Assembly (NCBI GenBank): GCA_028280785.1
Contig: JANQLF010000212.1
Coordinates: 1-64,000 of the forward strand
From: Planctomycetota bacterium
GTDB taxonomy: Bacteria > Planctomycetota > UBA11346
DNA: 64,000 nt
Direction of reading: 5' to 3'
Part shown: positions 1 through 64,000 of the stretch, one piece after another
Position numbering within the stretch: position 1 is the first letter of the stretch
Layout of the letters: the number at the start of each line of letters is the position of its first letter
Translations under genes and position numbers: made by a program
The notes under the pieces: model-generated
The model's database searches: none
What the model saw: the letters and a program-made list of their open reading frames with translations, nothing else
What the model was told of the DNA's origin: nothing

Positions 1-1991
1 AAGAGCTCTTCATACTCACCACGCTTGGACAATTCTTCCCATTTATAAAAATTAATTGCTGGCAGGTATTCTTTATTAGTGACCGTATTCCATTGTTCAT
101 AGGCTGCATCAATCTCACCAAGACGGTAATGACATAAGCCAATTTTATAGGTCAGTTCTTCTTGAAGATCCTGTTTGCGAGCGATCTTTTGAATGCTGGT
201 ATATCGTTCTAAGGCGCCTTCATTCGCCTGATTATCTAAAAGCGCATCAGCAATTTTCATATCGACGCTGCGTGCAGCCAGTGGTTTTTTATAAATAGCA
301 ATATTATCAATTGTTTTCTCGTCATAGAATGCATAGATACCAATATAACCTGCATTGAGCGGTAATATAAGATCATAAGAGCAAATTAATCTACCATCAA
401 TAAAGGTACGTAACTTTTTACCATCTATTTCAGCACGAATTCGATACGTCACACCGTGCTTTAATTCAAACGGTTCAAAATCCAAACGACCTTGCGGCGT
501 CGCTATGGTCGAACCTGCGTTATCGTAGGCGCCATTTTGCAGATAGTAAAGCTGGACGCGCTGTCCACGTTTCTGCGCATGAATATCTGGGCTATAGACA
601 ATAGAGAGATCACCGGCTTGAGAACCAGGCAGCATTTGCCCATCATACTCAATAGCTACAGGACCGTAGATACGCTCTTTAAACCACAATGTAAATGCTG
701 GCCCATCTTGCGTACGTAGGAGGTCTTCATCTAAGGCAAAAGTGCCTCCATGCGAAAGCCAGTGTTCCTGCCAATTCGATGGATTACCATCCCCTAAATC
801 AAATGTTTCTGAATAATACGGCTCGCCCCACGAATTATGTGATTGGAAAAGCTGATAAATATTAATAAATGCCAAGAAGAAAAACAGGACGCCAACAACA
901 ATCATCAACGTTGACTTAACTTCTTGCTCTGTTTGCTCGCCACTGTCGACGACTCCAGATTGGAAGGCTTTTAATTCATCAAGCAGTTGCTCGACAGATT
1001 GATAACGCTCGTCTGGATTTTTCTGTAAACATTTGAAGCAAATATCCGCCAATGCATTTGGCACCGAGCGAGCCTGCTCTTCACTCAGATCATCAATAGC
1101 ACCCTCTAATTTCGCTGACCAAAAATCATCAAAATTGTCACGTTTAACATGCCCAACTTTAAACAGTGCATGGAATAGTGTTGCGCCTATAGCATACACA
1201 TCAGAACGATAATCAATTTCTGTACATAAAGCCTGTTCAGGGCTCATATACAATGGTGTACCGCAGAGAATCCCCGTATCATTTTCATCATTTTGCAGGT
1301 CCACTGCTGCATCCCAACCAATGATATAAACCTCACCATGAGCACCGATAACTATCTTCTCAGGCTTAATGTTACGATGTAAAACCTGATGATTGTGTGC
1401 ATAGGCCATTGCCTCACAGACTTTGATAAAAATCCCGGTTAATTCATTAATGGTATCATATTTGTGAATGTAGGAATTCTCATTCTCTACACTGGAACTC
1501 TCTATCAATTCAGTCAGTGGAGCACCATTTACTTTTTTCATGGTACAGAAAATCTGCTGATTATCTGAATATTCTAAATCATAGACCGGTGGGATACCAG
1601 GATGATCGAAATAACTGATGATTAAAGCTTCATGAATTAATTTATGCGCATTATCTAATTTATGACCCTGGTCACTGCTAGCGACTTTGACAGTCACCGT
1701 CCGATGCAAATTAAGATCTGTAACTTCGAACACACTGCTATTGGTGTCCGGGGTAAGCTCTTTATCAATCTGATAGCGGTTTTCTTTTTTACCCTCACCT
1801 TCAATATCTAATTTACTCAGAATCGATTCAGAACGAATGTGAACTTCTAAGGCATCGTTATCTGCCTCCGTCTGATCCTCTTCAAAAACCTCAAGTTCAT
1901 CAGTGGTATCATGCAATGAGATAGCAAATTTACCGTCAACTATCGTTTGATAGAGAACGTCATCCAACCCTTTCTTTTGCTCGTCACTCAT
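1..1991 (-). CDS. Membrane-anchored Ser/Thr pseudokinase with lectin-like domain (C-terminus cut by window)
   Basis: About 663 residues are visible. A Ser/Thr-kinase fold spans about residues 70-345, a single membrane segment lies near 361-380, and a LamG/DUF1080-like beta domain starts near 388, followed by the start of a TPR-like region. It is a clear paralogue of the kinase at 13972-17109. The catalytic residues are lost: the HRD Asp is Asn (HRN, 205-207), the KPxN Asn is Lys212, the DFG-equivalent reads GWD (225-227), and the Gly-rich loop has no glycines (LTPDTNSSVF). Lys102, the helix-C Glu121 and the GTPxYMSPEQA segment remain. The ATG overlaps the end of the upstream gene as ATGAGTGA, so translation is probably coupled. 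I infer a signalling pseudokinase, perhaps an allosteric partner of the intact paralogue. The reading frame is open throughout, so it does not look like a decaying pseudogene. Confidence 0.88.
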   Translation of the reverse strand, partial: MSDEQKKGLDDVLYQTIVDGKFAISLHDTTDELEVFEEDQTEADNDALEVHIRSESILSKLDIEGEGKKENRYQIDKELTPDTNSSVFEVTDLNLHRTVTVKVASSDQGHKLDNAHKLIHEALIISYFDHPGIPPVYDLEYSDNQQIFCTMKKVNGAPLTELIESSSVENENSYIHKYDTINELTGIFIKVCEAMAYAHNHQVLHRNIKPEKIVIGAHGEVYIIGWDAAVDLQNDENDTGILCGTPLYMSPEQALCTEIDYRSDVYAIGATLFHALFKVGHVKRDNFDDFWSAKLEGAIDDLSEEQARSVPNALADICFKCLQKNPDERYQSVEQLLDELKAFQSGVVDSGEQTEQEVKSTLMIVVGVLFFFLAFINIYQLFQSHNSWGEPYYSETFDLGDGNPSNWQEHWLSHGGTFALDEDLLRTQDGPAFTLWFKERIYGPVAIEYDGQMLPGSQAGDLSIVYSPDIHAQKRGQRVQLYYLQNGAYDNAGSTIATPQGRLDFEPFELKHGVTYRIRAEIDGKKLRTFIDGRLICSYDLILPLNAGYIGIYAFYDEKTIDNIAIYKKPLAARSVDMKIADALLDNQANEGALERYTSIQKIARKQDLQEELTYKIGLCHYRLGEIDAAYEQWNTVTNKEYLPAINFYKWEELSKRGEYEEL

Positions 1992-3279
1992 TATTCACCT
2001 CAATTCCCGACTGCGTATTTGCATCAGGTTCGACAAATTCTGAAAGCATCCGTATGCGAGCTGACTCGGTAAGCTTGCGTAGCGGATTATATCTATCCTC
2101 GTAGAACGCTTTCATAGATTTGGCAAAACGTATATCGATGACCTTAAATTCATAAGCAGCTTGCGAAGTTTCAATGAAACCAGCAATCAATCCAGAATAA
2201 TGACCGCCACCGCTCACTTCGTATTCGTTATTTTTTTCAACCAAAGTCAAACTCTTGTCACCATTGAATTCATAAATTTCTAGACTCTGTGCAAATTCAT
2301 CGCTCGCTAATCCTAGGTCTCTACACGCGCCACCACGCTTATCACCCGTTCCCGCCAACAGTAAACTCGCTAAATAAATTCCTTTTTTAGATACACCTTC
2401 TTTTTCCAGTTGCATGGGTACGGCCTCACAAAAAACAAATTTAATATTTTTCTGTTTAAGCAAGGCATAAAACTGTGCGAGATTTGATTTATTATCAAAT
2501 TCTTCCCACAATTGTCCAACCATCACCTGCTTATCACTGCTCACCCACATACCAAAGCGGCGCAATAATGACATACCTTGTAATAAATTATTACACGATT
2601 GACTAATCGCAGTCCATTCAACGCGTTCAACGAATGTAATAGAAGCATCATCAGCATCTAAAATGATTGGTGGTGCTTCAAGACCATCCCGCGTATGCAG
2701 CCACATACGATCACGATAAGCTGGCAAGCGATGTGGGTGAGCAACAAACTCTTCACTGACTGGACTAGCAAAGTGTTGCAGTGCCGCTACCTCTCGACTC
2801 GGCTCCCAAAATGCACCTAATAAAATCACTATACATAATAAAGCACTTATACTAACAACCACTAATGAATTTAATTGGTATTTACGACCATAATTACTGC
2901 GAACTATTTGTGCTTCTGGTTTTTTCGCCGTTGGTGCTTGCTGCTCATTCTTTTGCGCTGCTTGATTTGCAGCAGCGTCAATTTGATCTATAGCACTTTG
3001 TGCAGCGGTATTCAATAATGATTTACTGCGTTGTATCGAACGCGTAACAGCTTTTTTGACCTGCTTTTTCTGGCGACTGGTTAACTGTTTTTGTGGAGCA
3101 GTACCGGTTTTCTTTGCCGTCGCAGTTAGCGACTCAGCTGTCCCCACCTTTTCAACAGTACCATCACTCATTAATTGAATGACATTTTTACAGCCACTAC
3201 AACGCAATTTTCTGCCAATTAAACTGGCAGAATGCGGGTATTGCTTCTCACAATACGGACAGGCAAAAGTCTTGGCCAT
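1984..3279 (-). CDS. Zinc-ribbon, single-pass membrane protein of unknown function
   Basis: The protein starts with a zinc-ribbon of the MJ0042/zinc-finger type (Cys7, Cys10, Cys27, Cys30). A Lys/Gln/Ala-rich linker, probably cytoplasmic and partly helical, follows (about 45-125), then one membrane helix (about 138-157) and an approximately 270-residue domain outside the membrane that I do not recognise. The start is the ATG preceded by GGAG at five bases; a TTG three codons upstream is less likely. It lies between the SUMF1-domain gene and the pseudokinase, overlapping the latter by 8 nt, so it is probably the pseudokinase's partner in the same transcript. PVC kinase loci often carry such zinc-ribbon membrane proteins, but no specific role can be assigned. 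Confidence 0.75.
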   Translation of the reverse strand: MAKTFACPYCEKQYPHSASLIGRKLRCSGCKNVIQLMSDGTVEKVGTAESLTATAKKTGTAPQKQLTSRQKKQVKKAVTRSIQRSKSLLNTAAQSAIDQIDAAANQAAQKNEQQAPTAKKPEAQIVRSNYGRKYQLNSLVVVSISALLCIVILLGAFWEPSREVAALQHFASPVSEEFVAHPHRLPAYRDRMWLHTRDGLEAPPIILDADDASITFVERVEWTAISQSCNNLLQGMSLLRRFGMWVSSDKQVMVGQLWEEFDNKSNLAQFYALLKQKNIKFVFCEAVPMQLEKEGVSKKGIYLASLLLAGTGDKRGGACRDLGLASDEFAQSLEIYEFNGDKSLTLVEKNNEYEVSGGGHYSGLIAGFIETSQAAYEFKVIDIRFAKSMKAFYEDRYNPLRKLTESARIRMLSEFVEPDANTQSGIEVNNE

Positions 3280-3362
3280 AGTCTCCAAGCTTAGCCCCGA
3301 GCCCTAAAAGGCAATCTCTTCACGAAGCATGCAAGTCCTTTGTCTGTAACAATTTTGATCGA

Positions 3363-5306
3363 TTACGGCTGGGGTATAATGAAGCGGAAACCAACGTCAT
3401 CATAAGCCTTGTCTTCACGTGCCGTGCGTGCTGCACTACGACAACGATCCGCACCCAATTTCCATGATCCGCCTCTGGTCACATATTTTTTAGGGGTAAT
3501 TGCTGAAGATGATTTACCAGGACTAACTCGGCCATCCCATTCAGTGCTACACCATTCTTCAACATTGCCATGCATATTATAAAGTCCCCAGGCATTACGC
3601 TCGTAATAGGCCATACCAATTTCAGCAGCAGACCAATTTACAGAAATTTCATCATCCATATACCAACTTTTACCAAATCCAGCCGTTCCACTAAATTTAT
3701 CAATTTGATCGGAACTAAATGGTGGTGTACCTTTATAATTCGCAAAATATTTAGAGGGGTCTATTCCTGTTTTCTGTGAATTACCATAAGCCTTATTAAT
3801 AACCTCAAAATATTTCTTAATATATGCATTGGTTGTCATTGAATGTCCTTTGGGTACCTGACTTTTAGCATAAGAAGACAAGTCAATACCGGGTACAGAT
3901 GGACCTGTTGCGTTGAGAGCCGTGCCGAGGGTCCAAAATGGAGTGGGTGCATAAATATTTAATACTGGATACGTTCGGTCAGCACCGCTTGCTGTGCCAT
4001 TCGCTTCTCTCACCGTGAAGTTACTCGCAGTTCTATCAGTAATGCGAATCATTTCTCTATATTCCAATTGCTTACCATTATGCTCGTCCTTATTCGCAAC
4101 TAAGTCAACTAAATTAGTAGCAACATAATCAAGTGGATTATTATACTCGCCTTGATCTATTAAATCTAAATAACGATAATACATGTTTGCAGCAGAGGGA
4201 TTGCCATACGGACGTGGATAAAACTTAGTTCCATCTGAATAATATAACATCAATATCGGTGTGTACTCACCATAGGTATCGAGCACATAACGATGTTGAT
4301 AACGACTATCGAATGCGACCAATTTCGATCCTATAACCGCCGAACCAGTAAGCGTTAATTGACCGCGGATATCAGAGCCCATCGTTCCCCACACCGCTGT
4401 TTTATCGGCATTGACATAATTGATACCAACTTTCCACGGACTAGTGTAACCATAGTCTGCATCGCCAGGTTGAGCTGCAGGATTATAATTCGCATCACCC
4501 GCCCACATATCATCAATATTGATACCATTAAAATTTGGGAAAAGCATTTTACTTGCCGTCACCTCAATGTCACCAACGGTGGTTTGAGTCGAATTCAATC
4601 CATTTAAAAGTCGGCCAGAATTAAATGCCGTTGCAGTGCCAGCACGACACAAATATTCCCATTCTTTTTCGGTCGGTAAACGTGCATTATTTCCTAAAGA
4701 AGTGAGGAATGCCTTTACTCTGGTCAATGTTTGTAATTCAACTGGACGTTTGGTCATATCACCGCCAAAAAATGCGACTGTTGTATCCTTATTAGCATCA
4801 GCCTGTCCGTAGCCTGCCTGATCAAATGGAATACGTTCAGTTAACACAACACCGGTTACCGCTTCCCATAATTTCTGTGAGCATTCTTGTGCGGCAACCC
4901 ACATCGCTCTATTTCCGTTTATATCTGACAACGGTACGCGAATTTGTGGCTTCTCACTTGGCAAGGCTCCTTGTTCGTCTATTGGCGCACCCATATAGAA
5001 TGCGCAACCAATGCCACCCTTACCATAATCAGGTTCCGTTGGAACAATGTAACGCATTTCCACCACAACAATTGACCCATCAGCATGCGGAACTTCTAAA
5101 TTAGCCCACCAACCATACGAATCACTGCCATAGTCATAATCGCTATGATCATCACTACCACCAGCAGGTGTTTTATCTGCCACTGCAGCATCAGCACCGC
5201 TACTTACACCAACCCATCCAGGCCAAGAAGGCTCCGTAGGCAGGGTGGCTGCAGATAATAATCCGGTGCAAATAATACATAAACAAAAAAGATATAAATG
5301 TCTCAT
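3363..5306 (-). CDS. Secreted SUMF1/FGE-sulfatase-domain protein, cassette 1
   Basis: A signal peptide (MRHLYLFCLC..., cleaved after about residue 19) is followed by a long formylglycine-generating-enzyme-like (SUMF1) fold. Landmarks are RLPTEKEWEYLCRAGT, GLYNMHGNVEEWC, RGGSW and DDVGFRF near the C-terminus. True aerobic FGEs use a Cys pair in this last region (LCxxxxC). Here the corresponding stretch reads GGSWKLGADRCRS, so the first Cys is missing and oxidase activity is not expected; a structural or ligand-binding role is more likely. The gene starts 15 nt after the GspK-like gene, with a GGAAG ribosome site, and is the sixth gene of the cassette. Cassette 2 has an equivalent at 24963-26546. 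Confidence 0.85.
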   Translation of the reverse strand: MRHLYLFCLCIICTGLLSAATLPTEPSWPGWVGVSSGADAAVADKTPAGGSDDHSDYDYGSDSYGWWANLEVPHADGSIVVVEMRYIVPTEPDYGKGGIGCAFYMGAPIDEQGALPSEKPQIRVPLSDINGNRAMWVAAQECSQKLWEAVTGVVLTERIPFDQAGYGQADANKDTTVAFFGGDMTKRPVELQTLTRVKAFLTSLGNNARLPTEKEWEYLCRAGTATAFNSGRLLNGLNSTQTTVGDIEVTASKMLFPNFNGINIDDMWAGDANYNPAAQPGDADYGYTSPWKVGINYVNADKTAVWGTMGSDIRGQLTLTGSAVIGSKLVAFDSRYQHRYVLDTYGEYTPILMLYYSDGTKFYPRPYGNPSAANMYYRYLDLIDQGEYNNPLDYVATNLVDLVANKDEHNGKQLEYREMIRITDRTASNFTVREANGTASGADRTYPVLNIYAPTPFWTLGTALNATGPSVPGIDLSSYAKSQVPKGHSMTTNAYIKKYFEVINKAYGNSQKTGIDPSKYFANYKGTPPFSSDQIDKFSGTAGFGKSWYMDDEISVNWSAAEIGMAYYERNAWGLYNMHGNVEEWCSTEWDGRVSPGKSSSAITPKKYVTRGGSWKLGADRCRSAARTAREDKAYDDVGFRFIIPQP

Positions 5307-5321
5307 GACATATCTTCCTTA

Positions 5322-7958
5322 CTATTGTTTAAATTTTGATGCCTCTATGCGATCATCAGTTTGTATGATCACATGATTATCAGAGAAATCGCCATCATTA
5401 TTGGGATCTATGCGATAAACAAAATAACGGTCAGCGACCGCTAGAGGCCGTTTATTCATAATATCATAAACCTCGCCACGAATAAAACCATTCATGAGCG
5501 TACTCTTACCAATGTAAAAACGACCGGTCTTAGCGAATGGTTTAATCGGATAGGTGGTATTGCCAGTTAGCCAAATATTATTCCAATCAAAAAAGTTACC
5601 GGTGCTGGTTATTTCTTCCCAACGGTCACCGCTTAGTTTTCGTTTCACTTTTCCACCTTCAAAACGATACCAGCCAGCTTTTTTCATATAGTCCTCAGAA
5701 CCATCTGAAGCCAAACGCACGTAGGGACCCAAACCATCCCACCACCATGACCAGACGCGCTGGTTATTATTATAATCCCACCAACCACTAACAGTGCTCT
5801 CAGCATGGCCATCGCCATTAAAATCAACTGCTATATTGGCGTAATCCTTTGAACCGACTACATAATCCGGATTCGCCTTCCCAAATAAACTAATCATGAA
5901 ATCATTAAGCACATATTCCATTGCTCGCGTATTGGCACCCGGCTCCAGTTCAGAATAGATTTCCCAATCACCACTGCCTGAACCAAATGATCCGCGACCA
6001 ACAAATGTACCCCCACCTGCAAGTAAAGTCCTACCATTTGGATCATAAACAGCATCACGACTATAGCTGCCCTGCGAAACTGCAGGATTGCTGCCACTTA
6101 TTTCACCTTCACCTAATATACGATAGACTTCACGTATAATCATTTGCATCATTTCATCTTCACTTGTTGACGCAGAAACTGGTTTAATATGTGAATTATT
6201 TTTACCACCACGATAACGCCATGCGCCCCAAGGTCCGGCATTTTCTTCATCCCCAGTAATTAAATTCTTTTCTTCGTCCCATAAAACTCGTGCGTCATCA
6301 ATTGCTGAATGCAAAGCAACCATAATATCGTGAACATAGGAGAGCCGCGTGCCTATTGTTGGAAATTCCTTATGATATAAATTCGGGTTTAACGAATGTC
6401 TTTTCACTTGACCGTTGCCATACCAATATGTTTCCGTACCTATTGGCCGACTTGCATTAGCCCCTATACCACTAACCGGAACATTACGACCTGAATCTAA
6501 TGCCAAGGGAAATGCCTCAGGATAGTCACGGCCGAATAAATCGGACGGGTGAATCCTTGCTTTATGTGCATTCGCAGCACTTTCCATATTTCCTTTAGTC
6601 ATGGTGTAATTTGAGTTATGCCATGTGGTAATCGTTTTCAGATGACTATGCAGGCCAAAAACCGCTGCACGTAAATTGGTATTTGGAGCGGATAATAAAT
6701 TAATTTTCCAAGGGGTTGACACGGGATCAGCATCAGCAGCGGCACCGTCATATAAGGTTTCGTCTAGCATACCAAGACCCCAGGGAGTCAGGAAAAAATT
6801 ATTTGCATAGATACTACCCTTTTTATAGACGGTGCGTAGATGAGACCAGGTCTGTACCCTACCTTTAAGGCCGGGAGATAAGGGGGCGAAATTTCCGCCG
6901 TAACGTGTACTCCAGGTTAAATCGCCATCACGAAATGCGCGCTCAACAAGTAGACGCCAATCGTCACGCATTGCCTGATTACCAGTCTTTATCGCAGATT
7001 TTGCTAAGCCATCACCGCCGACCTCGACATTAGTAGCCACCGACTCGTCATCGAGTGGATCAAAGCTATGACTTGCTCGATATTGTTTTCCGCCGCTAAC
7101 AGCAGCCCGCATACTTTTAATGCTACGACCATAGGTTTTTAAATAATTTTGATAGCGAATGTAATGCGCACTATCAGTTGATGCTGAGCCACGATTAATT
7201 GAATCAGTCCCTAATTCATGAGGAAAGTTATTATTAATCGTATGCAAACCACTGAGATCTAGCGCCTGCGCTGTATAACGGAGCACATATCTAGATGAGC
7301 GACGAATATCAGCTTTTTCTACAGGTGTTTTTGAATCATCAATTTCAACGGTTTTAAATTCAGCGTCCAAATATTCGATATTATGCCAGCGTGACCAATA
7401 TTGGTTTTTCCCATTAAACCGTTTGGTATGACCAAAGAGCAAGGTAAACATGTCAACAGTACCCAACATATCTGCATCTATGAGATCATAGAGGCGAGTA
7501 TTACTGTTTACTATTGGACTACTCGAAACCATCGTGGTACTTGGCATACCAGTAGAACTAGCCGGAACAGACAACGCTTGTCCCTGCATCGGGTCACCGT
7601 TTGGAAAATCGACTGTATCAGTAAATGGATTGCCATCAGGATCAGTCACTGGTTCAAATTCCCGACGCCATTGCTGATTGGCAAGGCTAGTATAATTAAG
7701 CGGATCATCATCTGTTTTGCGAGTGGGTTTCGCTGCAGAATCATTAAAACAACGAATGAGATGGGCCTGCGCTTGCTGCACTGCGATTTCTGCCTTGACC
7801 TGTGCCGCAACACCTATCGTCGAATTATATTGACGACCGACAAGTTCTAAAAAAGTAATCGCAATAGTGGTTAAAAGCACCAATAGAGAAATAACCATGA
7901 TGAGCGCAGAACCATGACGCTGATTAGTTAAATTGTTACACATAATATCGTTCATCAT
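5322..7958 (-). CDS. GspK-like giant minor pseudopilin, cassette 1
   Basis: It has a short basic leader ending QRHG, then SALIMVISLLVLL..., a prepilin-type hydrophobic helix without Glu at +5, as in GspK and PilX. The predicted cleavage is after Gly16. It has about 878 residues against roughly 320 for T2SS GspK. The large outer part contains acidic, Ca-binding-looking segments (DFNGDGHAE, DPNNDGDFSD). I recall similar long proteins as the Verru_Chthon cassette protein A family (TIGR02600), but I could not test this. The start is the ATG with AAGG upstream; the longer frame begins at TTG. In T2SS, GspK caps the pseudopilus tip; the same role here is inference. Confidence 0.8.
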   Translation of the reverse strand: MMNDIMCNNLTNQRHGSALIMVISLLVLLTTIAITFLELVGRQYNSTIGVAAQVKAEIAVQQAQAHLIRCFNDSAAKPTRKTDDDPLNYTSLANQQWRREFEPVTDPDGNPFTDTVDFPNGDPMQGQALSVPASSTGMPSTTMVSSSPIVNSNTRLYDLIDADMLGTVDMFTLLFGHTKRFNGKNQYWSRWHNIEYLDAEFKTVEIDDSKTPVEKADIRRSSRYVLRYTAQALDLSGLHTINNNFPHELGTDSINRGSASTDSAHYIRYQNYLKTYGRSIKSMRAAVSGGKQYRASHSFDPLDDESVATNVEVGGDGLAKSAIKTGNQAMRDDWRLLVERAFRDGDLTWSTRYGGNFAPLSPGLKGRVQTWSHLRTVYKKGSIYANNFFLTPWGLGMLDETLYDGAAADADPVSTPWKINLLSAPNTNLRAAVFGLHSHLKTITTWHNSNYTMTKGNMESAANAHKARIHPSDLFGRDYPEAFPLALDSGRNVPVSGIGANASRPIGTETYWYGNGQVKRHSLNPNLYHKEFPTIGTRLSYVHDIMVALHSAIDDARVLWDEEKNLITGDEENAGPWGAWRYRGGKNNSHIKPVSASTSEDEMMQMIIREVYRILGEGEISGSNPAVSQGSYSRDAVYDPNGRTLLAGGGTFVGRGSFGSGSGDWEIYSELEPGANTRAMEYVLNDFMISLFGKANPDYVVGSKDYANIAVDFNGDGHAESTVSGWWDYNNNQRVWSWWWDGLGPYVRLASDGSEDYMKKAGWYRFEGGKVKRKLSGDRWEEITSTGNFFDWNNIWLTGNTTYPIKPFAKTGRFYIGKSTLMNGFIRGEVYDIMNKRPLAVADRYFVYRIDPNNDGDFSDNHVIIQTDDRIEASKFKQ

Positions 7959-7979
7959 CTTGCCTTTGTGCTGTCTCAA

Positions 7980-9353
7980 TTACTGTGCAACCTGGATGCC
8001 TTGCACATAATAAATACAGCTATAACCAAATTTCAGCGCATAGCGTTCAAATGCCGCTATTTCATCAGTTCGTGTTGCTAACGAATCATTCAAAACTTTA
8101 TCTCTAATAGCTGCACTTAACAATTCTTGCGTATCACCATTATCATTGAAATCTTCTTCATCTTTAATTTCATTACTGATAGCATGCAACAAGAAAGAAA
8201 CGCGAACTCCAATTGGCCTGTTCTCGTATCCATCACCCGTGGCTGGATGAAGCCCTGAAAAATCCAAGCTTTTATTGCCATCGGATAGTCGATCTGTTTC
8301 ATCTCCACTTTCCAAAACTTCGCCGTCACGACCAATCAGTTCTAATTGCATATATTCAACGCCATCAAATAACGGCATCATTTGACTTGGATAAAGTTGG
8401 TGCTCTTCGCCATCTGAATCGGTAAACGTATCTGTCGCACCTACTAAATTAAGACGATCTTTATTAACCGAATTACCATCAGCATTTCTTACCGCATACG
8501 CATCATTTTGACCATCATCAGGCATATTATCATCTGCTACATCTGGATCACTTAATTGTATTTCATTACCAGTACAAATGGTGGTATACAGGTGGCGATA
8601 ATCAAAAGGTGCATTTTCCCAAACTTGTGGCACCGCAGGTACGCCCCAACCAGTTTTCTTACCAAGAAATAATCTATTCCTTGCATTTTGATATATCGCT
8701 ACTTTTTCAGTTGCAGCAGCAATACAATCTCCATCAGAACCGACTGTATTAATATTACCTTTCCCTTCAAAAAAGTCATAATGTTGCTGAACCATCGGCG
8801 TGATGGCATTGGCATGGACACCAGTTGACGGTCTCGTTGAGAACTTCGGCGTCCATAAATACTCTTCTGTATTAGCATGCCAATCCGTGCCATTATTACC
8901 TAGGCGATAGAGCGTTAATTCATTTACACGCGATAAGCCTCGATCTAAAGAGCCGTCTCCCCAGCGATAACGAATCCATACCGTATCGCACATGCGATGT
9001 TTAGTGAAAAAACGTGATTCAAATGGATTGGTTCCAGGTTTAAGGGCGTCTTTTCTGAAAACACCCGGATGCAGATCCGTAACCTGGCGCATAAAGGTAA
9101 TCGTATATGGTTTATCTTCAGTCTGTAGATGCACGGCAGCCACTGGCAACATGGCTCTAAAATCGCGCTCTAACTGACGCTGAATAGTATCAGCACGTGT
9201 ATGCAAATTTAAAATTTGCAAAGCTTTTTCGCTAGCATTCGATAAACGGGCAAAGGCTACCGTTACCAAGCCCATAAGGCTGACAAATAAGGTAGTTGCG
9301 ACCATAAGTTCCACAATTGTGAAGGCGGAAGCATTTGTTTTATTAGCCATCAT
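7980..9353 (-). CDS. GspJ-like pseudopilin, cassette 1
   Basis: A class III prepilin signal, NASA/FTIVELMVATTLF, has Ala at -1 and Glu at +5. It is followed by a helical stalk (about 20-75) with a GspJ-like ...QRQLERDFRAM segment and a large C-terminal domain. It has 457 residues against about 200 for GspJ. It probably belongs to the Verru_Chthon cassette protein C type (from memory). The ATG overlaps the preceding gene's TGA (ATGATG), with AAGGGG upstream, indicating coupling. It is paralogous to the protein at 29416-30771, sharing layout and the acidic loops toward the C-terminus. Confidence 0.8.
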   Translation of the reverse strand: MMANKTNASAFTIVELMVATTLFVSLMGLVTVAFARLSNASEKALQILNLHTRADTIQRQLERDFRAMLPVAAVHLQTEDKPYTITFMRQVTDLHPGVFRKDALKPGTNPFESRFFTKHRMCDTVWIRYRWGDGSLDRGLSRVNELTLYRLGNNGTDWHANTEEYLWTPKFSTRPSTGVHANAITPMVQQHYDFFEGKGNINTVGSDGDCIAAATEKVAIYQNARNRLFLGKKTGWGVPAVPQVWENAPFDYRHLYTTICTGNEIQLSDPDVADDNMPDDGQNDAYAVRNADGNSVNKDRLNLVGATDTFTDSDGEEHQLYPSQMMPLFDGVEYMQLELIGRDGEVLESGDETDRLSDGNKSLDFSGLHPATGDGYENRPIGVRVSFLLHAISNEIKDEEDFNDNGDTQELLSAAIRDKVLNDSLATRTDEIAAFERYALKFGYSCIYYVQGIQVAQ

Positions 9354-9790
9354 TTATACCCCTTGGGTAATATTTGATGGCAGAATATTTGATGGACGAG
9401 AAGGCCGTCAGTATCGTCACCGCCTGAGTAGACCTCCACCTTAACTTCCACGTATGTTCCAGCGTCATTATCTAATGTAACTGACTTGCTCGTATCGATG
9501 GTGCGAACGATGAAATAATTGTTCGCCCAACCCTTTGCCTCAGCATCACTATTTGAAAGATCCAAAGGATTGCGTTTTTTATCCATTAAAATGCCAGCAT
9601 CGGCCAAGGCTGCACGACCAGTTTTCAATGCGGTTAAATTAACCCGTATTTCTTCAGTCCATGACAATGCCAACATATAAACTGACACGACCGCAGTTAG
9701 GCCTATTGATAAAATGCCAATAGCTAGAGCAATTTCCAATAAGGTAAATGCACCCCGTTGTTGAGCCCGATGAAACTTGGAACGGCGCAT
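9350..9790 (-). CDS. GspI-like pseudopilin, cassette 1
   Basis: This 146-residue protein has a basic leader, cleavage motif RGA/FTLLEIALAIGIL with Glu at +5, a hydrophobic helix and a small beta-rich head (YVEVKVEVYSGG). Its size and the ...RAALADA... stalk fit GspI, and also the Verru_Chthon cassette protein B description as I recall it. The start codon directly follows the TAA of the GspH-like gene, and its stop overlaps the next ATG, so the five pseudopilin genes form one tightly coupled operon. Confidence 0.8.
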   Translation of the reverse strand: MRRSKFHRAQQRGAFTLLEIALAIGILSIGLTAVVSVYMLALSWTEEIRVNLTALKTGRAALADAGILMDKKRNPLDLSNSDAEAKGWANNYFIVRTIDTSKSVTLDNDAGTYVEVKVEVYSGGDDTDGLLVHQIFCHQILPKGYK

Positions 9791-11170
9791 TTATTTGATC
9801 CCTCTTGGATACGGGTCGCGCTGTAAGAGGTCATCAGCAGTAATTTGCAATTCCTCATGATCATTGGTGCGCACTTCAGATAAACCATCTACTTTATTGA
9901 GATGCACGCGCACAAATGGGGTAATTGATTCAAAGGCATCTTCAACTGAATTAAATTTATTATAGGCCTTCTGCCCTGTCATAATTGTACTGGCCTCGGA
10001 ATAAAGTTCATCTTCAGCATCAATGTCTGGGGCTAAAGTGATTGCAACTGCACTAGTGCGATTATCAAATTCCATACCCATATACGCACGACCTGCCTGA
10101 CTCGAAATACGATCTCTTGAAACCGTAATACGATTAAAATACAGCGCTCGCGCATGACCCTTAGCAACACTCACCGAACCATCTGGGCCAAATATAATCA
10201 TAAAATCAGACCAATAGCCATTGACAACTGGTCGTACTTTTTTTGCTAAATAGGTTCTATCAGGACCAACATAATCTCTAGCAACCTTATAACGCTTGCT
10301 AATTGATTTATCTCGCGTGCCTATATTTGATGTTGAAGGCGGCTCCACACACTCACCTGGATAAACACCTGTCGATCCAATTAGGGTATTTCCGCTAAAA
10401 TCCCAATAATGCCAAATGCGACCCCACACTTCATCAGGATTAAGATTGGTGTCTTGGTCAACATTATAGGTAACAGGACCATCATAGCCTTGGTAATCTA
10501 AACCAGTACCCGGCTCTCTGCCTGCACTCACCCAGTCAGCATCAATTTCAGGGTTATATGCGCCCCAAGGATATAAAATATTCGTTGTATTATCGTAGTA
10601 ACCAAACCACGGACGCGGATAAGTCTCGTGGACTTTACCTGGATATAATTCATTGGTATCGCTCAATGCTAAAAAACGCACACCGCGCGATAAGTAACGA
10701 CGTGCACCGATTTGCACTTTTTCCATTGCTTCAGTGTAATCCTCTAATGCGAAGTAAGAATACGTATCTCGATCGTTAGTGGCCACCAAGGCAACCGGCG
10801 GTAAATTCTCCTTTCGCAAGGTTCCTCCACCGTAGGACTGTGCATTGAATTGCGATTCGTCTGGGCCAATTAAGGCATACCAATGACGCCCGATAAAACT
10901 TTCGTCATCTAAATCTTTAACCGATTGATTTTTGAAAACGGTACCATCTCCAGCATTTTCGATATGAAAAACAACGCCATAAGAACGATTCGTACCCATA
11001 GCTAAATTACGTGCCTTGAGCAAAGTAGCCTGTAATTCATGGGCATCTGCAAGAATTAAATCCTCTTGGGACTCAGAATAGGTCACTACCATCATGGTTG
11101 ACAACAAAGCAATGATACTAATCACCACCAACAATTCTATTAAGGTAAAGGCTTTAAATGAATTACTCAT
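9791..11170 (-). CDS. GspH-like pseudopilin with large head domain, cassette 1
   Basis: The prepilin signal is FKA/FTLIELLVVISIIALLS (Ala at -1, Glu at +5). The stalk contains ELQATLLKARNLAMGTNRS, typical of GspH, and FIGRHWYALIGP is shared with the cassette 2 copy at 31189-32601. It has about 459 residues, over twice GspH. The ATG overlaps the stop of the upstream gene (ATGAGTAA) and has GAGG seven bases upstream; a TTG four codons earlier is less likely. It resembles Verru_Chthon cassette protein D by recall. A minor-pseudopilin role in priming assembly would follow the T2SS model. Confidence 0.8.
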   Translation of the reverse strand: MSNSFKAFTLIELLVVISIIALLSTMMVVTYSESQEDLILADAHELQATLLKARNLAMGTNRSYGVVFHIENAGDGTVFKNQSVKDLDDESFIGRHWYALIGPDESQFNAQSYGGGTLRKENLPPVALVATNDRDTYSYFALEDYTEAMEKVQIGARRYLSRGVRFLALSDTNELYPGKVHETYPRPWFGYYDNTTNILYPWGAYNPEIDADWVSAGREPGTGLDYQGYDGPVTYNVDQDTNLNPDEVWGRIWHYWDFSGNTLIGSTGVYPGECVEPPSTSNIGTRDKSISKRYKVARDYVGPDRTYLAKKVRPVVNGYWSDFMIIFGPDGSVSVAKGHARALYFNRITVSRDRISSQAGRAYMGMEFDNRTSAVAITLAPDIDAEDELYSEASTIMTGQKAYNKFNSVEDAFESITPFVRVHLNKVDGLSEVRTNDHEELQITADDLLQRDPYPRGIK

Positions 11171-12344
11171 TATAATCCTCAATCAATAATACATTGTCAT
11201 CGTTTTCAGATTCTGGTGGCAAGCAGTTGAATTCACCATCGCCACCTGCACTACCGAGGAAAAAACTAGCCGCGCGACCAGGAATAGAATTATAGAGAAT
11301 ATTCCCCCAATCATCGCGGTCTACTTTACCATCTTTATTATGGTCTATAAGATCTTTATCATCTAATTTTTGATCACGATTAACGTCGGTCAAATCTTCA
11401 TGCGGTGGCTCGGTGACCCAATCTTCATTGTTGATACTACCATCTCTATTGCGATCGGTAATCGGCACTCGACCACCAAGTGGCTTGATAAATGAGCGCT
11501 CGTAAGCGCCTGAAAAAAAGCGCTTCTCGCCAATAGCTGGTGTTGAATGAGCAACATAGATCAAGGGATTTTCCCATGCATCGACGATAGTTTGATCATC
11601 AATGAATTTACTATCAAGGTCATCCAAATCTAAACAGGGGTGAGTCATATAACGACGACGTACTAAATCACTTTCGAGCATGCCTTTATAAATCATATAT
11701 TGCAATTTATAATACCCACGACCTGAAAATAAGTGGGAATTCGCCCAATCGTACCAAAAATAATCGCCCTTTAACCCTTTTTTAAAAGAAGCTGGCTCTT
11801 CCCAACGAATAGTTAATTTATAATAATAGGTGTCGAGATAGTTCTTAGCAGACATACCCTTTTCGCTTGCAATCCAGGATTCTATTTTTGCTAAGGCTGC
11901 ATCTAATTTTGCATGTGCTGTATTACGCGTTGTCGCAGATTTTAAGTTATGATGTTTCTTGAAATAATCACCAGTTTGATAAGGGTTCCATTCCAGGCTC
12001 ACCTTTTGCGCCTCATCAGTCATAAAAATCTTTTCTGCTTGGCTCATTTTATGGGTTAGGCGCCAAACCAATTGCTGCTTATCCCATGATCCAGTATTGG
12101 TATCTGGATACCAAGAACCACTTTCTGGATCGCTAGAGCTACCAGTTGGCAAAGGCACCGCACCGGTTTCAGCCTCAAAGCGATCGAGGGCCACGCGTAG
12201 TGCACTCAACAGGACCTTGGTCTCATTTCGGTCGACACTACTTTGGCCAATGTTGATGAATGGCAGGATGAGTGCCGACAAAACCATGATGATAGCGATG
12301 ACCACCAGCAGCTCGATCAGGGTAAAAGCAGATCTACTTAACAT
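11163..12344 (-). CDS. GspG-like major pseudopilin with three EF-hand-like loops, first gene of cassette 1
   Basis: The signal MLSRSA/FTLIELLVVIAIIM (Ala -1, Glu +5) heads a 393-residue protein; GspG is about 145. The GspG-like stalk and ENPLIYV segment are followed by three calcium-loop motifs: DRNRDGSINNED (297-308), DVNRDQKLDDKD (320-331) and DHNKDGKVDRDD (334-345). Classical GspG needs one Ca ion in its C-terminal loop. Here the Ca sites look elaborated into dockerin/EF-hand-like repeats. It is the promoter-proximal gene of the cassette, facing the GntR-type regulator gene across a 541 bp intergenic region. Confidence 0.82.
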   Translation of the reverse strand: MLSRSAFTLIELLVVIAIIMVLSALILPFINIGQSSVDRNETKVLLSALRVALDRFEAETGAVPLPTGSSSDPESGSWYPDTNTGSWDKQQLVWRLTHKMSQAEKIFMTDEAQKVSLEWNPYQTGDYFKKHHNLKSATTRNTAHAKLDAALAKIESWIASEKGMSAKNYLDTYYYKLTIRWEEPASFKKGLKGDYFWYDWANSHLFSGRGYYKLQYMIYKGMLESDLVRRRYMTHPCLDLDDLDSKFIDDQTIVDAWENPLIYVAHSTPAIGEKRFFSGAYERSFIKPLGGRVPITDRNRDGSINNEDWVTEPPHEDLTDVNRDQKLDDKDLIDHNKDGKVDRDDWGNILYNSIPGRAASFFLGSAGGDGEFNCLPPESENDDNVLLIEDYNE

Positions 12345-12615
12345 CTAATTGCTCCGTAGCCGATTTAGTGCCTGGTGAGTATATCTAAGCCTAGGAAAAA
12401 TAAACCACTTATGACCAAATTGTTGGTCGAGCGAGGCATTCTGGGAATATTCGTTTTCATCAGAACTGATCTCATGGTATAGACCCCTGGACTAAAAGAC
12501 ATCCGTTTGGTTAATGAAGATAAACCCTATAAAACAAAGGGTTTTATTGTATTTCACCTATAAGAAGATAGTGCTCAGATGCTCCGGACACTTTTTGTGA
12601 CTCATTCTTGATTAG

Positions 12616-12627
12616 TGGTATATACCA
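12616..12627. promoter_or_regulatory. Candidate operator TGGTATATACCA (site 1)
   Basis: A perfect 12 bp inverted repeat in the cassette 1/regulator divergent region. The identical 12-mer recurs upstream of two other gene sets in the window. It is the size and type expected for a dimeric GntR-family winged helix. Binding by the regulators encoded at 12886 and 23898 is inferred. Confidence 0.7.
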
Positions 12628-12782
12628 TAACAGTGCTTTGGTACAACAGAACCTTTAAATAGCTGAAATGAAGCACTCAGAGCGACACAGCAGCTGATAG
12701 ACTATCGAAGGAGATATTTCTATAGAATTTAACATAAGGTTAGTATTTGATTGTACTTATGTGGAAAATAATGGCTTGATCT

Positions 12783-12800
12783 TAATTTCACATGAAATTA
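12783..12800. promoter_or_regulatory. 18 bp palindrome TAATTTCA-CA-TGAAATTA
   Basis: Two perfect 8 bp arms around CA, about 90 bp upstream of the GntR-type regulator start. It could be an operator for another factor. It has no T-run and is not a terminator. Confidence 0.4.
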
Positions 12801-12885
12801 GGTGACAGTGAGTCCTACACAGTCACTTTCAGCCGTCCAAATTTGACAAGAGCAGCTCTAAGACCAGGATACGGTCTATACCAAT

Positions 12886-13950
12886 ATGGACACTAAATTA
12901 GACAAAAAGAGCGGCACGCCCCTCTACCTTCAGATCAAAGAGCGCATCAAAAAGAGCCTGCCCACTGATGAGCAGGAAGAGGATGTACGCATTCCCTCTG
13001 AGCGTCAGCTCGCTGACATGTTTGGCGTGAGCCGCATGACCGCCAGACAGGCACTCAAGTCGCTTAGCGAAGAAACGGCACTCGACCGCAATGAGCAAGG
13101 GACCTTCCTCAGTAGAGCCAATACCAAAAATCTACACACCATACGCTTTGTATTCCCCCGCAACTGGGCCGACTTATCAGACAATTCCTTTTATGGAAAA
13201 ATATTTGCTGGTGCTGAACAAAAATCACACGAATACGATTGCGACCTCCTGTTCTCAACCATCGACAATAATAAGCAATTACTTGATAAAATTGGTCCGA
13301 GTGAAGCCGTTGTCTTAGTCGCTGAAACCAACAAAAAAACAATCAATGCTTTTCAAGGTACTGGTTGCCTTCTGTGCTTAGTCGACTGCAACGTCGGTAC
13401 CAAAAATCTTGGCTGGGACCAAGTTAACATCGACAACATTCAAGGTTCAGCCATCGCAGCCGATGCCTTTGTCAACAACAATCATAAAAAGTGCGCTTAC
13501 ATCGCCCCTTATTTCAAAACCCCCTCATTTGCCTTCAAACAACGTCAAAAAGGTTTCGCTGACCGCCTCAAAGAACACGGCCTAAAAATCACTGATAAAG
13601 ATATATTTAAAATGGGCTGGGAAGATGGCGATGAAATAAATAAGCCCATCCTCAAACAAATAGTCGACAAGGGCTATACCGCGGTCTATGCCAGCCAGGC
13701 ACACTTCGCTGTTGATTTATTGCAATTAGCTCGTGAAGGAAATGTCGATGATAAAATTAGCTTCATTGGTTTTAGTGACGATAATCTGACGAAAAATGCC
13801 AGCCTCAATACTATCGATGTACCTGAAATGCAAATTGGTGAAATGGCCATCGAACAGTTAGTCAAATCTTATAACAATGGCTGGTGTCTTAAACAGAACG
13901 CAAGCGTTTCCTCCAACTATATCGATAGAGGTTCTGTTCACACGCTGTAA
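12886..13950 (+). CDS. GntR/LacI-type transcriptional regulator 1
   Basis: The N-terminal winged helix of the GntR family (about 10-80) contains RIPSERQLADMFGVSRMTARQALKSL and the wing NEQGTFL. The effector domain (about 85-354) is of the LacI/periplasmic-binding type (AraR-like organisation), so the ligand is probably a sugar or glycan derivative. It is a close paralogue of the protein at 23898-24962, with identical SRMTARQALKSL recognition helices. It is transcribed away from cassette 1 and followed 21 nt later by the Ser/Thr kinase gene, suggesting co-transcription. Palindrome site 1 lies upstream, so control of cassette 1 and autoregulation are likely inferences. Confidence 0.88.
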   Translation: MDTKLDKKSGTPLYLQIKERIKKSLPTDEQEEDVRIPSERQLADMFGVSRMTARQALKSLSEETALDRNEQGTFLSRANTKNLHTIRFVFPRNWADLSDNSFYGKIFAGAEQKSHEYDCDLLFSTIDNNKQLLDKIGPSEAVVLVAETNKKTINAFQGTGCLLCLVDCNVGTKNLGWDQVNIDNIQGSAIAADAFVNNNHKKCAYIAPYFKTPSFAFKQRQKGFADRLKEHGLKITDKDIFKMGWEDGDEINKPILKQIVDKGYTAVYASQAHFAVDLLQLAREGNVDDKISFIGFSDDNLTKNASLNTIDVPEMQIGEMAIEQLVKSYNNGWCLKQNASVSSNYIDRGSVHTL

Positions 13951-13971
13951 TAACAGTAGTATTTGAACACC

Positions 13972-16900
13972 ATGGCAGACGCATTAAGCAGTGAAGAAGT
14001 CAAGGAACTAGCCAAGACGCTTGGCGAGACCATTAGCGATAGCACTGATGATGAATTGCACAGTAGTAATGCCGAAACCATTGATGACGGACAAGAAAAC
14101 TCCGAAATCCATATTGAACAAACCGAAGACGATGAAGACACAACGCCATCAATAAGCGGCGATCATATTTTACACAAGTTTGAAATATCATCAGAAATCC
14201 AAGAACGCTATGCAACCGGTGAGGTACTTGGCGAAGGCAGTGGCGGAGCGGTATTCGATTTAACTGATAATAATTTAGATCGAACTATAGCCGTTAAGTT
14301 TTTATCTAAAGAATATGCCAAGAGTAAATTCCGTATTGAAAAATTTATGCGCGAGGCCCTTATTACTAGTCGTCTCGATCACCCAAATATTTTACCGATT
14401 TATGATCTTGAGTCATCAAAAGATAAACAAATTTATTATACCATGAAAAAAGTTGAGGGCATTCCCTTAACCGAATTAACTGAAGTCAGTCATGATGGTA
14501 CCAGTACAGATGAACAAGAACTGATTAATGCATCGAACAGCCTTGGTGAAATAGTAAATACCTTTATTAAAATTGGCGAAACTATCGCCTATGCGCATTC
14601 ACGTGGCATCATTCATCGCGATATAAAACCAGATAACGTCATGCTCGGTCATTACGGTGAAGTCCGTGTTGTCGATTGGGGCATCGCCGTTGATACCGAA
14701 AAACAAAAAAAGCATAACGGTAAAATGTCCGGCACCCCACATTACATGAGCCCAGAGCAAGCTAACTGTGAACAAGCAGATGAACGCAGTGATATTTATT
14801 CTATTGGCGCCACCCTGTTTCATGTATTGTTTAAACGCACTCCTATTATTGCCAAATCACATGAATCATTTTGGCAACAAAAGAAAAATGGCATTTATCA
14901 GATCCCCAATGAAGCTGAACAAGAACATGTGCCAGCACCCTTGTTGGCCATTTGTTTTAAATGCATGGGAAAGGAACGCGAGAACCGTTACCAAACATCT
15001 GCTGAATTAGTTGAAGATCTCAAAAACTTTCAAATCGGTGGTTCAATTGGTGCCTATCATTATAGCTTCGTTGAATTGGCTAAAAAATGGATCAAGCACA
15101 ATATCAATAATCTGAAGTGGGCTGCACTGGTTTTTATTATTATTGGCGCAGCAAGCACATATTTTTACCAACAACATCAACGTGAATACGCAGGCTGGGG
15201 CAGCCCTATTTACACTGAAACTTTTGACAATGCGGAGCAGTGGAACGAAAACTGGGTACTTACGTCTTCTGGCGCTGCAGAGATTGCCGACAAGGTCATG
15301 CAGACTAAAGGCGGATCTGGATTTTACGCATTTTATAACCATCCCATTCAAGGTGGTATGCGCATTGAATTTGATGCAAAAATACTGCCGGGGACATCGC
15401 CTGGCGACATGAGCGTAATTTTCGCCCCGGACATTCATGACACCGTGCGCAATAGTAGAACACCAAGAAATCGATACTACCTTCAGCACGGCAGTCAAGG
15501 CAATGAGTCATCCGCCATTCTAGGGCCGAACGGTCGCCTCGACTACGTTATCAATCCATTGAAACCAGATACTGTCTATCGTGTCCGTGGTGAAATCGAT
15601 GGTAAGTCGATTCGGCTTTATTTAGACAATAAACTCATTTGTTCTTATGACCTGCTATTTCCATTAACGTCTGGTTACATTGGTATTTATTGTTTCTATC
15701 CCGGTAAACAAATAGACAACATCCGCATTTACAGCAAAGAACTTCCTGAAATTACCAATATTATTAAAACTGGTGACCTGCTGTTTGATAATAAACTTTA
15801 CGACCTAGCAGCTCAGCGCTATTTAAAAATCAGTCAAACACACCCAAAAACTCAGCTAGGTGACGAGGCTCTGTATAAATATGCACTGTGCATGCATAAA
15901 TTAGGTAAAGAAGCGAAAGCATTCGAAATCTGGGACACATTAAAAAATAGTAGTTACAAGGACCATATAAGTTATTATCGTTGGAGTGACCTCTATACCA
16001 AACAGTCCTTTGATACCTTACTCAAAGAAATGGATCAATTATTCGCTCAAAGCGAAAAAAACACACGGCATAACATAAAAGCTAAATGGGCAACGTTTTT
16101 AAAACAAGCTCAAGATAATCACCACATGAAATTCCTTGAAGATCTGCTCACCTTCAGATCCAAACATTTCCCAAATGATCAGGTATTCAGCTTTCAGACT
16201 TTTAGGGCTTTACGTCTCCTTGGCGAAGCATCCAAAGTTCTGGAATTATTCCCACAGCAGACGTTAATAAAATGTCGCGCCATGTTAGCTATGGGCAGAT
16301 TTGATGAAATTATCAAAGATTATCCCGAACATAAAATTCTTGTTTCGCTAGCGCTGTCACTATCTGGTCAATACAACAAAGTCATTGCCGAATACTCCGA
16401 GTTCCAGGGCGATTACCTGACTTCCCTTATTCATGCCGGCTACCTGGAAAAAGCAAAACAGGAATTCGCAGGCACTAAACACATGCCGCTTATCCTATTC
16501 GAAGCAGGGGATTACGATGAACTGATTAAGCATTACCCAGACAGCAGTACGGCAAATCACGCAAAATACATAAAAACAGGTGATTTGGATGCCTATCTGA
16601 GGAGCCTGGATCAGGAAGCACTGAATTCAGGTTACTATCAAACTCTCATTGCACTAAGAAAACACATACAAGGTGACAAATCAGCCATAAATAAAATCAA
16701 AAGCCTTGTTAGCCAGGTAAACGCAACGGAATTATTGTGGGCAACGAACATGTTTGAGCGGAGATTTATCGACGCTGTGCTAACTGCCCTCGACGGCGAT
16801 GATCAGCTGCTGGAATCACGTGTTAGGTCGCTCTATAAAGAAAAGAGAGAAATGTCTTACATGCGACCATGGCACTGTGCGGCTCTGCTCCTGGGTGAAA

Positions 16901-17109
16901 TTGATGAAGAAACATTTCTTAAACAGCCTTTTCAATGGGACATCAAAGAAGACCTGCATTTATATAAAGGCATTCATGAGGACCTACAGGGCAATAGGCA
17001 GGCAGCGATCAAGCACTACACTGCCCTTAAAAACCTAAAACACTATGAATCTAGAGATTCGATTACCGTCGAAATATTTGTCGACTATCGCCTCAAAGCG
17101 CTGCAGTAA
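13972..17109 (+). CDS. Transmembrane Ser/Thr protein kinase with LamG/DUF1080-like and TPR-like regions
   Basis: An acidic N-terminus (1-75) precedes an intact kinase domain (about 80-355): Gly loop GEGSGG at 87-92, Lys109, Glu128, HRDIKPDN at 215-222, DWG at 235-237, and GTPHYMSPEQA. A membrane helix lies near 382-399. Outside the membrane is a beta-sandwich (about 405-590, DUF1080/LamG-like, possibly glycan-binding), then a long helical TPR-like array to the C-terminus. The longest frame begins at TTG; the ATG at 13972 is preferred, without a clear Shine-Dalgarno. It is the catalytically intact paralogue of the pseudokinase at 1-1991. Its stop codon abuts the convergent gene's stop (TAATTA). 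Confidence 0.87.
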   Translation: MADALSSEEVKELAKTLGETISDSTDDELHSSNAETIDDGQENSEIHIEQTEDDEDTTPSISGDHILHKFEISSEIQERYATGEVLGEGSGGAVFDLTDNNLDRTIAVKFLSKEYAKSKFRIEKFMREALITSRLDHPNILPIYDLESSKDKQIYYTMKKVEGIPLTELTEVSHDGTSTDEQELINASNSLGEIVNTFIKIGETIAYAHSRGIIHRDIKPDNVMLGHYGEVRVVDWGIAVDTEKQKKHNGKMSGTPHYMSPEQANCEQADERSDIYSIGATLFHVLFKRTPIIAKSHESFWQQKKNGIYQIPNEAEQEHVPAPLLAICFKCMGKERENRYQTSAELVEDLKNFQIGGSIGAYHYSFVELAKKWIKHNINNLKWAALVFIIIGAASTYFYQQHQREYAGWGSPIYTETFDNAEQWNENWVLTSSGAAEIADKVMQTKGGSGFYAFYNHPIQGGMRIEFDAKILPGTSPGDMSVIFAPDIHDTVRNSRTPRNRYYLQHGSQGNESSAILGPNGRLDYVINPLKPDTVYRVRGEIDGKSIRLYLDNKLICSYDLLFPLTSGYIGIYCFYPGKQIDNIRIYSKELPEITNIIKTGDLLFDNKLYDLAAQRYLKISQTHPKTQLGDEALYKYALCMHKLGKEAKAFEIWDTLKNSSYKDHISYYRWSDLYTKQSFDTLLKEMDQLFAQSEKNTRHNIKAKWATFLKQAQDNHHMKFLEDLLTFRSKHFPNDQVFSFQTFRALRLLGEASKVLELFPQQTLIKCRAMLAMGRFDEIIKDYPEHKILVSLALSLSGQYNKVIAEYSEFQGDYLTSLIHAGYLEKAKQEFAGTKHMPLILFEAGDYDELIKHYPDSSTANHAKYIKTGDLDAYLRSLDQEALNSGYYQTLIALRKHIQGDKSAINKIKSLVSQVNATELLWATNMFERRFIDAVLTALDGDDQLLESRVRSLYKEKREMSYMRPWHCAALLLGEIDEETFLKQPFQWDIKEDLHLYKGIHEDLQGNRQAAIKHYTALKNLKHYESRDSITVEIFVDYRLKALQ

Positions 17110-19719
17110 TTATTTACTTAATTCAATTATCCGCTTGATCATCGCCAAGCGTGACTCCTCCAACTTCGCATTGGTCCATGTAGATTGGTCCTTCTTATAA
17201 CCATCTATATTCCAGGTCTTCAGCGATGCATCGTTTTTAGGCGCGACGCTTTCTAAGGTTAAGCGAATGCGTGCATCTAATAAACCTTCACGAACACCTA
17301 ACCAATTTGGCGTTTTCAAGGCACCCAATTCTCTGTGCACCAAGAAACATGAGTGTGAAGGCTCACGACCATCGAGATTGTGAAAAGCAAAGCCCTGCGT
17401 GAATAATCCAATCCATTGCATACGGCCCTTCACACCTAATTGAATGCCGCGCCAAATGTGCAATCCCATGCCATAACGATCAAGACCGTTATTATAAACC
17501 CAAGGCTCTGCACCCATTTCTTGAATCTTAGCTATGTGCTCAGCTTTATGTCCATTAACCGCGCAGGCATAAGAATTTTTAGCGAGATTAGTAATTATTT
17601 CTGTATGGCTTCCATATGAGGTCCAACCAATAGTACGGATACCAGCCTTGGTATTGGGAGTCAGATACTTCAATACGTTTGCCAATTGATCCGTACCATG
17701 ACGCGGCTCATCGTAAGAGTTCACGTAATGCTTAGGTAATTTTTCTTTCTTTTGGAAAGCATCGATCGCATCTGCCACACCTTTACGGTCAGATAAATTT
17801 CTCATCGAACGGTTATTAAAGAAACCGCCGTAGCCAACAATGGCGTGTATCGGCCCATGTTTTTGCGCCATACGAATATATTTAATGGCATTATCTCCAG
17901 AAATGTTTGTGCCAGATACGGTATAACCCAAGGATGAACCGCCGCTCAGTGCCGTTAAACCTGAACCAACCTGTTCCTTCAATAAGCCGTCCTGTAATTT
18001 CCACCAGGTTGATTCATCCATTTCAAAATCAGCGATTGGCAAGGCGTTCATGTAGATGCCAACTGGAATTGGAATATCCTTAAGCGCTACTTTGGACACA
18101 TTAATTTCGACCGGTAAGGTAACTTTTTGTTTACCAGCGGTAATCGTAACCGTATCTTTAATCACACCGTTACCGAAACTCTTAGGTACCGGATATTCTA
18201 AAATAACCGAACGGCTCAGCTCTGGTGCAACATCAAATTCATTATCAGGGCGATAATGACTGACATCCAACCAAACCGAACCCACACCGTAATTACGCTG
18301 TGGCATATAACGCCCATAAGATACCGTTGCTTTTACTTTAGCTGTTTTACCAGTGAGGACACTGACCTTTTGACGTTCCTGGGCATAAACACCTAAATGG
18401 ATGGTCACCGTTTGGCCCGCTACAGCCAACTTTTTGGCAATCTTACCACCAGTGGCTGCAACTGGGTAATTTCGTGGATAAAACTGTTCACCTACTGGTA
18501 ATTCTTCGACTACTAATTTTTTAGCTGGGGCACTGCGCCCCTTTCTTTTGCTTCTATCACCAGCTGCATAAACCGTACTAATGGTCTTTTTCTGCAGATT
18601 GATATGATGCTGTATAAACTCTTTGCCATCTTTGGTATTAGGCGCGATAATAAGTCCAGCAATACGCAATGGATAGCGACTCGCATTATCGGTCTCTAAC
18701 GTGAAACTATTCTTTCCATTATCAGCATCAAATGTGAATTCACTGATAGCATGTGCCGGCCAAATAAGTTTATCTGCTAGCTCATCCAAATTTTCAATTT
18801 CAGTATCTTGAAACAAAAAGTCGATGCCGTCCTTGGTAAATGCATGCTTGTGCGCCACTTTTCCATTCGCTTTCAAGCGTGCTTCGGTATAGCCGCTATG
18901 TTCATCACCCCAGAAACCACCGCGCTCAAATGCAATTAGGCCAATATAAGAGCCGCCTTTGAGGTTCACGTCAAAGCTACCTGAACGCATGCCCATGCCA
19001 TCGCCCAACATAGGCGTTGGGAAAGACATATGCTTTTTCAAATTAGCAAAACTGACACCTTTGAAACCATAACCCTTACTACCATTAAACGATGATTTTT
19101 CGTTAATTCCAATCATCTGGCCCATGACCTGCGTTTTACCTGGACCAAAGTCAAAAGCATAAGCTCCATCAACAAGAACTCTTTTTACCTTTATCAATTC
19201 TATGCGATCAAGATAAACAGTAGACTTGCTGTTATTCAACCAAGAAACACGTTTAATCGAATTAGTCTCAATAGGTGTTTTTATCTTGCCCATGTATGGT
19301 TTATTTTCTTCACCGCGCCATAAGCCCCCTGATATATCTAAATCAACAACTGATTCGCCGGCCTTCACGCCAAAGCCATTAGCGTGACGCTCACGAAACC
19401 CAGAATGTCGATCGCGAATCTCGAAACCCATGGTCGATGCGGTGTCACTCGTATTATTAAAGTGCATACGCAAGGTATCATAACCCTTCCAATTATTGGT
19501 TTTGAATTTAAAAATCGTCGCCATCAAACCTGGGTCTATTTTTAAACTCTTGGAACCGTCGCTCTTCCATTCATTAGTAATTTTTACATCTCCCGGTCTT
19601 TCACCTGGCCACTTATCAACCTTTATGGCTTTTTCGAAGTCCGCGATTAACAACACTTCTTCAGCTTGAAGCTGAAATGAACATAAAATCATTAATAAAA
19701 CTGGCATGGTGAGGCGCAT
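17110..19719 (-). CDS. Secreted glycoside-hydrolase-like protein with N-terminal binding domains
   Basis: A signal peptide (cleaved after QLQA, about residue 19) is followed by a jelly-roll/CBM-like domain (about 22-180, LLIADFEKA...), a second beta domain (about 190-370), an Ig-like segment (about 420-545) and a C-terminal region (about 550-869). That last region looks like a TIM-barrel of the DUF4091 or GH-like kind (HYVNSYDEPRHGT, WVYNNGLDRYG). No family can be named with certainty. The ATG has AGGAG at six bases. The gene diverges from the SGNH-like operon at 19890, and the 12 bp operator sits in the shared promoter, so it should belong to the GntR-type regulon. Confidence 0.72.
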   Translation of the reverse strand: MRLTMPVLLMILCSFQLQAEEVLLIADFEKAIKVDKWPGERPGDVKITNEWKSDGSKSLKIDPGLMATIFKFKTNNWKGYDTLRMHFNNTSDTASTMGFEIRDRHSGFRERHANGFGVKAGESVVDLDISGGLWRGEENKPYMGKIKTPIETNSIKRVSWLNNSKSTVYLDRIELIKVKRVLVDGAYAFDFGPGKTQVMGQMIGINEKSSFNGSKGYGFKGVSFANLKKHMSFPTPMLGDGMGMRSGSFDVNLKGGSYIGLIAFERGGFWGDEHSGYTEARLKANGKVAHKHAFTKDGIDFLFQDTEIENLDELADKLIWPAHAISEFTFDADNGKNSFTLETDNASRYPLRIAGLIIAPNTKDGKEFIQHHINLQKKTISTVYAAGDRSKRKGRSAPAKKLVVEELPVGEQFYPRNYPVAATGGKIAKKLAVAGQTVTIHLGVYAQERQKVSVLTGKTAKVKATVSYGRYMPQRNYGVGSVWLDVSHYRPDNEFDVAPELSRSVILEYPVPKSFGNGVIKDTVTITAGKQKVTLPVEINVSKVALKDIPIPVGIYMNALPIADFEMDESTWWKLQDGLLKEQVGSGLTALSGGSSLGYTVSGTNISGDNAIKYIRMAQKHGPIHAIVGYGGFFNNRSMRNLSDRKGVADAIDAFQKKEKLPKHYVNSYDEPRHGTDQLANVLKYLTPNTKAGIRTIGWTSYGSHTEIITNLAKNSYACAVNGHKAEHIAKIQEMGAEPWVYNNGLDRYGMGLHIWRGIQLGVKGRMQWIGLFTQGFAFHNLDGREPSHSCFLVHRELGALKTPNWLGVREGLLDARIRLTLESVAPKNDASLKTWNIDGYKKDQSTWTNAKLEESRLAMIKRIIELSK

Positions 19720-19835
19720 CTAAGTCTCCTGATCTATAGACTATTTTATCTTGGTAGAGATGGAATGGGGTAACCCCTGATTTGTGACGAGGCACCCCAC
19801 TCTGTCCTTCCCTTCCTTGACTTAAGGCAGATTTA

Positions 19836-19847
19836 TGGTATATACCA
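19836..19847. promoter_or_regulatory. Candidate operator TGGTATATACCA (site 2)
   Basis: An exact copy of the 12 bp palindrome, in the 170 bp divergent region between the glycoside-hydrolase-like gene (start 19719) and the SGNH-like gene (start 19890). It lies about 43 bp before the latter's start codon, a position suited to repression. Confidence 0.7.
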
Positions 19848-19889
19848 CCTATCGAAAAACAAGCCTTCAAACAAGATGAGGTAAGTCCA

Positions 19890-21317
19890 GTGATGACAAG
19901 TTGTTACTCTAAGTCCTTTGTTTTCAATATGTTATCATCCGTGATCTTAATTTGTTTGAATTTTGGTGGGCTAGAAGCAGCTATACCAGCCCAGCATGAG
20001 CTCGCTCAAGGTGAGTCCGTTTATATTTATGTCGACTCACTCTATCAAGGTGCCAGCAAAGATGTTAAAAGCACCTACAAAGACGACATCGGCAAGAAAA
20101 AAGTGAAGTGGAAAGTTAAAAAAGCAAAACTTAACACCTACACTAAACTCGCTCTTAATGTTGAAAAAGAGTTAATTAAATCTAAAGCTGATTTATTTAT
20201 ATTGGCGATGGGCATTGATGAATTATGGAATTTCAAAGAAGACAAAGCCACTGAATTATCCATAGAAAGTTACAAGGCATCTGTACAAGCTACCGTCAAC
20301 GCGCTTAAGGCTGCGGATAAAAAAGTAATTCTGCTTACACCCCACCAGATATCGGCAGGCCAAAACACACAAGCCAATGAACGCCTCAAGGCAGCTGCAG
20401 ATATCATCACTACAATTTGCTCAAGTGCCGAAATTCCAGTTGCTGATATTTACAGCTCTTTTGATAAAAAGAATAAAACTGGTGATCCAGGTAAACACAA
20501 TAAAGGTATTACTACCAAAGATGGTCTTAAACTTAACGACGCTGGTGAACAAATTGTCATTAATTCACTGGGCAAACTCTTGGCTCTCAGCGCTAGCGGT
20601 CCAAGCAAAAAAGCCAATATAGATCGCCAATTAGCCAAAGGCGATAAAATTGCCTTTGTTGCACCCGAACAGGTACGACACCAAGCACAACCACTAAGTC
20701 TACAGATCAAAGCACATTACAAAACAGAAATGGGAGTTGAAGCACCGCATGTTGCAGGCGTCTTTGCAGGAAAGCAGTTTTGGTACACTAAAGAGGAATC
20801 AATTCGATTTGCTGACAAGTACTTAGATGTCATAAAAAGTCTCAAGCCTAGTCTCGTCATAGTATACCCAGGCAGAGATATCCTTGGCAGTCGAAAATAT
20901 ATCGAATCATTAGATAATGGCACCTATCTCAAACAATTACGCATGCACATTCAAAATATTCAGGAAATTACTAATGCCCCTATATTCCTCTGTACACCAC
21001 TTATTTGGAAAGAAGATGATGCGGCCAATTTAGTTGTGGTAGATGGCCCTAATTATCAGGCCTGTCAAAAATGGGCCAATCACATCAAATCAGTAGCTAA
21101 TGAATTCAATCTCGAAGTAATCGATATGCATAAGAATTGTGTTGATTTCATCAATAAACAAGGTGTTGCAAAAGCAAACTTTGCAGGTCGTCGCACTACT
21201 TGGCAGGGTCAAACTACATACACAGACATTGACTATGATCAGTCGGCTAAAGATATGCTTCTCGGAAGTATCTGTGATGCGTTAAACTTTGATTATCACG
21301 GTACTAAAATTAAATAA
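19890..21317 (+). CDS. Exported SGNH-hydrolase-like protein, probably catalytically inactive
   Basis: A signal-type N-terminus (about 1-30) precedes what look like two SGNH/GDSL folds in tandem (about 40-235 and 245-470). The hallmark residues are degraded. Block I reads YVDSL rather than GDSL, block III reads MGIDELW where GxND is expected, and block V reads DGLKLNDAG where the catalytic His of DGxHxN should stand. The second half retains only the fold pattern (VIVYPGRDILGS, LCTPLIW). GTG at 19890 is best spaced from GAGG; ATG at 19893 is the alternative. It is followed after 18 nt by the glycosidase-like gene, forming an operon under operator site 2. Confidence 0.65.
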   Translation: MMTSCYSKSFVFNMLSSVILICLNFGGLEAAIPAQHELAQGESVYIYVDSLYQGASKDVKSTYKDDIGKKKVKWKVKKAKLNTYTKLALNVEKELIKSKADLFILAMGIDELWNFKEDKATELSIESYKASVQATVNALKAADKKVILLTPHQISAGQNTQANERLKAAADIITTICSSAEIPVADIYSSFDKKNKTGDPGKHNKGITTKDGLKLNDAGEQIVINSLGKLLALSASGPSKKANIDRQLAKGDKIAFVAPEQVRHQAQPLSLQIKAHYKTEMGVEAPHVAGVFAGKQFWYTKEESIRFADKYLDVIKSLKPSLVIVYPGRDILGSRKYIESLDNGTYLKQLRMHIQNIQEITNAPIFLCTPLIWKEDDAANLVVVDGPNYQACQKWANHIKSVANEFNLEVIDMHKNCVDFINKQGVAKANFAGRRTTWQGQTTYTDIDYDQSAKDMLLGSICDALNFDYHGTKIK

Positions 21318-21335
21318 TTACGCGAAGGTTTTACT

Positions 21336-22754
21336 ATGGACTATTCCATAAAACAACGTTTTACGGAAACGAATGAATATTTGGGCAATCCACACAAGGG
21401 CTGCTGCACTTTTCAACATTTTAACAAAGACCCACTCTTTCCAGGTCGCTTCTGGTCTGAAGAAGGTCCAACGGAATTTCCATCACTCAATGAAGCTGAT
21501 TTACCATTTAACGATAAACGTATGCTGTCTGGACTCTCCTACACGGAAGGCTATCTGCCATCCACTGTTTCCTATTGCCGCTGGTTCTGGGAAATATTTG
21601 AAGCCACCGAAGGTGAGTATGATTTTTCCATTATCGAACAAGCTATGGATGTCGCTAAGTCGCGCGGACAAACCGTTGCCGTTCGTTTAATGGCCTATGG
21701 TTCAGGATTTCAACCACAGGTACCACAGTGGTATTCAGATCAATACCCCTGCGAAACAAAAATAGTTCGTAACGCCAAACACTGTGCTAGCGATCCAGGC
21801 AGTAGGGAAATAAAAGTCCCTATTCATGACAGCCCTGAATATTTTAAAAAATGGGGTGATGCGATCCGCGCGTTTGCTAAAATTTACGATGGTGATCCGC
21901 GGCTCGAATCGATTGATGTCGCCTACATCGGTCCATGGGGTGAAGGTGACGGTGAGATATCGCTTGAGCAATGTCAAAAATTTGCTGCTTTATGGGCAGA
22001 ATCATTTCAGGAAACACCGGTCATTGGACAAGTCGATGGTATTCAATTAAAAGAAAGCATAAAACTCGGCAGCGGTTGGCGCTGTGATTGCTTTGGTGAC
22101 ATGAAAGCACCTGGTAGTCCGCACGTTGAAAAACATTTATCATGGAATCATCATTACGACCTCATGCCAAGCCAAATATGCTTAGCTGGTGCCCAGCAGT
22201 CGTGGCAACATGCACCCGTGCATTTTGAATCCTGTGGCGTACCCATGGATTGGTTCTTAAATAATTACGATATTGATTTTATATTGGAACAAGGTCTGAA
22301 ATTTCACGGCACCTATTTCATGCCGAAGTATACTAAATTACCAGAACCGTGGATGGATAAATTCGCCGAGTTTTGTAAGAAATTAGGCTACCGCTATGTA
22401 TACCGACAATCAAACGTCGAAACTAATGTGAAAGCCAATTCAAACATGCACTTGGAATCATGGATCGAAAACATTGGTGTTGCCCCCATTTATCATCGCC
22501 ATGATTTTGCTATTCGATTCCGACAAAATGGTCAAGAAGAAATTGTCCGTTTGAAAGACCATGATATCCGCACGTGGTTACCAGGTGATGTGTGGCTCAA
22601 CGAAGATATTCCCTTACCAGCATGCATCAAAGCGGGGCCATGCGACGTCTCTGCAGCAATCATCGATACTGATGACAAGGTGCACATTAAATTTGCGGTT
22701 GTTGAACAGTATTCAGATTACTGGGTACCGTTGGCAACCATACACGTCACTTGA
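21336..22754 (+). CDS. Cytoplasmic glycoside-hydrolase-like protein (DUF4832-like C-terminus)
   Basis: This 472-residue protein has no signal peptide. Residues about 10-330 look like a TIM-barrel: NPHKGCCTF, the YCRWFWEIFEATEGEYDF strand-helix unit, AVRLMAYG, and YIGPWGEGDGE with likely acidic catalytic residues. The C-terminal beta domain (about 370-472: SWIENIGVAPIYHRHDFAIRF) resembles DUF4832. A GAAGG ribosome site precedes the ATG. It is the second gene of the operon begun at 19890. The exact substrate is unknown; beta-galactosidase-like families share this arrangement. Confidence 0.7.
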   Translation: MDYSIKQRFTETNEYLGNPHKGCCTFQHFNKDPLFPGRFWSEEGPTEFPSLNEADLPFNDKRMLSGLSYTEGYLPSTVSYCRWFWEIFEATEGEYDFSIIEQAMDVAKSRGQTVAVRLMAYGSGFQPQVPQWYSDQYPCETKIVRNAKHCASDPGSREIKVPIHDSPEYFKKWGDAIRAFAKIYDGDPRLESIDVAYIGPWGEGDGEISLEQCQKFAALWAESFQETPVIGQVDGIQLKESIKLGSGWRCDCFGDMKAPGSPHVEKHLSWNHHYDLMPSQICLAGAQQSWQHAPVHFESCGVPMDWFLNNYDIDFILEQGLKFHGTYFMPKYTKLPEPWMDKFAEFCKKLGYRYVYRQSNVETNVKANSNMHLESWIENIGVAPIYHRHDFAIRFRQNGQEEIVRLKDHDIRTWLPGDVWLNEDIPLPACIKAGPCDVSAAIIDTDDKVHIKFAVVEQYSDYWVPLATIHVT

Positions 22755-22764
22755 AAACGTGGCA

Positions 22765-23811
22765 TTAAACCTCGCTTAACTGTCCAGCAAAGTGTGTAAT
22801 AAGATGGTCAATCACCACCTGGGCTAAGCGAACTTGCCCGACATTATTTGAGTGAATACCATCCTCAGCAGTATAATCAGGAATATCCTCATCACTGATA
22901 CAATTAAAGAGATCTAGGAGCTTGATTTGCTCTTCTTGCGAAACCTCAGCAATTATGTTAAGGAAGCACTGATAGTCCTTAAATTCAGCCTGATAACGCA
23001 CTGCCTTGGTGGTGAGACCAATAATCGGTTCAATATTATTATTTTGCAACTTGCGAACAATACTAATTAAATTGATTCGAAATTCATCAAGTGGAATGGT
23101 AAAGCCACCGGTTTCTGGATTGTGCGAGGAATCATTACCCCCAAAGGCGAAATAGCAAAGTTCCGGCTGATGGGCAATGATATCTGCGTCCACACGTGCT
23201 AAGCCCTGATTGCTTTTATTGCCGCCAATTCCAGCATTAATAACGGTTACCGGTGTTTTTAGCAATTTAAACATTTCTCCGAGGATATCCGGAAACGCAG
23301 CAACAGCAGACCAATGACGCGAGTCCATCGTCGAATCGCCCAAAAACGCGATCTTTTCAATTGTTAGGCTTGACAGTAATTGACGCTGCTCATCACTGAG
23401 ACCATCGATAAGCGTTTGCGCAAGATCTACTGCTGTTGTTCGTTCATAAAGTGCTTCAGCCCAACGATTAATCTTTACTAGATTTATTTTAATGAGATCC
23501 ACTAAATCATAATTGGCCAAACCATCAAAATGCGCGAAGTCATAGCGCTTCTGTTTGAACATATTAGCAATCTCACCCGACATACGCGTCATGTCTTCAT
23601 CACCCGATGCAATACCCAAATCTTCTAAGACTAGGGGAATCTCAACCACTTTCATCAGATGCATGAGTGCCGGCACTAATTGCTTATCATTTCGAAAATG
23701 AACCGTCTTTGATAGAATCAGCGCAAACGCGCGAATGCCCTTTTCAACGTCAAAACGCTGTGTTTGCGTCTGTAAATATTCTTCAAATAGCGATTGCAAT
23801 TGCACGCTCAT
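22765..23811 (-). CDS. SGNH/GDSL-family hydrolase
   Basis: The C-terminal half carries all four SGNH blocks intact: LGDST (nucleophile Ser), NAGIGGN (oxyanion Gly), FGGND (Asn) and DGIHSN (Asp/His). The N-terminal approximately 170 residues are helical and unrecognised. No signal peptide is visible, so an intracellular esterase, for example deacetylating imported oligosaccharides, is plausible. The ATG at 23811 has AAGGGA seven bases upstream; a GTG ten codons earlier is less likely. It diverges from the second GntR-type regulator, with operator site 3 in the 86 bp between them. Confidence 0.82.
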   Translation of the reverse strand: MSVQLQSLFEEYLQTQTQRFDVEKGIRAFALILSKTVHFRNDKQLVPALMHLMKVVEIPLVLEDLGIASGDEDMTRMSGEIANMFKQKRYDFAHFDGLANYDLVDLIKINLVKINRWAEALYERTTAVDLAQTLIDGLSDEQRQLLSSLTIEKIAFLGDSTMDSRHWSAVAAFPDILGEMFKLLKTPVTVINAGIGGNKSNQGLARVDADIIAHQPELCYFAFGGNDSSHNPETGGFTIPLDEFRINLISIVRKLQNNNIEPIIGLTTKAVRYQAEFKDYQCFLNIIAEVSQEEQIKLLDLFNCISDEDIPDYTAEDGIHSNNVGQVRLAQVVIDHLITHFAGQLSEV

Positions 23812-23882
23812 AACAGGTCCCTTCTTACGGCTTGAATACACTCATCAAATTGAATTTGACATATGCAAGACGCCTCTAGTAT

Positions 23883-23896
23883 GTGGTATATACCAC
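23883..23896. promoter_or_regulatory. Candidate operator GTGGTATATACCAC (site 3)
   Basis: A perfect 14 bp palindrome containing the same 12 bp core, one base before the ATG of regulator 2. Occupancy would block ribosome access or transcription start, consistent with autorepression, and could also affect the divergent SGNH hydrolase gene. Confidence 0.72.
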
Positions 23897-23897
23897 T

Positions 23898-24962
23898 ATG
23901 AGCAAGCAAATAGACAGAGAAAGCGATAAACCCTTATACGTACAGCTCAAAGAGATCGTACATGGACAGCTACCAAAGGGCGAAAGCCTCGACCTGGTAC
24001 GCCTCCCCTCTGAGCGGAATCTAGCCAGTGAGTATGGCGTGAGCCGTATGACGGCGCGTCAGGCGCTCAAGTCTTTGGGCCAGGAGCTGGCCATTCAACG
24101 CAATGGCCAAGGCACCTTTTTCGATAAGAAATCTACGCACTCTCTTGATCTCATCCGTTTTGTCTTTCCCAATAATTGGTCGACGCTCTCCGAAAGCGCC
24201 TTCTATTCGAATATTTTTTCTGGAGCTGAACAGCGAGCCCATGAATACGATTGCGACTTGCTCTTTTCGACACTGGGTAGTGATAATAAACTGTTGTGTA
24301 AATTGCGAGCAACAGATGCAATCATTTTAGTTGGTGAAACCGACAAACAACGTATTCGACGCATTCAAGAGATAGGCTGCAAACTGTGTTTAATCGATTG
24401 TAATGTAAGTGCAAATAATCTCGGCTGGGATCAAGTTGTTGTTGATAATAGCCAAGCGTCTGAACTGGCTGCTGATGTATTTCACCATCACAAGCATACA
24501 AAGTGCGCTTTTATTGATAGCTACAGCAAAGCAAAATCATTTGCCTTTAAACTGCGTCACAAGGCATTTGCCAGTCGTCTCAAAGACCACGGCTTGAATC
24601 ATGCCAGAAAAGACAGCTTTGAAATGGACTGGGATAGCATCGAGGACAACACCGAACGTATCCTCAATCAGTTAATAGACAAAGGCTATACAGCAGCCTA
24701 CGCTGCCCACAGCCATTTTGCCGTCGATTTATTGGAAACTGCGCGTAAACATAAATTGGAAGATAAAATCAGTCTGATCGGTTTCGCTGACGACACTTTA
24801 TGCAGAAAAGCTGCCTTAAATACGATAAGTGTTCCCGAGCAATTAATTGGCGAAACTGCAATTGAACAAATTATTAAATCGCACAATAACGGTTGGTGCT
24901 TAAAACAAAACGCTTTGATTTCGACACATTACGTCGATCGCGGATCAGTAAAAACTGTTTAA
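23898..24962 (+). CDS. GntR/LacI-type transcriptional regulator 2
   Basis: About 354 residues with the same organisation as regulator 1. A GntR winged helix (RLPSERNLASEYGVSRMTARQALKSL, GQGTFF) is fused to a LacI-type effector domain with shared blocks such as EYDCDLLFST, LGWDQV, NNGWCLKQNA and YVDRGSV. ATG at 23898 gives the same N-terminus as the paralogue; the longer frame would begin at a GTG inside the operator palindrome. The stop codon directly abuts that of the convergent SUMF1-domain gene (TAATTA). Recent duplication of the regulator along with the cassette is inferred. Confidence 0.87.
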   Translation: MSKQIDRESDKPLYVQLKEIVHGQLPKGESLDLVRLPSERNLASEYGVSRMTARQALKSLGQELAIQRNGQGTFFDKKSTHSLDLIRFVFPNNWSTLSESAFYSNIFSGAEQRAHEYDCDLLFSTLGSDNKLLCKLRATDAIILVGETDKQRIRRIQEIGCKLCLIDCNVSANNLGWDQVVVDNSQASELAADVFHHHKHTKCAFIDSYSKAKSFAFKLRHKAFASRLKDHGLNHARKDSFEMDWDSIEDNTERILNQLIDKGYTAAYAAHSHFAVDLLETARKHKLEDKISLIGFADDTLCRKAALNTISVPEQLIGETAIEQIIKSHNNGWCLKQNALISTHYVDRGSVKTV

Positions 24963-26546
24963 TTATTCGTAGATAATAACGCGCATACCTACCGTGTCTG
25001 AATAACAGCGATCGTCAGGTTGTGTCCCATCAACAGTGCCATCGGCGTTCAAGCGTGGATAACTGACGACGCTATCATGTTTAAGCAATTTACCGCGTGC
25101 CGATGCACGACATTGCGAGCCACCACTCATCCATGAACCACCCTTAACTGGATGATATTTCATTTTCCAAGCAGCTCCGCCACTCATGTCTACAAAATAA
25201 TCAGCAGCACCAGTCGCTGAATACGATTCATCATGTGGTGAAGCTCCGTCCCAAACATCGCGAACAATTTCTGCGACATTGCCATGCATGTGATAAAGAC
25301 CCCAGTGATTTTGCGTTGAACCGTTTACAATTTTCCCACCACTGAGATCGCCAGGGGCAATTGGATGATTCGGCTCGTGATTCGCATAACCGCGAATATA
25401 ATGGGCGACGTTATCTATATCATCAGGATCCAACGGGGTACTTGGTCGCCACGTTGGTAAATTATAACTAAAGGTATATCTAAAATCAAAAATAGCATGA
25501 AAGCTATTTGCCGGTGCCTGCTTATTTCTGCCAATGCGTAATTCAACACCAGCTACCGGCGCGAAACCAAAATAAAACAACATGGGGTCGAATAAATGCA
25601 TGCCGTAAGCAAACGGTAAATCCTGCTGCGACATACCGCGTTCCGCTGCTGCGCTGTTGGTACTCGGCACTGCACGGTCCGGAATACGACAAGCATATTC
25701 CCATTCTGCTTCCGTCGGTAATTCACAATTACCAGCAACACCAGCTTGTGCGTTGACTTGATCAATGAAATCGCGCGCATTGCCAGTCGTTATAAATGCA
25801 ACGGGATTATCAGAAGCCGCATTCCACAGATAATTTGCATAACCGTCATTAACTGGCGCGGCAGGCCAATGCGGAGGCTGTGCACCCATTAAAGCATTCC
25901 ACTGCACCTGCGATACTTCATTTTGTAACATCCAATACGAACGCGATAAAGTGACAGTTAATGGACGTAATGGAATTCCTGAAACCGGACCAGCATTTGG
26001 ATGCGAGGAATAGTTCGGCACATCTGCATTTAATTCACCACGTGGCGCTTCACCCATAAAAAATTCAAGCGCATCTAAATGAAATTCATAAGCACGGACG
26101 CCCGAAATAATGGACTCAACACCATCGGTTAACATATACTGCGGACGGGGTCGCTTGTAATATAATTCATAAACCTGCCAACCATAGGTAGAACGCCAAA
26201 TATTTTGCCCTTCAGGGTGGTATTCATAAGCATAATCTCCATCCCAACCGCCATTTTTTTGACCGCGTGTTGCCCGAGGCTCTGCACCCAAACGCGGTAT
26301 ATTCGTACGCAGGCTATATTGTACGCGCGTGCCTAAGTCGACCTGACCGCTGGTGGCTGCATCTGCAATATCGATATACCAAAAATACCAGGTCTGACCG
26401 CCCCAATTGGCCTCACATTGATAGCGATTGGTGCCGTTAATATTAACGGTTGTCACGGTTCCAGTTGACCATGCCGGCGGTAATGGCGCTGCTGCGCTTA
26501 AGATACCACAGCTGATCAGTAATAATAATATCATTAATAATCGCAT
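24963..26546 (-). CDS. Secreted SUMF1/FGE-sulfatase-domain protein, cassette 2
   Basis: A signal peptide (MRLLMILLLLISCGILSAAA) precedes a SUMF1 fold with LPTEAEWEYACR, LYHMHGNVAEI, KGGSW and DTVGMRVIIYE. As in the cassette 1 copy, only one Cys (GGSQCRAS) stands where true formylglycine-generating enzymes have a pair, so catalytic conversion of sulfatases is unlikely. The ACGGAG ribosome site overlaps the end of the GspK-like gene, two bases from this ATG. It is the last gene of cassette 2. Confidence 0.85.
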   Translation of the reverse strand: MRLLMILLLLISCGILSAAAPLPPAWSTGTVTTVNINGTNRYQCEANWGGQTWYFWYIDIADAATSGQVDLGTRVQYSLRTNIPRLGAEPRATRGQKNGGWDGDYAYEYHPEGQNIWRSTYGWQVYELYYKRPRPQYMLTDGVESIISGVRAYEFHLDALEFFMGEAPRGELNADVPNYSSHPNAGPVSGIPLRPLTVTLSRSYWMLQNEVSQVQWNALMGAQPPHWPAAPVNDGYANYLWNAASDNPVAFITTGNARDFIDQVNAQAGVAGNCELPTEAEWEYACRIPDRAVPSTNSAAAERGMSQQDLPFAYGMHLFDPMLFYFGFAPVAGVELRIGRNKQAPANSFHAIFDFRYTFSYNLPTWRPSTPLDPDDIDNVAHYIRGYANHEPNHPIAPGDLSGGKIVNGSTQNHWGLYHMHGNVAEIVRDVWDGASPHDESYSATGAADYFVDMSGGAAWKMKYHPVKGGSWMSGGSQCRASARGKLLKHDSVVSYPRLNADGTVDGTQPDDRCYSDTVGMRVIIYE

Positions 26547-26548
26547 TA

Positions 26549-29416
26549 TTACTCCGTGAAATTATCTTCGCTGTAAAAGAGTTGATAATTGCGAATTGGA
26601 CGCTGCATAATTACATGAGAATCACTGAGGTCGGTATCTTCAATGGCATACGTTGTAGGATCATCACTTGGGTTTGGTGCATAGGACATATCCAACATAA
26701 CTTCGCTGGTCTTTTTATTGCGCACCGTATCCCAAACCTGACCGCGAATAAAGCAACGATAAGCCTGACTTTTACCCATGTAGAAACGACCAGTGACTGT
26801 AAACCCATAGTCACGCGATGAATCCTGACCTTCGTCTAATTCCATCCAATCAACATGCGCCGTGCGTAATTTGGTAAACGTTGCATTGCCTGAAGTAAGC
26901 GGTGTTTTGGTGCCACTCCCATTGCGATAACCCGGACCATAACGATCGTTGCTTGGATTTTTCTGACCGCCGCGTGTGGCTGCGTTGGTCATCCAGGTCA
27001 CCAAACTATCGCCACCATCATTCCAACCATTGGTCGAACTTTCGGCAAAGGCATCGAAATTAAAATCAATGGCTGGGCTGCCAAAGAAACTCATGCGTAC
27101 ATCGTTGAGCAAACGCTCCATACCAGCCGTATTCTGATGGGTACGAATGCGCGCATTTTCTGCTGAACCAGTGTCATAACTAAATCGCTGATTCGATTGT
27201 GGCACGGGCAGAACATGATCGGTTTTAATACGATCGTCTTGAACGGCTCCACTATTTTGATATTCGACAAAACGACCAGATAAGGTACGTGGCAAAGCAC
27301 GCCATGTTTTAGGATCTTGTCGGTCGTAAGGCTGACCGCCGCCACGTGCATTACCGGCATTAGTATTTATTTGCTCACCTAAAATGCGTAAAAATAATTG
27401 CTCAACATCATGAACCGTTGCTAATTCATGTTTGGATTCATCTTCAATATCACTAACACTCGAAGTAGCCGAACCAGTGCGCAACCAAGCAAAATCATCC
27501 CACTCTTGTTTTAATTCTTCTAAGGTTGGATCTTGCGTATTGTCAGCCCATGCTGGATCGCTGCTACGCAACTTGGTATGCGACTTGCCATTCCACGCAC
27601 GTTTAGCTGTATACACTGCAGCCATTAATGCTTCCATCACGTCATGCTCATATGTATTAGCGACATTTAAATCAAAGGTATTGCGTCGAGTAAAGCGTTG
27701 CGCTGTGCGCACGTCATAAGGTAGTCCTGGTCCATGATTCTGATAGCCGCTTAAAAAACTATTTTCAATATGGCTACGTGGACCCAATTGGCGACCTTCA
27801 TTATAATCCAAACCATAAAACCATTGATACATACTGCCCGTTCGCTCATACCATGCATCCAATGTTGAATTGACTGGTGCATTTGCGGTATTCGCAAAGG
27901 TGACGTGCTGATTAAAATCTAAATTATCATCATACATATCGGCTGCTGCAGGGTCACTACTAAATGGCATTAATGGATCACCAATTGCAAATGGGAATAA
28001 TTGAGTGCCTGGGCCATCAAAGGCGTCTTGACCCGTCCAATCCTGCGGCCTGATATACTTCAATCGGCACATCGATCCTTTAATCATATTTTCAAGGGTT
28101 TTATTGGTGGCGGTTAACAAGTTTACGCGAAATGGCGCATCACAATCATCACCATTGGCAACCAACAATCCCGTATCAAATAAATTATACGAGTGCGGCA
28201 TATAAAACATACCATCTAAGTTATCATAAAAACCTAAAAAGGTCGAAGCAAAGGCTTGATAAGAATAATAAGGACCAGGAATAACCTGCGCCTTAAAGGT
28301 AATCGCATTGCCATCACCTGACCATAAATGTCCATGGCCTTGGAATAAATCATGGGTTTGATAAGCATGACACGTATTTAATTTCCAGGTATCAAAGCGT
28401 AAATTCACACCTGATAAATTTTGCACACGATAATCATATTCGACACTGATGGGATCAGTGTGCGATTGTGGTGCATTGACTTGCTGTAACCAGTTTACCT
28501 CAACTTTAAATGGATCATCTTCGATGCGAAATGGTTCCAGATGATGGCGATAATTACGCGCGTAGGGATCAACACTCCACATATTTTGATTTGCGCGAGA
28601 TAAAATATTATAGGTATAACGATTAAATCGCCACATGCCCTCCTTGGCATATACGGTTGCGAGCGCCGAACCATAGCGTTCACGCAATGCACGAAATTTA
28701 CGCCGCAAAGCCAATGCTTCAGCATTTGACATCGATGAAAAATCCACGGACTCTTCCGGATAAAAATTAAAACCCATAAATCCACTCAGATCCAGCAATT
28801 CAACCGCGTAGCGAACAATATAACGGCCATCAGCTTCTGTGCTTGGTTGCCCTTCATTGTCCAACCATCCAATTTCATGCCAACGTGCTCCGGCATTCGA
28901 ACCAAGCGTATCGGTCATTTTAATTGATTTAGAAGTCTTGGTGTCGGTTTTTAAACCGAGGATTTGCAACATACCATCAGACAGTCGATCACTCCAGTTA
29001 TAGGCACCTTCAACCGGTCCGTAGGTTCGATAGTCCTCTGATCTATTAGGCACATTTTTTTCAGGTAATTGCCATGTTGCTGAACCCATCGTTGCATTAG
29101 CGTCCGGCCACTCGCCACCTGGCTCAAGCGTTTTGTCGCGACGAAATTCCGTCCGCCAACTTGACTGAAAAGTCGAATAAAAATCTGGATCATCAGGGTC
29201 GTCTACCAAAGCTGCACGCTGCAAGGTATGCATGACTTTTATTTGGCCATTGCGCATCGCTATTTCAGCATGGGTATTAAATACATCACTGATCGCTGCG
29301 TTGCGATACTTACTCATACTGCGTATGTAAACGGTTAACAAAAAACTTAAGAATACGACCAGCGAAATACTGACCAATAATACACTACCACAACGCGTTT
29401 TGAGAAATTGATCCAT
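26549..29416 (-). CDS. GspK-like giant minor pseudopilin, cassette 2
   Basis: The leader MDQFLKTRCG precedes SVLLVSISLVVFLSFLL; predicted cleavage is after Gly10 and there is no Glu at +5, as in GspK. It has about 955 residues. Shared blocks with the cassette 1 protein include an acidic DFNFDAFAES...NGW segment matching DFNGDGHAES...SGW, GRFYMGKS, and the ending that runs into ...SHVIMQ. The ATG overlaps the preceding TGA by one base (TGATG), so translation is coupled. It is the Verru_Chthon cassette protein A type by recall. Confidence 0.8.
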   Translation of the reverse strand: MDQFLKTRCGSVLLVSISLVVFLSFLLTVYIRSMSKYRNAAISDVFNTHAEIAMRNGQIKVMHTLQRAALVDDPDDPDFYSTFQSSWRTEFRRDKTLEPGGEWPDANATMGSATWQLPEKNVPNRSEDYRTYGPVEGAYNWSDRLSDGMLQILGLKTDTKTSKSIKMTDTLGSNAGARWHEIGWLDNEGQPSTEADGRYIVRYAVELLDLSGFMGFNFYPEESVDFSSMSNAEALALRRKFRALRERYGSALATVYAKEGMWRFNRYTYNILSRANQNMWSVDPYARNYRHHLEPFRIEDDPFKVEVNWLQQVNAPQSHTDPISVEYDYRVQNLSGVNLRFDTWKLNTCHAYQTHDLFQGHGHLWSGDGNAITFKAQVIPGPYYSYQAFASTFLGFYDNLDGMFYMPHSYNLFDTGLLVANGDDCDAPFRVNLLTATNKTLENMIKGSMCRLKYIRPQDWTGQDAFDGPGTQLFPFAIGDPLMPFSSDPAAADMYDDNLDFNQHVTFANTANAPVNSTLDAWYERTGSMYQWFYGLDYNEGRQLGPRSHIENSFLSGYQNHGPGLPYDVRTAQRFTRRNTFDLNVANTYEHDVMEALMAAVYTAKRAWNGKSHTKLRSSDPAWADNTQDPTLEELKQEWDDFAWLRTGSATSSVSDIEDESKHELATVHDVEQLFLRILGEQINTNAGNARGGGQPYDRQDPKTWRALPRTLSGRFVEYQNSGAVQDDRIKTDHVLPVPQSNQRFSYDTGSAENARIRTHQNTAGMERLLNDVRMSFFGSPAIDFNFDAFAESSTNGWNDGGDSLVTWMTNAATRGGQKNPSNDRYGPGYRNGSGTKTPLTSGNATFTKLRTAHVDWMELDEGQDSSRDYGFTVTGRFYMGKSQAYRCFIRGQVWDTVRNKKTSEVMLDMSYAPNPSDDPTTYAIEDTDLSDSHVIMQRPIRNYQLFYSEDNFTE

Positions 29417-30771
29417 CAATACACCGCCACAGCCTGATGTACTTCGATAGCCGTACCACCACCAGCTTCGATCATGCGCTTAAAGGTCGACATCGTTTGG
29501 TCAGCCGGCAACAAGGTATCGTAAAAAAGATGGCGCAAATAATGTATGCTCGAATGGTCTTCAACAAAATCAGAATCAGATGGGTTTTCTTTATACGGTC
29601 GCGTTGGATCTACCAACATATCGTGCATGATAAAACTCACGCGTAAAATACGCGGACGTCGGCCGAGCGAGTGGTCTGCTTCGCCATCACTGGTGCTACG
29701 CGGACCACTCGACATGCCTGGCTTGTAATGACCAGGCGTCATGCGCAGACCATCTATTTCTTCATCAACAGCAACAGCACCACGTTCTAATATAGTGCCG
29801 TCACGCAATTCAACGCGCAGCGTAAACATTTCCACACCACTAGCGACCGTTGCTAACTGTGATGGATAATACGGATTATCTTCGTCACCAGGGACACCCA
29901 ATAAATCCAAGCGATTTTTATGGTAGAAAACCGGCATGCCAGGATGCACTTCATCAGGGCTATTAGGCCATGGTAATGCCGCAGCATGTGCATTGGCAAT
30001 TGGCCCATTGTTACCTTGGTAAAAATGATTTGGTTCTGCTGTATTATAAAACGGCAATAGATCTCGTTTTGGGTTACCAGTCCAAAACGCTCCAACATTA
30101 GCACCAAAATAACTGATCGTCGTTGCATTCCAGTTATAAATCCACGCACTACACTGAGCATCGGCAATCTGATTAGCACGATCATCCGCATCACCAAAAT
30201 TATCGAAATATTTATATTCACGCTGTGGGCAGACAGCCTTACCATTTAAATTCGCAGGTAGTGGGTCAGCAGTATTAAAAAAGTAGGAATTATCGCCCTT
30301 ACCAGCATGCTGCTTATTTTTAACCACACCCTCTAATTTAGCGCTCATTCCGCGGCGCAGGCCTTTATGCTCATCAAATTGCCAGCGCACCCACACTAAA
30401 TCATGGTACCACTGATCGGTTTTCTGTGAGGATACACGGTAATTACCACTACTCTGGCCTTTATCACTCATTTCATATGGGATGCCTGCCATATAGGTTA
30501 AATGCGTTAAAAATTCTGGATCACCGTTACCACTGATATGCACGTTTAAAGCACAGTGTGGTTGCATCCCAGAAAAATCTTCGCGTAACTTCTTAATTAA
30601 AGACGATGAGCGCAAATCCAATGCGGCCATAGTTAAACTTTTATCGGTCACTTCACTGATATTTAATTGGGTATAGGCAGCAATAGTGATCATTGCCACG
30701 GCAATGGTCATCGCCATCAGTACCTCAATTAAAGTAAAAGCACATTTATGGAGCACGAAAATAAGCTCCAT
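29416..30771 (-). CDS. GspJ-like pseudopilin, cassette 2
   Basis: The signal is HKCA/FTLIEVLMAMTIAVAM (Ala -1, Glu +5), with stalk ...SSSLIKKLREDFSGMQP as in GspJ, and a large C-terminal head. It has 451 residues. The ATG at 30771 overlaps the previous gene by 26 nt. An internal GTG at 30756, eight to nine bases after GGAG, would give a shorter leader much like MLSRSA of the GspG-like protein and is a serious alternative. It is paralogous to 7980-9353. Confidence 0.78.
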   Translation of the reverse strand: MELIFVLHKCAFTLIEVLMAMTIAVAMITIAAYTQLNISEVTDKSLTMAALDLRSSSLIKKLREDFSGMQPHCALNVHISGNGDPEFLTHLTYMAGIPYEMSDKGQSSGNYRVSSQKTDQWYHDLVWVRWQFDEHKGLRRGMSAKLEGVVKNKQHAGKGDNSYFFNTADPLPANLNGKAVCPQREYKYFDNFGDADDRANQIADAQCSAWIYNWNATTISYFGANVGAFWTGNPKRDLLPFYNTAEPNHFYQGNNGPIANAHAAALPWPNSPDEVHPGMPVFYHKNRLDLLGVPGDEDNPYYPSQLATVASGVEMFTLRVELRDGTILERGAVAVDEEIDGLRMTPGHYKPGMSSGPRSTSDGEADHSLGRRPRILRVSFIMHDMLVDPTRPYKENPSDSDFVEDHSSIHYLRHLFYDTLLPADQTMSTFKRMIEAGGGTAIEVHQAVAVY

Positions 30772-31192
30772 TTAATTCATACACTTTGGACCCCGATGTA
30801 ATATCAGATGCAACAACACCTTCATAAACTTCAACTTTGACATTGGCATAAAACCCAGGAAGCCCTGTTACATCGTGCGTCTGGGTCACGCGACCACCAC
30901 GTGAAGCACCCATCCATTTATCTTCTTCATAAACGGTTGCTTCACGCACTATGTATAAACCATTGACGTATCCTTCGACCACTTCATAGCCGGTTGGATT
31001 AGCGCTACTGTCTACTAATAAAGGATCATCTAATGCAGCACGTGCTGTATTAACAACACTGGTGCGTAAATGTACTTCGTGACCCCAATCAAGACCGACA
31101 AATAACAACGACAAGGCCGACGTAATGCCAACTACCAATACAAGGGTAGCTATCGCAACTTCAATAAAGGTAAATGCGCAACGATTCATCAT
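30746..31192 (-). CDS. GspI-like pseudopilin, cassette 2
   Basis: About 148 residues starting MMNRCA/FTFIEVAIATLVLVV (Ala -1, Glu +5). The stalk ...TARAALDDPLL and beta head (YANVKVEVYEG) match the GspI-like protein of cassette 1 (YVEVKVEVYSG). The ATG overlaps the TGA of the GspH-like gene as ATGATG; the longer frame would begin at GTG or ATG codons inside that gene. Confidence 0.78.
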   Translation of the reverse strand: MMNRCAFTFIEVAIATLVLVVGITSALSLLFVGLDWGHEVHLRTSVVNTARAALDDPLLVDSSANPTGYEVVEGYVNGLYIVREATVYEEDKWMGASRGGRVTQTHDVTGLPGFYANVKVEVYEGVVASDITSGSKVYELNGAYFRAP

Positions 31193-32601
31193 GGATAATC
31201 TGGAAACCATCCCCGCCATCCCTCAGGATCATCGGTCCAATCAGCATCTTGGAGCGAAGCGTTTATTTGATCAGCAAAATAAGAATGTCGGTAAGCAGGA
31301 CGATAGAGCACACCATCTATTGGAAATGTTTCACCAACATCAGTCGGTATCAAGCGGCGCTGATTCATTTTAGTAAGCGCCATAGGATGTTCACGGTCAC
31401 GTACTTCGGTAGCCGCTGAGAAATTATTCACGTAAACGCGATAATATGGCGTAATACTTTTCAATGCATCTTCTTCATTATCAAATACATCAACGCGGCC
31501 GGGTTCTGAATATATTTCTTCGCTTTCATCAACGTCTCTACATAAGGTGATATGAACCCCACCCGTCAGACGCGTTTGATGATGAATTCCGCTGTTTTTA
31601 AATGCCTCGTTAGCATCGTTTAAATTTACACCCTGCATTGAATTCCAGAAAAATGGATGGTGTAATAAATCTTTATCTTGATAAATAAAACCATTATCCT
31701 TGGTTAACATATCAAATGCTCGGCGCGCAGCAAAATGCTCAACAGGATAAGCACTGCCATCAGCTTGAAATAATATGCAAAAGTCGATTCGCTCACCGTC
31801 AACGAGTGGACCGTGCACTTCAACATTGGTTGTCTGCCCGTCTAAAGTACCGAAGGCTGTATGATTAGTCGCACTACGCGCGGTTTCCCATTCTGTGTCG
31901 CCACCACCCCATGGGTACAAAACAAAATTACCATTCGTAGGACGAATACTCGCCGGCACAGAACTCACTGGTTTTAATACACCGAACCATGGTTTAGGAA
32001 ATTCATCCAACAAATTAGAATCAGATGCAGTGGTTTTCCAAATGCGTGTATCGTGAATATTAAAACCGAAATCATAATCACCGAGTGCTAAAAAACGCAC
32101 ACCTTCGGGCAAGTAATGACGCGGTCCAACCTGGGAAATAGCGACATCATCTAAAAATTCATTATAGAGCGAATTATTATACCAACCACCCGTTCTAGGA
32201 TCAACCAACGGCGGCATATTTGGATTTTTGGTATACTGGCGCATGCCACCACCACCATCACCCCAGGTAATTGGTTGCGCGCCTTTATTAGGACCGACAA
32301 TCGCATACCAATGACGGCCGATAAATGTTTCTTCTTCGTTTAATCCGAAATTTTGCAAAACTCGCCCATCGCCATAATTTTCAATATGAAAAACAACAGC
32401 GTGAGCCATACCGCTTTGACGCGCGAGATTACGTGCTTTGGTCAGCGTCGCTTCCAATTGTAGAGCAGCAACTTTTACGCTATTATCTGCCGATTCGGTC
32501 TGCACAAAAATCATTGAGCCCAATAATGCCATGATAAAGAGCACGACGAGTAACTCTATTAAACTAAAGGCATGTTGTGGTGATCTCATAGCTTGACGCA
32601 T
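31189..32601 (-). CDS. GspH-like pseudopilin, cassette 2
   Basis: The signal is QHA/FSLIELLVVLFIMALLG (Ala -1, Glu +5), with stalk LEATLTKARNLARQSG, then VVFHIENYGDG and FIGRHWYAIVGP, nearly identical to cassette 1. It has 470 residues. The head domain is unrecognised outside the cassette family. The start lies 4 nt after the upstream stop; an ATG four codons downstream is possible. No clear Shine-Dalgarno is present, which suggests coupled translation. Confidence 0.8.
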   Translation of the reverse strand: MRQAMRSPQHAFSLIELLVVLFIMALLGSMIFVQTESADNSVKVAALQLEATLTKARNLARQSGMAHAVVFHIENYGDGRVLQNFGLNEEETFIGRHWYAIVGPNKGAQPITWGDGGGGMRQYTKNPNMPPLVDPRTGGWYNNSLYNEFLDDVAISQVGPRHYLPEGVRFLALGDYDFGFNIHDTRIWKTTASDSNLLDEFPKPWFGVLKPVSSVPASIRPTNGNFVLYPWGGGDTEWETARSATNHTAFGTLDGQTTNVEVHGPLVDGERIDFCILFQADGSAYPVEHFAARRAFDMLTKDNGFIYQDKDLLHHPFFWNSMQGVNLNDANEAFKNSGIHHQTRLTGGVHITLCRDVDESEEIYSEPGRVDVFDNEEDALKSITPYYRVYVNNFSAATEVRDREHPMALTKMNQRRLIPTDVGETFPIDGVLYRPAYRHSYFADQINASLQDADWTDDPEGWRGWFPDYP

Positions 32602-32605
32602 CGTA

Positions 32606-33337
32606 TTACTTATACGGCAAAACCGTAATGTTATCCTTGTTATCTAGTATCGACATGTCATGCAGGTGATACGTTGTATCATAAAATTGGTCCATTCCGG
32701 CACTCCATAATTCAGCCGCCTTTTGAAAACCACGTTGGCAGTACACCCGCACATCATAATTAAAATCACTGCCTGCGTACAAAGAGCGACCAGCCAAGTT
32801 ATACACGTAGATGAATGGCTGACCATAGGTCTCATTGACTATAAAATTATCGTATATCGGAATTGGCTGGGCAAAAACACTGGCCGAATCAAGTGTGGTC
32901 CAATCAATACCTGTATAATTCACGTATTCAGAACCAAGTTTTCCATACAAGTAATCATTAGGAAAACCCACGCTATGCTTGGCAAAATCACGCTCAGCTT
33001 TGGTCTTTGGCATCGCTGGTCGCGGATGATTCAAATTGTATCCGAGATTATTGGTGCCGTTAAACATAGGTGGATGGAATCCATATTCTGTGCGATATTC
33101 GCTAATTGCCTCAGAAATCATGAGCATGAGCTGTTCGCAGTTCTTCTCTTCAACCATGCTTTGTGAGCGCTGTACACCCGCCACCAGCAAGCTCGAAAGC
33201 AAACTGATAATAGTGATTACTATGAGGAGCTCGATAAGCGTGAATGCATCCCTATGCCAAACAGGGCTGACATACCTATTAAAACCCTGTTTGCATACAT
33301 GTTTAGTACAAGAATTTTGTAATTTAAGTTTATTCAT
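32606..33337 (-). CDS. GspG-like pseudopilin, first gene of cassette 2
   Basis: The motif WHRDA/FTLIELLIVITIISLLSSL (Ala -1, Glu +5) starts a GspG-like stalk (EKNCEQLMLMISEAISEYR) and a short head with a GQPFIYVYN segment. Unlike the cassette 1 counterpart it has no EF-hand-like loops. The leader before the cleavage site is long (about 30 residues from the ATG at 33337, or 47 from a GTG at 33388), so the start is uncertain. The 5' region up to 33520 shows neither regulator palindrome. Confidence 0.75.
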   Translation of the reverse strand: MNKLKLQNSCTKHVCKQGFNRYVSPVWHRDAFTLIELLIVITIISLLSSLLVAGVQRSQSMVEEKNCEQLMLMISEAISEYRTEYGFHPPMFNGTNNLGYNLNHPRPAMPKTKAERDFAKHSVGFPNDYLYGKLGSEYVNYTGIDWTTLDSASVFAQPIPIYDNFIVNETYGQPFIYVYNLAGRSLYAGSDFNYDVRVYCQRGFQKAAELWSAGMDQFYDTTYHLHDMSILDNKDNITVLPYK

Positions 33338-33520
33338 GTGCTTGCGGTGATTCGTCATTTGAGACGGAGGCTTTTTCAATCCGGACACGACTAAATTGGC
33401 ACAAAAACCAGTGGTTTTGCTAGTGTGTCATAAGGCAGCGCAGCAGAAGATTACACATCGAAACCATGCAATGCAGCATACAGGTATGAAATATATAGAA
33501 TCGAGATCGATTTCTTACAA

Positions 33521-34807
33521 TTATTTCAATGAGACGTAAATCGGCGCAGCACTGATCTGAATCGAGTCACCTAAACCCTTAACCGAGATAGACTTGCCAT
33601 ATATGTCTGCAGCTGCCTTCATTTTGAATGGCAACTTTACCTCATGGGCGACAAATTTGTTGGGGGTTTGCTTTGCTGGTGGCGCCGTCCACATCACCAA
33701 TTTGCGCTGTCCCTTTGCCTCAAAGAGCAAGGCAAAATCAAGCGCTGCGCCTAAATCGATACGCTTTTGAAATGTATACCCAGCCAATTGATCAATCATC
33801 GTTTCGTAGGCATACCAACTCGGGTTCTTCTTATTTGGCAGACCCAATCCAAAATCCTTTGCGCCCCACTCATACCAAATAGTTAGGGGGATGTGGTTTA
33901 ACTGATCCATCATAAATTGACGAACGACATGCCACGCCTGATATTCTTTTGCCATTTTTTCATCGCCACCAGACCAACCTTCATAATTCTTTTTAGTCGT
34001 GAAGCCGCGCTCGCTATTCAACAGCAGTAAATGATCCGCCTTGTATTTTTTCATAATTGAACGCATGGTCGCATAACCTGCACTAAACTCTTCTGGTGTT
34101 TTCAATCCATAGGGATGTACCGACCAAGCTCTAATTCCACACTGGCCAATGCCATTTTTAAAACATTCCTCAGTCCAGTTAAATGTCGGTTGCCAAAAAC
34201 ACGATGCCGAACCTGCCATCACAAAGACATCGGGATCCTCTTTTTTCATCGCCTTGACTACTTCAATAACCAGATCGGTGTATTCCTTTGCGAATTCAGG
34301 CGAATTATGTTTAGCCGTTTTATCTTTACGCCAAAACGTACGAATATTCGGCTCATTCCATACTTCCCACACAATTGAGCGACCTTTATACTGTTTAGCT
34401 AAGGCCGCTGCAAATAAAGCAAAACCCTTGCGTCCCTCGGCAGTTTGAATGCCACCTTTTTTATCATCTTCCCAGATTTTATTATTACCAAATAAGGTAC
34501 CGAGCACTTTCATTCCACGCTTCTCGGCTTCATTCATGATTCGATCATAGTCATCGAAGACATAGGTACCCTTTGCCGGATTAACTTTATCGAAATAAAA
34601 TCCACGACGAACCCATTTGGTACCGAGGTCAGCAATTGAATTAATCGTTTTATTATCGCAGGTGTCGGTCTTCATCTGCATCCCTACACTCGACGGAAAT
34701 GTTCGATCAGCAAAGAGTTCTGCTGCTACGAGCGGATGCATGCACACCATACAAGCGAGTAGGCTTAAGCACTGAAGGAGGGTAGTTTTAGAGCCACTAG
34801 TTGCCAT
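33521..34807 (-). CDS. Secreted clan GH-A glycoside hydrolase
   Basis: The signal peptide is followed by a (beta/alpha)8 glycosidase of clan A, GH39/GH5-like. The acid/base is Glu152 in WEVWNEPN and the likely nucleophile is Glu266 in LLLNSERGF; SVHPYG lies between them. It has 428 residues, normal for the fold. AGGAG lies seven bases before the ATG. It diverges from regulator 3, with the palindrome CTGATATATATCAG just upstream of this start, so it is the likely target of that regulator. Substrate cannot be set from sequence. Confidence 0.82.
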   Translation of the reverse strand: MATSGSKTTLLQCLSLLACMVCMHPLVAAELFADRTFPSSVGMQMKTDTCDNKTINSIADLGTKWVRRGFYFDKVNPAKGTYVFDDYDRIMNEAEKRGMKVLGTLFGNNKIWEDDKKGGIQTAEGRKGFALFAAALAKQYKGRSIVWEVWNEPNIRTFWRKDKTAKHNSPEFAKEYTDLVIEVVKAMKKEDPDVFVMAGSASCFWQPTFNWTEECFKNGIGQCGIRAWSVHPYGLKTPEEFSAGYATMRSIMKKYKADHLLLLNSERGFTTKKNYEGWSGGDEKMAKEYQAWHVVRQFMMDQLNHIPLTIWYEWGAKDFGLGLPNKKNPSWYAYETMIDQLAGYTFQKRIDLGAALDFALLFEAKGQRKLVMWTAPPAKQTPNKFVAHEVKLPFKMKAAADIYGKSISVKGLGDSIQISAAPIYVSLK

Positions 34808-34825
34808 TTATGCTCTCCTGATAAT

Positions 34826-34839
34826 CTGATATATATCAG
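34826..34839. promoter_or_regulatory. Candidate operator CTGATATATATCAG
   Basis: A perfect 14 bp palindrome 18 bp upstream of the clan GH-A gene. A half-copy, CTGATATA, lies at 34893-34900, just before regulator 3. It differs from the TGGTATATACCA class, matching the different recognition helix of regulator 3 (inference). Confidence 0.65.
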
Positions 34840-34921
34840 TTAATAGGTTATTAGTCAACATTTTTCCAATTTTTCAATAGATACTAGACTATCTGATATA
34901 CTTATGTATAGCAGTTGTACG

Positions 34922-36028
34922 ATGTCAGATAGAAACCTCCAAGCACGCATCAGACAACAACTCCTCGAACGTTTCACCGATTTCAAGATTGGCGACCGAC
35001 TCCCCTCAGACCGGGCACTTGCCAAAGAATTTGGTGTCGCCTATTTAACCATCAATCGCCTGATGAGCCAACTCGATCACGAGGGCTATGTCGAACGTGT
35101 TGCGCGTTCAGGAACATTTCTTGCATCGCGCGAGCGCCTCACTGCACATGATCATTTCAGCGGCACTGAATCACAAAGCAGCATTCTCTGTGCTTATCCT
35201 AACTATTATTCTTTTTCAATTTGGCAGCGTTTAGCAAACATCGAACAGGGCTGCGTACATCGTGGGCAGGGATATATCGAATACAAAATGTCTCCAGACA
35301 GCTCTTATGAAAAACTCATTGCATTCATAAAAAAGCGCAACGACATCAAAGGCCTTATGCTCATTCCAAACGCCAGTGAATTAGGCAAGCAACACATCGC
35401 ATTACTGAGCAGTTTAAACATACCCATTTCATTATTCGAATATGCAACCCCGATTATTGGTCATGATCAGTTCCACACATTCAGTACCGACTGGCATCGC
35501 ATGGGCTATTTAAAGGCTGAAGCATTAATTAAACGCGGCCATAAAAAGCTATGCTTCGTTGCCCATGATCCCAAAAGCATTATGAACGACAAACACATTG
35601 AAGGGATTCATCAAGCTCTGCGCGACATGGGCCTCAAGAAGGAACATCTTCATATACAGGGCAAAGGTATAAAATCTGGTGAAAGTGCTCGTGATGCGGC
35701 TTACGACCTCACACAACAAGCCATTAAAAACCGCAAACGCCATCAATCCACCGCATTTATTTACGGGAGCTACGGCGCTGTCCCAGCTGCTCTACGCGCA
35801 TTATATGAACACAATATGAATGTACCTGACGACATCAGCATCATCGCCACTGGCAAAGGCAACGGCGAAGAAGCTTTTGAACGACCGTCCATTAGTACCG
35901 TTGCCAATAGTTTAACTGAAGAAGTCAACGGCGCGTTCGACTTCCTTAAAAATCCCCAAGATTTTAATGAATCAATGACTTTATATTATCCAGAATTAAT
36001 TGAGCGCGATAGCATTAAAGCGATTTGA
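34922..36028 (+). CDS. GntR/LacI-type transcriptional regulator 3
   Basis: About 368 residues. An N-terminal GntR winged helix (RLPSDRALAKEFGVAYLTINRLMSQL, ARSGTFL) is fused to a LacI-type sugar-binding domain (about 85-368; MLIPNASELG, HKKLCFVAHDP, FIYGSYGAVPAAL). It belongs to the same architecture as regulators 1 and 2 but is more distant, with helix AYLTINRLMSQL in place of SRMTARQALKSL. The ATG at 34922 is chosen because the domain begins right there; an upstream ATG at 34904 exists and neither has a Shine-Dalgarno. It probably controls the divergent glycosidase. Confidence 0.83.
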   Translation: MSDRNLQARIRQQLLERFTDFKIGDRLPSDRALAKEFGVAYLTINRLMSQLDHEGYVERVARSGTFLASRERLTAHDHFSGTESQSSILCAYPNYYSFSIWQRLANIEQGCVHRGQGYIEYKMSPDSSYEKLIAFIKKRNDIKGLMLIPNASELGKQHIALLSSLNIPISLFEYATPIIGHDQFHTFSTDWHRMGYLKAEALIKRGHKKLCFVAHDPKSIMNDKHIEGIHQALRDMGLKKEHLHIQGKGIKSGESARDAAYDLTQQAIKNRKRHQSTAFIYGSYGAVPAALRALYEHNMNVPDDISIIATGKGNGEEAFERPSISTVANSLTEEVNGAFDFLKNPQDFNESMTLYYPELIERDSIKAI

Positions 36029-36111
36029 CAGTGTTTTCCTGTATTCAAAATTGGCACACAATATCTAAGCCACTCCCAAAAAGTAATTAAAAATCACATA
36101 ATTAATAAAAA

Positions 36112-38091
36112 CTATTTTGCCGATTGGGTTCGCTGTTGTTTGGGACTGGGCTTTTCATACGAGTCGATGACATCCCAACGTTTATCACGCGCGACCACAC
36201 TATTACCTGCATGTAACCAAATTGCGTGGCGGAGATCGTTTAAAAATAGGTAGCGTTGCCGCATCAGATTGTTCACGTTTTGTAATTGCTGATTACCCGA
36301 CATGCGTTGTGGTGATATCCAATCTAATTTCCAATAATCGCGTATCGCTAACAAGGAAACACCTTCATAAAAATAATAATCATTACTGACTATAGTATGC
36401 CAATCGTAATCATTAATCACAGTAGCGCTTCGATGATAGTTTTGCATTCTTTGCGTAAATGTGTGCTCAACACCAGTTAACTGAGCCAACATGGCTAACA
36501 CATCTTCATGGCAACACACATCCGTAATCGTCTGTGATGGCAATGATGCATCAGGAAGCACCAAAACGCCAGGAACACGCAGCGATTCAAGCGGTTCCGC
36601 CCATAAATTACCATCATCAAAAACAATTTGATCAACGGAACGAAAGCCAGTGTCTGCAGTAATAAATACAATGGGACGCTGAGCTGGATCTATCGTAGCA
36701 ATTTTTTTCATAAATGTCTGTAAACAGGCATCGGCATAACGCATGCCACCGCTTGGATCACGTAATAATGGTTCACCGTCTATTTCTTTAGGAAGGTGAT
36801 AGGGATTGTGGTTGGATATGGTTAATAGGAATTGCAAATGCGGTCTCGCACCTTTCTCAATTCCAGCAGCCATATGGTTATAAGCCAGCTCAAATAACTG
36901 CTCGTCGGGCATACCCCACGCCGACCACAACGAATCGTCCTCATCACGTTTAAGTTTTGAGTTAGTTGCCGTTACTCCATTATAAATATTTAAATTATGC
37001 AATAATTCATTAAAATTTGCAAAAACCGTGGTTGTCGCCTGTAACCATTCACAGGTATAACCAGCTTTTTGAAATGCGGGAATAAGTCCCAGCCGCGCTA
37101 AATGTGGTGTATAGCCGCTTTCATCGAAATAGGGGAAGCCTGATAATAGCGACCAGGTTGAGTGATGTGTTACATAACCTGATTGAAAAAAGTTTTCAAA
37201 ATAAATATGATCACGAGCTAATTGCGATAAAAATGGTGAACTCGCTTTGTGATCGACACTGCCCTTGCCAATTTCGTCTAAGTAATGTGATCCATGTGAT
37301 TCCATCAAAATAACAATGATACTACGATTTTTATAAGCAGGAGATGCAAGCCGAGTAACAGCAGATGGACCGGCTTGCCAAAAAAGCTCATTAGCTTCAT
37401 CCCATTTTTCTTCAGCAACTGACAAACGGGCAATTGGTCGTTGTCCATTCGATGAGCTCAACCATGACCAGGGCATACATGACATCTGCGCCGGTTTAAA
37501 CTGGTAATACATCTCCTTTCGTTCACTGACATAAAAACTTCCAATTAGAAGTGCCAGAACAACCATCGGTACAACACCGGCAGCGTAACGCTGCGCTAGA
37601 TAACGTTCGAGAAGATGCGCACTCAAAAAAAACACTGCATAAAAAGCAATTATAAAGAATAAAACCGCAAACGAAAACAATTGCTCAGTAATAAGCGGCC
37701 TCGTATCAGCTTGAGACCACAGCGTTGTTAATTCCTCAAATGATAAAAAACGACACTGGACAGCGTACAGTTCAAGCGATGCCACCTGCCAGATAAAACA
37801 TCCAAGCATCGGCAGCAATATTAAAACTATTCCCCACCATTTTTGCAAGTGCGGAATTAACAAGAGCAATGGTAGTAGATAGAGTATCTTCATGCTCCAC
37901 AACGACACCATCAATGCCATAAATGGCGAAGTCGTAAAGCCAGACACCACTGCAACAGTATACGCAGCCAATAGCACACACAGAAGCCACGCCGCACAAA
38001 GATAATTCCAAGACCACTGAAGCGGCTGCAAACGCATAATAGCTACGCTATGGAGCGATTCGACATTGAAAATACAAAGTCTGCATCTCAT
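36112..38091 (-). CDS. LtaS/phosphoglycerol-transferase-like membrane protein
   Basis: About five membrane helices (within residues 25-190) precede an alkaline-phosphatase/sulfatase-fold domain (about 255-570). The domain carries the metal Glu (ILMESHGS, Glu264), candidate nucleophile Thr308 (GYVTHHSTWSLLSG) and ISNHNPY (His428). The usual metal-binding DHG motif reads ITADTGF (Asp480-Thr481), so the His is missing. This family transfers phosphoglycerol or phosphoethanolamine to envelope glycans or lipids. Whether this one is active is uncertain. The start is ambiguous: ATG at 38037, right before the first helix, is a good alternative and neither has a ribosome site. Confidence 0.75.
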   Translation of the reverse strand: MRCRLCIFNVESLHSVAIMRLQPLQWSWNYLCAAWLLCVLLAAYTVAVVSGFTTSPFMALMVSLWSMKILYLLPLLLLIPHLQKWWGIVLILLPMLGCFIWQVASLELYAVQCRFLSFEELTTLWSQADTRPLITEQLFSFAVLFFIIAFYAVFFLSAHLLERYLAQRYAAGVVPMVVLALLIGSFYVSERKEMYYQFKPAQMSCMPWSWLSSSNGQRPIARLSVAEEKWDEANELFWQAGPSAVTRLASPAYKNRSIIVILMESHGSHYLDEIGKGSVDHKASSPFLSQLARDHIYFENFFQSGYVTHHSTWSLLSGFPYFDESGYTPHLARLGLIPAFQKAGYTCEWLQATTTVFANFNELLHNLNIYNGVTATNSKLKRDEDDSLWSAWGMPDEQLFELAYNHMAAGIEKGARPHLQFLLTISNHNPYHLPKEIDGEPLLRDPSGGMRYADACLQTFMKKIATIDPAQRPIVFITADTGFRSVDQIVFDDGNLWAEPLESLRVPGVLVLPDASLPSQTITDVCCHEDVLAMLAQLTGVEHTFTQRMQNYHRSATVINDYDWHTIVSNDYYFYEGVSLLAIRDYWKLDWISPQRMSGNQQLQNVNNLMRQRYLFLNDLRHAIWLHAGNSVVARDKRWDVIDSYEKPSPKQQRTQSAK

Positions 38092-38144
38092 CTACCGACA
38101 GCGCAGCACGGCGCCCACATTGGACGCCGCTCCAATAAGCTTAC

Positions 38145-38606
38145 TTATGCATGTAACTGAATATGCGCCTCTGTCTGCGATCCATGGCCGTTATCAAATG
38201 ATAAACACAATCGATCACGCTGTAGATTCAAATCGCCAGCAGGATAAATTAACGGCAGTTTAAATTCCTCTTTATCTAAATAGAGCGTCACCTTGTCACT
38301 TATCCGCTGTTGGTCGGCTGAGCCAGTCCACATCTGGATTTTAACCGGACTCATTTGACTGACCAACTTCATCGAAAAGGTGATATACGGCTTTTCCGAC
38401 TCGACATAATGAATGGGATAAATGGCAACTGTATGCATCCCGACACTGACGTTTGTCACGCCCATATCATTCGTAGCTATTCGACACATCGCTTGTTCTC
38501 GCGCAATATGCGCATCATCACGGCTTTGTGGTGCCTGCGTCAGGGCAGCCGTTGCACTGCTAAATATTGGACAAATTAACGCGACGGGAGTTAATAATAA
38601 TGACAT
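38145..38606 (-). CDS. Small exported protein of unknown function
   Basis: The start at 38606 has AGGAAA seven bases upstream and gives a signal peptide (MSLLLTPVALICPIFSSATA). The mature part (about 130 residues) is beta-rich with two Cys and no recognised domain. It lies 124 nt downstream of another small exported protein on the same strand. In that gap is the inverted repeat GTTCGAT-CACA-ATCGAAC (38692-38709), without a T-run. Confidence 0.6.
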   Translation of the reverse strand: MSLLLTPVALICPIFSSATAALTQAPQSRDDAHIAREQAMCRIATNDMGVTNVSVGMHTVAIYPIHYVESEKPYITFSMKLVSQMSPVKIQMWTGSADQQRISDKVTLYLDKEEFKLPLIYPAGDLNLQRDRLCLSFDNGHGSQTEAHIQLHA

Positions 38607-38729
38607 AATAAATTTCCTGATAAAATAATGAAACAATATTGAGTAGTCAGAAATCTGCACTTATGAATATATTGTATGAATTGGATACGGCGTTCGATCA
38701 CAATCGAACACATAGTTATTCCAATTCGT

Positions 38730-39059
38730 TTAAATCAGGAGCTCAATTGATTTTTTATGTCGCAACCAAGCCGCGCCATGGCTTACATCTATAAGTGATG
38801 ATTTATCAAAGGCATAAACATCACTTTGTGTATGTCGTTGTTGTGCATGTTTACTTAAGCTTGTGTCAGGGCCAGTTAATTTCTTAAACTTTTGTTGCAC
38901 ACAAAGCAAAGCCGCGCCACCTACATGACGACATTTAACACTCAATTGCGTGTTAGTCGCTTGGCACGTCGTATTCCCCACCTGCAGCGAAAGATTCGCT
39001 GGCACCGGCCCCACTAAGATAGCGGTATAAACAAGAATACTGACAAAACGATACGACAT
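38730..39059 (-). CDS. Small exported Cys-containing protein
   Basis: 109 residues: a signal peptide (MSYRFVSILVYTAILVGPVPA), then a short domain with three Cys in its first third (TTCQATN, VKCRH, LLCVQ). No family is recognised. A TAGG-type ribosome site sits near the ATG. It may form a pair with the following exported protein. Confidence 0.5.
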   Translation of the reverse strand: MSYRFVSILVYTAILVGPVPANLSLQVGNTTCQATNTQLSVKCRHVGGAALLCVQQKFKKLTGPDTSLSKHAQQRHTQSDVYAFDKSSLIDVSHGAAWLRHKKSIELLI

Positions 39060-39160
39060 CTGCTACCTAGATGCGCAAAGCGTGCCAAAGCTTACCATTG
39101 AGTTATTTGGTCAAAGTGACATGAGAATAGAGTATGTGGTAGTAAATCTATATGAATTAT

Positions 39161-39787
39161 TTACATACTGCTAAATCTTGTCGTTATTGTTATAATTCTC
39201 CATTCTAATCCAAAGAATCCAATATAAAAAGTAGCCCAACCTTGAAATTCATGGCCAAATTCAGTATGCACGAGAAACGGCATGCCATTGAGATGAGGCG
39301 AAACATAGATCATTTTTTTCGACCGATCTCTATTTTCAGATGAAAACTGGCTCCAATAGTCTTCCAATCTAAAATAATCGGGTTCGTAGATTTGAACTTC
39401 CTCGAGTGAACATTTTTTCCAAATCAACAATTGATTAACACTATCATTTCGCGCATCATGTAACGTTAAAAGTGAGCTCATATATCCACAAATCATTAAG
39501 CCACTCAATGAACACACAACTAGACGTGCCCTATGTTTATCATCAATGATCTGATAGATCGCGTAGATCAATGCAACTAAAATAATACAAATGAAATACG
39601 TGAAATAAAAAATAATGTAAGTAAACATGCAAAACAGCAGCAATACCACAAGTGACCAAAGCAAAATATGATTAGCTATTCTTTTTCGATCTGTAATTCG
39701 ATAATGCCTGTGGATCTCAAATAGGAAGATAGCAAATATTAAAACGAATTGCACGGCGCCGTGGGTGAGTATTTCTGGAATGTTCAT
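39161..39787 (-). CDS. Integral membrane protein of unknown function
   Basis: 208 residues from the ATG at 39787: about four hydrophobic helices in the first 125 residues, then a hydrophilic region and a C-terminal Phe/Trp-rich tail (GWATFYIGFFGLEW). The frame extends about 50 codons further upstream, but that part is Arg/Ser-rich and translated from the palindrome-rich block, so it is unlikely to be coding. No function can be offered. Confidence 0.55.
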   Translation of the reverse strand: MNIPEILTHGAVQFVLIFAIFLFEIHRHYRITDRKRIANHILLWSLVVLLLFCMFTYIIFYFTYFICIILVALIYAIYQIIDDKHRARLVVCSLSGLMICGYMSSLLTLHDARNDSVNQLLIWKKCSLEEVQIYEPDYFRLEDYWSQFSSENRDRSKKMIYVSPHLNGMPFLVHTEFGHEFQGWATFYIGFFGLEWRIITITTRFSSM

Positions 39788-39908
39788 AGTTATGTTAAAC
39801 GTCGAGTAATATTTAAGTTCACTACACAACGGCCGAGCTGGAGCTCGACAATCATCTCCTCGTCTCCTCACTACGCTGCGAGGACTTCGTCGCGCTACGT
39901 TCGACAAT

Positions 39909-39930
39909 GAGGCCATGCCCATGGCCTCAA
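39909..39930. repeat. Inverted repeat TGAGGCCATG-CC-CATGGCCTCA
   Basis: Perfect 10 bp arms around CC. This is followed two bases later by a second hairpin (AATTTGC-AAG-GCAAATT, 39933-39949). There is no following T-run, so it is not a normal terminator. Confidence 0.6.
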
Positions 39931-40028
39931 TAATTTGCAAGGCAAATTAACCGTATTCACCCCAGGAAACAAAAACCTACGAAGCTAGATAAACCAGGAA
40001 CCAAGCGAAGCCGAGATTCCCGCGACTC

Positions 40029-40052
40029 AATGCGGACATAAACGTCCGCATT
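40029..40052. repeat. Inverted repeat AATGCGGAC-ATAAAC-GTCCGCATT
   Basis: Perfect 9 bp arms with a six-base loop, in the palindrome-rich block. No T-run follows on either strand. Confidence 0.6.
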
Positions 40053-40268
40053 CCCAGTAACGCACTCAATAAAAGGGATTCGAACTGCGGAATCGGACAG
40101 TTTACGCAGCAAGCCAAACGTCAAGAGCATAGTACTTGCTGCGAAGCTTGATGGAAAAGGAGTAAAGCGTGGAGCCCGCTCGGAGAGACACCCCATTCAT
40201 TAATTTAAATTATTTATGTATAAATACACTGGTGATGTTCTAATTCGCAACATGTGCTGCACATGCTT

Positions 40269-41831
40269 CTATCCATGCTCTCGAGACGTCTCGTATTGAT
40301 CTAAGGTTTCAAATAGCAGCTTTGTTTGTATCGGTTTTGATAAATGAAGAGTGCATCCAGCTGCAATCTGTTCTTCTTGCTCTTTGGCAGCAACACTAGC
40401 TGATAATGCTATAATAGGTAGGTCTTCAAATTCTTTAATAGAACGAATTTGCTTAGTAGCTTCGATCCCATCCATAATCGGCATACGAATATCCATCAAT
40501 ACCACGTCTGGATGCAGCGTCTGCACCAAGTCCACTGCCTCTTGTCCGTTATGGGCGACCGATACTTTGTAGCTACGAATACTTAACATATCTAACATCA
40601 TCGACAAATTTAAATCATTATCTTCTGCAATTAAAATATGCATCTCCCTTTTATTCACACTCGTTAAGCGACTATGTGATCCAGACTCCTCACTGCTAGA
40701 ATCTTCATCGTCGACTTCACCAAGCGGCAAAGTAAACCAAAATGTACTGCCTTTTCCAGGCTTACTATCAACACCTATTTCACCACCATGTAAATCGACC
40801 AGACGTCTGGTTAAGGCCAAACCAATTCCGGAACCCTCTGCGTTAGCATCTTGCGTTTGTTGTGATTGGAAAAATTCTGAGAATATTTTTTCTCGATCTT
40901 TTTCATTAATACCAATGCCCGTATCGCTAATATAAAATTTAGCATAATCTCTATCAACTTTGGAAATACCGATGGTTACCTCACCACCTTCGTCAGTAAA
41001 CTTCTGTGCATTCGACATAAGGTTTAATAGAATCTGCCGACATTTACCAGTTTCACCCCTCACAACAATAAAAGACTCATCTATTTCTTTTATCACATTA
41101 ATAGATTTCTTACGAAATTGTGCTGACATCATCTGAATCATGGCATCAACCACTTCTTCCGCTGGAAACATCTCCCAATTCACCTCCATAGCACCTGCAT
41201 CAATTTTTGCCATATCTAATAAATCGTTAATCAAACTGAGCAAATGTTGACCACTTTGATTAATTAACCGCAAATAATGCTCCTGCTTTTCATTTAAATC
41301 ACCAAAGTTTTTACCTCTAAGCAAATCAGTGAAACCCAACACTGCATTCATAGGTGTACGTAATTCGTGACTCATCGAAGATAAAAAACGACTCTTCGCC
41401 TCTCCGATTTGCTGCAAACGTAAGTTGGCCTCTTCCAGATCACCACGAGCACGATCCATCTCTAAAAACATCGATACTTTAGTGAGAAGAATCGCCGGGG
41501 AATAGGGCTTTTCGATAAAATCAATACCACCAGCTTCATAACCTGCAAACTCATCGCGCTCATCAGCGTAACTCGCTGTCACAAAAATTATTGGCATTAA
41601 CTGCATATCTGCGTCACCACGCAAATGTCCTGCCAACTCGTAACCGTCCATTCCCGGCATGGCAACATCCAAAATCGCCATCGAAAATTTATGGTCTAGT
41701 GTTTTTGCCAAAGCTGCGTTACCGCTGCGAGCACCAATGACCTCGACGTCTAAATCTTCGAGTACCTTTTCCAATACCACTAAATTTTCCAACTTATCAT
41801 CCACGATGAGGATTTTTTGCTTCCCAGCCAT
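40269..41831 (-). CDS. Hybrid response regulator/histidine kinase (REC-HisKA-HATPase-REC)
   Basis: Receiver 1 (about 5-122, Asp55), a short coil, HisKA (His155 in SMSHELRTPMN), HATPase (about 260-370, N box, DTGIGI, GSGIGLAL) and receiver 2 (about 397-513, Asp447). It is soluble, with no membrane segment. It is the last gene of the operon after CheB, and would receive phosphate from the large sensor upstream or act as a relay; this is inferred from order. No effector domain is present in the protein. Confidence 0.92.
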   Translation of the reverse strand: MAGKQKILIVDDKLENLVVLEKVLEDLDVEVIGARSGNAALAKTLDHKFSMAILDVAMPGMDGYELAGHLRGDADMQLMPIIFVTASYADERDEFAGYEAGGIDFIEKPYSPAILLTKVSMFLEMDRARGDLEEANLRLQQIGEAKSRFLSSMSHELRTPMNAVLGFTDLLRGKNFGDLNEKQEHYLRLINQSGQHLLSLINDLLDMAKIDAGAMEVNWEMFPAEEVVDAMIQMMSAQFRKKSINVIKEIDESFIVVRGETGKCRQILLNLMSNAQKFTDEGGEVTIGISKVDRDYAKFYISDTGIGINEKDREKIFSEFFQSQQTQDANAEGSGIGLALTRRLVDLHGGEIGVDSKPGKGSTFWFTLPLGEVDDEDSSSEESGSHSRLTSVNKREMHILIAEDNDLNLSMMLDMLSIRSYKVSVAHNGQEAVDLVQTLHPDVVLMDIRMPIMDGIEATKQIRSIKEFEDLPIIALSASVAAKEQEEQIAAGCTLHLSKPIQTKLLFETLDQYETSREHG

Positions 41832-41870
41832 AGCTGTATCCTTTCACGTTTAAATCAATGAACGATTGCA

Positions 41871-42473
41871 TCATGACTGCCCTCGTTCATGTAATTCTAC
41901 TAAAATCTGAGCGATATCTGCTTCAGACACAACCATATCAACAATATCAGCTTGAATGGCCGCCCGTGGCATTTCTGGCGTATCGGCATGATCTGGATCT
42001 TGTACAATAGTGAGACCACCAGCTGCTTTTATACTACGCATCCCCTCGGTACCATCATGATTCGCTCCTGATAAAATAATTGCTACTGTTGCATCACCCC
42101 ATATCTGCGCTGCACTTTCGAATAACACATCGATAGATGGACGTGACCAATTGACGCGTTCATCGACAGTCAAACTGATGGAATAATCCGCTTCAACAAG
42201 CATATGATAATTTGCTGGTGCTATATACACGACGCCAGGCTGTAATTGCTCTTTATCGCACGGTTCACGTACGTGCACTTCGACAACTCCATCTAAGTAT
42301 TCAGCAAAAGAACCATTATCACTCGCATGCAAATGTTGAACAACTAAAATAATCAAGCTAAAATCATTCTTCATTCTTGAAAGAATGGCTTTTAGTGGAT
42401 CAAGCGCACCAGCAGATCCGCCTATGACGACTGCTCGGTAAACACCCCACTCGACTCCCTCTATGAATCGCAT
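41871..42473 (-). CDS. CheB-type methylesterase domain protein
   Basis: 200 residues containing only the CheB catalytic domain: Ser20 in VIGGSAGAL, His47 in VVQHLHAS and Asp140 in GANHDGTEGM. No receiver domain precedes it, so it is not the standard chemotaxis CheB. It overlaps the CheR gene by 13 nt. With CheR it would reversibly methylate Glu/Gln residues of a partner. No methyl-accepting receptor lies in the window, so the substrate may be the adjacent CHASE3 sensor (inference). Confidence 0.9.
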   Translation of the reverse strand: MRFIEGVEWGVYRAVVIGGSAGALDPLKAILSRMKNDFSLIILVVQHLHASDNGSFAEYLDGVVEVHVREPCDKEQLQPGVVYIAPANYHMLVEADYSISLTVDERVNWSRPSIDVLFESAAQIWGDATVAIILSGANHDGTEGMRSIKAAGGLTIVQDPDHADTPEMPRAAIQADIVDMVVSEADIAQILVELHERGQS

Positions 42474-43300
42474 GCGGCACCTGTATTTTTAAAAATTCGT
42501 AGCTTTTTATCAACCGACTCATATTGGTCATGCACATCACTAAAACGCAGCGTTTCTTTGGTTCCCAAACATAAAAAACCTCCAAAAACCAAACTTTCGG
42601 TAAATAGATTTAATGCACGATTCTGCAAATCACGATTAAAGTAGATCAACACATTTCTACAAAAAACGACATGCATTTCTCCAAACGATCCCTCACATGC
42701 CAAATTATGCCCAGAAAATACAATTCGCTCCTTAAGCTTCGGATCTATAACAGCAGCGTTATAGCGCACATGAAAATAGTTGGCGAAAGATTCCCTGCCG
42801 CCAGCTAGTTGATAATTACGTGTTGCTTCCTTCATGCGTTCAACTTCATAAACTCCTTCCTTAGCATGATCGAGTACGGCGTCATTAAAATCAGTTGCAT
42901 AAATGGTTGCTCGCTCGTAGATACCTGCCTCCCACAACAATATAGCTAAAGAATAGACTTCTTCTCCAGTAGCACAGCCAGCATGCCAAATTTTAAAATG
43001 TGGCCACGTTTTTAGCATAGGAATAACCCTTTCTCTTAAGGCTAAATACACTTGTGGATCACGGAACATCTCAGTCACCGGTATCGAGTAGCGCTGAGCT
43101 AGCTGCGAAAAACATTCGCGATCATGAATGACTTTGGGAATTATTTCAGAGATAGAACTACAACCAGACTCCATAAGAAATTGTTTCGTGCGACGTAGAA
43201 TGGAAGCGTGTGCATAAGAGCGAAAATCATAACCCCAACGCTTATAGATCGCGTCTAAGAGTAACTCGAGTTCTAAGTTCTCTGTTCGTTCTTCCACCAT
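42461..43300 (-). CDS. CheR-type methyltransferase
   Basis: 279 residues: the helical CheR N-terminal domain (about 5-75) and the SAM-binding domain (HAGCATGEEVYSLAI, ATDFND, VVFCRNVLIYF). All landmarks of an active protein-glutamate methyltransferase are present. It sits between the large hybrid kinase and CheB, 20 nt after the former. Confidence 0.92.
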   Translation of the reverse strand: MVEERTENLELELLLDAIYKRWGYDFRSYAHASILRRTKQFLMESGCSSISEIIPKVIHDRECFSQLAQRYSIPVTEMFRDPQVYLALRERVIPMLKTWPHFKIWHAGCATGEEVYSLAILLWEAGIYERATIYATDFNDAVLDHAKEGVYEVERMKEATRNYQLAGGRESFANYFHVRYNAAVIDPKLKERIVFSGHNLACEGSFGEMHVVFCRNVLIYFNRDLQNRALNLFTESLVFGGFLCLGTKETLRFSDVHDQYESVDKKLRIFKNTGAACDS

Positions 43301-43320
43301 CCTTTAAACCCCAATGCACC

Positions 43321-46300
43321 TCATCTGTATAACCATACTCGAATAAGCGAAATCAAGCGCGCTGTATCCACTGGCTTAGGTAAATAATCATTAGCGCCAA
43401 CTGCTAGACATTTTTCACGATCCTCAGGCATAGCCTTGGCCGTTAATGCAATAATAGGCAGTTTAGCATAGGCATCCTGTTCACGAATTTTTTGCATCGT
43501 TTCATAGCCATCCATAACGGGCATCATGATATCCATCAGCACGAGGGTGATGTCCGGATGTTCCTCCAATTGCTTGAGCGCTTTTTCACCGTTTTCTGCC
43601 TTTACTGCAATCATACCCCGCTCACTGAGCAATCGCGCCATAGCAAAACTCGTGCGCATATCATCTTCAACCAGAAGCACTTTTTTTCCTTGCAATAAAT
43701 CATCGGTGTCGTGTAGATCACGAATAATTTTACGTTTTTTCTGCGGCATTTTACTGACCACTTGGTGCAGGAAGAGCGACACTTCATCAAGTAATCGTTC
43801 CTGTGAGCGTACATCTTTAATCACTATCGATTCGGCAAATTCTCGCAATCCCACTTCTTCATCGCGTGATAAATCGGACGCCGTATGAATAATAACTGGA
43901 GGCAACGCCACTCCTTCTTGTTCCAAAGAATTGAGTATCACATCGCCATGTGAATCAGGAAGAATCAAATCGAGGACCACACAATCATAAGATCCATCAC
44001 GTAATTTATTAATGGCTTCCTCGCCTGTCGCCGCTTCATCAACGGTAATATTTTTCCCTGATAATAAACTGACCGTTTCTTGTCTTATTTTTTCATCGTC
44101 TTCAACCACCAGGACACTACGCGATTGCCCTTCTGAGAATTGTTCCAATTTCGTAAATGCCTGTTCTAGTGTATTTAAATCAAGTGGTTTTACCGCGTAA
44201 CCAACAGCGCCTGCCTTCATAGCAGCACTCGTATATTCATCTACGGACATGATATGCACAGGTATATGTCTTGTATGAATATCATCTTTTAATGCAGCGA
44301 GAACCGCCAGACCATCCATACCTGGTAACTGAATATCCAACATGATCGCATTGGGCATAAATTCCTTAGCAAGCTCAAGCCCCTCTTCTCCTGTAGCGGC
44401 AACCAAGCATTTAAAATCTTTGTCATGACATTTATCTAGTAAAAGCTGCGCGAATTTGGAATCATCTTCAATTACTAAAATGCGACGATCATCTTTCTTG
44501 ATAGCATCACGATCATCAGCAACGGATTTTGGAATTGTCATTGGTGCCGACTGTTGAGTGGGTCGCTCACTACCTACAGGCGATGATACGAGGTTCTGCG
44601 TAGGAACTTGTGCTACCTGTGCCAAGTCTAACGGTATATATAGTGTAAACGTCGACCCTTCGCCAGGGCTACTATGTAACTGAATTTCTCCATGTAATAA
44701 ATTGGCTAATTCTCTAGAAATAGAGAGCCCTAAACCTGTTCCACCATATTTACGCGAAGTACCGCCATCAGCTTGCTGAAAAGCTTCAAAAATGACGCGC
44801 TGTTGTTCTGCGTCTATACCAATACCAGTGTCAGAGACTGCTATAGCCAAGCTATTATCAGCATGCAATCCACTACGCGATAAATCTACTCCCTGCAATG
44901 GTCGATTAAATTGCACTGTTACCGTTCCATTTTCTGTGAATTTGATCGCATTTGACAATAAATTCTTAATGATTTGCTCAAGACGCTGACGATCAGTAAC
45001 AAATGCCATTGGCGCATCATCACCCACTTCTACTTTGAGCGTATTACCACCCTCTTCAGCAACATGGGTAAAAGTTTGACGAATACTTGTTGCCACATCC
45101 TGGAGTCGCACTGAACTCGCCTGAATCTCCATACGACCAGCTTCAATTTTAGATAAATCCAAAATTTCATTAATTAAATTGAGCAGATCACTACCACTAC
45201 TGTGAATTATTCGCGCAGACTGCACTTGGTCTTCATCAAGATTACCGTCTTTATTTTGAGCTAATCCTTGTGCCAATAACAATAAACTATTTAACGGTGT
45301 ACGTAGTTCATGCGACATATTCGCCAAAAATTCTGACTTATATTTACTCGCCAAAGCTACTTCTTCTGCCTGTTCCTCCACCTGCAGTTTAGCCTTTTGA
45401 ACTTCCGTATTCTGTTTTTCTAATAACTCATGCTTCTCTTCGAGTTCCTCATTGGTCACCTGCAGCTCTTCTTGTTGTGCTTTTAATTTCTTCTCTGACT
45501 CTACCAAACGTTGGGTTTGCTCTTCCAACTCTTCATTTGCAGATTTTAATTCTTCCTGCTGTGTTTGTAATTCTTCCGATAATTGCTGTGATTCTTTTAA
45601 GGATTCAGCCAAATCGGTTCGACTCTGCGCACTCTCAACCGCAATCGCGAGTGCAATGGCTGCTTGAGAGAGATACTGCAACTGTTGTTCGTTTAATGCT
45701 TCAAACAAAGCTATTTCAATCACACCACGAATCTTGTCTTCATAAAGAATCGGCGTGACACATATAAAGTGCGGGACATGTTCACCCAAGGATGACGTCA
45801 CCGTAATGTAATCTTCAGGAACTTGCTCAATAACGATCTGCTGTTTCTCTAAGGCCGCCTGACCAACAAGACCCTCACCCAATTTAAAGACATTCGATAC
45901 GTTTTTTCGCTGGGTATAGGCATAAGTTCCCTGCAATCGCAACAGTACTTCTTCTTCGTCTTCCACTATAAAAAAAGCACCTATCTGTGCATTTAAATAC
46001 GTTGCCAGCTCTGTAATCACAGCTGTTGACAACGATTCGATAGTCGGATCGCCACGCATCACTTCGTTGAGTTGAGCAATGCCAGATTTTAACCAATCGT
46101 CGCGTTCAGCTTGGTCGCGATTATCACGAAGTGTTTGCGTCATACTTTGTAATGCTATGCCCAGTTCATCAACATCACTGCGCGGCTTTACATCGGACGT
46201 ATAATCACCAGTTGCAATCACATTAGCTTGCTCAGTCACCTGCTTTAGTACCCCAACCATCTCCCCAACTGATCCTAAAATACCAGTTGCCCCACTCACA

Positions 46301-47817
46301 TCGGTATTGAGATCTCCGCTTGCTATCTGCTCGGTCAAAGCCGCAATATCGGCAGGCTCACCACCTACTTGGGTTAAAATCGAACGTGTCACAAATAGCA
46401 TACCAATAACACCCAATACAATGGCCAATAGCGTACCAAAAAAAACAAAACTTATATTGAGATCGACAGATGCTGCGGAATCCTTTTCACGTATTTTAAG
46501 TAGTCCCTTTTCCACCTCAACAAATGCGCCAATTTTTAAGCGCAAATCATCAAAAATATTTTTACCTGTTTTTGCTTCAATCATCCGTCGCACCGTCTTA
46601 AGTGACAATGTCGAAGTATTCATTTTCAAACGCGCATTAATCTCAGGCACTGCAGCCTTTTGTTTCCATTCAACAGCGAGCTGCTCTAACTGCTGTAGAT
46701 CGGCCTTCATTGCTGCAATGTCATAAGCATTTGCATTCAATGCACGCATATCAGTAATAGTTTGCTTAAATAATTTTTGACCACTCAGATACGGCTCAAG
46801 AAAATTATCTTTACCTGTTAACAAAAACCCTCGCTGACCTGTTTCCTGATCCACCATGGCCTTTACCAATAAAACCATGTAAGTGCGCGCCAATTGGTTT
46901 TCTGCTGCCGTAAAACTCTCATCCAAGCTCGCTATGACCACCCGCATTGCATCGACAATAGACTTTCCCTCTCCCAATACGAGACGCTGCTCAATGTCTT
47001 GTTGCGTTTTAGTCCCCGCATCACATTGACGACGCAAGTCAATTTCTGGACGACCAACTTCCTTTAACCATTTTTCACTTAAACGCTCCAACTCATTGAG
47101 GTGTTTATCCGTTGCAATACGATTATGCGCATTACCAAGCAAACGATGAAGCGCACTCACATGCTGCTTTAAATCGATCTGGCCCTGACGGTAAGGTTGT
47201 AGAAATTCATCCTTCCCAGTGACCAGAAAACCACGTTGGCCGGTCTCTTGATCAACCATTGCCTTGGCAAAGGCAATAATCAGCGATACGCCTTTTATAT
47301 TCCCATCCTTACGAAAACGTTCTTTCATGTCATCCATCAACACGCGCATCTTATCTAAAATGCCCTTACCCACTCCTTCGGACAACACGGTTTGCAAATA
47401 CTCGGCGTCTATGGTACCTTCCGCAATTTTCCGTCGCTCTTCAATCTCAGGTCGTGCTGCTAATTTATGCCAATCGGCCACTACCGTGTCTATTTTTCGT
47501 AGCGCATCGACTTGTGATGGATTGTCTGAAACCTGCGCCATTAACGCAGACATCGTTTCTTCATAAGCAGCAATACCATCGTTGTATGGCTCGAGAAAAT
47601 CATCATTACCAGTGATCAAAAAACCGCGCTGGCCCGTTTCCATATCGACTAATAACTTTTCTATTAAATGCGCCTTACCGATTACTGAATGCGTATGGGA
47701 CACCCATTTCGAAGTGTTAATTAAATCGGTCGTTCCTTTATAGGTAACACTGGCAATAATAATCATTAACGCGAATACGAGCAAAAAACCCAACAATAGT
47801 TGCGTACGTAATCTCAT
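43321..47817 (-). CDS. Large hybrid sensor histidine kinase with three CHASE3-like repeats, HAMP, GAF and three receivers
   Basis: 1498 residues. TM1 is about 7-25. Three CHASE3-like units follow (about 35-165, 176-300, 312-445), each with an ETGQRGFL-(I/V/L)TG motif. TM2 is about 455-476. Then come HAMP (about 478-560), GAF (about 585-730), a Glu/Gln-rich coiled coil (735-825), HisKA with His836, HATPase (about 940-1064), and receivers at about 1112-1225 (Asp1161), 1234-1350 (Asp1283) and 1378-1495 (Asp1429). The architecture suits a multi-input phosphorelay hub. It is the first gene of an operon with CheR, CheB and a second hybrid kinase. Confidence 0.92.
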   Translation of the reverse strand: MRLRTQLLLGFLLVFALMIIIASVTYKGTTDLINTSKWVSHTHSVIGKAHLIEKLLVDMETGQRGFLITGNDDFLEPYNDGIAAYEETMSALMAQVSDNPSQVDALRKIDTVVADWHKLAARPEIEERRKIAEGTIDAEYLQTVLSEGVGKGILDKMRVLMDDMKERFRKDGNIKGVSLIIAFAKAMVDQETGQRGFLVTGKDEFLQPYRQGQIDLKQHVSALHRLLGNAHNRIATDKHLNELERLSEKWLKEVGRPEIDLRRQCDAGTKTQQDIEQRLVLGEGKSIVDAMRVVIASLDESFTAAENQLARTYMVLLVKAMVDQETGQRGFLLTGKDNFLEPYLSGQKLFKQTITDMRALNANAYDIAAMKADLQQLEQLAVEWKQKAAVPEINARLKMNTSTLSLKTVRRMIEAKTGKNIFDDLRLKIGAFVEVEKGLLKIREKDSAASVDLNISFVFFGTLLAIVLGVIGMLFVTRSILTQVGGEPADIAALTEQIASGDLNTDVSGATGILGSVGEMVGVLKQVTEQANVIATGDYTSDVKPRSDVDELGIALQSMTQTLRDNRDQAERDDWLKSGIAQLNEVMRGDPTIESLSTAVITELATYLNAQIGAFFIVEDEEEVLLRLQGTYAYTQRKNVSNVFKLGEGLVGQAALEKQQIVIEQVPEDYITVTSSLGEHVPHFICVTPILYEDKIRGVIEIALFEALNEQQLQYLSQAAIALAIAVESAQSRTDLAESLKESQQLSEELQTQQEELKSANEELEEQTQRLVESEKKLKAQQEELQVTNEELEEKHELLEKQNTEVQKAKLQVEEQAEEVALASKYKSEFLANMSHELRTPLNSLLLLAQGLAQNKDGNLDEDQVQSARIIHSSGSDLLNLINEILDLSKIEAGRMEIQASSVRLQDVATSIRQTFTHVAEEGGNTLKVEVGDDAPMAFVTDRQRLEQIIKNLLSNAIKFTENGTVTVQFNRPLQGVDLSRSGLHADNSLAIAVSDTGIGIDAEQQRVIFEAFQQADGGTSRKYGGTGLGLSISRELANLLHGEIQLHSSPGEGSTFTLYIPLDLAQVAQVPTQNLVSSPVGSERPTQQSAPMTIPKSVADDRDAIKKDDRRILVIEDDSKFAQLLLDKCHDKDFKCLVAATGEEGLELAKEFMPNAIMLDIQLPGMDGLAVLAALKDDIHTRHIPVHIMSVDEYTSAAMKAGAVGYAVKPLDLNTLEQAFTKLEQFSEGQSRSVLVVEDDEKIRQETVSLLSGKNITVDEAATGEEAINKLRDGSYDCVVLDLILPDSHGDVILNSLEQEGVALPPVIIHTASDLSRDEEVGLREFAESIVIKDVRSQERLLDEVSLFLHQVVSKMPQKKRKIIRDLHDTDDLLQGKKVLLVEDDMRTSFAMARLLSERGMIAVKAENGEKALKQLEEHPDITLVLMDIMMPVMDGYETMQKIREQDAYAKLPIIALTAKAMPEDREKCLAVGANDYLPKPVDTARLISLIRVWLYR

Positions 47818-48622
47818 AAATAAATGATCTCACTCTCTCATAAAACTTGGTAGTAACATGCTCTATTCACTGACTCCAATTTCATCGAATTAACTCAGTA
47901 GCAGCGATGTACTATAATTATAACTGTCATCATATTAGTGACTAATGACTTCGTAGTAAGCTTTTTTGTCTCACTATGTTAAATTAGACATAAAAAGAGT
48001 GACACACATTTCATGCAAAATTAATGCACAAAAAGTCGTCATTCTTAAATATATTTTATATAGGTACTTAGAGAGTGCTTGGATGAGTCTTGCCTATAAC
48101 TCTATGCACAATAATCCAAGAAGATAACCTAACCCCATCTTGTAATATTACCGTCAGTGAGTTGACTGTGCCAGAAAACTAAGTTGATTAAAATTCATCT
48201 ACATTCTCTGTGTAAAACCCACAATCACTCGAATGAAGTTTGATTCTTGGCTAAATTTTTAGTATATGATAACCCTCTTTACCATTCACCCCACAACCAA
48301 ATGAAAATAATTATACCAAAGAAATAGCCAAAAATAGAAAACATACGCTTTTGAATGCATAAATTTCAGAAATAGCTGGCCATCCAGAGATGTATCTATA
48401 CGAATACTATCTCCGCACCAAAGAAGCCCATTGACAGTTCATGTTTTTCAAATTTTCTAGCCATGCCTTATTTCCTTCCCTTAAATATTCAGGTTTGTTA
48501 GCTCATATCATTGTGGAAAATATGTGTCTTAAAATCGTTATTTGATTGTCACAGAGAGTCACGATTTAAATGAAAGAATCATGATTAATCTCTCTAAGTG
48601 CTGTAAAATAGATCAATTACAC
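47818..48622. other. AT-rich gene-free stretch
   Basis: About 800 bp with no supported gene on either strand. It must contain the promoter of the sensor-kinase operon near its left end. A 21-codon hydrophobic frame on the minus strand (MFSIFGYFFGIIIF...) near 48.3 kb may be a fragment of a decayed membrane-protein gene, but it cannot be supported. Confidence 0.5.
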
Positions 48623-48657
48623 AAAAAATAAACCCCAGGCTAATAGGCCTGGGGTTT
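48623..48657 (-). terminator. Rho-independent terminator of tRNA-Ser
   Basis: On the minus strand the stem AAACCCCAGGC/GCCTGGGGTTT (11 bp, six-base loop) is followed by a run of T, right after the CCA end of the tRNA. Confidence 0.85.
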
Positions 48658-48658
48658 A

Positions 48659-48746
48659 TGGCGGAGAGAGAGGGATTCGAACCCCCGGTACCTTGCAGTA
48701 CAATGGTTTTCAAAACCACCGCATTCAGCCGCTCTGCCATCTCTCC
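48659..48746 (-). tRNA. tRNA-Ser(UGA)
   Basis: 88 nt including an encoded CCA. The acceptor arms GGAGAGA/TCTCTCC pair fully with discriminator G. The anticodon loop TTTGAAA gives anticodon UGA on a five-pair stem. A long variable arm, as required for serine, is present, and the T-arm reads GGGTTCGAATCCC. A terminator follows directly. Confidence 0.95.
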
Positions 48747-48885
48747 GTATCGTGGGGCAAACCCCTGTTTTGAGATTTACAGTACTGAACGGGCGGCGGT
48801 TATATAACATGATTTGGCAACGCAAAGCCTTTGAACTGCTCTGATCAGGTGGCAGACTGCGCCGTCCGACGACAAGGAGGCGTAG

Positions 48886-50088
48886 ATGGCCGAGGCCGCC
48901 AAGAAAGAACTACAAAAGCGCGATACCAAGATCGATCTACGCAATGCCCAAAATATTTTCAAACAGGCCATGAAAGCCGTGACCAAAGAGGTCGGTGGCA
49001 AAGAAAAACTGATCTTTCCAAAAGAGATCATGTGGCTGGGTGGTGCGCCTGGCGCTGGTAAAGGTACCAATACCCCCTTCATCAAACGCGTACGTGATAT
49101 TACCGCTGATCCAATCGTGATGAGTGACCTCCTCAACACGCCAGAGATGCAAGCGATTAAAGATGCTGGCCATTTGGTGGGAGATGCTGAGACCTTCGAA
49201 ATTTTATTGCGTGAACTGCTAAAACCACGTTATGAAAGCGGCGTGGTCGTTGATGGATTCCCACGCACCAAAGTCCAAGTCGAATGCGTCCGTCTATTCT
49301 ACAATAAAATGATGGAACTGCGTCGTGAATTTTTCGATACACCAATAGGTCCTCAATTCCGCCGTCCTATTTTCCGCATTACCATTCTCTATGTCCGCGA
49401 AAATGTTTCGATTGAACGCCAATTAAAACGTGGTCGTGAAATTCAAGAGTATAATTCACGCGTTAAAAAATCTGGCGATGGTGAAATTTTACCAATTCGT
49501 CCGACCGACCTTGATGAATCGCTGGCTCGTGAACGTTATGAAGTATTTAAAAACCAAACTTATGATGCACTGCAAAGTCTCCGTGATTCTTTTCATTATC
49601 ACTTCGTCGATGCCAACCAACCAATTGAAGTTGTTGAAAAAAGCATTGAAGAAGGTTTTGCTTATCAAAGTTCCTTAGAACTTGGCGAAGACACCTTTGA
49701 TAGCATTCACAGCATTCCGGTTGCCAGTGAACTAACCGCCCATGTGCGCCATAAATTGGTTAAACGCTTAGACAATTACCGTCATCGCCATGCCGAATTA
49801 TTTGCTAAGGTTATTACACTGATTGAAACCGATATGGTACCGATTATTAAACGACATGCTGCTGCAGGGCGTGCAAATATTCGTCTCGAGGATTCTTTGC
49901 TCGATAAAGAAATGTGCATTGAAATGATTGTCGATGTTTTGACCGAGCGCGGTTACAGCATCACCGCTGAATGCAAAGAACAAATTGTACCGATGCGTGT
50001 CGATCCTGAAACAAACAGCATTATTAATGCAACGCGTCGCATTTGGATTTTTGAAGTACGTTTTGATGCACCAAAGATCAGACGATAG
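48886..50088 (+). CDS. Adenylate/nucleoside-monophosphate-kinase-like P-loop protein with C-terminal extension
   Basis: 400 residues. The P-loop GGAPGAGKGT (52-61) and the NMP-binding motif VVDGFPRTK (121-129) identify an adenylate-kinase fold (about 45-265), with Arg-rich LID-like stretches (RQLKRGREIQ, ARERYEVF). An approximately 135-residue C-terminal domain (about 266-400) is not found in ordinary adenylate kinase (about 215 residues) and is unrecognised. AAGGAGG lies seven bases before the ATG. It is a stand-alone gene downstream of and divergent from tRNA-Ser. Housekeeping Adk is probably encoded elsewhere (inference). Confidence 0.8.
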   Translation: MAEAAKKELQKRDTKIDLRNAQNIFKQAMKAVTKEVGGKEKLIFPKEIMWLGGAPGAGKGTNTPFIKRVRDITADPIVMSDLLNTPEMQAIKDAGHLVGDAETFEILLRELLKPRYESGVVVDGFPRTKVQVECVRLFYNKMMELRREFFDTPIGPQFRRPIFRITILYVRENVSIERQLKRGREIQEYNSRVKKSGDGEILPIRPTDLDESLARERYEVFKNQTYDALQSLRDSFHYHFVDANQPIEVVEKSIEEGFAYQSSLELGEDTFDSIHSIPVASELTAHVRHKLVKRLDNYRHRHAELFAKVITLIETDMVPIIKRHAAAGRANIRLEDSLLDKEMCIEMIVDVLTERGYSITAECKEQIVPMRVDPETNSIINATRRIWIFEVRFDAPKIRR

Positions 50089-50331
50089 AAATGTATAAAT
50101 ATTGAGCAGAACTATAGCTTACGCATGAGTGTCCCACTGCTTTAGTACACCACATTATTTGTGAACGTAAATAATTATTAGTAGGGTAGGTCTTTTAAAC
50201 CCATTATTAATAAAGCTTTATATTACTTAGCCTTATTGAGTGAATTTTTCTTCACAATTAACATTATCACTCTACAATTTGTCACACTTTAACCACCAAA
50301 AACACATAAGAAATAATAAACACATTAAATC

Positions 50332-50748
50332 ATGGCATCTCTGAAACTTAAAACGCAACGTCTGCAACAAGCAAAACAAAAGAAGCGAATTTTAGTAGTC
50401 GATGACGATGAGGATTTGCTAAAAATAACCTGCGACTTGTTAACCTCTGGTGGTTACGAAGTAGAGACCGCTGAAGATGGCGACATCGGTATTAAAAAAT
50501 ATCTACAAGGTCATCATGATTTAATTATCACTGACATGTATATGCCTCGTGTACCAGGGATCAGTTTAATAACCAACATTCGTGAAGGTTTTCCTGAGGC
50601 AAAAATCATTGCCATGTCTGGCGGCGCCCCACGCGGCCACACAGGTCAAAACCTTGCTGCGGCAAATGAGCTTGGTGTCAACGCCACGCTGAATAAGCCA
50701 GTAACACGCGAAGTTCTTCTTGATACGGTCAAGAAAACACTCGCCTAA
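50332..50748 (+). CDS. Stand-alone response regulator receiver protein
   Basis: 138 residues: a short basic N-terminal tail, then a receiver domain (about 19-137) with the acidic pair DDDED, phospho-acceptor Asp in LIITDMYMPR, the Ser of IAMSGG and the conserved Lys in LNKPV. There is no output domain, so it acts as a CheY/Spo0F-like relay. A strong terminator follows directly, so it is monocistronic or the end of a transcript; the Rieske gene after it starts separately. Confidence 0.9.
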   Translation: MASLKLKTQRLQQAKQKKRILVVDDDEDLLKITCDLLTSGGYEVETAEDGDIGIKKYLQGHHDLIITDMYMPRVPGISLITNIREGFPEAKIIAMSGGAPRGHTGQNLAAANELGVNATLNKPVTREVLLDTVKKTLA

Positions 50749-50774
50749 GATTATCTCATCGCTGTAATATGAGC

Positions 50775-50807
50775 AAAATCTGAGATCTTTCTCAGATTTT
50801 TTATTTT
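50775..50807 (+). terminator. Rho-independent terminator after receiver gene
   Basis: Perfect 11 bp arms AAAATCTGAGA/TCTCAGATTTT with loop TCTT, then TTATTTT. Confidence 0.85.
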
Positions 50808-50848
50808 GTAGACGCTCCCTTTGTGCGAGTCTCTGGCAGGAGTCGCAT

Positions 50849-52492
50849 ATGAGCGAATGGAAAGAAATAGCCAAGGTCAACGAATTTAGCAATGGCAGTG
50901 CACGCAACATTGCCGGCGTAACCGTTTTTTATGTGAATGATAAATTTTACATAACCGGAGCACGTTGCCCACACATGGGCTATCCGATGAGCAAAGGTAC
51001 CATTCGCAACGGCATTGTTACCTGTGCTTGGCATAAATGGGACTTCGATTTAAAACACGGCGGTTGCTATCGCGGTGCCTGTGACGATTTACCAGTTTAT
51101 GAACATAAAATCGAAAATGATGCATTGTTTATTAAAAAGACCAACGACAGCGCTAAAAATGATAATTGGAAACGACTTTTACGTGAATCGATGATGCAAG
51201 GTGACCGCTTTTTATTGGCCAAAGTGATTGCCCAAACTATTCACGATGATGTAGCGCTTGAAGAATTTAATTGCGAAGCTTTCCAACAAGCATTTGAACA
51301 TGCCATTCGTGCCCATCAATCAATGCAAGGCATTCGTGAATTACACGCCATTCAAGTTTGTAGTGATCTCAGCACATTTATTCCAGACAAAGAAAAAGTT
51401 TCAGCGCTATTACAGGGTTGCAGCATAGCCAGCGGTCCATCAGGTTTTCGCACTGATGTCGTCCCCCTGCCTGATGCCAATGATGCGCAACGACTGCAAG
51501 ACATGCTGGCTTTTTATACTAGCGAATCATCAGCCCTCGGTATCGAACGTATTTTATTAAGCAGTAATTTTAGCGATCATGCATTACATGAACAATTACT
51601 GAGCTTAGCAACTTCAGCACAATTTATTCATCATGCCGAAATTGTGATGGGCTTGGCTATCTGCTTAGACTTGCGCGATCAATTAGGCAGCGATCGACTC
51701 GATCATATTTTCGCCGCAGAAATTGCCTGGATCATGGGCGCAACCAGACCGCAGGCCAATGCTGATGCCCAGGAAGCGATGGCTTGGTTGCAAGAACATC
51801 AAGTAACGGCGAGCAACGCAAAAGACATCGATGCTGTTGAGCCAGATGCGATCGCTGATTGCTTAGATAAGGGTTCGGTCGTTGCTGTATTTGATCAAGT
51901 AGCTGCCTGGTTGGACGCAGGTCACAGCGTCGAATCCTTAATCGACCGTGCCTCACTGCTGTGCGCTCGCCGCTTTGCCCGACTGTCACTCAACAATGGC
52001 GGCTTGTGGCGCGACGCGACGCGTGGTATCCGCCTGTGTGTATTGTTACGCAAAATGTGCAAGCTCTACACCGGTGTATTCCAGAAACAGGCCGTCTTCA
52101 TTTTATTCTTCCACCTCTTCGAATCACGCTGGTTACAACATCGCGAAGCATGGGATGGTAGTGAAGATGCCAGTAAGGCCGATTGGAAGGGCTTCGCTGA
52201 GAGTTTTGATGCCCTGCAAGTTCGCCAGGCCAGACAATATGCTCTTGATGGATTCTGTGCCGATCAGCAGCAAGCATTGAGTGAATTTGTTGGCCAAATG
52301 GTACGTGATGATCTCAATTACGAGCAGCTGGCCTGCCTCAAAGCCGTGCTCGAAGAGATCCAACACCAAGATGAGTGGCAACCCTATCTGGTCGGCATGA
52401 TCACCTACGCCATCGACCAACGCAGTAGCCGTAACAACCTCGCCGCAGCCCAATTTGGCAATAGCTTTCAGCACGATCACGCTTCGACATAA
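50849..52492 (+). CDS. Rieske [2Fe-2S] domain fused to a large unknown domain
   Basis: 547 residues. An N-terminal Rieske-type ferredoxin domain (about 1-105) has Cys40-Pro-His42 and Cys59-x-x-His62 as cluster ligands (ARCPHMGYP, CAWHKWDFD). The remaining 430 residues look mainly helical, with no motif I recognise and no mononuclear iron motif of ring-hydroxylating oxygenases. AGGAG sits seven bases before the ATG. The gene is followed after about 100 nt by the SpoIIE-type phosphatase on the same strand. Electron transfer to, or redox sensing by, the C-terminal part is inferred. Confidence 0.82.
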   Translation: MSEWKEIAKVNEFSNGSARNIAGVTVFYVNDKFYITGARCPHMGYPMSKGTIRNGIVTCAWHKWDFDLKHGGCYRGACDDLPVYEHKIENDALFIKKTNDSAKNDNWKRLLRESMMQGDRFLLAKVIAQTIHDDVALEEFNCEAFQQAFEHAIRAHQSMQGIRELHAIQVCSDLSTFIPDKEKVSALLQGCSIASGPSGFRTDVVPLPDANDAQRLQDMLAFYTSESSALGIERILLSSNFSDHALHEQLLSLATSAQFIHHAEIVMGLAICLDLRDQLGSDRLDHIFAAEIAWIMGATRPQANADAQEAMAWLQEHQVTASNAKDIDAVEPDAIADCLDKGSVVAVFDQVAAWLDAGHSVESLIDRASLLCARRFARLSLNNGGLWRDATRGIRLCVLLRKMCKLYTGVFQKQAVFILFFHLFESRWLQHREAWDGSEDASKADWKGFAESFDALQVRQARQYALDGFCADQQQALSEFVGQMVRDDLNYEQLACLKAVLEEIQHQDEWQPYLVGMITYAIDQRSSRNNLAAAQFGNSFQHDHAST

Positions 52493-52594
52493 TGAACAAT
52501 ATCACCAGTATTTAGACACAAATGGTTGAGGATGGAATAGATGTGTATAGCGTGGTTTGACCTATAAGCACAACGAGGATGGCAGATAGTAAAA

Positions 52595-54175
52595 ATGGCT
52601 AGAGCACCAAGACGCTCAGGCAGAGAAAATCAACGTGATGGCAGTGCTAGCGGTCGTCGACGCACGGGTGATCGTGAAGAAGCACGCCAATCACGCCGTG
52701 ATTCCTTTTCTCGTCGTGACACCGTACGTGGTCGCGGAGCTGATGCTCGTCGTCAAACCATGAGCACCCGCCGTGGTGAACGTGGTGCCGAAGGTCGTCG
52801 CGGTGAACGCCCAGAGCGCGGTGGCCGTGAACGTCGTCGCATGACCCTGCCACCCGATTTGATGGAACGCATCGAGCGCGATCCTCTCTTTCAAATTGTG
52901 ACCCTAGACGGATTAACCTGGATCGATCCCTACACCGGATCAGCAATTCCGATTGATGAAAATGCCGAAAAAACGGCTGCGATGCATCTGCAACGCGTTC
53001 CGTCCTACAAAGATCAAAACTGCATGCCGATGTCGCGGCTCTTATATTTACGCTGGACCATTGATGTCGAACGCATGATTCCGCATGATCCACGTCTGCG
53101 CCTTTTTGGCAAAGAAGGACGCGGCTGGCTCAATCCATTTTCCGGTGCATGGATGGATGAAGTAAACGCACCACAAAAAAATATTAATCGCAACACCATT
53201 GCACAAATTGCCGCGTTGCTCAGCCAATGCCCATATGCTGCTCAAGGTGTTTTTAAAGAAGATGCTGAACTCAGTGAATTATTGCGCCAACGCCGCACCC
53301 ATGAAGATGAGCAGGCCAAGGAAGAAGAAAAACGCCGCGAAGAAGAGCAACATGCTGATGCTGATTTAAAACGTGCCGTTGAAATCCAAACCCAGGCCAT
53401 GGGTAAAATTCCAGAAATACCGAATTATGAATTTGCAGTGCACTACGAAGGCTACAGCCAAGTCAGCGGTGATTTTTACACGGTTATTCCATTAGATGAA
53501 ACGCGTTTCTTCATCATGCTTGGCGACGTTACCGGTCACGGTGTTCAAGCTGCGCTGGTTGTTTCAAGCGCCATGAAAACCCTGCGCTTAATTACGCGCT
53601 CGTGCAGTGACTTGGTCGAAATCGTCACCCAATTAAACGACGAAATTAAAGCTGACTTACTCAGTGGCCAATTTATCACCGGATTCGCCGCCGTTCTCGA
53701 CACCGAAACTGATGAATTAAATTGTATTTTAGCCGGGCACCATCCGTGCTTATTAATTAATTTACACAAAGAAGTTGTTGCGCGACGCATTGGCCAAAAA
53801 GGCATGGCCATGGGGTTAATCGGCGGCAAATTATTTCAAAACAGCTTACGCGTCAGTACCATTCAATTAGATGAAGGTGATTGCCTGGTTCAATATTCTG
53901 ACGGCATCATCGAAGCTATGGATGATCAAAACGAAGAATACGGACATTTCCGCGTTATTTCTTCAATCATCAATAATTATGACCTCCCACCTGAAGATTT
54001 AGTTACTGCACTTGCTGATGAAGTAAAAGTCTTCTCCAACAATGACGTTGGCGACGATTTAACCATGATTGCCTTAAGCATTCCGCTACCGGTTAGCGAA
54101 GAAGAAGATCTGGGCATTACCGAAGTTGAAGCTGACACGGCTTCGGACGTATTAAAAGAGCGTCCTCAGGCTTAA
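52595..54175 (+). CDS. PP2C/SpoIIE-type Ser/Thr phosphatase with Arg-rich N-terminus
   Basis: 526 residues. The first about 87 residues are extremely Arg/Gly-rich (RGERGAEGRRGERPERGGRERRR) and probably disordered or nucleic-acid-binding. Residues about 90-230 are an unrecognised domain. After an acidic coiled stretch (about 232-262) comes a SpoIIE/RsbU phosphatase domain (about 270-505) with metal residues in QVSGDFY, LGDVTGHG, QYSDGIIEA and GDDLTM. Such phosphatases usually reset partner-switch or kinase systems; candidate opponents are the Ser/Thr kinase and pseudokinase in this window, but that is speculative. Confidence 0.85.
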   Translation: MARAPRRSGRENQRDGSASGRRRTGDREEARQSRRDSFSRRDTVRGRGADARRQTMSTRRGERGAEGRRGERPERGGRERRRMTLPPDLMERIERDPLFQIVTLDGLTWIDPYTGSAIPIDENAEKTAAMHLQRVPSYKDQNCMPMSRLLYLRWTIDVERMIPHDPRLRLFGKEGRGWLNPFSGAWMDEVNAPQKNINRNTIAQIAALLSQCPYAAQGVFKEDAELSELLRQRRTHEDEQAKEEEKRREEEQHADADLKRAVEIQTQAMGKIPEIPNYEFAVHYEGYSQVSGDFYTVIPLDETRFFIMLGDVTGHGVQAALVVSSAMKTLRLITRSCSDLVEIVTQLNDEIKADLLSGQFITGFAAVLDTETDELNCILAGHHPCLLINLHKEVVARRIGQKGMAMGLIGGKLFQNSLRVSTIQLDEGDCLVQYSDGIIEAMDDQNEEYGHFRVISSIINNYDLPPEDLVTALADEVKVFSNNDVGDDLTMIALSIPLPVSEEEDLGITEVEADTASDVLKERPQA

Positions 54176-54190
54176 ATCTAAATACTTTCC

Positions 54191-54254
54191 ACCACAGATT
54201 AACACAATTAATCACAGATAATTATATCTGTGCACTTTCGTGTTCATCTGTGGT
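54191..54254. repeat. Nested inverted repeat between convergent genes
   Basis: Outer 15 nt arms ACCACAGATTAACAC / GTGTTCATCTGTGGT pair with one mismatch. Inside is a perfect hairpin CACAGATA-ATTA-TATCTGTG (54213-54232). The CCACAGAT...ACAC wording resembles short dispersed repeats seen in many environmental bacteria. It lies between two convergent stops and could also end transcription. Confidence 0.65.
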
Positions 54255-54275
54255 TGAAAATTTAAACCTGCGAAT

Positions 54276-55514
54276 TTATTGGCTTCTATAAACTTGCTCA
54301 GCACATTTATCCGCGTGTTCACGAAGTATTAGCCAGCCGCCGTTACGTAAGCGCTCGCCATTTTTAAGCTTTTGAATAAAAGCCTTTTCTAGGCTGGTGT
54401 TCTGCGGGTAATCATCTAGATCATCGTACTCGCGACCGAAAATAAATCGTAATCCATCTCGACCGCTCGATGGAAATGGGTAACAATAACCAGCGGCAAT
54501 TAATTGCGCTAAATTTGATCCAGGTAGAATATGTTCTAAATCAGGATTAAAAATCCACGAACTACAGTTCACAGCCTTGGCCGAACCAAGATCTTTAAAA
54601 TAGGTATCAAAGAATTTAAAGCCACGTACAAAAGAATCCTGGCACTTTTCTAAGGTCATACCGCCACCAGAAGGAATATGTAAATCTAAGACTGGGTCAC
54701 CCGGTTTAAGATAATATTCCCACTCACGCGCATCCAAAGTAACAAGCTCTAATTGTGCCTGACCGTTCGGATTAATTGGATAACCAATATAGGATTCTTC
54801 ATTGAATGTGAGTGAGCTCTGCCATTTTTTTAATTCATCATCGCCATCAATAAAATAATAACCTTCATCAGTCATGTACTGCTCGTGTCCGAGCAACATA
54901 AGAACACGTCCGTCTGTTTTATGCTTAAACACATGTTGGTGATCAGGTAAGGGCTTGAGCATAAATTCCATTCGGCCCAAGCGATATAAATCACCACGCA
55001 CATAATGCCGTGACCAATTGACTGAACCAATATTAATGCCTACCTCACCGTCATGACCGTGTTCATAGACTTTGCAGTAAGCGGCAAATTGGTAACAGGT
55101 GTCGTGAATTATTTCCTCTGGAATATTTTTCGCCTCACAAGCTGCACGAACGTCTTTTAGCGCGCCCATCATCACAATTAAATACAAGGCACCACCGGAC
55201 TTGTTAAAATAAGCGTCCATATTTGGCCACTGTAGTAGCGATGGTCCATCAAGGTCAAAAACCAAACGCTGATAAGCATGCCATGTGAATAATTGCAGCG
55301 CGTTATTCGCATTAATCTGCGCAGCAGTCTCTAGAATACGAACCTGACGTTCCTCATCGATCTGGCAGTAGCTCATGGCCGACCGCAAATACGCAGCCTC
55401 AAGAAAAAACACACCATCGGTAAATGAATCTACGGATGCTTGCCATCGATGCTGTAAATCCTCACTGCACGTGGCGTCTATTAATAAGTCCTGCATCAAT
55501 TGGTGTAAATCCAT
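54276..55514 (-). CDS. GNAT-fold acyltransferase-like protein
   Basis: 412 residues from the ATG; the longer frame starts at TTG. The N-terminal half is helical. The C-terminal half carries a pattern I associate with the paired NAT_N/GNAT_C (formerly DUF5596) families: PVLDLHIPSGGGMTLEKC, FFDTYF, and SSWIFNPDLEHILPGSNLAQL. No signal peptide is visible. It is convergent with the phosphatase and divergent from the first of three tandem small acidic genes. Substrate unknown; the family call is from memory. Confidence 0.6.
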   Translation of the reverse strand: MDLHQLMQDLLIDATCSEDLQHRWQASVDSFTDGVFFLEAAYLRSAMSYCQIDEERQVRILETAAQINANNALQLFTWHAYQRLVFDLDGPSLLQWPNMDAYFNKSGGALYLIVMMGALKDVRAACEAKNIPEEIIHDTCYQFAAYCKVYEHGHDGEVGINIGSVNWSRHYVRGDLYRLGRMEFMLKPLPDHQHVFKHKTDGRVLMLLGHEQYMTDEGYYFIDGDDELKKWQSSLTFNEESYIGYPINPNGQAQLELVTLDAREWEYYLKPGDPVLDLHIPSGGGMTLEKCQDSFVRGFKFFDTYFKDLGSAKAVNCSSWIFNPDLEHILPGSNLAQLIAAGYCYPFPSSGRDGLRFIFGREYDDLDDYPQNTSLEKAFIQKLKNGERLRNGGWLILREHADKCAEQVYRSQ

Positions 55515-55637
55515 ACTACGCAAGATGCTAGACAGCCCCTCAAACTCAGCAAGCCGAGCGACTCGCTCACCTATTGCTTAGTTTGGAAACGGATGTTACC
55601 CTAAGCGCCCAACAGCAGAAATGGATTGGTAAGACTT

Positions 55638-56297
55638 ATGTCGTCACCAGATGATGATGTTGAATTTGACGAGTTCGCCGACTTAGACGCTAAGTTGGAT
55701 GATTACTTTGCCGATGCCAAAGAAGAAGATTCTGGTTTCCATGAAATGACCCAGCAGTTCTTCAAAGGTTCGGGTGACATGGAATCTTGGGACAAAGTCG
55801 ACAAAGTCTCTCATCAAGCCGCAGTCGCACATGGTGACACCGAAGAACACGTTGATGAAGAGTGGAATGATTTTGCCGACACCTTCTTTGGTGAAAGTGA
55901 CAGCGATGGTGCTAGTGCACTTGAAGGCGGACCAACTGGTGCGCCTGCCGCTGATGCCGCACTTCCTGGTGCCAGCAGCGGTCAAACCATTCGCTTTGAT
56001 TTTGGTGGCCCATCCTCTGCAGCAGCAAGCTCAGCACCCTCAGATGGACTAGAACCAGCTAGTGTCGAAGTTGATAAATTTAATTTATTCCTGCGCAAAC
56101 CAGCCAATCCCAAACAAAAAGAAGCGGCTATAAAAATTATTGCTGAAGTCAAAAGCGTAGAAAAAGATGAAGCTGAAGCCTTGGTAAAAAAACCCTTCAT
56201 CAAAGTTTTAATTGATGTTGTAAAAGCTGATGCTGATTCGGCGCATGCGAAGTTCAAAGAGGCTGGACTCGTCTCCACTATCAAAAAGTGTACTTAG
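55638..56297 (+). CDS. Small acidic protein with L7/L12-CTD-like domain, tandem copy 1
   Basis: About 219 residues. The acidic N-terminal domain (about 1-95) has LDAKLDDYFADAKEEDSGF and QQFFKGSGDMESWDKV. A Gly/Ala/Pro/Ser-rich linker follows (about 97-148). The C-terminal domain (about 150-219) runs KFNLFLRKPANPKQK...EAGLVSTIKK, whose spacing, helix pattern and ending resemble the C-terminal domain of ribosomal protein L7/L12. The ATG at 55638 is preferred over an upstream TTG. Copies 2 and 3 follow in tandem with 365 and 95 nt gaps. No function is known. Confidence 0.7.
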   Translation: MSSPDDDVEFDEFADLDAKLDDYFADAKEEDSGFHEMTQQFFKGSGDMESWDKVDKVSHQAAVAHGDTEEHVDEEWNDFADTFFGESDSDGASALEGGPTGAPAADAALPGASSGQTIRFDFGGPSSAAASSAPSDGLEPASVEVDKFNLFLRKPANPKQKEAAIKIIAEVKSVEKDEAEALVKKPFIKVLIDVVKADADSAHAKFKEAGLVSTIKKCT

Positions 56298-56662
56298 CTA
56301 TTTTACTCGTCGCATGCGCGGCACTCCGGCCGAATTGGTAAACCAATTATTTTCGGCCTGCACTTGTTCGGTGCGACTATACTTTTTATTACGTAAAAAG
56401 ATTCGGTTGAGGGCTCTTGAGCTTAAACATGGATAGCCGATTGTTATGCTGCTCGACAGTGCTCCGTATCGGCTCGTTGTAATTACTTTAAGCAAGTAAC
56501 TTTACTCTGTAATTTCATCGTACCCATTGTCAGTAAAACTTAAGCCTACGGTTTATCATACCAGCTATAAGAACAAACAATGACTCTTTGACTCAGTTAT
56601 ACAACATACGAATAGTAGACAAGAGATGCGCCGTTATATAGCATAGCTTAAGGTGGCTCATT
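56298..56662. other. Intergenic region between tandem copies 1 and 2
   Basis: 365 bp without a gene. It holds the motif CGTCGCATGCGCGGCA (56308-56323), repeated with one change after copy 3, and a stem AATTGG-TAAA-CCAATT (56333-56348) flanked by GGCCGA/TCGGCC. There is no T-run. A promoter for copy 2 is likely in the AT-rich right half. Confidence 0.5.
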
Positions 56663-57265
56663 ATGTCTGAAGAATCTGATTTTATAAAACAAGAATTCGA
56701 ACAGTTGGAAGAAAAGCTGAATGGTTACTTTGGTGATGCCAAAGAATCAGATTCGAGATTCACCGCCATGACCGATGAGTTTTTCAAAGGTCAAGGAGGA
56801 ATGGATGCATTTGAACACGTTTGTCAAAGTGCAAGTGAATCCGGAATGATGCGCGGTATCCCCCAAGAACAAATTCAAAAAGATTGGGATGATTGCGTTG
56901 ATAGTTTCTTCGGCGATTACAGCAGTACTGATTCTCAAATTCGAGGATTATTACCACATACTCAACCAGAGGACACCGTTGAGCCATTTCAATTCGATCA
57001 GTATCCAAAAGAACCAAATCAAATAAACAAAGAAGATCAAATCCGTTACAATTTATTCCTACGCAAGCCAGCAAACGAAAGGCAAAAGAAAGAAGCTAGT
57101 AAAATCATCGCAATCGTTACCAAGACTGATGCTATTGAAATTGAAAAAATGATTAACAAACCTATCATAAAAGTATTGATAGGCGAAGACATTGATAAAA
57201 TCCGTTCTGTCCAACGTATGTTCAATGAAGCGACACTCGTGTCGACCGTTAAACCGTGTGTCTAA
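56663..57265 (+). CDS. Small acidic protein with L7/L12-CTD-like domain, tandem copy 2
   Basis: 200 residues. The N-terminal domain aligns with copy 3 (EFEQLEEKLNGYFGDAKES, FFKGQGGMDAFEHV, SGMMRGIPQEQI). A variable middle lacks the Gly/Ala linker of copy 1. The C-terminal domain (about 130-200) is RYNLFLRKPANERQKKEASK...ATLVSTVKPC. Identity in both end domains with a divergent middle points to an N-domain/C-domain unit under selection. Confidence 0.7.
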   Translation: MSEESDFIKQEFEQLEEKLNGYFGDAKESDSRFTAMTDEFFKGQGGMDAFEHVCQSASESGMMRGIPQEQIQKDWDDCVDSFFGDYSSTDSQIRGLLPHTQPEDTVEPFQFDQYPKEPNQINKEDQIRYNLFLRKPANERQKKEASKIIAIVTKTDAIEIEKMINKPIIKVLIGEDIDKIRSVQRMFNEATLVSTVKPCV

Positions 57266-57360
57266 GGTTACTCAGCATAGCTGACGCGTTGATAGCATGC
57301 ATCTATAATGGACAATTGAAACGAACTGCATAGCATTTTTGTATTCACCAGCGAGCATCA

Positions 57361-57906
57361 ATGAACAACCCATTTCATCAAGAATTTGAACAACTCGATA
57401 AAAAAATGAGCGGATACTTTGGTGACGCCAAGGATACCAGCGCACTGTTTGAAGCGATGACTGACAAGTTCTTCAAAGGCCAAGGTGGGATGGATACGTG
57501 GGATCAAGTTGACCAGAGCGCACAAGAATCTGGGGTAATGCGTGGTATAACCCAAGCAGAAATTGAAAAAAACCTCGACGAATGTGTCGAAAGTTTTTTC
57601 GAAAGCACCATCGCCACCCTGCCTACGCTCGAAGCCATGAAAGAACAAGCTGACCAGCTCCAGTTAGCCGACGATGAAATTCGCTTTAATTTATTCTTGC
57701 GTCAGCCAGCTGCAGAATCACTGCGTAAAGAAGCCAGTAAGATTTTGGCAATAGTTACGCATGGAAATGCCGATGATATCGAACAAAACCTCGACAAGCC
57801 TATCATCAAAGTACTAATCAACGAAACGCTAGAAAAAGTACAAACGGTTCAACAGATGTTTAACCAAGCGACACTCGTTTCGACCATCAAGCCTTGCATG
57901 AAATGA
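57361..57906 (+). CDS. Small acidic protein with L7/L12-CTD-like domain, tandem copy 3
   Basis: 181 residues, the shortest copy: EFEQLDKKMSGYFGDAKDT, KFFKGQGGMDTWDQV, SGVMRGITQAEI, a short helical middle, then RFNLFLRQPAAESLRKEASK...ATLVSTIKPC. It is closest to copy 2. A 16 nt motif shared with the region after copy 1 follows the stop (57917-57932). Confidence 0.7.
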   Translation: MNNPFHQEFEQLDKKMSGYFGDAKDTSALFEAMTDKFFKGQGGMDTWDQVDQSAQESGVMRGITQAEIEKNLDECVESFFESTIATLPTLEAMKEQADQLQLADDEIRFNLFLRQPAAESLRKEASKILAIVTHGNADDIEQNLDKPIIKVLINETLEKVQTVQQMFNQATLVSTIKPCMK

Positions 57907-58000
57907 CTCGTTTTCACGTCGCATTCGCGGCATTTCATGGGAATCTCGCCACGCGAAATTATATCGCCAATTCATTTGCTCGATGTTCCACTGAGAACTC

Positions 58001-58249
58001 TCACTTATCTAAATTCTCGAGCCAATCCGCGAAATTTTCTAGCTGGATGAGATCATTATATTCTCGTGGAATTTTAACCATTCCACTTTTTGCCAAGACG
58101 ACGCAGTAACCGTTTACACCTTTTACTTTGAGCACTACATCACCCCAGATCTCGATTTTTTCAACGACAACTGGAATCTCACTTAAATCTACGCTCTTGT
58201 CTTCGCATTTGAAAATCGATCCCCCTTCATCGTCGGATAAGGTCCACAT
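58001..58249 (-). CDS. Small hypothetical protein
   Basis: 82 residues, acidic, alternating hydrophobic strands in the middle (VVVEKIEIWGDVVLKVKG) and an amphipathic C-terminal helix. It starts 21 nt after the GNAT stop on the same strand, so it is probably its operon partner. It is preferred over a frame on the opposite strand (57894-58109), which has a less protein-like composition. Confidence 0.5.
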   Translation of the reverse strand: MWTLSDDEGGSIFKCEDKSVDLSEIPVVVEKIEIWGDVVLKVKGVNGYCVVLAKSGMVKIPREYNDLIQLENFADWLENLDK

Positions 58250-58270
58250 GCTTCACCCAATAATTAAGCA

Positions 58271-58711
58271 TTATTGCACCTCCACTTTTACCGGGGCATC
58301 GCAGTGGTAGGTAAATAATTTTAAATCGGTGCGCTCTTCGCAGCCGACGTTGTGCCAGAATTTCTGTGCGTTGTGATTATCTGTCCACACCATCATGTGC
58401 GCTTTACCAAGTCCGAGCGGTTTTATTAATTCCATGCATTGTTCGAACAATTGTTTACCGAGACCTAAACGCCGCATTGATGTATCAACCCACATATGAT
58501 GTACATAGGCGCGACGTCCATCATGCCCACATAAAATAGTCCCGACTAATTTACCGTTGTGTTCGGCAACCAAACTCAATCCAGGATTACGGCGTAAATA
58601 CGCACTAATACCTTCCGGTGTGTCGCAGTCGTTTACACCAACACCTGGTGTATTTAACCAACACGCCATCATCGCATCGTAATCCGATTCGAGCATCGCT
58701 CTTATGTGCAT
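58271..58711 (-). CDS. GNAT-family N-acetyltransferase
   Basis: About 146 residues. MHIRAMLESDYDAMMACW opens a standard GNAT fold; the acetyl-CoA loop is in MRRLGLGKQLFEQ and the C-terminal WTDNHNAQKFWHNVGC is typical. The ATG at 58711 has AGGAG seven bases upstream; the ATG six codons earlier overlaps that site and is rejected. Substrate unknown, likely a small molecule or protein N-terminus. Confidence 0.87.
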   Translation of the reverse strand: MHIRAMLESDYDAMMACWLNTPGVGVNDCDTPEGISAYLRRNPGLSLVAEHNGKLVGTILCGHDGRRAYVHHMWVDTSMRRLGLGKQLFEQCMELIKPLGLGKAHMMVWTDNHNAQKFWHNVGCEERTDLKLFTYHCDAPVKVEVQ

Positions 58712-58737
58712 GATTGTACTCCTAAACATACTGCATG

Positions 58738-58766
58738 AAAAAAGCCACCTGAAAAACAGGTGGCTT
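58738..58766 (-). terminator. Rho-independent terminator
   Basis: On the minus strand the 10 bp stem AAGCCACCTG/CAGGTGGCTT with loop TTTTT is followed by T6. It insulates the GNAT gene from upstream minus-strand transcripts. Confidence 0.85.
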
Positions 58767-58794
58767 GCAAGGTTTTAATAAATGCCAATACAAA

Positions 58795-58881
58795 CTACCC
58801 GCTCAAGCCCTCCAGGCGGCGGTCACGTCGATCAGCACGGCGTCGTAGTTGTTGTAGCATGACGGGGCTTTTACTGCCCAT
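58795..58881 (-). CDS. Possible Arg-rich 28-residue peptide or small RNA
   Basis: A short frame beginning MGSKSPVMLQQLRRRADRRD and ending LEGLSG, with a local base composition much richer in G+C than its flanks. It ends 29 bp before a strong terminator. A weak promoter-like pair (TTGACG, 17 bp, TAAAAG) overlaps its start, in which case the internal ATG at 58860 or a non-coding RNA is more likely. The evidence is composition and the terminator only. Confidence 0.3.
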   Translation of the reverse strand: MGSKSPVMLQQLRRRADRRDRRLEGLSG

Positions 58882-58915
58882 ATCCCAATTCGTCAAGGAC
58901 AAACACTTAATTATC

Positions 58916-58968
58916 TCTCACGGAGACACAGAGGCACAGAGGCTGAAAAACTCTGTGCCTCCGTGAGA
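58916..58968. repeat. Inverted repeat of CACGGAG/GGCACAGAG type
   Basis: The right arm CTCTGTGCCTCCGTGAGA is the reverse complement of TCTCACGGAGGCACAGAG. The left side carries this with a seven-base insertion, giving TCTCACGGAG and GGCACAGAG separated by ACACAGA. It resembles small dispersed hairpin repeats. It lies just after the sulfatase stop. Confidence 0.6.
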
Positions 58969-58991
58969 ATCCTTATTTCCCAAACTTAAGG

Positions 58992-60503
58992 CTAATAAAT
59001 ACCAATGCGTTCTGGGAGTGGATCCGTTGTAAATGCCTGACGATGGGATAGTTGCAGTAATAAATCGCACTTAATCGCGGCATAATCCGGGTCGTCCCAC
59101 AGGTTATGATGTTCACCTGGATCCTTCACTAAATCGTAGAGCTCGCCCTCATTGGTCGAGTGCGCCACAATAATTTTATGCGTCTCAGTACGCAGCATAT
59201 TTAAATAAATTCGCTGACCCTTATGTGGATTACTGTTGTGATATTCACAATAAGCATTCTCGCGTACGTGCTCGGTATCCTTCGGATCTTCCAACACTTC
59301 ACGTAAGGAAATGCCCTGCATCGATCCTTCTTCACCAAGATCTAAATAATCATTTAAGGTCGGTGCTATATCGGTTAATTCGACCAAACCTTTCACTCGC
59401 TTACCTTGGGCTATATGCCCTGGCCAAGAGATAATTAACGGCACCCGCACACTACAATCATACAAGAACGGGCCCTTTGGAGATTTATTATGATCACCTA
59501 ATAATTCACCATGGTCGGAATGAAAAATAATTATCGTATTATCTTTTTGTCCGCTTGCTTCTAAGGCATCAAATAAACGTTTCATGTGATGATCAATGTG
59601 GTCACACATGGCCCAGTACGCAGCCACCATCATTTTCTTGTCATGATCGGACCATTCAACAACGCCATGTTCTTTCTGATGGTGTTGTGGCTTCTTCTCG
59701 TTCTCACCATCGACATAAGCCGGTAAGGGTATGTCGTCGAGTTTATTTAAATACGGCTCTAAAAAGCTTGGTTCTGGATCAAAATGTGGATGCGGGTCAA
59801 AAATATTTAAAGAAAATAACCACGGATAATGCATGTCTTTGTGGCGCTGCATAAAATTAATCGCCTGGTCAACTGCCCAGGTGGTTTGATGTAATTCATC
59901 GGGCATGCCGTTTACCACTGAGTTACAGTCACCGCGTTTGGGATACTGAATTTCACCACCACGTTCCTGCACCCATCTATTATAATCACTGCAGTATTGA
60001 TTTGATCCGCTGCCCGGTGCATGGTTCCAATAAAATTCAGCGTAACCATCATCTAAACGTTTTTCAGTTCCCCAGAAATAATAGTCATTTTTATAACGCC
60101 ACCAATCATCCTTAGTCTGGGTATTTTGAAAACGCATGTCGCAGGGACTCAAATGTAATTTTCCAGACAAACCACAAACATAACCACGTTCGGCTAACAT
60201 TTTTGGTAGAATGCGAATATCCGGTGGACAGAGCTGACCATTTTGACGCAAGCGATTGGTCGACGGATAGCGGCCGGTTAAAAAACTACCACGACTGGGT
60301 GTGCACAAAGAATTCTGGGCAAAGGCCTGTTCGAATAAGACACCTTCACTTGCCAGCTTATCGATTGTCGGTGTACGCACGAATGCATTGCCATAGCAAC
60401 CCAGCGTATCGCTGCGCTGCTGGTCGGTGCAGATCCACAGAATATTTGGCTTCTCTTCAAGTCCTTGCCACTGCTCTGGTATTTGTGAATTAGCTTCATT
60501 CAT
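58992..60503 (-). CDS. Type I (formylglycine-dependent) sulfatase
   Basis: 503 residues. The metal Asp pair begins ICTDQQRSD, the signature is CTPSRGSFLTGR (Cys67 is the residue converted to formylglycine), and FHSDHGELLGD and SVRVPLIISWPG complete the arylsulfatase fold. No signal peptide is seen, so it acts in the cytoplasm or is exported by another route. It diverges from an IclR regulator. A true formylglycine-generating enzyme is needed; neither SUMF1-domain protein in this window has the full Cys pair, so it should be encoded elsewhere. Confidence 0.92.
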   Translation of the reverse strand: MNEANSQIPEQWQGLEEKPNILWICTDQQRSDTLGCYGNAFVRTPTIDKLASEGVLFEQAFAQNSLCTPSRGSFLTGRYPSTNRLRQNGQLCPPDIRILPKMLAERGYVCGLSGKLHLSPCDMRFQNTQTKDDWWRYKNDYYFWGTEKRLDDGYAEFYWNHAPGSGSNQYCSDYNRWVQERGGEIQYPKRGDCNSVVNGMPDELHQTTWAVDQAINFMQRHKDMHYPWLFSLNIFDPHPHFDPEPSFLEPYLNKLDDIPLPAYVDGENEKKPQHHQKEHGVVEWSDHDKKMMVAAYWAMCDHIDHHMKRLFDALEASGQKDNTIIIFHSDHGELLGDHNKSPKGPFLYDCSVRVPLIISWPGHIAQGKRVKGLVELTDIAPTLNDYLDLGEEGSMQGISLREVLEDPKDTEHVRENAYCEYHNSNPHKGQRIYLNMLRTETHKIIVAHSTNEGELYDLVKDPGEHHNLWDDPDYAAIKCDLLLQLSHRQAFTTDPLPERIGIY

Positions 60504-60553
60504 AGCCGGCTCCTCAAAGCTCAGTCTACAGACTTTATCTTGAATTCTACATT

Positions 60554-60580
60554 TTTGTAACTAAGTTTCATATTTGTAAC
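60554..60580. promoter_or_regulatory. Direct repeat TTTGTAAC upstream of IclR gene
   Basis: Two copies of TTTGTAAC (60554-60561 and 60573-60580), start to start 19 bp, the second abutting the ATG. They lie in the 77 bp divergent region shared with the sulfatase and are a candidate IclR-family operator. Confidence 0.45.
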
Positions 60581-61300
60581 ATGTCAGTTCCAGCAGCCCT
60601 CAGCCGTGGACTCCAAGTCCTTCAATTACTCGCCAATTCGCCATCTGCCTTGAGCTTTAGTCAGATTGCAGAAGCACTTGAAACGTCGAATGCCTCGACC
60701 ATGCGTCTGCTTCAGGGCCTCTGTGAGCTTGGCTACGTCGATAAACTTCCAGATAACCAAGGTTACCGCAGCGATGCCAAAGTTGCGAGCCTCAGCGGCA
60801 CGCAAAGCCTCCGCAGTCGCTTTCAAGAAGCCGCACAGTGCTTCCTCGGCAGTCTTGTCGAACGCACAGGCAATACAGCCATCAGTATCTACTGGTCGGG
60901 ACAGTTCATGGTCTGCCTTGATCGCGTTATGCATGAGGACGCCTCACCATTACAAGAGCCGGGGCACGTTGTCAGCACGCTCCATGTCGCGCCCTGGGGT
61001 TGGTTATTCAAAGACATCGCCTGGTGGGAAAAACAGCATCTCAAAATAAGCAATGAAAAAGGCTACAAACTCAGCAAGCGTGAAATCATTGACAATCTCA
61101 AACAATTACCTGAACGCGGCTTTACTTATCTACCTGGCCCTGAACGCCGACGCCTCGCAGCACCGGTCTACCATAATCAGGAAATTATCGGCGCTTTGTG
61201 CTTAGGTGGCAATATATTCACCCTACCCGACGACGAAATATTTCACTACGGCAACCTACTCGCGCGTAGTGCTGAGGCGTGCAGCGATTTAGTTAAATAA
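60581..61300 (+). CDS. IclR-family transcriptional regulator
   Basis: 239 residues. The winged helix-turn-helix (about 1-65: GLQVLQLLANSPSALSFSQIAE and STMRLLQGLCELGYV) is followed by an IclR-type effector-binding domain (about 80-237). No Shine-Dalgarno is present; the ATG follows the TTTGTAAC repeat directly. It is probably the regulator of the divergent sulfatase, responding to a sugar or aromatic acid as is usual for the family. The stop is one base from that of the convergent lipoprotein gene. Confidence 0.85.
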   Translation: MSVPAALSRGLQVLQLLANSPSALSFSQIAEALETSNASTMRLLQGLCELGYVDKLPDNQGYRSDAKVASLSGTQSLRSRFQEAAQCFLGSLVERTGNTAISIYWSGQFMVCLDRVMHEDASPLQEPGHVVSTLHVAPWGWLFKDIAWWEKQHLKISNEKGYKLSKREIIDNLKQLPERGFTYLPGPERRRLAAPVYHNQEIIGALCLGGNIFTLPDDEIFHYGNLLARSAEACSDLVK

Positions 61301-61301
61301 A

Positions 61302-61682
61302 TTAAAGTTTGGTAACCGAAATAGGGTCAGGCGCTACATGAATCGTAAAAGCATGACCAGCTTTCACATAAACCGGAACAGTGGTAAAACTCGCATCCGT
61401 CCAAATAAAAATAAGCTCAATAGTTTCACCCTGCTCTTGCGGCTTTATTTGAATAATTCCAGAATTATAGCCCAAAATATTCCCCGTTCCTGAATCGATC
61501 CGACCAGTCCACACATAATTCAAATTTTCAGAATGCGTATTAACGACGGTTACTTCGGCACGCGTAGGCTCTTTCTCTCCGACAAAATTCTCCACATGCC
61601 CTTCGATGTCAGTCACATCACTGATACCACAGGAACTCAATCCAAGTGCACATACACATACTATGCTCAATAAGAATTTCAT
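61302..61682 (-). CDS. Small lipoprotein
   Basis: 126 residues with a lipobox (LGLSSCGIS, lipidated Cys at about 18). The mature part is a beta-rich domain with an FxxAR/N-type pattern (EVTVVNTHSENLNYVWTGRI), possibly a transthyretin-like or FxLYD-like fold. No function is known. Confidence 0.7.
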   Translation of the reverse strand: MKFLLSIVCVCALGLSSCGISDVTDIEGHVENFVGEKEPTRAEVTVVNTHSENLNYVWTGRIDSGTGNILGYNSGIIQIKPQEQGETIELIFIWTDASFTTVPVYVKAGHAFTIHVAPDPISVTKL

Positions 61683-61805
61683 AATCGACCCAGTGCAGGC
61701 TGGCAGTGACTATATGGCTGTGCTGGTCAACAACAATCGCCAAAGACCGAGTAATCTACGTTGCACTTGAGCTGTACTTCAGAATACTTCTGAGCAGGAA
61801 TCCCT

Positions 61806-62375
61806 ATGAGCAGCCCTGAAGATCATAATAACGATGAAGCGACTACACTGGATCAAAGCAAAAAGCCCTCTGGACCGCCAGCACCAGTAGGCCTTATTTT
61901 ATTCGCTTGTCTGTGCATCAATGTCTGTGCCATTTCGATCTTTAATAACACCGTTGCTAGTTGGTGGACATATGCCGTAGTACCACTGGCTTATCTTGCG
62001 CTCGCCATACCAATTATTGGAGCCATCGTCATTAGCAAACGAGCATTCCAGGCCGAACAAATTAAATATTGGGCCTTATACCTACATAGACCGGTGCTCG
62101 CCTATTGTTTAATTTTTGGATTCTTACCTTATTGGATTAATTCATTGAGTCTTTCAGACACTAAAGAGATAACTGTTGAAGCCACTGATGTGTATGAAGT
62201 CACAACCACCTATGAAAGTGGTGGTCAAAGTGTTTCTTATGACATCTATTTTGATTACAACGGACAGTCCTTTGATTTTTCACAGAAGAATGCTCACGCC
62301 GACAGTGTTATCAGCATTCATGTAGCTACAGGATGCTTTGGCTGGGAATACATTCAGGATATGAAAGCCAAATAA
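61806..62375 (+). CDS. Membrane protein with three helices and C-terminal DUF3592-like domain
   Basis: 189 residues. A Pro-rich cytoplasmic start is followed by three hydrophobic helices (about 27-45, 53-75, 95-115) and a beta-rich tail (EVTTTYESGGQSVSYDIYFDY) reminiscent of DUF3592. CAGGAA precedes the ATG. It ends at a bidirectional terminator. Confidence 0.65.
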   Translation: MSSPEDHNNDEATTLDQSKKPSGPPAPVGLILFACLCINVCAISIFNNTVASWWTYAVVPLAYLALAIPIIGAIVISKRAFQAEQIKYWALYLHRPVLAYCLIFGFLPYWINSLSLSDTKEITVEATDVYEVTTTYESGGQSVSYDIYFDYNGQSFDFSQKNAHADSVISIHVATGCFGWEYIQDMKAK

Positions 62376-62376
62376 A

Positions 62377-62405
62377 AACGCAGCTTTGAAACTCAAAGCT
62401 GCGTT
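62377..62405. terminator. Bidirectional terminator
   Basis: Perfect 13 bp arms AACGCAGCTTTGA/TCAAAGCTGCGTT with loop AAC, between convergent genes. The minus strand continues TTTTTATTT. Confidence 0.8.
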
Positions 62406-62426
62406 AGAAATTTTCATCTTTTTTAA

Positions 62427-63356
62427 TTACTTGCTCAGCATCACGCTTTCATACCACGTCACGTAGTCGTAATGATGCGCTTTAAAATCGCTCAGGGTCG
62501 TTTTTAACAAACATAAATAATTACCCTTAGGTCCAACACCATATGCACCGAATACAACATGGTCGCCTTCATGGGCATATACCGTTGCATACCATTCCCA
62601 GCCTTTTGAATTTTCACCCTTATCGATAACTTTCCAATTTACCGCTTTCGATCCAGTAATTTTTAAACCATAAGCCTCCATATCCTTTGCCGATACTGCC
62701 TCACCTAATTTACATAAGGCATAAAATTTAATCTTATCTTTAGTAACCTGCAACTCCCCCCAGCCACTATCGTTTTCTTTAGTTGTTATTTTTGAGTCTG
62801 CAGGCATGAGCATTTTAAATCCATAATCTGCATCGCTATAAAGTTTCCATGCATTTTTCGGGGGATTCAATAATTCGACGCTGGCATACCACGCATTATA
62901 ATCAGCAGTATGCGCATCATAATCTTGTTTTGTGGTTTTTAATAAACACATGTAACTACCCATGGGTCCAACACCATAACCTCCTGCGACTGCAACATCA
63001 CCATGCACCGCCAGTACTGTTACATACCACTTCCAACCTTTTTTATTTTCTCCTTTGTCGATGACTTTCCACTTATCACTGGGAACACCCGTTAACTTGC
63101 TGCCATAGGCTTCAATTTCACTTGCTTTAACTGGATTACCCAAGCGAGCTAACCCATAAAATTTTACCCCTTGATAATCTGCGCTTAATTCTGCCCAACG
63201 TCCATTATCTTTCTCTGCAAACTTTGTTCCTTCCGGAACCAGCATTTTAAAGCCATACTCTTTTGAAATATAATTAGCCCAACCTTCCTCTGCTTGTAGC
63301 TGGTTTAAGACAAACAGCATACACATCACGAGAGCTAGGTGAAAAATAGAACGCAT
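62427..63356 (-). CDS. Exported protein made of two tandem homologous domains
   Basis: 309 residues. A signal peptide (cleaved after QLQA, about residue 22) precedes two copies of a roughly 135-residue unit (about 25-165 and 168-309). Each has YGFKML(V/M)P, KFY(G/A)L..LG, DKGEN.KGW.WY.TV and YGVGP.G.Y.CLLKTT. The unit resembles a small alpha/beta stress-type fold, but no family is assigned. GGAG lies eight bases before the ATG. Confidence 0.7.
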   Translation of the reverse strand: MRSIFHLALVMCMLFVLNQLQAEEGWANYISKEYGFKMLVPEGTKFAEKDNGRWAELSADYQGVKFYGLARLGNPVKASEIEAYGSKLTGVPSDKWKVIDKGENKKGWKWYVTVLAVHGDVAVAGGYGVGPMGSYMCLLKTTKQDYDAHTADYNAWYASVELLNPPKNAWKLYSDADYGFKMLMPADSKITTKENDSGWGELQVTKDKIKFYALCKLGEAVSAKDMEAYGLKITGSKAVNWKVIDKGENSKGWEWYATVYAHEGDHVVFGAYGVGPKGNYLCLLKTTLSDFKAHHYDYVTWYESVMLSK

Positions 63357-63458
63357 GATTAATTCTCCATCATTTTAGTTGTAGTGAGACCGAACATACT
63401 AGAGAGACAATAATTGACTGCAATATTGGCCCCATAATTCAATCTTTGAAAAATTGTT

Positions 63459-64000
63459 TCAAGTGATGCGTTGTGGAATTTGCTCAAACAACGCATCTGT
63501 CATTAAAGGTGAGCGCAAGTGAACAAAAATGAGATTTTGTTGCCTTACTTCTTGCTTCAGTTTTAAATAGCGCCTGCGATTGCGAAAATATGTTCGCAAT
63601 GTCCACAACAGAATTGAATCTCGAGAAAACATCAATCTGAATGATTCTTTATTACCCGTGCCGGGCCACAATTCACTTCCATCCCAAGCTCGTTGACATG
63701 CTCGGCGAATTGCCTGCAGGCATGTCCGCACAAAAGAATAATCAACCCACACAATGATACCAACTCGCTGCCATTTTATTGGATTCATGCGTGTATAATT
63801 CCCATCCAATACCCATGCTTCTTCAGCAAGTTGTTCACCAAGCACCCGAGTAAATTCTTCATCATCAATGTGCTGCCAATTCGCTCGCCAAAACAGCGCA
63901 TCCATTTCAATATAGGGGATGCTTAAACTATTTGCGAGTCGCCGTGCACAGGTCGATTTTCCACTGCCACTGGTGCCGATTACATTGATACGCTTAATTT
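63459..64000 (-). CDS. P-loop kinase, topology-modulation/shikimate-kinase-like (N-terminus cut by window)
   Basis: About 180 residues are visible, open to the window end. IKRINVIGTSGSGKST is a complete Walker A motif close to the true N-terminus, so only a few residues are missing. SIPYIEMDALFWRANW and EEAWVLDGNYTRM match DNA-topology-modulation FlaR-like AAA_18/adenylate-kinase-related proteins. The C-terminal half is Arg-rich. An ATG inside the frame at 63905 would remove the Walker motif and is rejected as the start. Confidence 0.8.
   Translation of the reverse strand, partial: IKRINVIGTSGSGKSTCARRLANSLSIPYIEMDALFWRANWQHIDDEEFTRVLGEQLAEEAWVLDGNYTRMNPIKWQRVGIIVWVDYSFVRTCLQAIRRACQRAWDGSELWPGTGNKESFRLMFSRDSILLWTLRTYFRNRRRYLKLKQEVRQQNLIFVHLRSPLMTDALFEQIPQRIT

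Follow-up and report, generated by a model that had tools for sequence, protein, structure and literature searches.

The first gene of the window, the 64,000-nucleotide stretch of Planctomycetota DNA analysed here, encodes a membrane protein whose kinase domain departs from the active form at several catalytic motifs. Is this a broken gene or a working part, and if it works, with which partner? A sequence-only reading had proposed that the protein is a pseudokinase that forms a heteromeric, glycan-sensing receptor with an intact paralogous kinase encoded across a cassette of genes.

Reading frame, domains and catalytic motifs

The genes and domains compared were the following.

1..1991, minus strand: pseudokinase receptor gene, 5' two thirds; the remainder (3' end) lies on contig G000:C98
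Within this gene: pseudokinase domain at about aa 70-345, transmembrane (TM) segment at about aa 357-385, lectin-like domain at about aa 388-572, then the start of TPR-like helices
13963..17109, plus strand: intact paralogous kinase, 12 nt downstream of the gene for a GntR-type regulator

The open reading frame at 3-1991 (minus strand) starts with an ATG at 1991 and has 663 open codons, with no stop before the contig start. Base 1 of the window is the first base of contig C184, which begins inside the pseudokinase gene, and the gene is therefore cut at the window edge. The final 99 nt of contig C98 were identical to positions 1-99 of the window, a stretch present in these two contigs only, and joining C98 to C184 gave a pseudokinase of 1000 amino acids that was open throughout. 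The order of the joined protein was N-terminal tail, kinase-like domain, one TM segment, lectin-like beta-sandwich, and TPR-like helical tail. The frame had initially been called intact, which held for the 663 codons in the window, but the gene passes the window edge and finishes on C98.

The pseudokinase domain matched the Pfam family Pkinase (E 2.9e-28). When aligned to the active paralogue, it had LTPDTNSS at the glycine loop compared to LGEGSGGA, HRNIKPEK compared to HRDIKPDN, and IIGWDAA compared to VVDWGIA. All of the motif changes listed in the sequence-only reading (HRD to HRN, KPxN to KPxK, DWG to GWD, and a glycine-free loop) were thereby borne out. The beta3 Lys was kept (VTVKV compared to VAVK in the paralogue), as were the alpha-C Glu, the His of HRD, the Lys of HRDxK, and, despite the catalytic losses, a GTPxYMSPEQ activation segment (GTPLYMSPEQA). 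Because the C184 protein keeps both the beta3 Lys and the alpha-C Glu, it may still be capable of some nucleotide binding.

The AlphaFold model of the window part of the pseudokinase had a mean pLDDT of 83.5 and showed the expected helices and strands. Foldseek superposed the modelled pseudokinase domain on PknB (TM 0.87 on target), which was among the top structural and sequence matches, and the kinase fold was predicted with high confidence. A protein-kinase fold and the loss of key catalytic residues, two marks of a protein pseudokinase, were both present. The lectin-like domain resembled levanase CBM66 by profile (E 6.6e-6), the levanase entries that it matched being the CBM66 module of that enzyme, and beta-sandwich strands were visible on the AlphaFold model, so that fold and profile similarity were found together. 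Lectin-like domains of family members matched 3keto-disac_hyd and Laminin_G_3. The similarity to CBM66 is consistent with glycan sensing by the pseudokinase at the level of fold only.

A clade of pseudokinases with a shared catalytic loss

The genome encodes about twenty proteins of this kinase family. Three of them were recognised as further pseudokinases by HRN, the absence of loop glycines, and the absence of the metal-binding Asp.

C6, 42637-45786: pseudokinase paralogue
C79, 1455-4583: pseudokinase paralogue
C118, 30249-33341: pseudokinase paralogue

Trees were built with FastTree on MAFFT alignments, one alignment each. The pseudokinases of C184, C6, C79, and C118 formed a single clade with support of 1.0, nested among active kinases, and the catalytic loss in this clade would thus most simply have happened once, in an ancestor. 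HRN was found in 4/4 members; all three loop glycines, the Asp of HRD, and the metal-binding Asp of DWG were missing from every one. The DWG position read GWD (C184), GWN (C6), GWN (C79), and AWG (C118). Of the two changes put forward earlier for a conservation check, HRN was therefore constant among the paralogues and GWD was not, although the loss of the metal-binding Asp was. The alpha-C Glu was present in all four pseudokinases, and the beta3 Lys was lost in three (R, R, and H), C184 alone keeping it.

Five positions lost in 4/4 pseudokinases show 95% or higher conservation across 43 homologues that look active, and all 5 are catalytic (hypergeometric p of about 6e-4); loss confined to catalytic positions argues for more than chance drift. 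Identity between the C6 and C79 proteins was 71% in the kinase domain, 72% in the lectin-like domain, and 59% in the TPR part, and within the clade the kinase domain was conserved as well as the lectin-like domain. Taken together, the clade-wide selective loss and this conservation suggest that the fold has been kept for a non-catalytic use. A recent mutation of this copy is excluded as far as paralogues allow, because HRN is common to the whole of the well-supported clade, and a recent pseudogene was ruled out by losses common to four intact paralogues. With three relatives sharing the catalytic loss and the rest of the protein intact, the gene is unlikely to be broken, and its product probably functions without catalysis, in signalling or as a scaffold, within a pilus-like gene cassette.

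No member of the clade was found outside the source genome in 23 genomes of the order or 392 genomes of the phylum; the next-best relatives scored 540 bits, whereas the three full-length members of the clade all exceeded 1890. Scans of GTDB contigs and of viral contigs, where near records may be omitted, returned distant kinases or nothing, and a plasmid search returned kinase-domain matches only. The clade is known from one fragmented metagenome-assembled genome.

The pseudopilin cassette and candidate partners of the pseudokinase

A run of minus-strand genes encodes GspG-, H-, I-, J-, and K-like pseudopilins, an FGE-like protein, and a zinc-ribbon protein, with the pseudokinase gene last. 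At its opposite end, this cassette is flanked by divergently oriented genes for the GntR-type regulator and the active kinase.

1984..3288, minus strand: zinc-ribbon (MJ0042/LysW-like) single-pass membrane protein; 8-nt overlap with the pseudokinase start
3363..5306, minus strand: FGE-sulfatase-like (formylglycine-generating-enzyme fold) exported protein; PF03781, E 2.7e-22
5322..7979, minus strand: GspK-like pseudopilin, from a weak NF037980 match, position, and recurrence across cassettes
7980..9353, minus strand: GspJ-like pseudopilin; weak PRK08808 match, recurs in other cassettes
9350..9790, minus strand: GspI-like pseudopilin; its prepilin N-terminal motif scored slightly below the PF07963 cut-off (E 7e-4)
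9791..11182, minus strand: GspH-like pseudopilin, with a weak additional match to Verru_Chthon cassette protein D
11163..12344, minus strand: GspG-like pseudopilin; profile matches
12886..13950, plus strand: GntR-type regulator, oriented away from the cassette; has a LacI-like sugar-binding domain

The curated NCBIfam cut-offs for GspG and GspH were missed (36.3 vs 88.85 and 38.2 vs 80 bits); the prepilin N-terminal motif was present. A second, divergent pseudopilin and FGE cassette at 23883-36028 of the window includes separate GntR-type regulators and a GH10-like protein but no kinase or zinc-ribbon gene. Near the cassettes, 40272-47817 encodes two hybrid histidine kinases, both carrying receiver domains and one also CHASE3 and GAF domains.

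The zinc-ribbon gene was directly upstream of the pseudokinase gene at all four loci, and the two genes overlapped at 3 of these. The four zinc-ribbon neighbours were mutually closest among the zinc-ribbon copies of the genome, and their tree had the same topology as that of the four pseudokinases. With four taxa, agreement of this kind would by itself arise by chance about 1 time in 15, and adjacency is therefore the stronger argument for a zinc-ribbon partnership. The module of zinc-ribbon and pseudokinase genes ends a pseudopilin and FGE cassette at at least three loci and probably at the fourth: complete cassettes were present at C184 and C118, and the stretch examined of C6 shows the last genes of a cassette. 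C79 starts just before the zinc-ribbon gene and C250 stops just after an FGE gene, with 26 nt in common, an overlap from which the two are probably one cassette split by the assembly. The break between the end of C250 and the start of C79 falls at a palindromic intergenic stretch.

In trees of FGE and GspG, the cassettes with a pseudokinase were not cleanly separated from other cassettes, and we therefore claim only for the zinc-ribbon gene that it tracks the pseudokinase. The GspK sequence of C6 was left out of this comparison of cassette genes. For the zinc-ribbon protein, no structural relative was found beyond its LysW-like N-terminus. At least seven more pseudopilin and FGE cassettes or fragments were seen in the source genome (G000 contigs C205, C261, C110, C250, C236, C65, and C128; L102-L108). 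These vary, some having zinc-ribbon genes and some lacking kinases, and make up a large multi-copy family.

The active kinase at 13963-17109 (plus strand) has the same order as the pseudokinase, namely kinase, TM segment, lectin-like beta-sandwich, and TPR. An intact paralogue with the same domains across the cassette, as originally described, is thus present; it starts at 13963, and the start first given for it, 13972, is an alternative. The proposal of a pair across the cassette fared less evenly. A flanking active paralogue was found at C184, across the cassette, and at C6, tail to tail with the pseudokinase, but none was seen at C118 over some 25 kb upstream and 9 kb downstream of the pseudokinase, nor in the stretches examined around the pseudokinase of C79/C250. 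At C49 and C236, two active kinases with overlapping genes stand in tandem beside a zinc-ribbon gene. Active paralogous receptor kinases were noted as tandem pairs at L017 (6010-12665) and L021 (6362-13268), where their genes overlap and a zinc-ribbon gene lies divergent to them. With tandem pairs at C49 and C236 and no active kinase near the pseudokinase at C118 and C79, pairing recurs and a fixed pair of pseudokinase and kinase does not. Heteromeric pairing of the pseudokinase with an active kinase is plausible from these arrangements, and the zinc-ribbon protein is the better-supported partner.

At C236 and C254, and at G021:C2 of another genus, the corresponding position is taken by an active kinase of the same architecture. 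Independent degeneration was seen in another genus, where the kinase that immediately follows a pseudopilin cassette (L126, 607-3585; G018:C323) has a broken glycine loop and no beta3 Lys but retains HRD. A kinase homologue at L125, 8888-12190 (G008:C58), has HQDVKPEH and GWG replacing DWG, and is likely to be another case of metal-binding loss.

Function and comparison with known systems

We put at about even the chance that the pseudokinase is a maintained, catalytically dead, cassette-specific membrane co-receptor or scaffold that works with the zinc-ribbon protein and possibly tunes an active kinase. The zinc-ribbon protein and the pseudokinase would form an inner-membrane complex in which the pseudokinase, having lost phosphate transfer, would act as a docking or co-receptor subunit specific to the cassette. 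The extracytoplasmic lectin-like and TPR part of the pseudokinase could recognise a ligand or the pseudopilus and FGE proteins, and its kinase fold could bind and tune an active paralogous kinase, whether that at 13963-17109 or one encoded elsewhere. The arrangement may descend from two active kinases in tandem, as still found at C49 and C236.

The main rival to the co-receptor reading is a purely structural role like that of EssB/YukC, a transmembrane pseudokinase that acts as a secretion-system scaffold (PMC12599244), in which the pseudokinase and zinc-ribbon protein would couple the pseudopilins to shared secretion machinery elsewhere, with no phosphorylation signalling. The genome has several GspE-type ATPases and secretins located outside the cassettes, and all four pseudokinases follow the zinc-ribbon gene of the cassette, with an active kinase not always nearby. 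However, the active kinases of the same architecture at corresponding positions point to a regulatory ancestry, and lectin-like or TPR domains do not belong to a pilus; we regard this role as possible but unlikely.

Alternatively, the active paralogue could phosphorylate the pseudokinase, which could then recruit a phospho-binding protein, as reported for MviN of M. tuberculosis, a membrane-linked Ser/Thr pseudokinase with a carbohydrate-binding domain (PMC12599244). An active paralogue lies near the pseudokinase at two loci, in keeping with this decidedly doubtful alternative. Another nucleotide-dependent activity of the kinase fold, as in SelO or SidJ, is very unlikely: bacterial kinase folds have been repurposed (PMC12599244), and C184 retains its beta3 Lys and alpha-C Glu, but no metal ligand is conserved at the DWG position, the beta3 Lys is replaced in the other three members, and the glycine loop is gone. 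A decaying gene or assembly artefact is hardly credible and was rejected, since, although the contig break falls inside the gene, 1000 codons are open across a unique 99-nt overlap, four intact paralogues have common losses, and the kinase domain equals the lectin-like domain in identity.

The co-receptor or scaffold reading matters beyond this locus. Catalytically dead clade members and their active sister kinases occur together in one genome, several times over and accompanied by the same partner gene, and the function of a bacterial receptor pseudokinase is therefore directly testable, with the tandem active pairs as ready-made controls. Kinase-type receptors are now also linked to multi-copy pseudopilin cassettes. 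Multi-copy cassettes of prepilin-type proteins occur in a related lineage as Verru_Chthon. Proteins of our cassette matched the Verru_Chthon models weakly, without reaching their cut-offs (TIGR02596, 28.8 vs 70 bits; TIGR02599, 16.6 vs 256.5 bits), and the zinc-ribbon, FGE, and kinase parts are absent from those models. A literature search returned nothing on Verru_Chthon cassettes or on secretion, sulfatases, or kinases of Lentisphaerae, and for Lentisphaerae pseudopilins one Legionella paper only.

Bacterial pseudokinases are experimentally little explored, and paired receptor-type paralogues are not described for them in the parts of PMC12599244 considered here. Among its families, which also include ActPs1, ActPs2, CP1, and DLHK, the comparison covered the described features of ActPs3, GLW, DYD, and EssB. 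MviN, of ActPs3, resembles the window protein in being a bacterial Ser/Thr pseudokinase linked to the membrane, and the M. tuberculosis protein has a carbohydrate-binding domain, but ActPs3 deletes the activation loop; membership was rejected because the window protein retains GTPLYMSPEQA. GLW pseudokinases (GLW replacing HRD) were rejected on HRN, and DYD pseudokinases (beta3 Arg, no alpha-C Glu, DYD) on the alpha-C Glu in 4/4 members and the absence of DYD. EssB/YukC is likewise a bacterial pseudokinase that spans the membrane and is associated with a gene cluster of secretion type, but its activation loop is attenuated and its system is type VIIb secretion (T7SSb), whereas the window pseudokinase has an intact segment, lectin-like and TPR domains, and a pseudopilin cassette in place of a T7SSb locus; membership was rejected.

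The nearest catalytic families by profile and fold are PknB/Stk1 and chlamydial PknD (NF033483 and NF009651), but the window protein matches them in the kinase domain only and far below their cut-offs. Chlamydial PknD (NF009651) was rejected at 145.5 bits for the window protein and 266 for the best of the genome, compared to a cut-off of 839 bits.

Eukaryotic HER3/ErbB3 is, like the window pseudokinase, a receptor-type paralogue of active kinases with HRN replacing HRD (PMC13259870). HER3, a known allosteric activator, keeps its glycine loop and DFG, whereas the window pseudokinase has lost both motifs; HER3 is also a tyrosine kinase, whereas the window protein is of a PknB-like Ser/Thr lineage. 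Of the features expected for a HER3-like co-receptor, paralogy to an active kinase was found, with proximity at 2 of 4 loci. By analogy with HER2/HER3, the HRN pseudokinase could allosterically switch on its active paralogue in a ligand-controlled heteromer that controls the pseudopilus cassette, with several such pairs per genome, a version that we consider rather unlikely.

Follow-up and report, generated by a model that had tools for sequence, protein, structure and literature searches.

The planctomycete genome studied here carries at least 14 gene cassettes in which largely oversized pseudopilins, encoded in the order G-H-I-J-K, are followed by a gene for a secreted protein with a SUMF1 or formylglycine-generating enzyme (FGE) domain, here called S. 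Two of them lie in the window (the whole 64,000-nucleotide stretch that was analysed), where reading of the open reading frames places both on the minus strand, at 3363-12344 (cassette 1) and 24963-33388 (cassette 2; Table 1). Within these two cassettes the gaps from gene to gene range from -31 to +15 bp and the starts are coupled, as an earlier, sequence-only reading had described. That reading knew of two cassettes; a search of the assembly with H1 recovered 14 H genes, and inspection of their loci gave 14 cassettes of constant order.

Table 1. Genes of the two window cassettes and their neighbours, with the evidence for each assignment.
Feature	Position (strand)	Length (aa)	Assignment	Basis
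KIN (truncated)	3..1991 (-)		Kinase-TM-LamG-like-TPR protein, cut by contig end, downstream of X434	KIN profile 547 bits; ectodomain match C184:6-851 (C184, contig of the window)
X434	1984..3288 (-)		Zinc-ribbon and transmembrane protein, directly after S1	Domains judged by eye
S1	3363..5306 (-)	647	Secreted SUMF1/FGE-like protein	PF03781 E=2.7e-22
K1	5322..7979 (-)	885	GspK-position minor pseudopilin, without Glu5
J1	7980..9353 (-)	457	GspJ-like minor pseudopilin, oversized	PRK08808 (T2SS J) E=0.0016, N-terminal
I1	9350..9790 (-)	146	GspI/PilV-like minor pseudopilin, normal size	Family A3
H1	9791..11182 (-)	463	GspH-like minor pseudopilin, oversized	TIGR01708 E=1.4e-9, N-terminal
G1	11163..12344 (-)	393	GspG-like major pseudopilin	TIGR01710 E=5e-9, residues 6-64 only, below cut-off; PF07963 over cut-off; EF-hand matches; weak T2SSG match at 339-371
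Regulator 1	12886..13950 (+)		GntR-HTH and sugar-binding (LacI-type) regulator, divergent from G1	PF00392 E=6e-13; PF13377 E=1.5e-10
KIN	13963..17109 (+)		KIN protein with TM, LamG/DUF6250-like and TPR ectodomain	PF00069 E=3e-42; KIN profile 1198 bits; Ser/Thr kinase motifs intact (HRDIK, VVDWG)
Regulator 2	23883..24962 (+)		GntR-HTH regulator resembling regulator 1, adjoining S2	PF00392 match C184:23949
S2	24963..26546 (-)	527	Secreted SUMF1/FGE-like protein	PF03781 E=1.6e-17
K2	26549..29419 (-)	956	GspK-position pseudopilin	Family A4; no match in profile-library search
J2	29416..30771 (-)	451	GspJ-like	TIGR02532 over cut-off; family A5
I2	30746..31219 (-)	157	GspI/PilV-like	TIGR02523 E=4e-4; family A3
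H2	31189..32601 (-)	470	GspH-like	TIGR01708 E=2.6e-8; family A1
G2	32606..33388 (-)	260	GspG/ComGC-like pseudopilin; true start may be internal	NF040999 E=1.2e-9; TIGR01710 E=9.5e-8; TIGR02532 over cut-off
Regulator 3	34904..36028 (+)		Third GntR-type regulator, upstream of cassette 2	PF00392 match C184:34937

The assembly is a draft (5.68 Mb, 316 contigs, 89.7% complete), and two of the 14 cassettes end at contig edges; contigs C128 and C243 start or finish with the missing K-S halves. We infer the pairing of the split halves, and the 14 K-to-S junctions were read directly. An S gene follows K in all 14, so the SUMF1 gene is, as had been claimed, a stable member in this genome; the same slot takes up 14 of the 26 FGE-domain genes that the genome holds. 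Gaps across the cassettes are mostly -31 to +40 bp. An extra small pseudopilin (G0) leads six of them (C142, C205, C236, C267, C57 and C261), and the cassette on C65 has no G gene adjoining. Divergence among the cassettes is large (mean identity 44% for H and 32% for S), and the distance matrices of five families correlate with one another (Mantel r 0.90-0.97, permutation p 2e-4 each), demonstrating that the cassettes diverged as units and kept S throughout. As paralogues, the 14 do not count as 14 independent events. Their constant order, and a second genus that has the whole order including SUMF1, place the arrangement beyond chance.

We assigned the G to K proteins to the pseudopilins of type II secretion systems (T2SS), and the order and identity proposed for them earlier were borne out by prepilin sites and N-terminal profile matches. 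The prepilin site (A, cleavage, then F[ST]xxE) is clear in every G, H, I and J protein, and the N terminus of K is GspK-like but lacks Glu5. G1, H1, G2, H2 and J2 passed the cut-off of TIGR02532, I1 fell slightly below it (15.4 bits, cut-off 16.3), and G1, H1, G2 and H2 passed that of PF07963. No full-length T2SS equivalog model was matched over its cut-off; the best were TIGR01710 (36 of 89 bits) and TIGR01708 (38 of 80 bits), both at the N terminus only. Profile alignment with hhalign placed H1 on Escherichia coli GspH over the N-terminal 69 columns (E=5e-10), and matched the N-terminal parts of J1 to E. coli GspJ (E=1.5e-7) and of K1 to a set of normal-size K and GspK proteins (E=1.1e-7). 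In profile comparisons, normal-size cassettes of other planctomycete families connect the oversized H and K to GspH and GspK. S365, G367 and D369 of the G family are invariant across 10 paralogues, forming a C-terminal S-x-G-x-D stretch, and EF-hand-like calcium-loop motifs are present; together with the weak T2SSG match, we take these to be the calcium-site signature of GspG. The proteins had been described as two to three times T2SS length, which is true of G, H, J and K but not of I, as I1 and I2 are of ordinary GspI size; their family, A3, was found in 14 of 14 cassettes.

Structure models contained long N-terminal helices, in line with the pilin-like stalks that the sequence-only reading had set as a test. 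The AlphaFold2 model of H1 (pTM 0.80) has N-terminal helices at residues 14-31 and 39-64, and that of K1 (pTM 0.77) has a long N-terminal helix at 17-83. When compared with PDB folds, the K1 model had no match, and GspH and FimU chains recurred for H1, none of them significant (E above 0.8); fold searches of the models returned no significant match among solved folds for the added domains of H1 and K1. A sequence search of the PDB gave no match for K and nothing convincing for I and J.

The partner protein departs from the enzyme that its domain suggests. S1 and S2 carry Sec-type leaders, judged by eye, and S has no visible anchor; PF03781, over cut-off in both, was their sole match in Pfam. 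At the position of the FGE loop the S proteins read GGSWxxGADxCRSAAR. S1 reads GGSWKLGADRCRSAAR where the intact FGE of the same genome, on C249, reads GGSFLCHHSYCNRYR, and S2 reads GGSWMSGGSQCRASAR, without the catalytic cysteines. The catalytic cysteine pair of the GGSxxCxxxxCxRYR loop was absent from 12 of 12 aligned S proteins and retained in the C249 enzyme. Two other cysteines of S, one following EWEY and the other within the CRSAAR motif, are each conserved in 11 of the 12. With the catalytic loop missing, we rejected an active FGE role for S, and because that loop has been lost the S proteins, judged from their sequences, are probably binding proteins and not catalysts. The S profile found its best PDB match in TvpA (2y3c), a lectin-fold variable protein, and also matched structures of PorK. 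S thereby resembles the FGE/SUMF1 fold group that includes the DGR variable protein TvpA and PorK/GldK, the likeness to TvpA being at the level of the fold only, and differs from it in the lost loop, in an insert of more than 300 residues that interrupts the FGE domain of S1, and in being encoded in a pseudopilin operon. In the literature searched we found no paper joining a formylglycine-generating or sulfatase-modifying factor with a pseudopilin or minor pilin.

Genes around the cassettes recur as well. Cassette 1 is flanked on either side by a gene for a transmembrane kinase-LamG-TPR protein (KIN). In this genome (G000), five of nine KIN genes are at most 10 kb from a cassette, where 0.5 would be expected, and in G271 nine of 11 strong KIN homologues adjoin cassettes. 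In the genomes of genus g4, KIN often stands after K or upstream and is usually beside the cassette, and most of the copies sampled there lack canonical kinase motifs. KIN is also abundant away from pilins in G221, G288 and G210 and reaches 22 copies in genomes without cassettes, so we rejected it as a cassette-specific protein; it is a linked partner of the cassettes and not a defining one. The sequence-only reading had also drawn a link to regulators, and GntR domains were indeed enriched, with eight of 39 lying no more than 6 kb from a cassette where 1.7 would be expected (p = 3e-4); both enrichments, GntR and KIN, were computed from search hits. Homologues of X434 follow S in C6 and C118 and precede the cassette in C205 and C236. 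In a raw tally, about half of the cassettes are flanked by sulfatase, GH9, beta-helix, SGNH or GH-like genes. The earlier reading had none of the 14-fold expansion, the cassette-linked transmembrane kinase or pseudokinase, or the fact that the catalytic site of FGE has been lost.

No secretion machine accompanies the two window cassettes, which confirms what had been noted locally: PF00437 and PF00482 (GspE and GspF) have no match anywhere on the contig of the window, and its sole match to PF00263 (secretin) is at 117 kb, 84 kb from cassette 2. A core machine of the kind that the cassettes were supposed to borrow does exist in the genome, as C22 holds a complete ordinary T2SS operon, GspD-E-F-G-H-I-J-K, with pseudopilins of normal size. 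Residues before the cleavage site are mixed Ala and Gly in the pseudopilins of this operon, the same as in those of the cassettes. Other PilB/GspE-, PilT- and PilC/GspF-like genes occur elsewhere in the genome. The cassettes supply subunits without a machine.

The earlier reading proposed a survey of relatives among the Lentisphaerota, an assignment we rejected, as the kin are Planctomycetota. Oversized H was found in six of 23 genomes of one GTDB family, from three of its 12 genera, with 14 H genes in this genome, about 14 in G271, about 10 in G262 and one each in G040, G097 and G060. Among 392 planctomycete genomes, with two candidates scored per genome, oversized K was found in this family only. 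Cassettes of two of the three genera with oversized sets include the SUMF1 gene. The six-gene order in relatives had been set as a test, and the complete order with SUMF1 was found in a second genus (L051), G040 having the full seven-gene order, with an additional small front pseudopilin G0 and SUMF1. In genomes of genus g4 the pseudopilin set is kept and no SUMF1 gene was found adjoining K; a cassette of this type can thus exist without SUMF1. G340, G126, G241 and G028, from other planctomycete families, carry small G-H-I-J-K cassettes of normal size with no SUMF1 in the stretch read.

Three known arrangements resemble the cassettes in part. Gene order, prepilin N-termini, the GspG-like C-terminus of G and the N-terminal matches of cassette proteins to GspG, GspH and GspJ, along with a K that lacks Glu5, are shared with the T2SS; the cassettes differ from it in the length of G, H, J and K, in reaching no equivalog cut-off, in having no GspC-F or GspL-M adjoining, in their 14 copies, and in being partnered by a SUMF1 gene and, often, by a kinase. 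The Verru_Chthon cassette of the PVC group also comprises several prepilin genes, and the earlier reading had noted that its members are similar. Weak N-terminal matches to its D and C models were found, H1 scoring 28.8 bits with TIGR02596 (cut-off 70) and 16.6 bits with TIGR02599 (cut-off 256.5), and TIGR02598 and TIGR02600 did not match the cassette proteins. We rejected membership, as no model reached its cut-off; the SUMF1 and KIN partners, too, are not in these models. Our literature search found no paper naming the Verru_Chthon cassette. The fimU-pilV-pilW-pilX-pilY1 clusters of type IV pili (T4P) likewise place a gene for a Sec-exported protein that is not a pilin after minor pilins of the H-I-J-K type, and there can be multiple clusters per genome with the machine elsewhere. 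In gene position only, S adjoins the H-I-J-K set as PilY1 does. The cassettes differ in that the partner has an FGE or C-type-lectin fold and not the PilY1 beta-propeller, in that most add their own G, and in a far higher copy number. A pseudopilin or minor-pilin cassette with an exported partner is already known as a kind; what sets this variant apart is its partner, its protein sizes and its number of copies.

We propose, and consider the chances about even, that the cassettes are exchangeable pseudopilus tips or heads that present or export a lectin-fold partner through a shared machine. We favour this reading because the layout parallels minor pilins with PilY1, because planctomycete pili-like fibres bind dextran (PMC5394234) and because modular pilins that carry ligand-binding domains occur widely (PMC8179133). 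In Myxococcus xanthus, one pilus machine and one major pilin are shared by three clusters, each of four minor pilins and a PilY1; GspK and PilX are placed at the tip, in contact with substrate or PilY1, with PilY1 sitting on PilX, and the authors draw a parallel between PilY1 and T2SS substrates and propose that tips differ in their properties (PMC7541494). A further proposal is that regulated PilY1 switching equips tips for different substrates (PMC9109919). By analogy, a shared T2SS (or T4P) platform would process and assemble the cassette pseudopilins, H-I-J-K would form a priming or tip complex, and G would build a shaft, perhaps stabilised by calcium. The SUMF1-like protein would bind the K end, either as a PilY1-like tip ligand on display or as dedicated cargo that is pushed out. 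Sugar-sensing regulators of the GntR/LacI type would switch between copies, giving different binding heads for different polysaccharides, and the linked transmembrane kinase or pseudokinase may be a sensor or scaffold. Four observations were counted against exchangeable tips: K1 has no PDB fold match, the hits of H1 are insignificant, C65 lacks G and the g4 sets lack SUMF1.

In the main rival reading, S is cargo with dedicated export. Each G-K set would then give a shared T2SS a substrate-specific pseudopilus, and the SUMF1-like protein, together with hydrolases encoded nearby, would be released in soluble form. A T2SS-type gene order, GspG-like features, a core T2SS in the genome and an S with a Sec leader only and no visible anchor are all consistent with this, and the minor pseudopilin tip of the T2SS has been proposed to meet substrates (PMC7541494). 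We nevertheless regard it as rather unlikely, since 14 sets with one cargo family each would be unlike known T2SS, in which one pseudopilus serves many substrates, and since the canonical operon on C22 already has its own G-K set. As variants of the type IV pilus, the cassettes would supply a retractile T4P with minor-pilin or priming sets, and the SUMF1 protein would take the place of PilY1, for adhesion or twitching. Against this, most cassettes have a GspG-like G of their own, unlike the minor-pilin clusters of T4aP, which have a single major pilin in common, and no T4P equivalog model reached its cut-off. Such pilus variants appear improbable to us, even though the cassette order matches FimU-PilV-PilW-PilX then an adhesin (PMC7541494), PilB- and PilT-like ATPases occur together on C227 and C255, and PF05567 (the PilY1 beta-propeller) has no match in the genome, with the control genomes equally silent. 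The association with KIN in two genera and the loss of kinase motifs in most sampled g4 copies could also point to envelope-bound sensor complexes, in which oversized pseudopilins near the inner membrane would be a scaffold for KIN and a SUMF1 receptor, with no filament exported. KIN is, however, common without pseudopilin neighbours and so is not specific to the cassettes, and a GspG-like major subunit suggests polymerisation; we find this explanation highly improbable.

Taken further, the exchangeable-tip reading could describe a planctomycete-specific organelle, in which one machine would serve 14 sugar-regulated, calcium-binding, oversized heads, each with its own dead-FGE, lectin-fold polysaccharide receptor, and a kinase or pseudokinase would report on them. 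Such an organelle could be the dextran-binding pili-like fibres, though we consider this bolder picture quite unlikely as a whole. The 14 co-evolving, separately located cassettes, with a dead-FGE partner and often a sugar-sensing regulator, provide named genes for the question of how planctomycetes capture large polysaccharides with pili-like fibres (PMC5394234). They would also extend the idea of exchangeable tips, proposed for the three PilY1 clusters of M. xanthus, to a far larger scale and to a different, lectin-like tip protein.

Both KIN proteins in the window belong to a family with a Ser/Thr kinase or pseudokinase region, and within this organism's own GTDB family as many as 22 KIN copies are found per genome. 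The copy starting at 13963 is intact, whereas the HRD and DFG motifs are missing from most of the sampled KIN copies that adjoin cassettes in g4, a relative genus.

In most pseudopilins of the genome, across all cassettes, the residue before the prepilin cleavage site is Ala, not Gly, and this preference extends to those of the canonical T2SS (L017, contig C22). Four G-H-I-J-K cassettes from other planctomycete families (L062, L063, L064 and L140) are of normal size, and most carry an extra G gene; neither T2SS machine genes nor SUMF1 was found in the stretches read around them. At FGE-like loci outside cassettes (L146–L150, on C249, C30, C186, C275 and C76), the genome encodes its one intact FGE, on C249, alongside several small secreted FGE-like lipoproteins that lack the cysteine pair.

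Judged by its gene content, the stretch between the two window cassettes looks like a carbohydrate locus.

KIN genes and genes between the cassettes
Feature	Window position	Strand	Remark
KIN	3-1991	-	kinase or pseudokinase, TM, LamG-like, TPR
KIN	13963-17109	+	kinase or pseudokinase, TM, LamG-like, TPR
Secreted protein, 869 aa	within 17110-24962		no family match
SGNH hydrolases (two)	within 17110-24962		
GH42-like/DUF4832 protein	within 17110-24962		
Second GntR-sugar-binding regulator	within 17110-24962		paralogue of regulator 12886-13950
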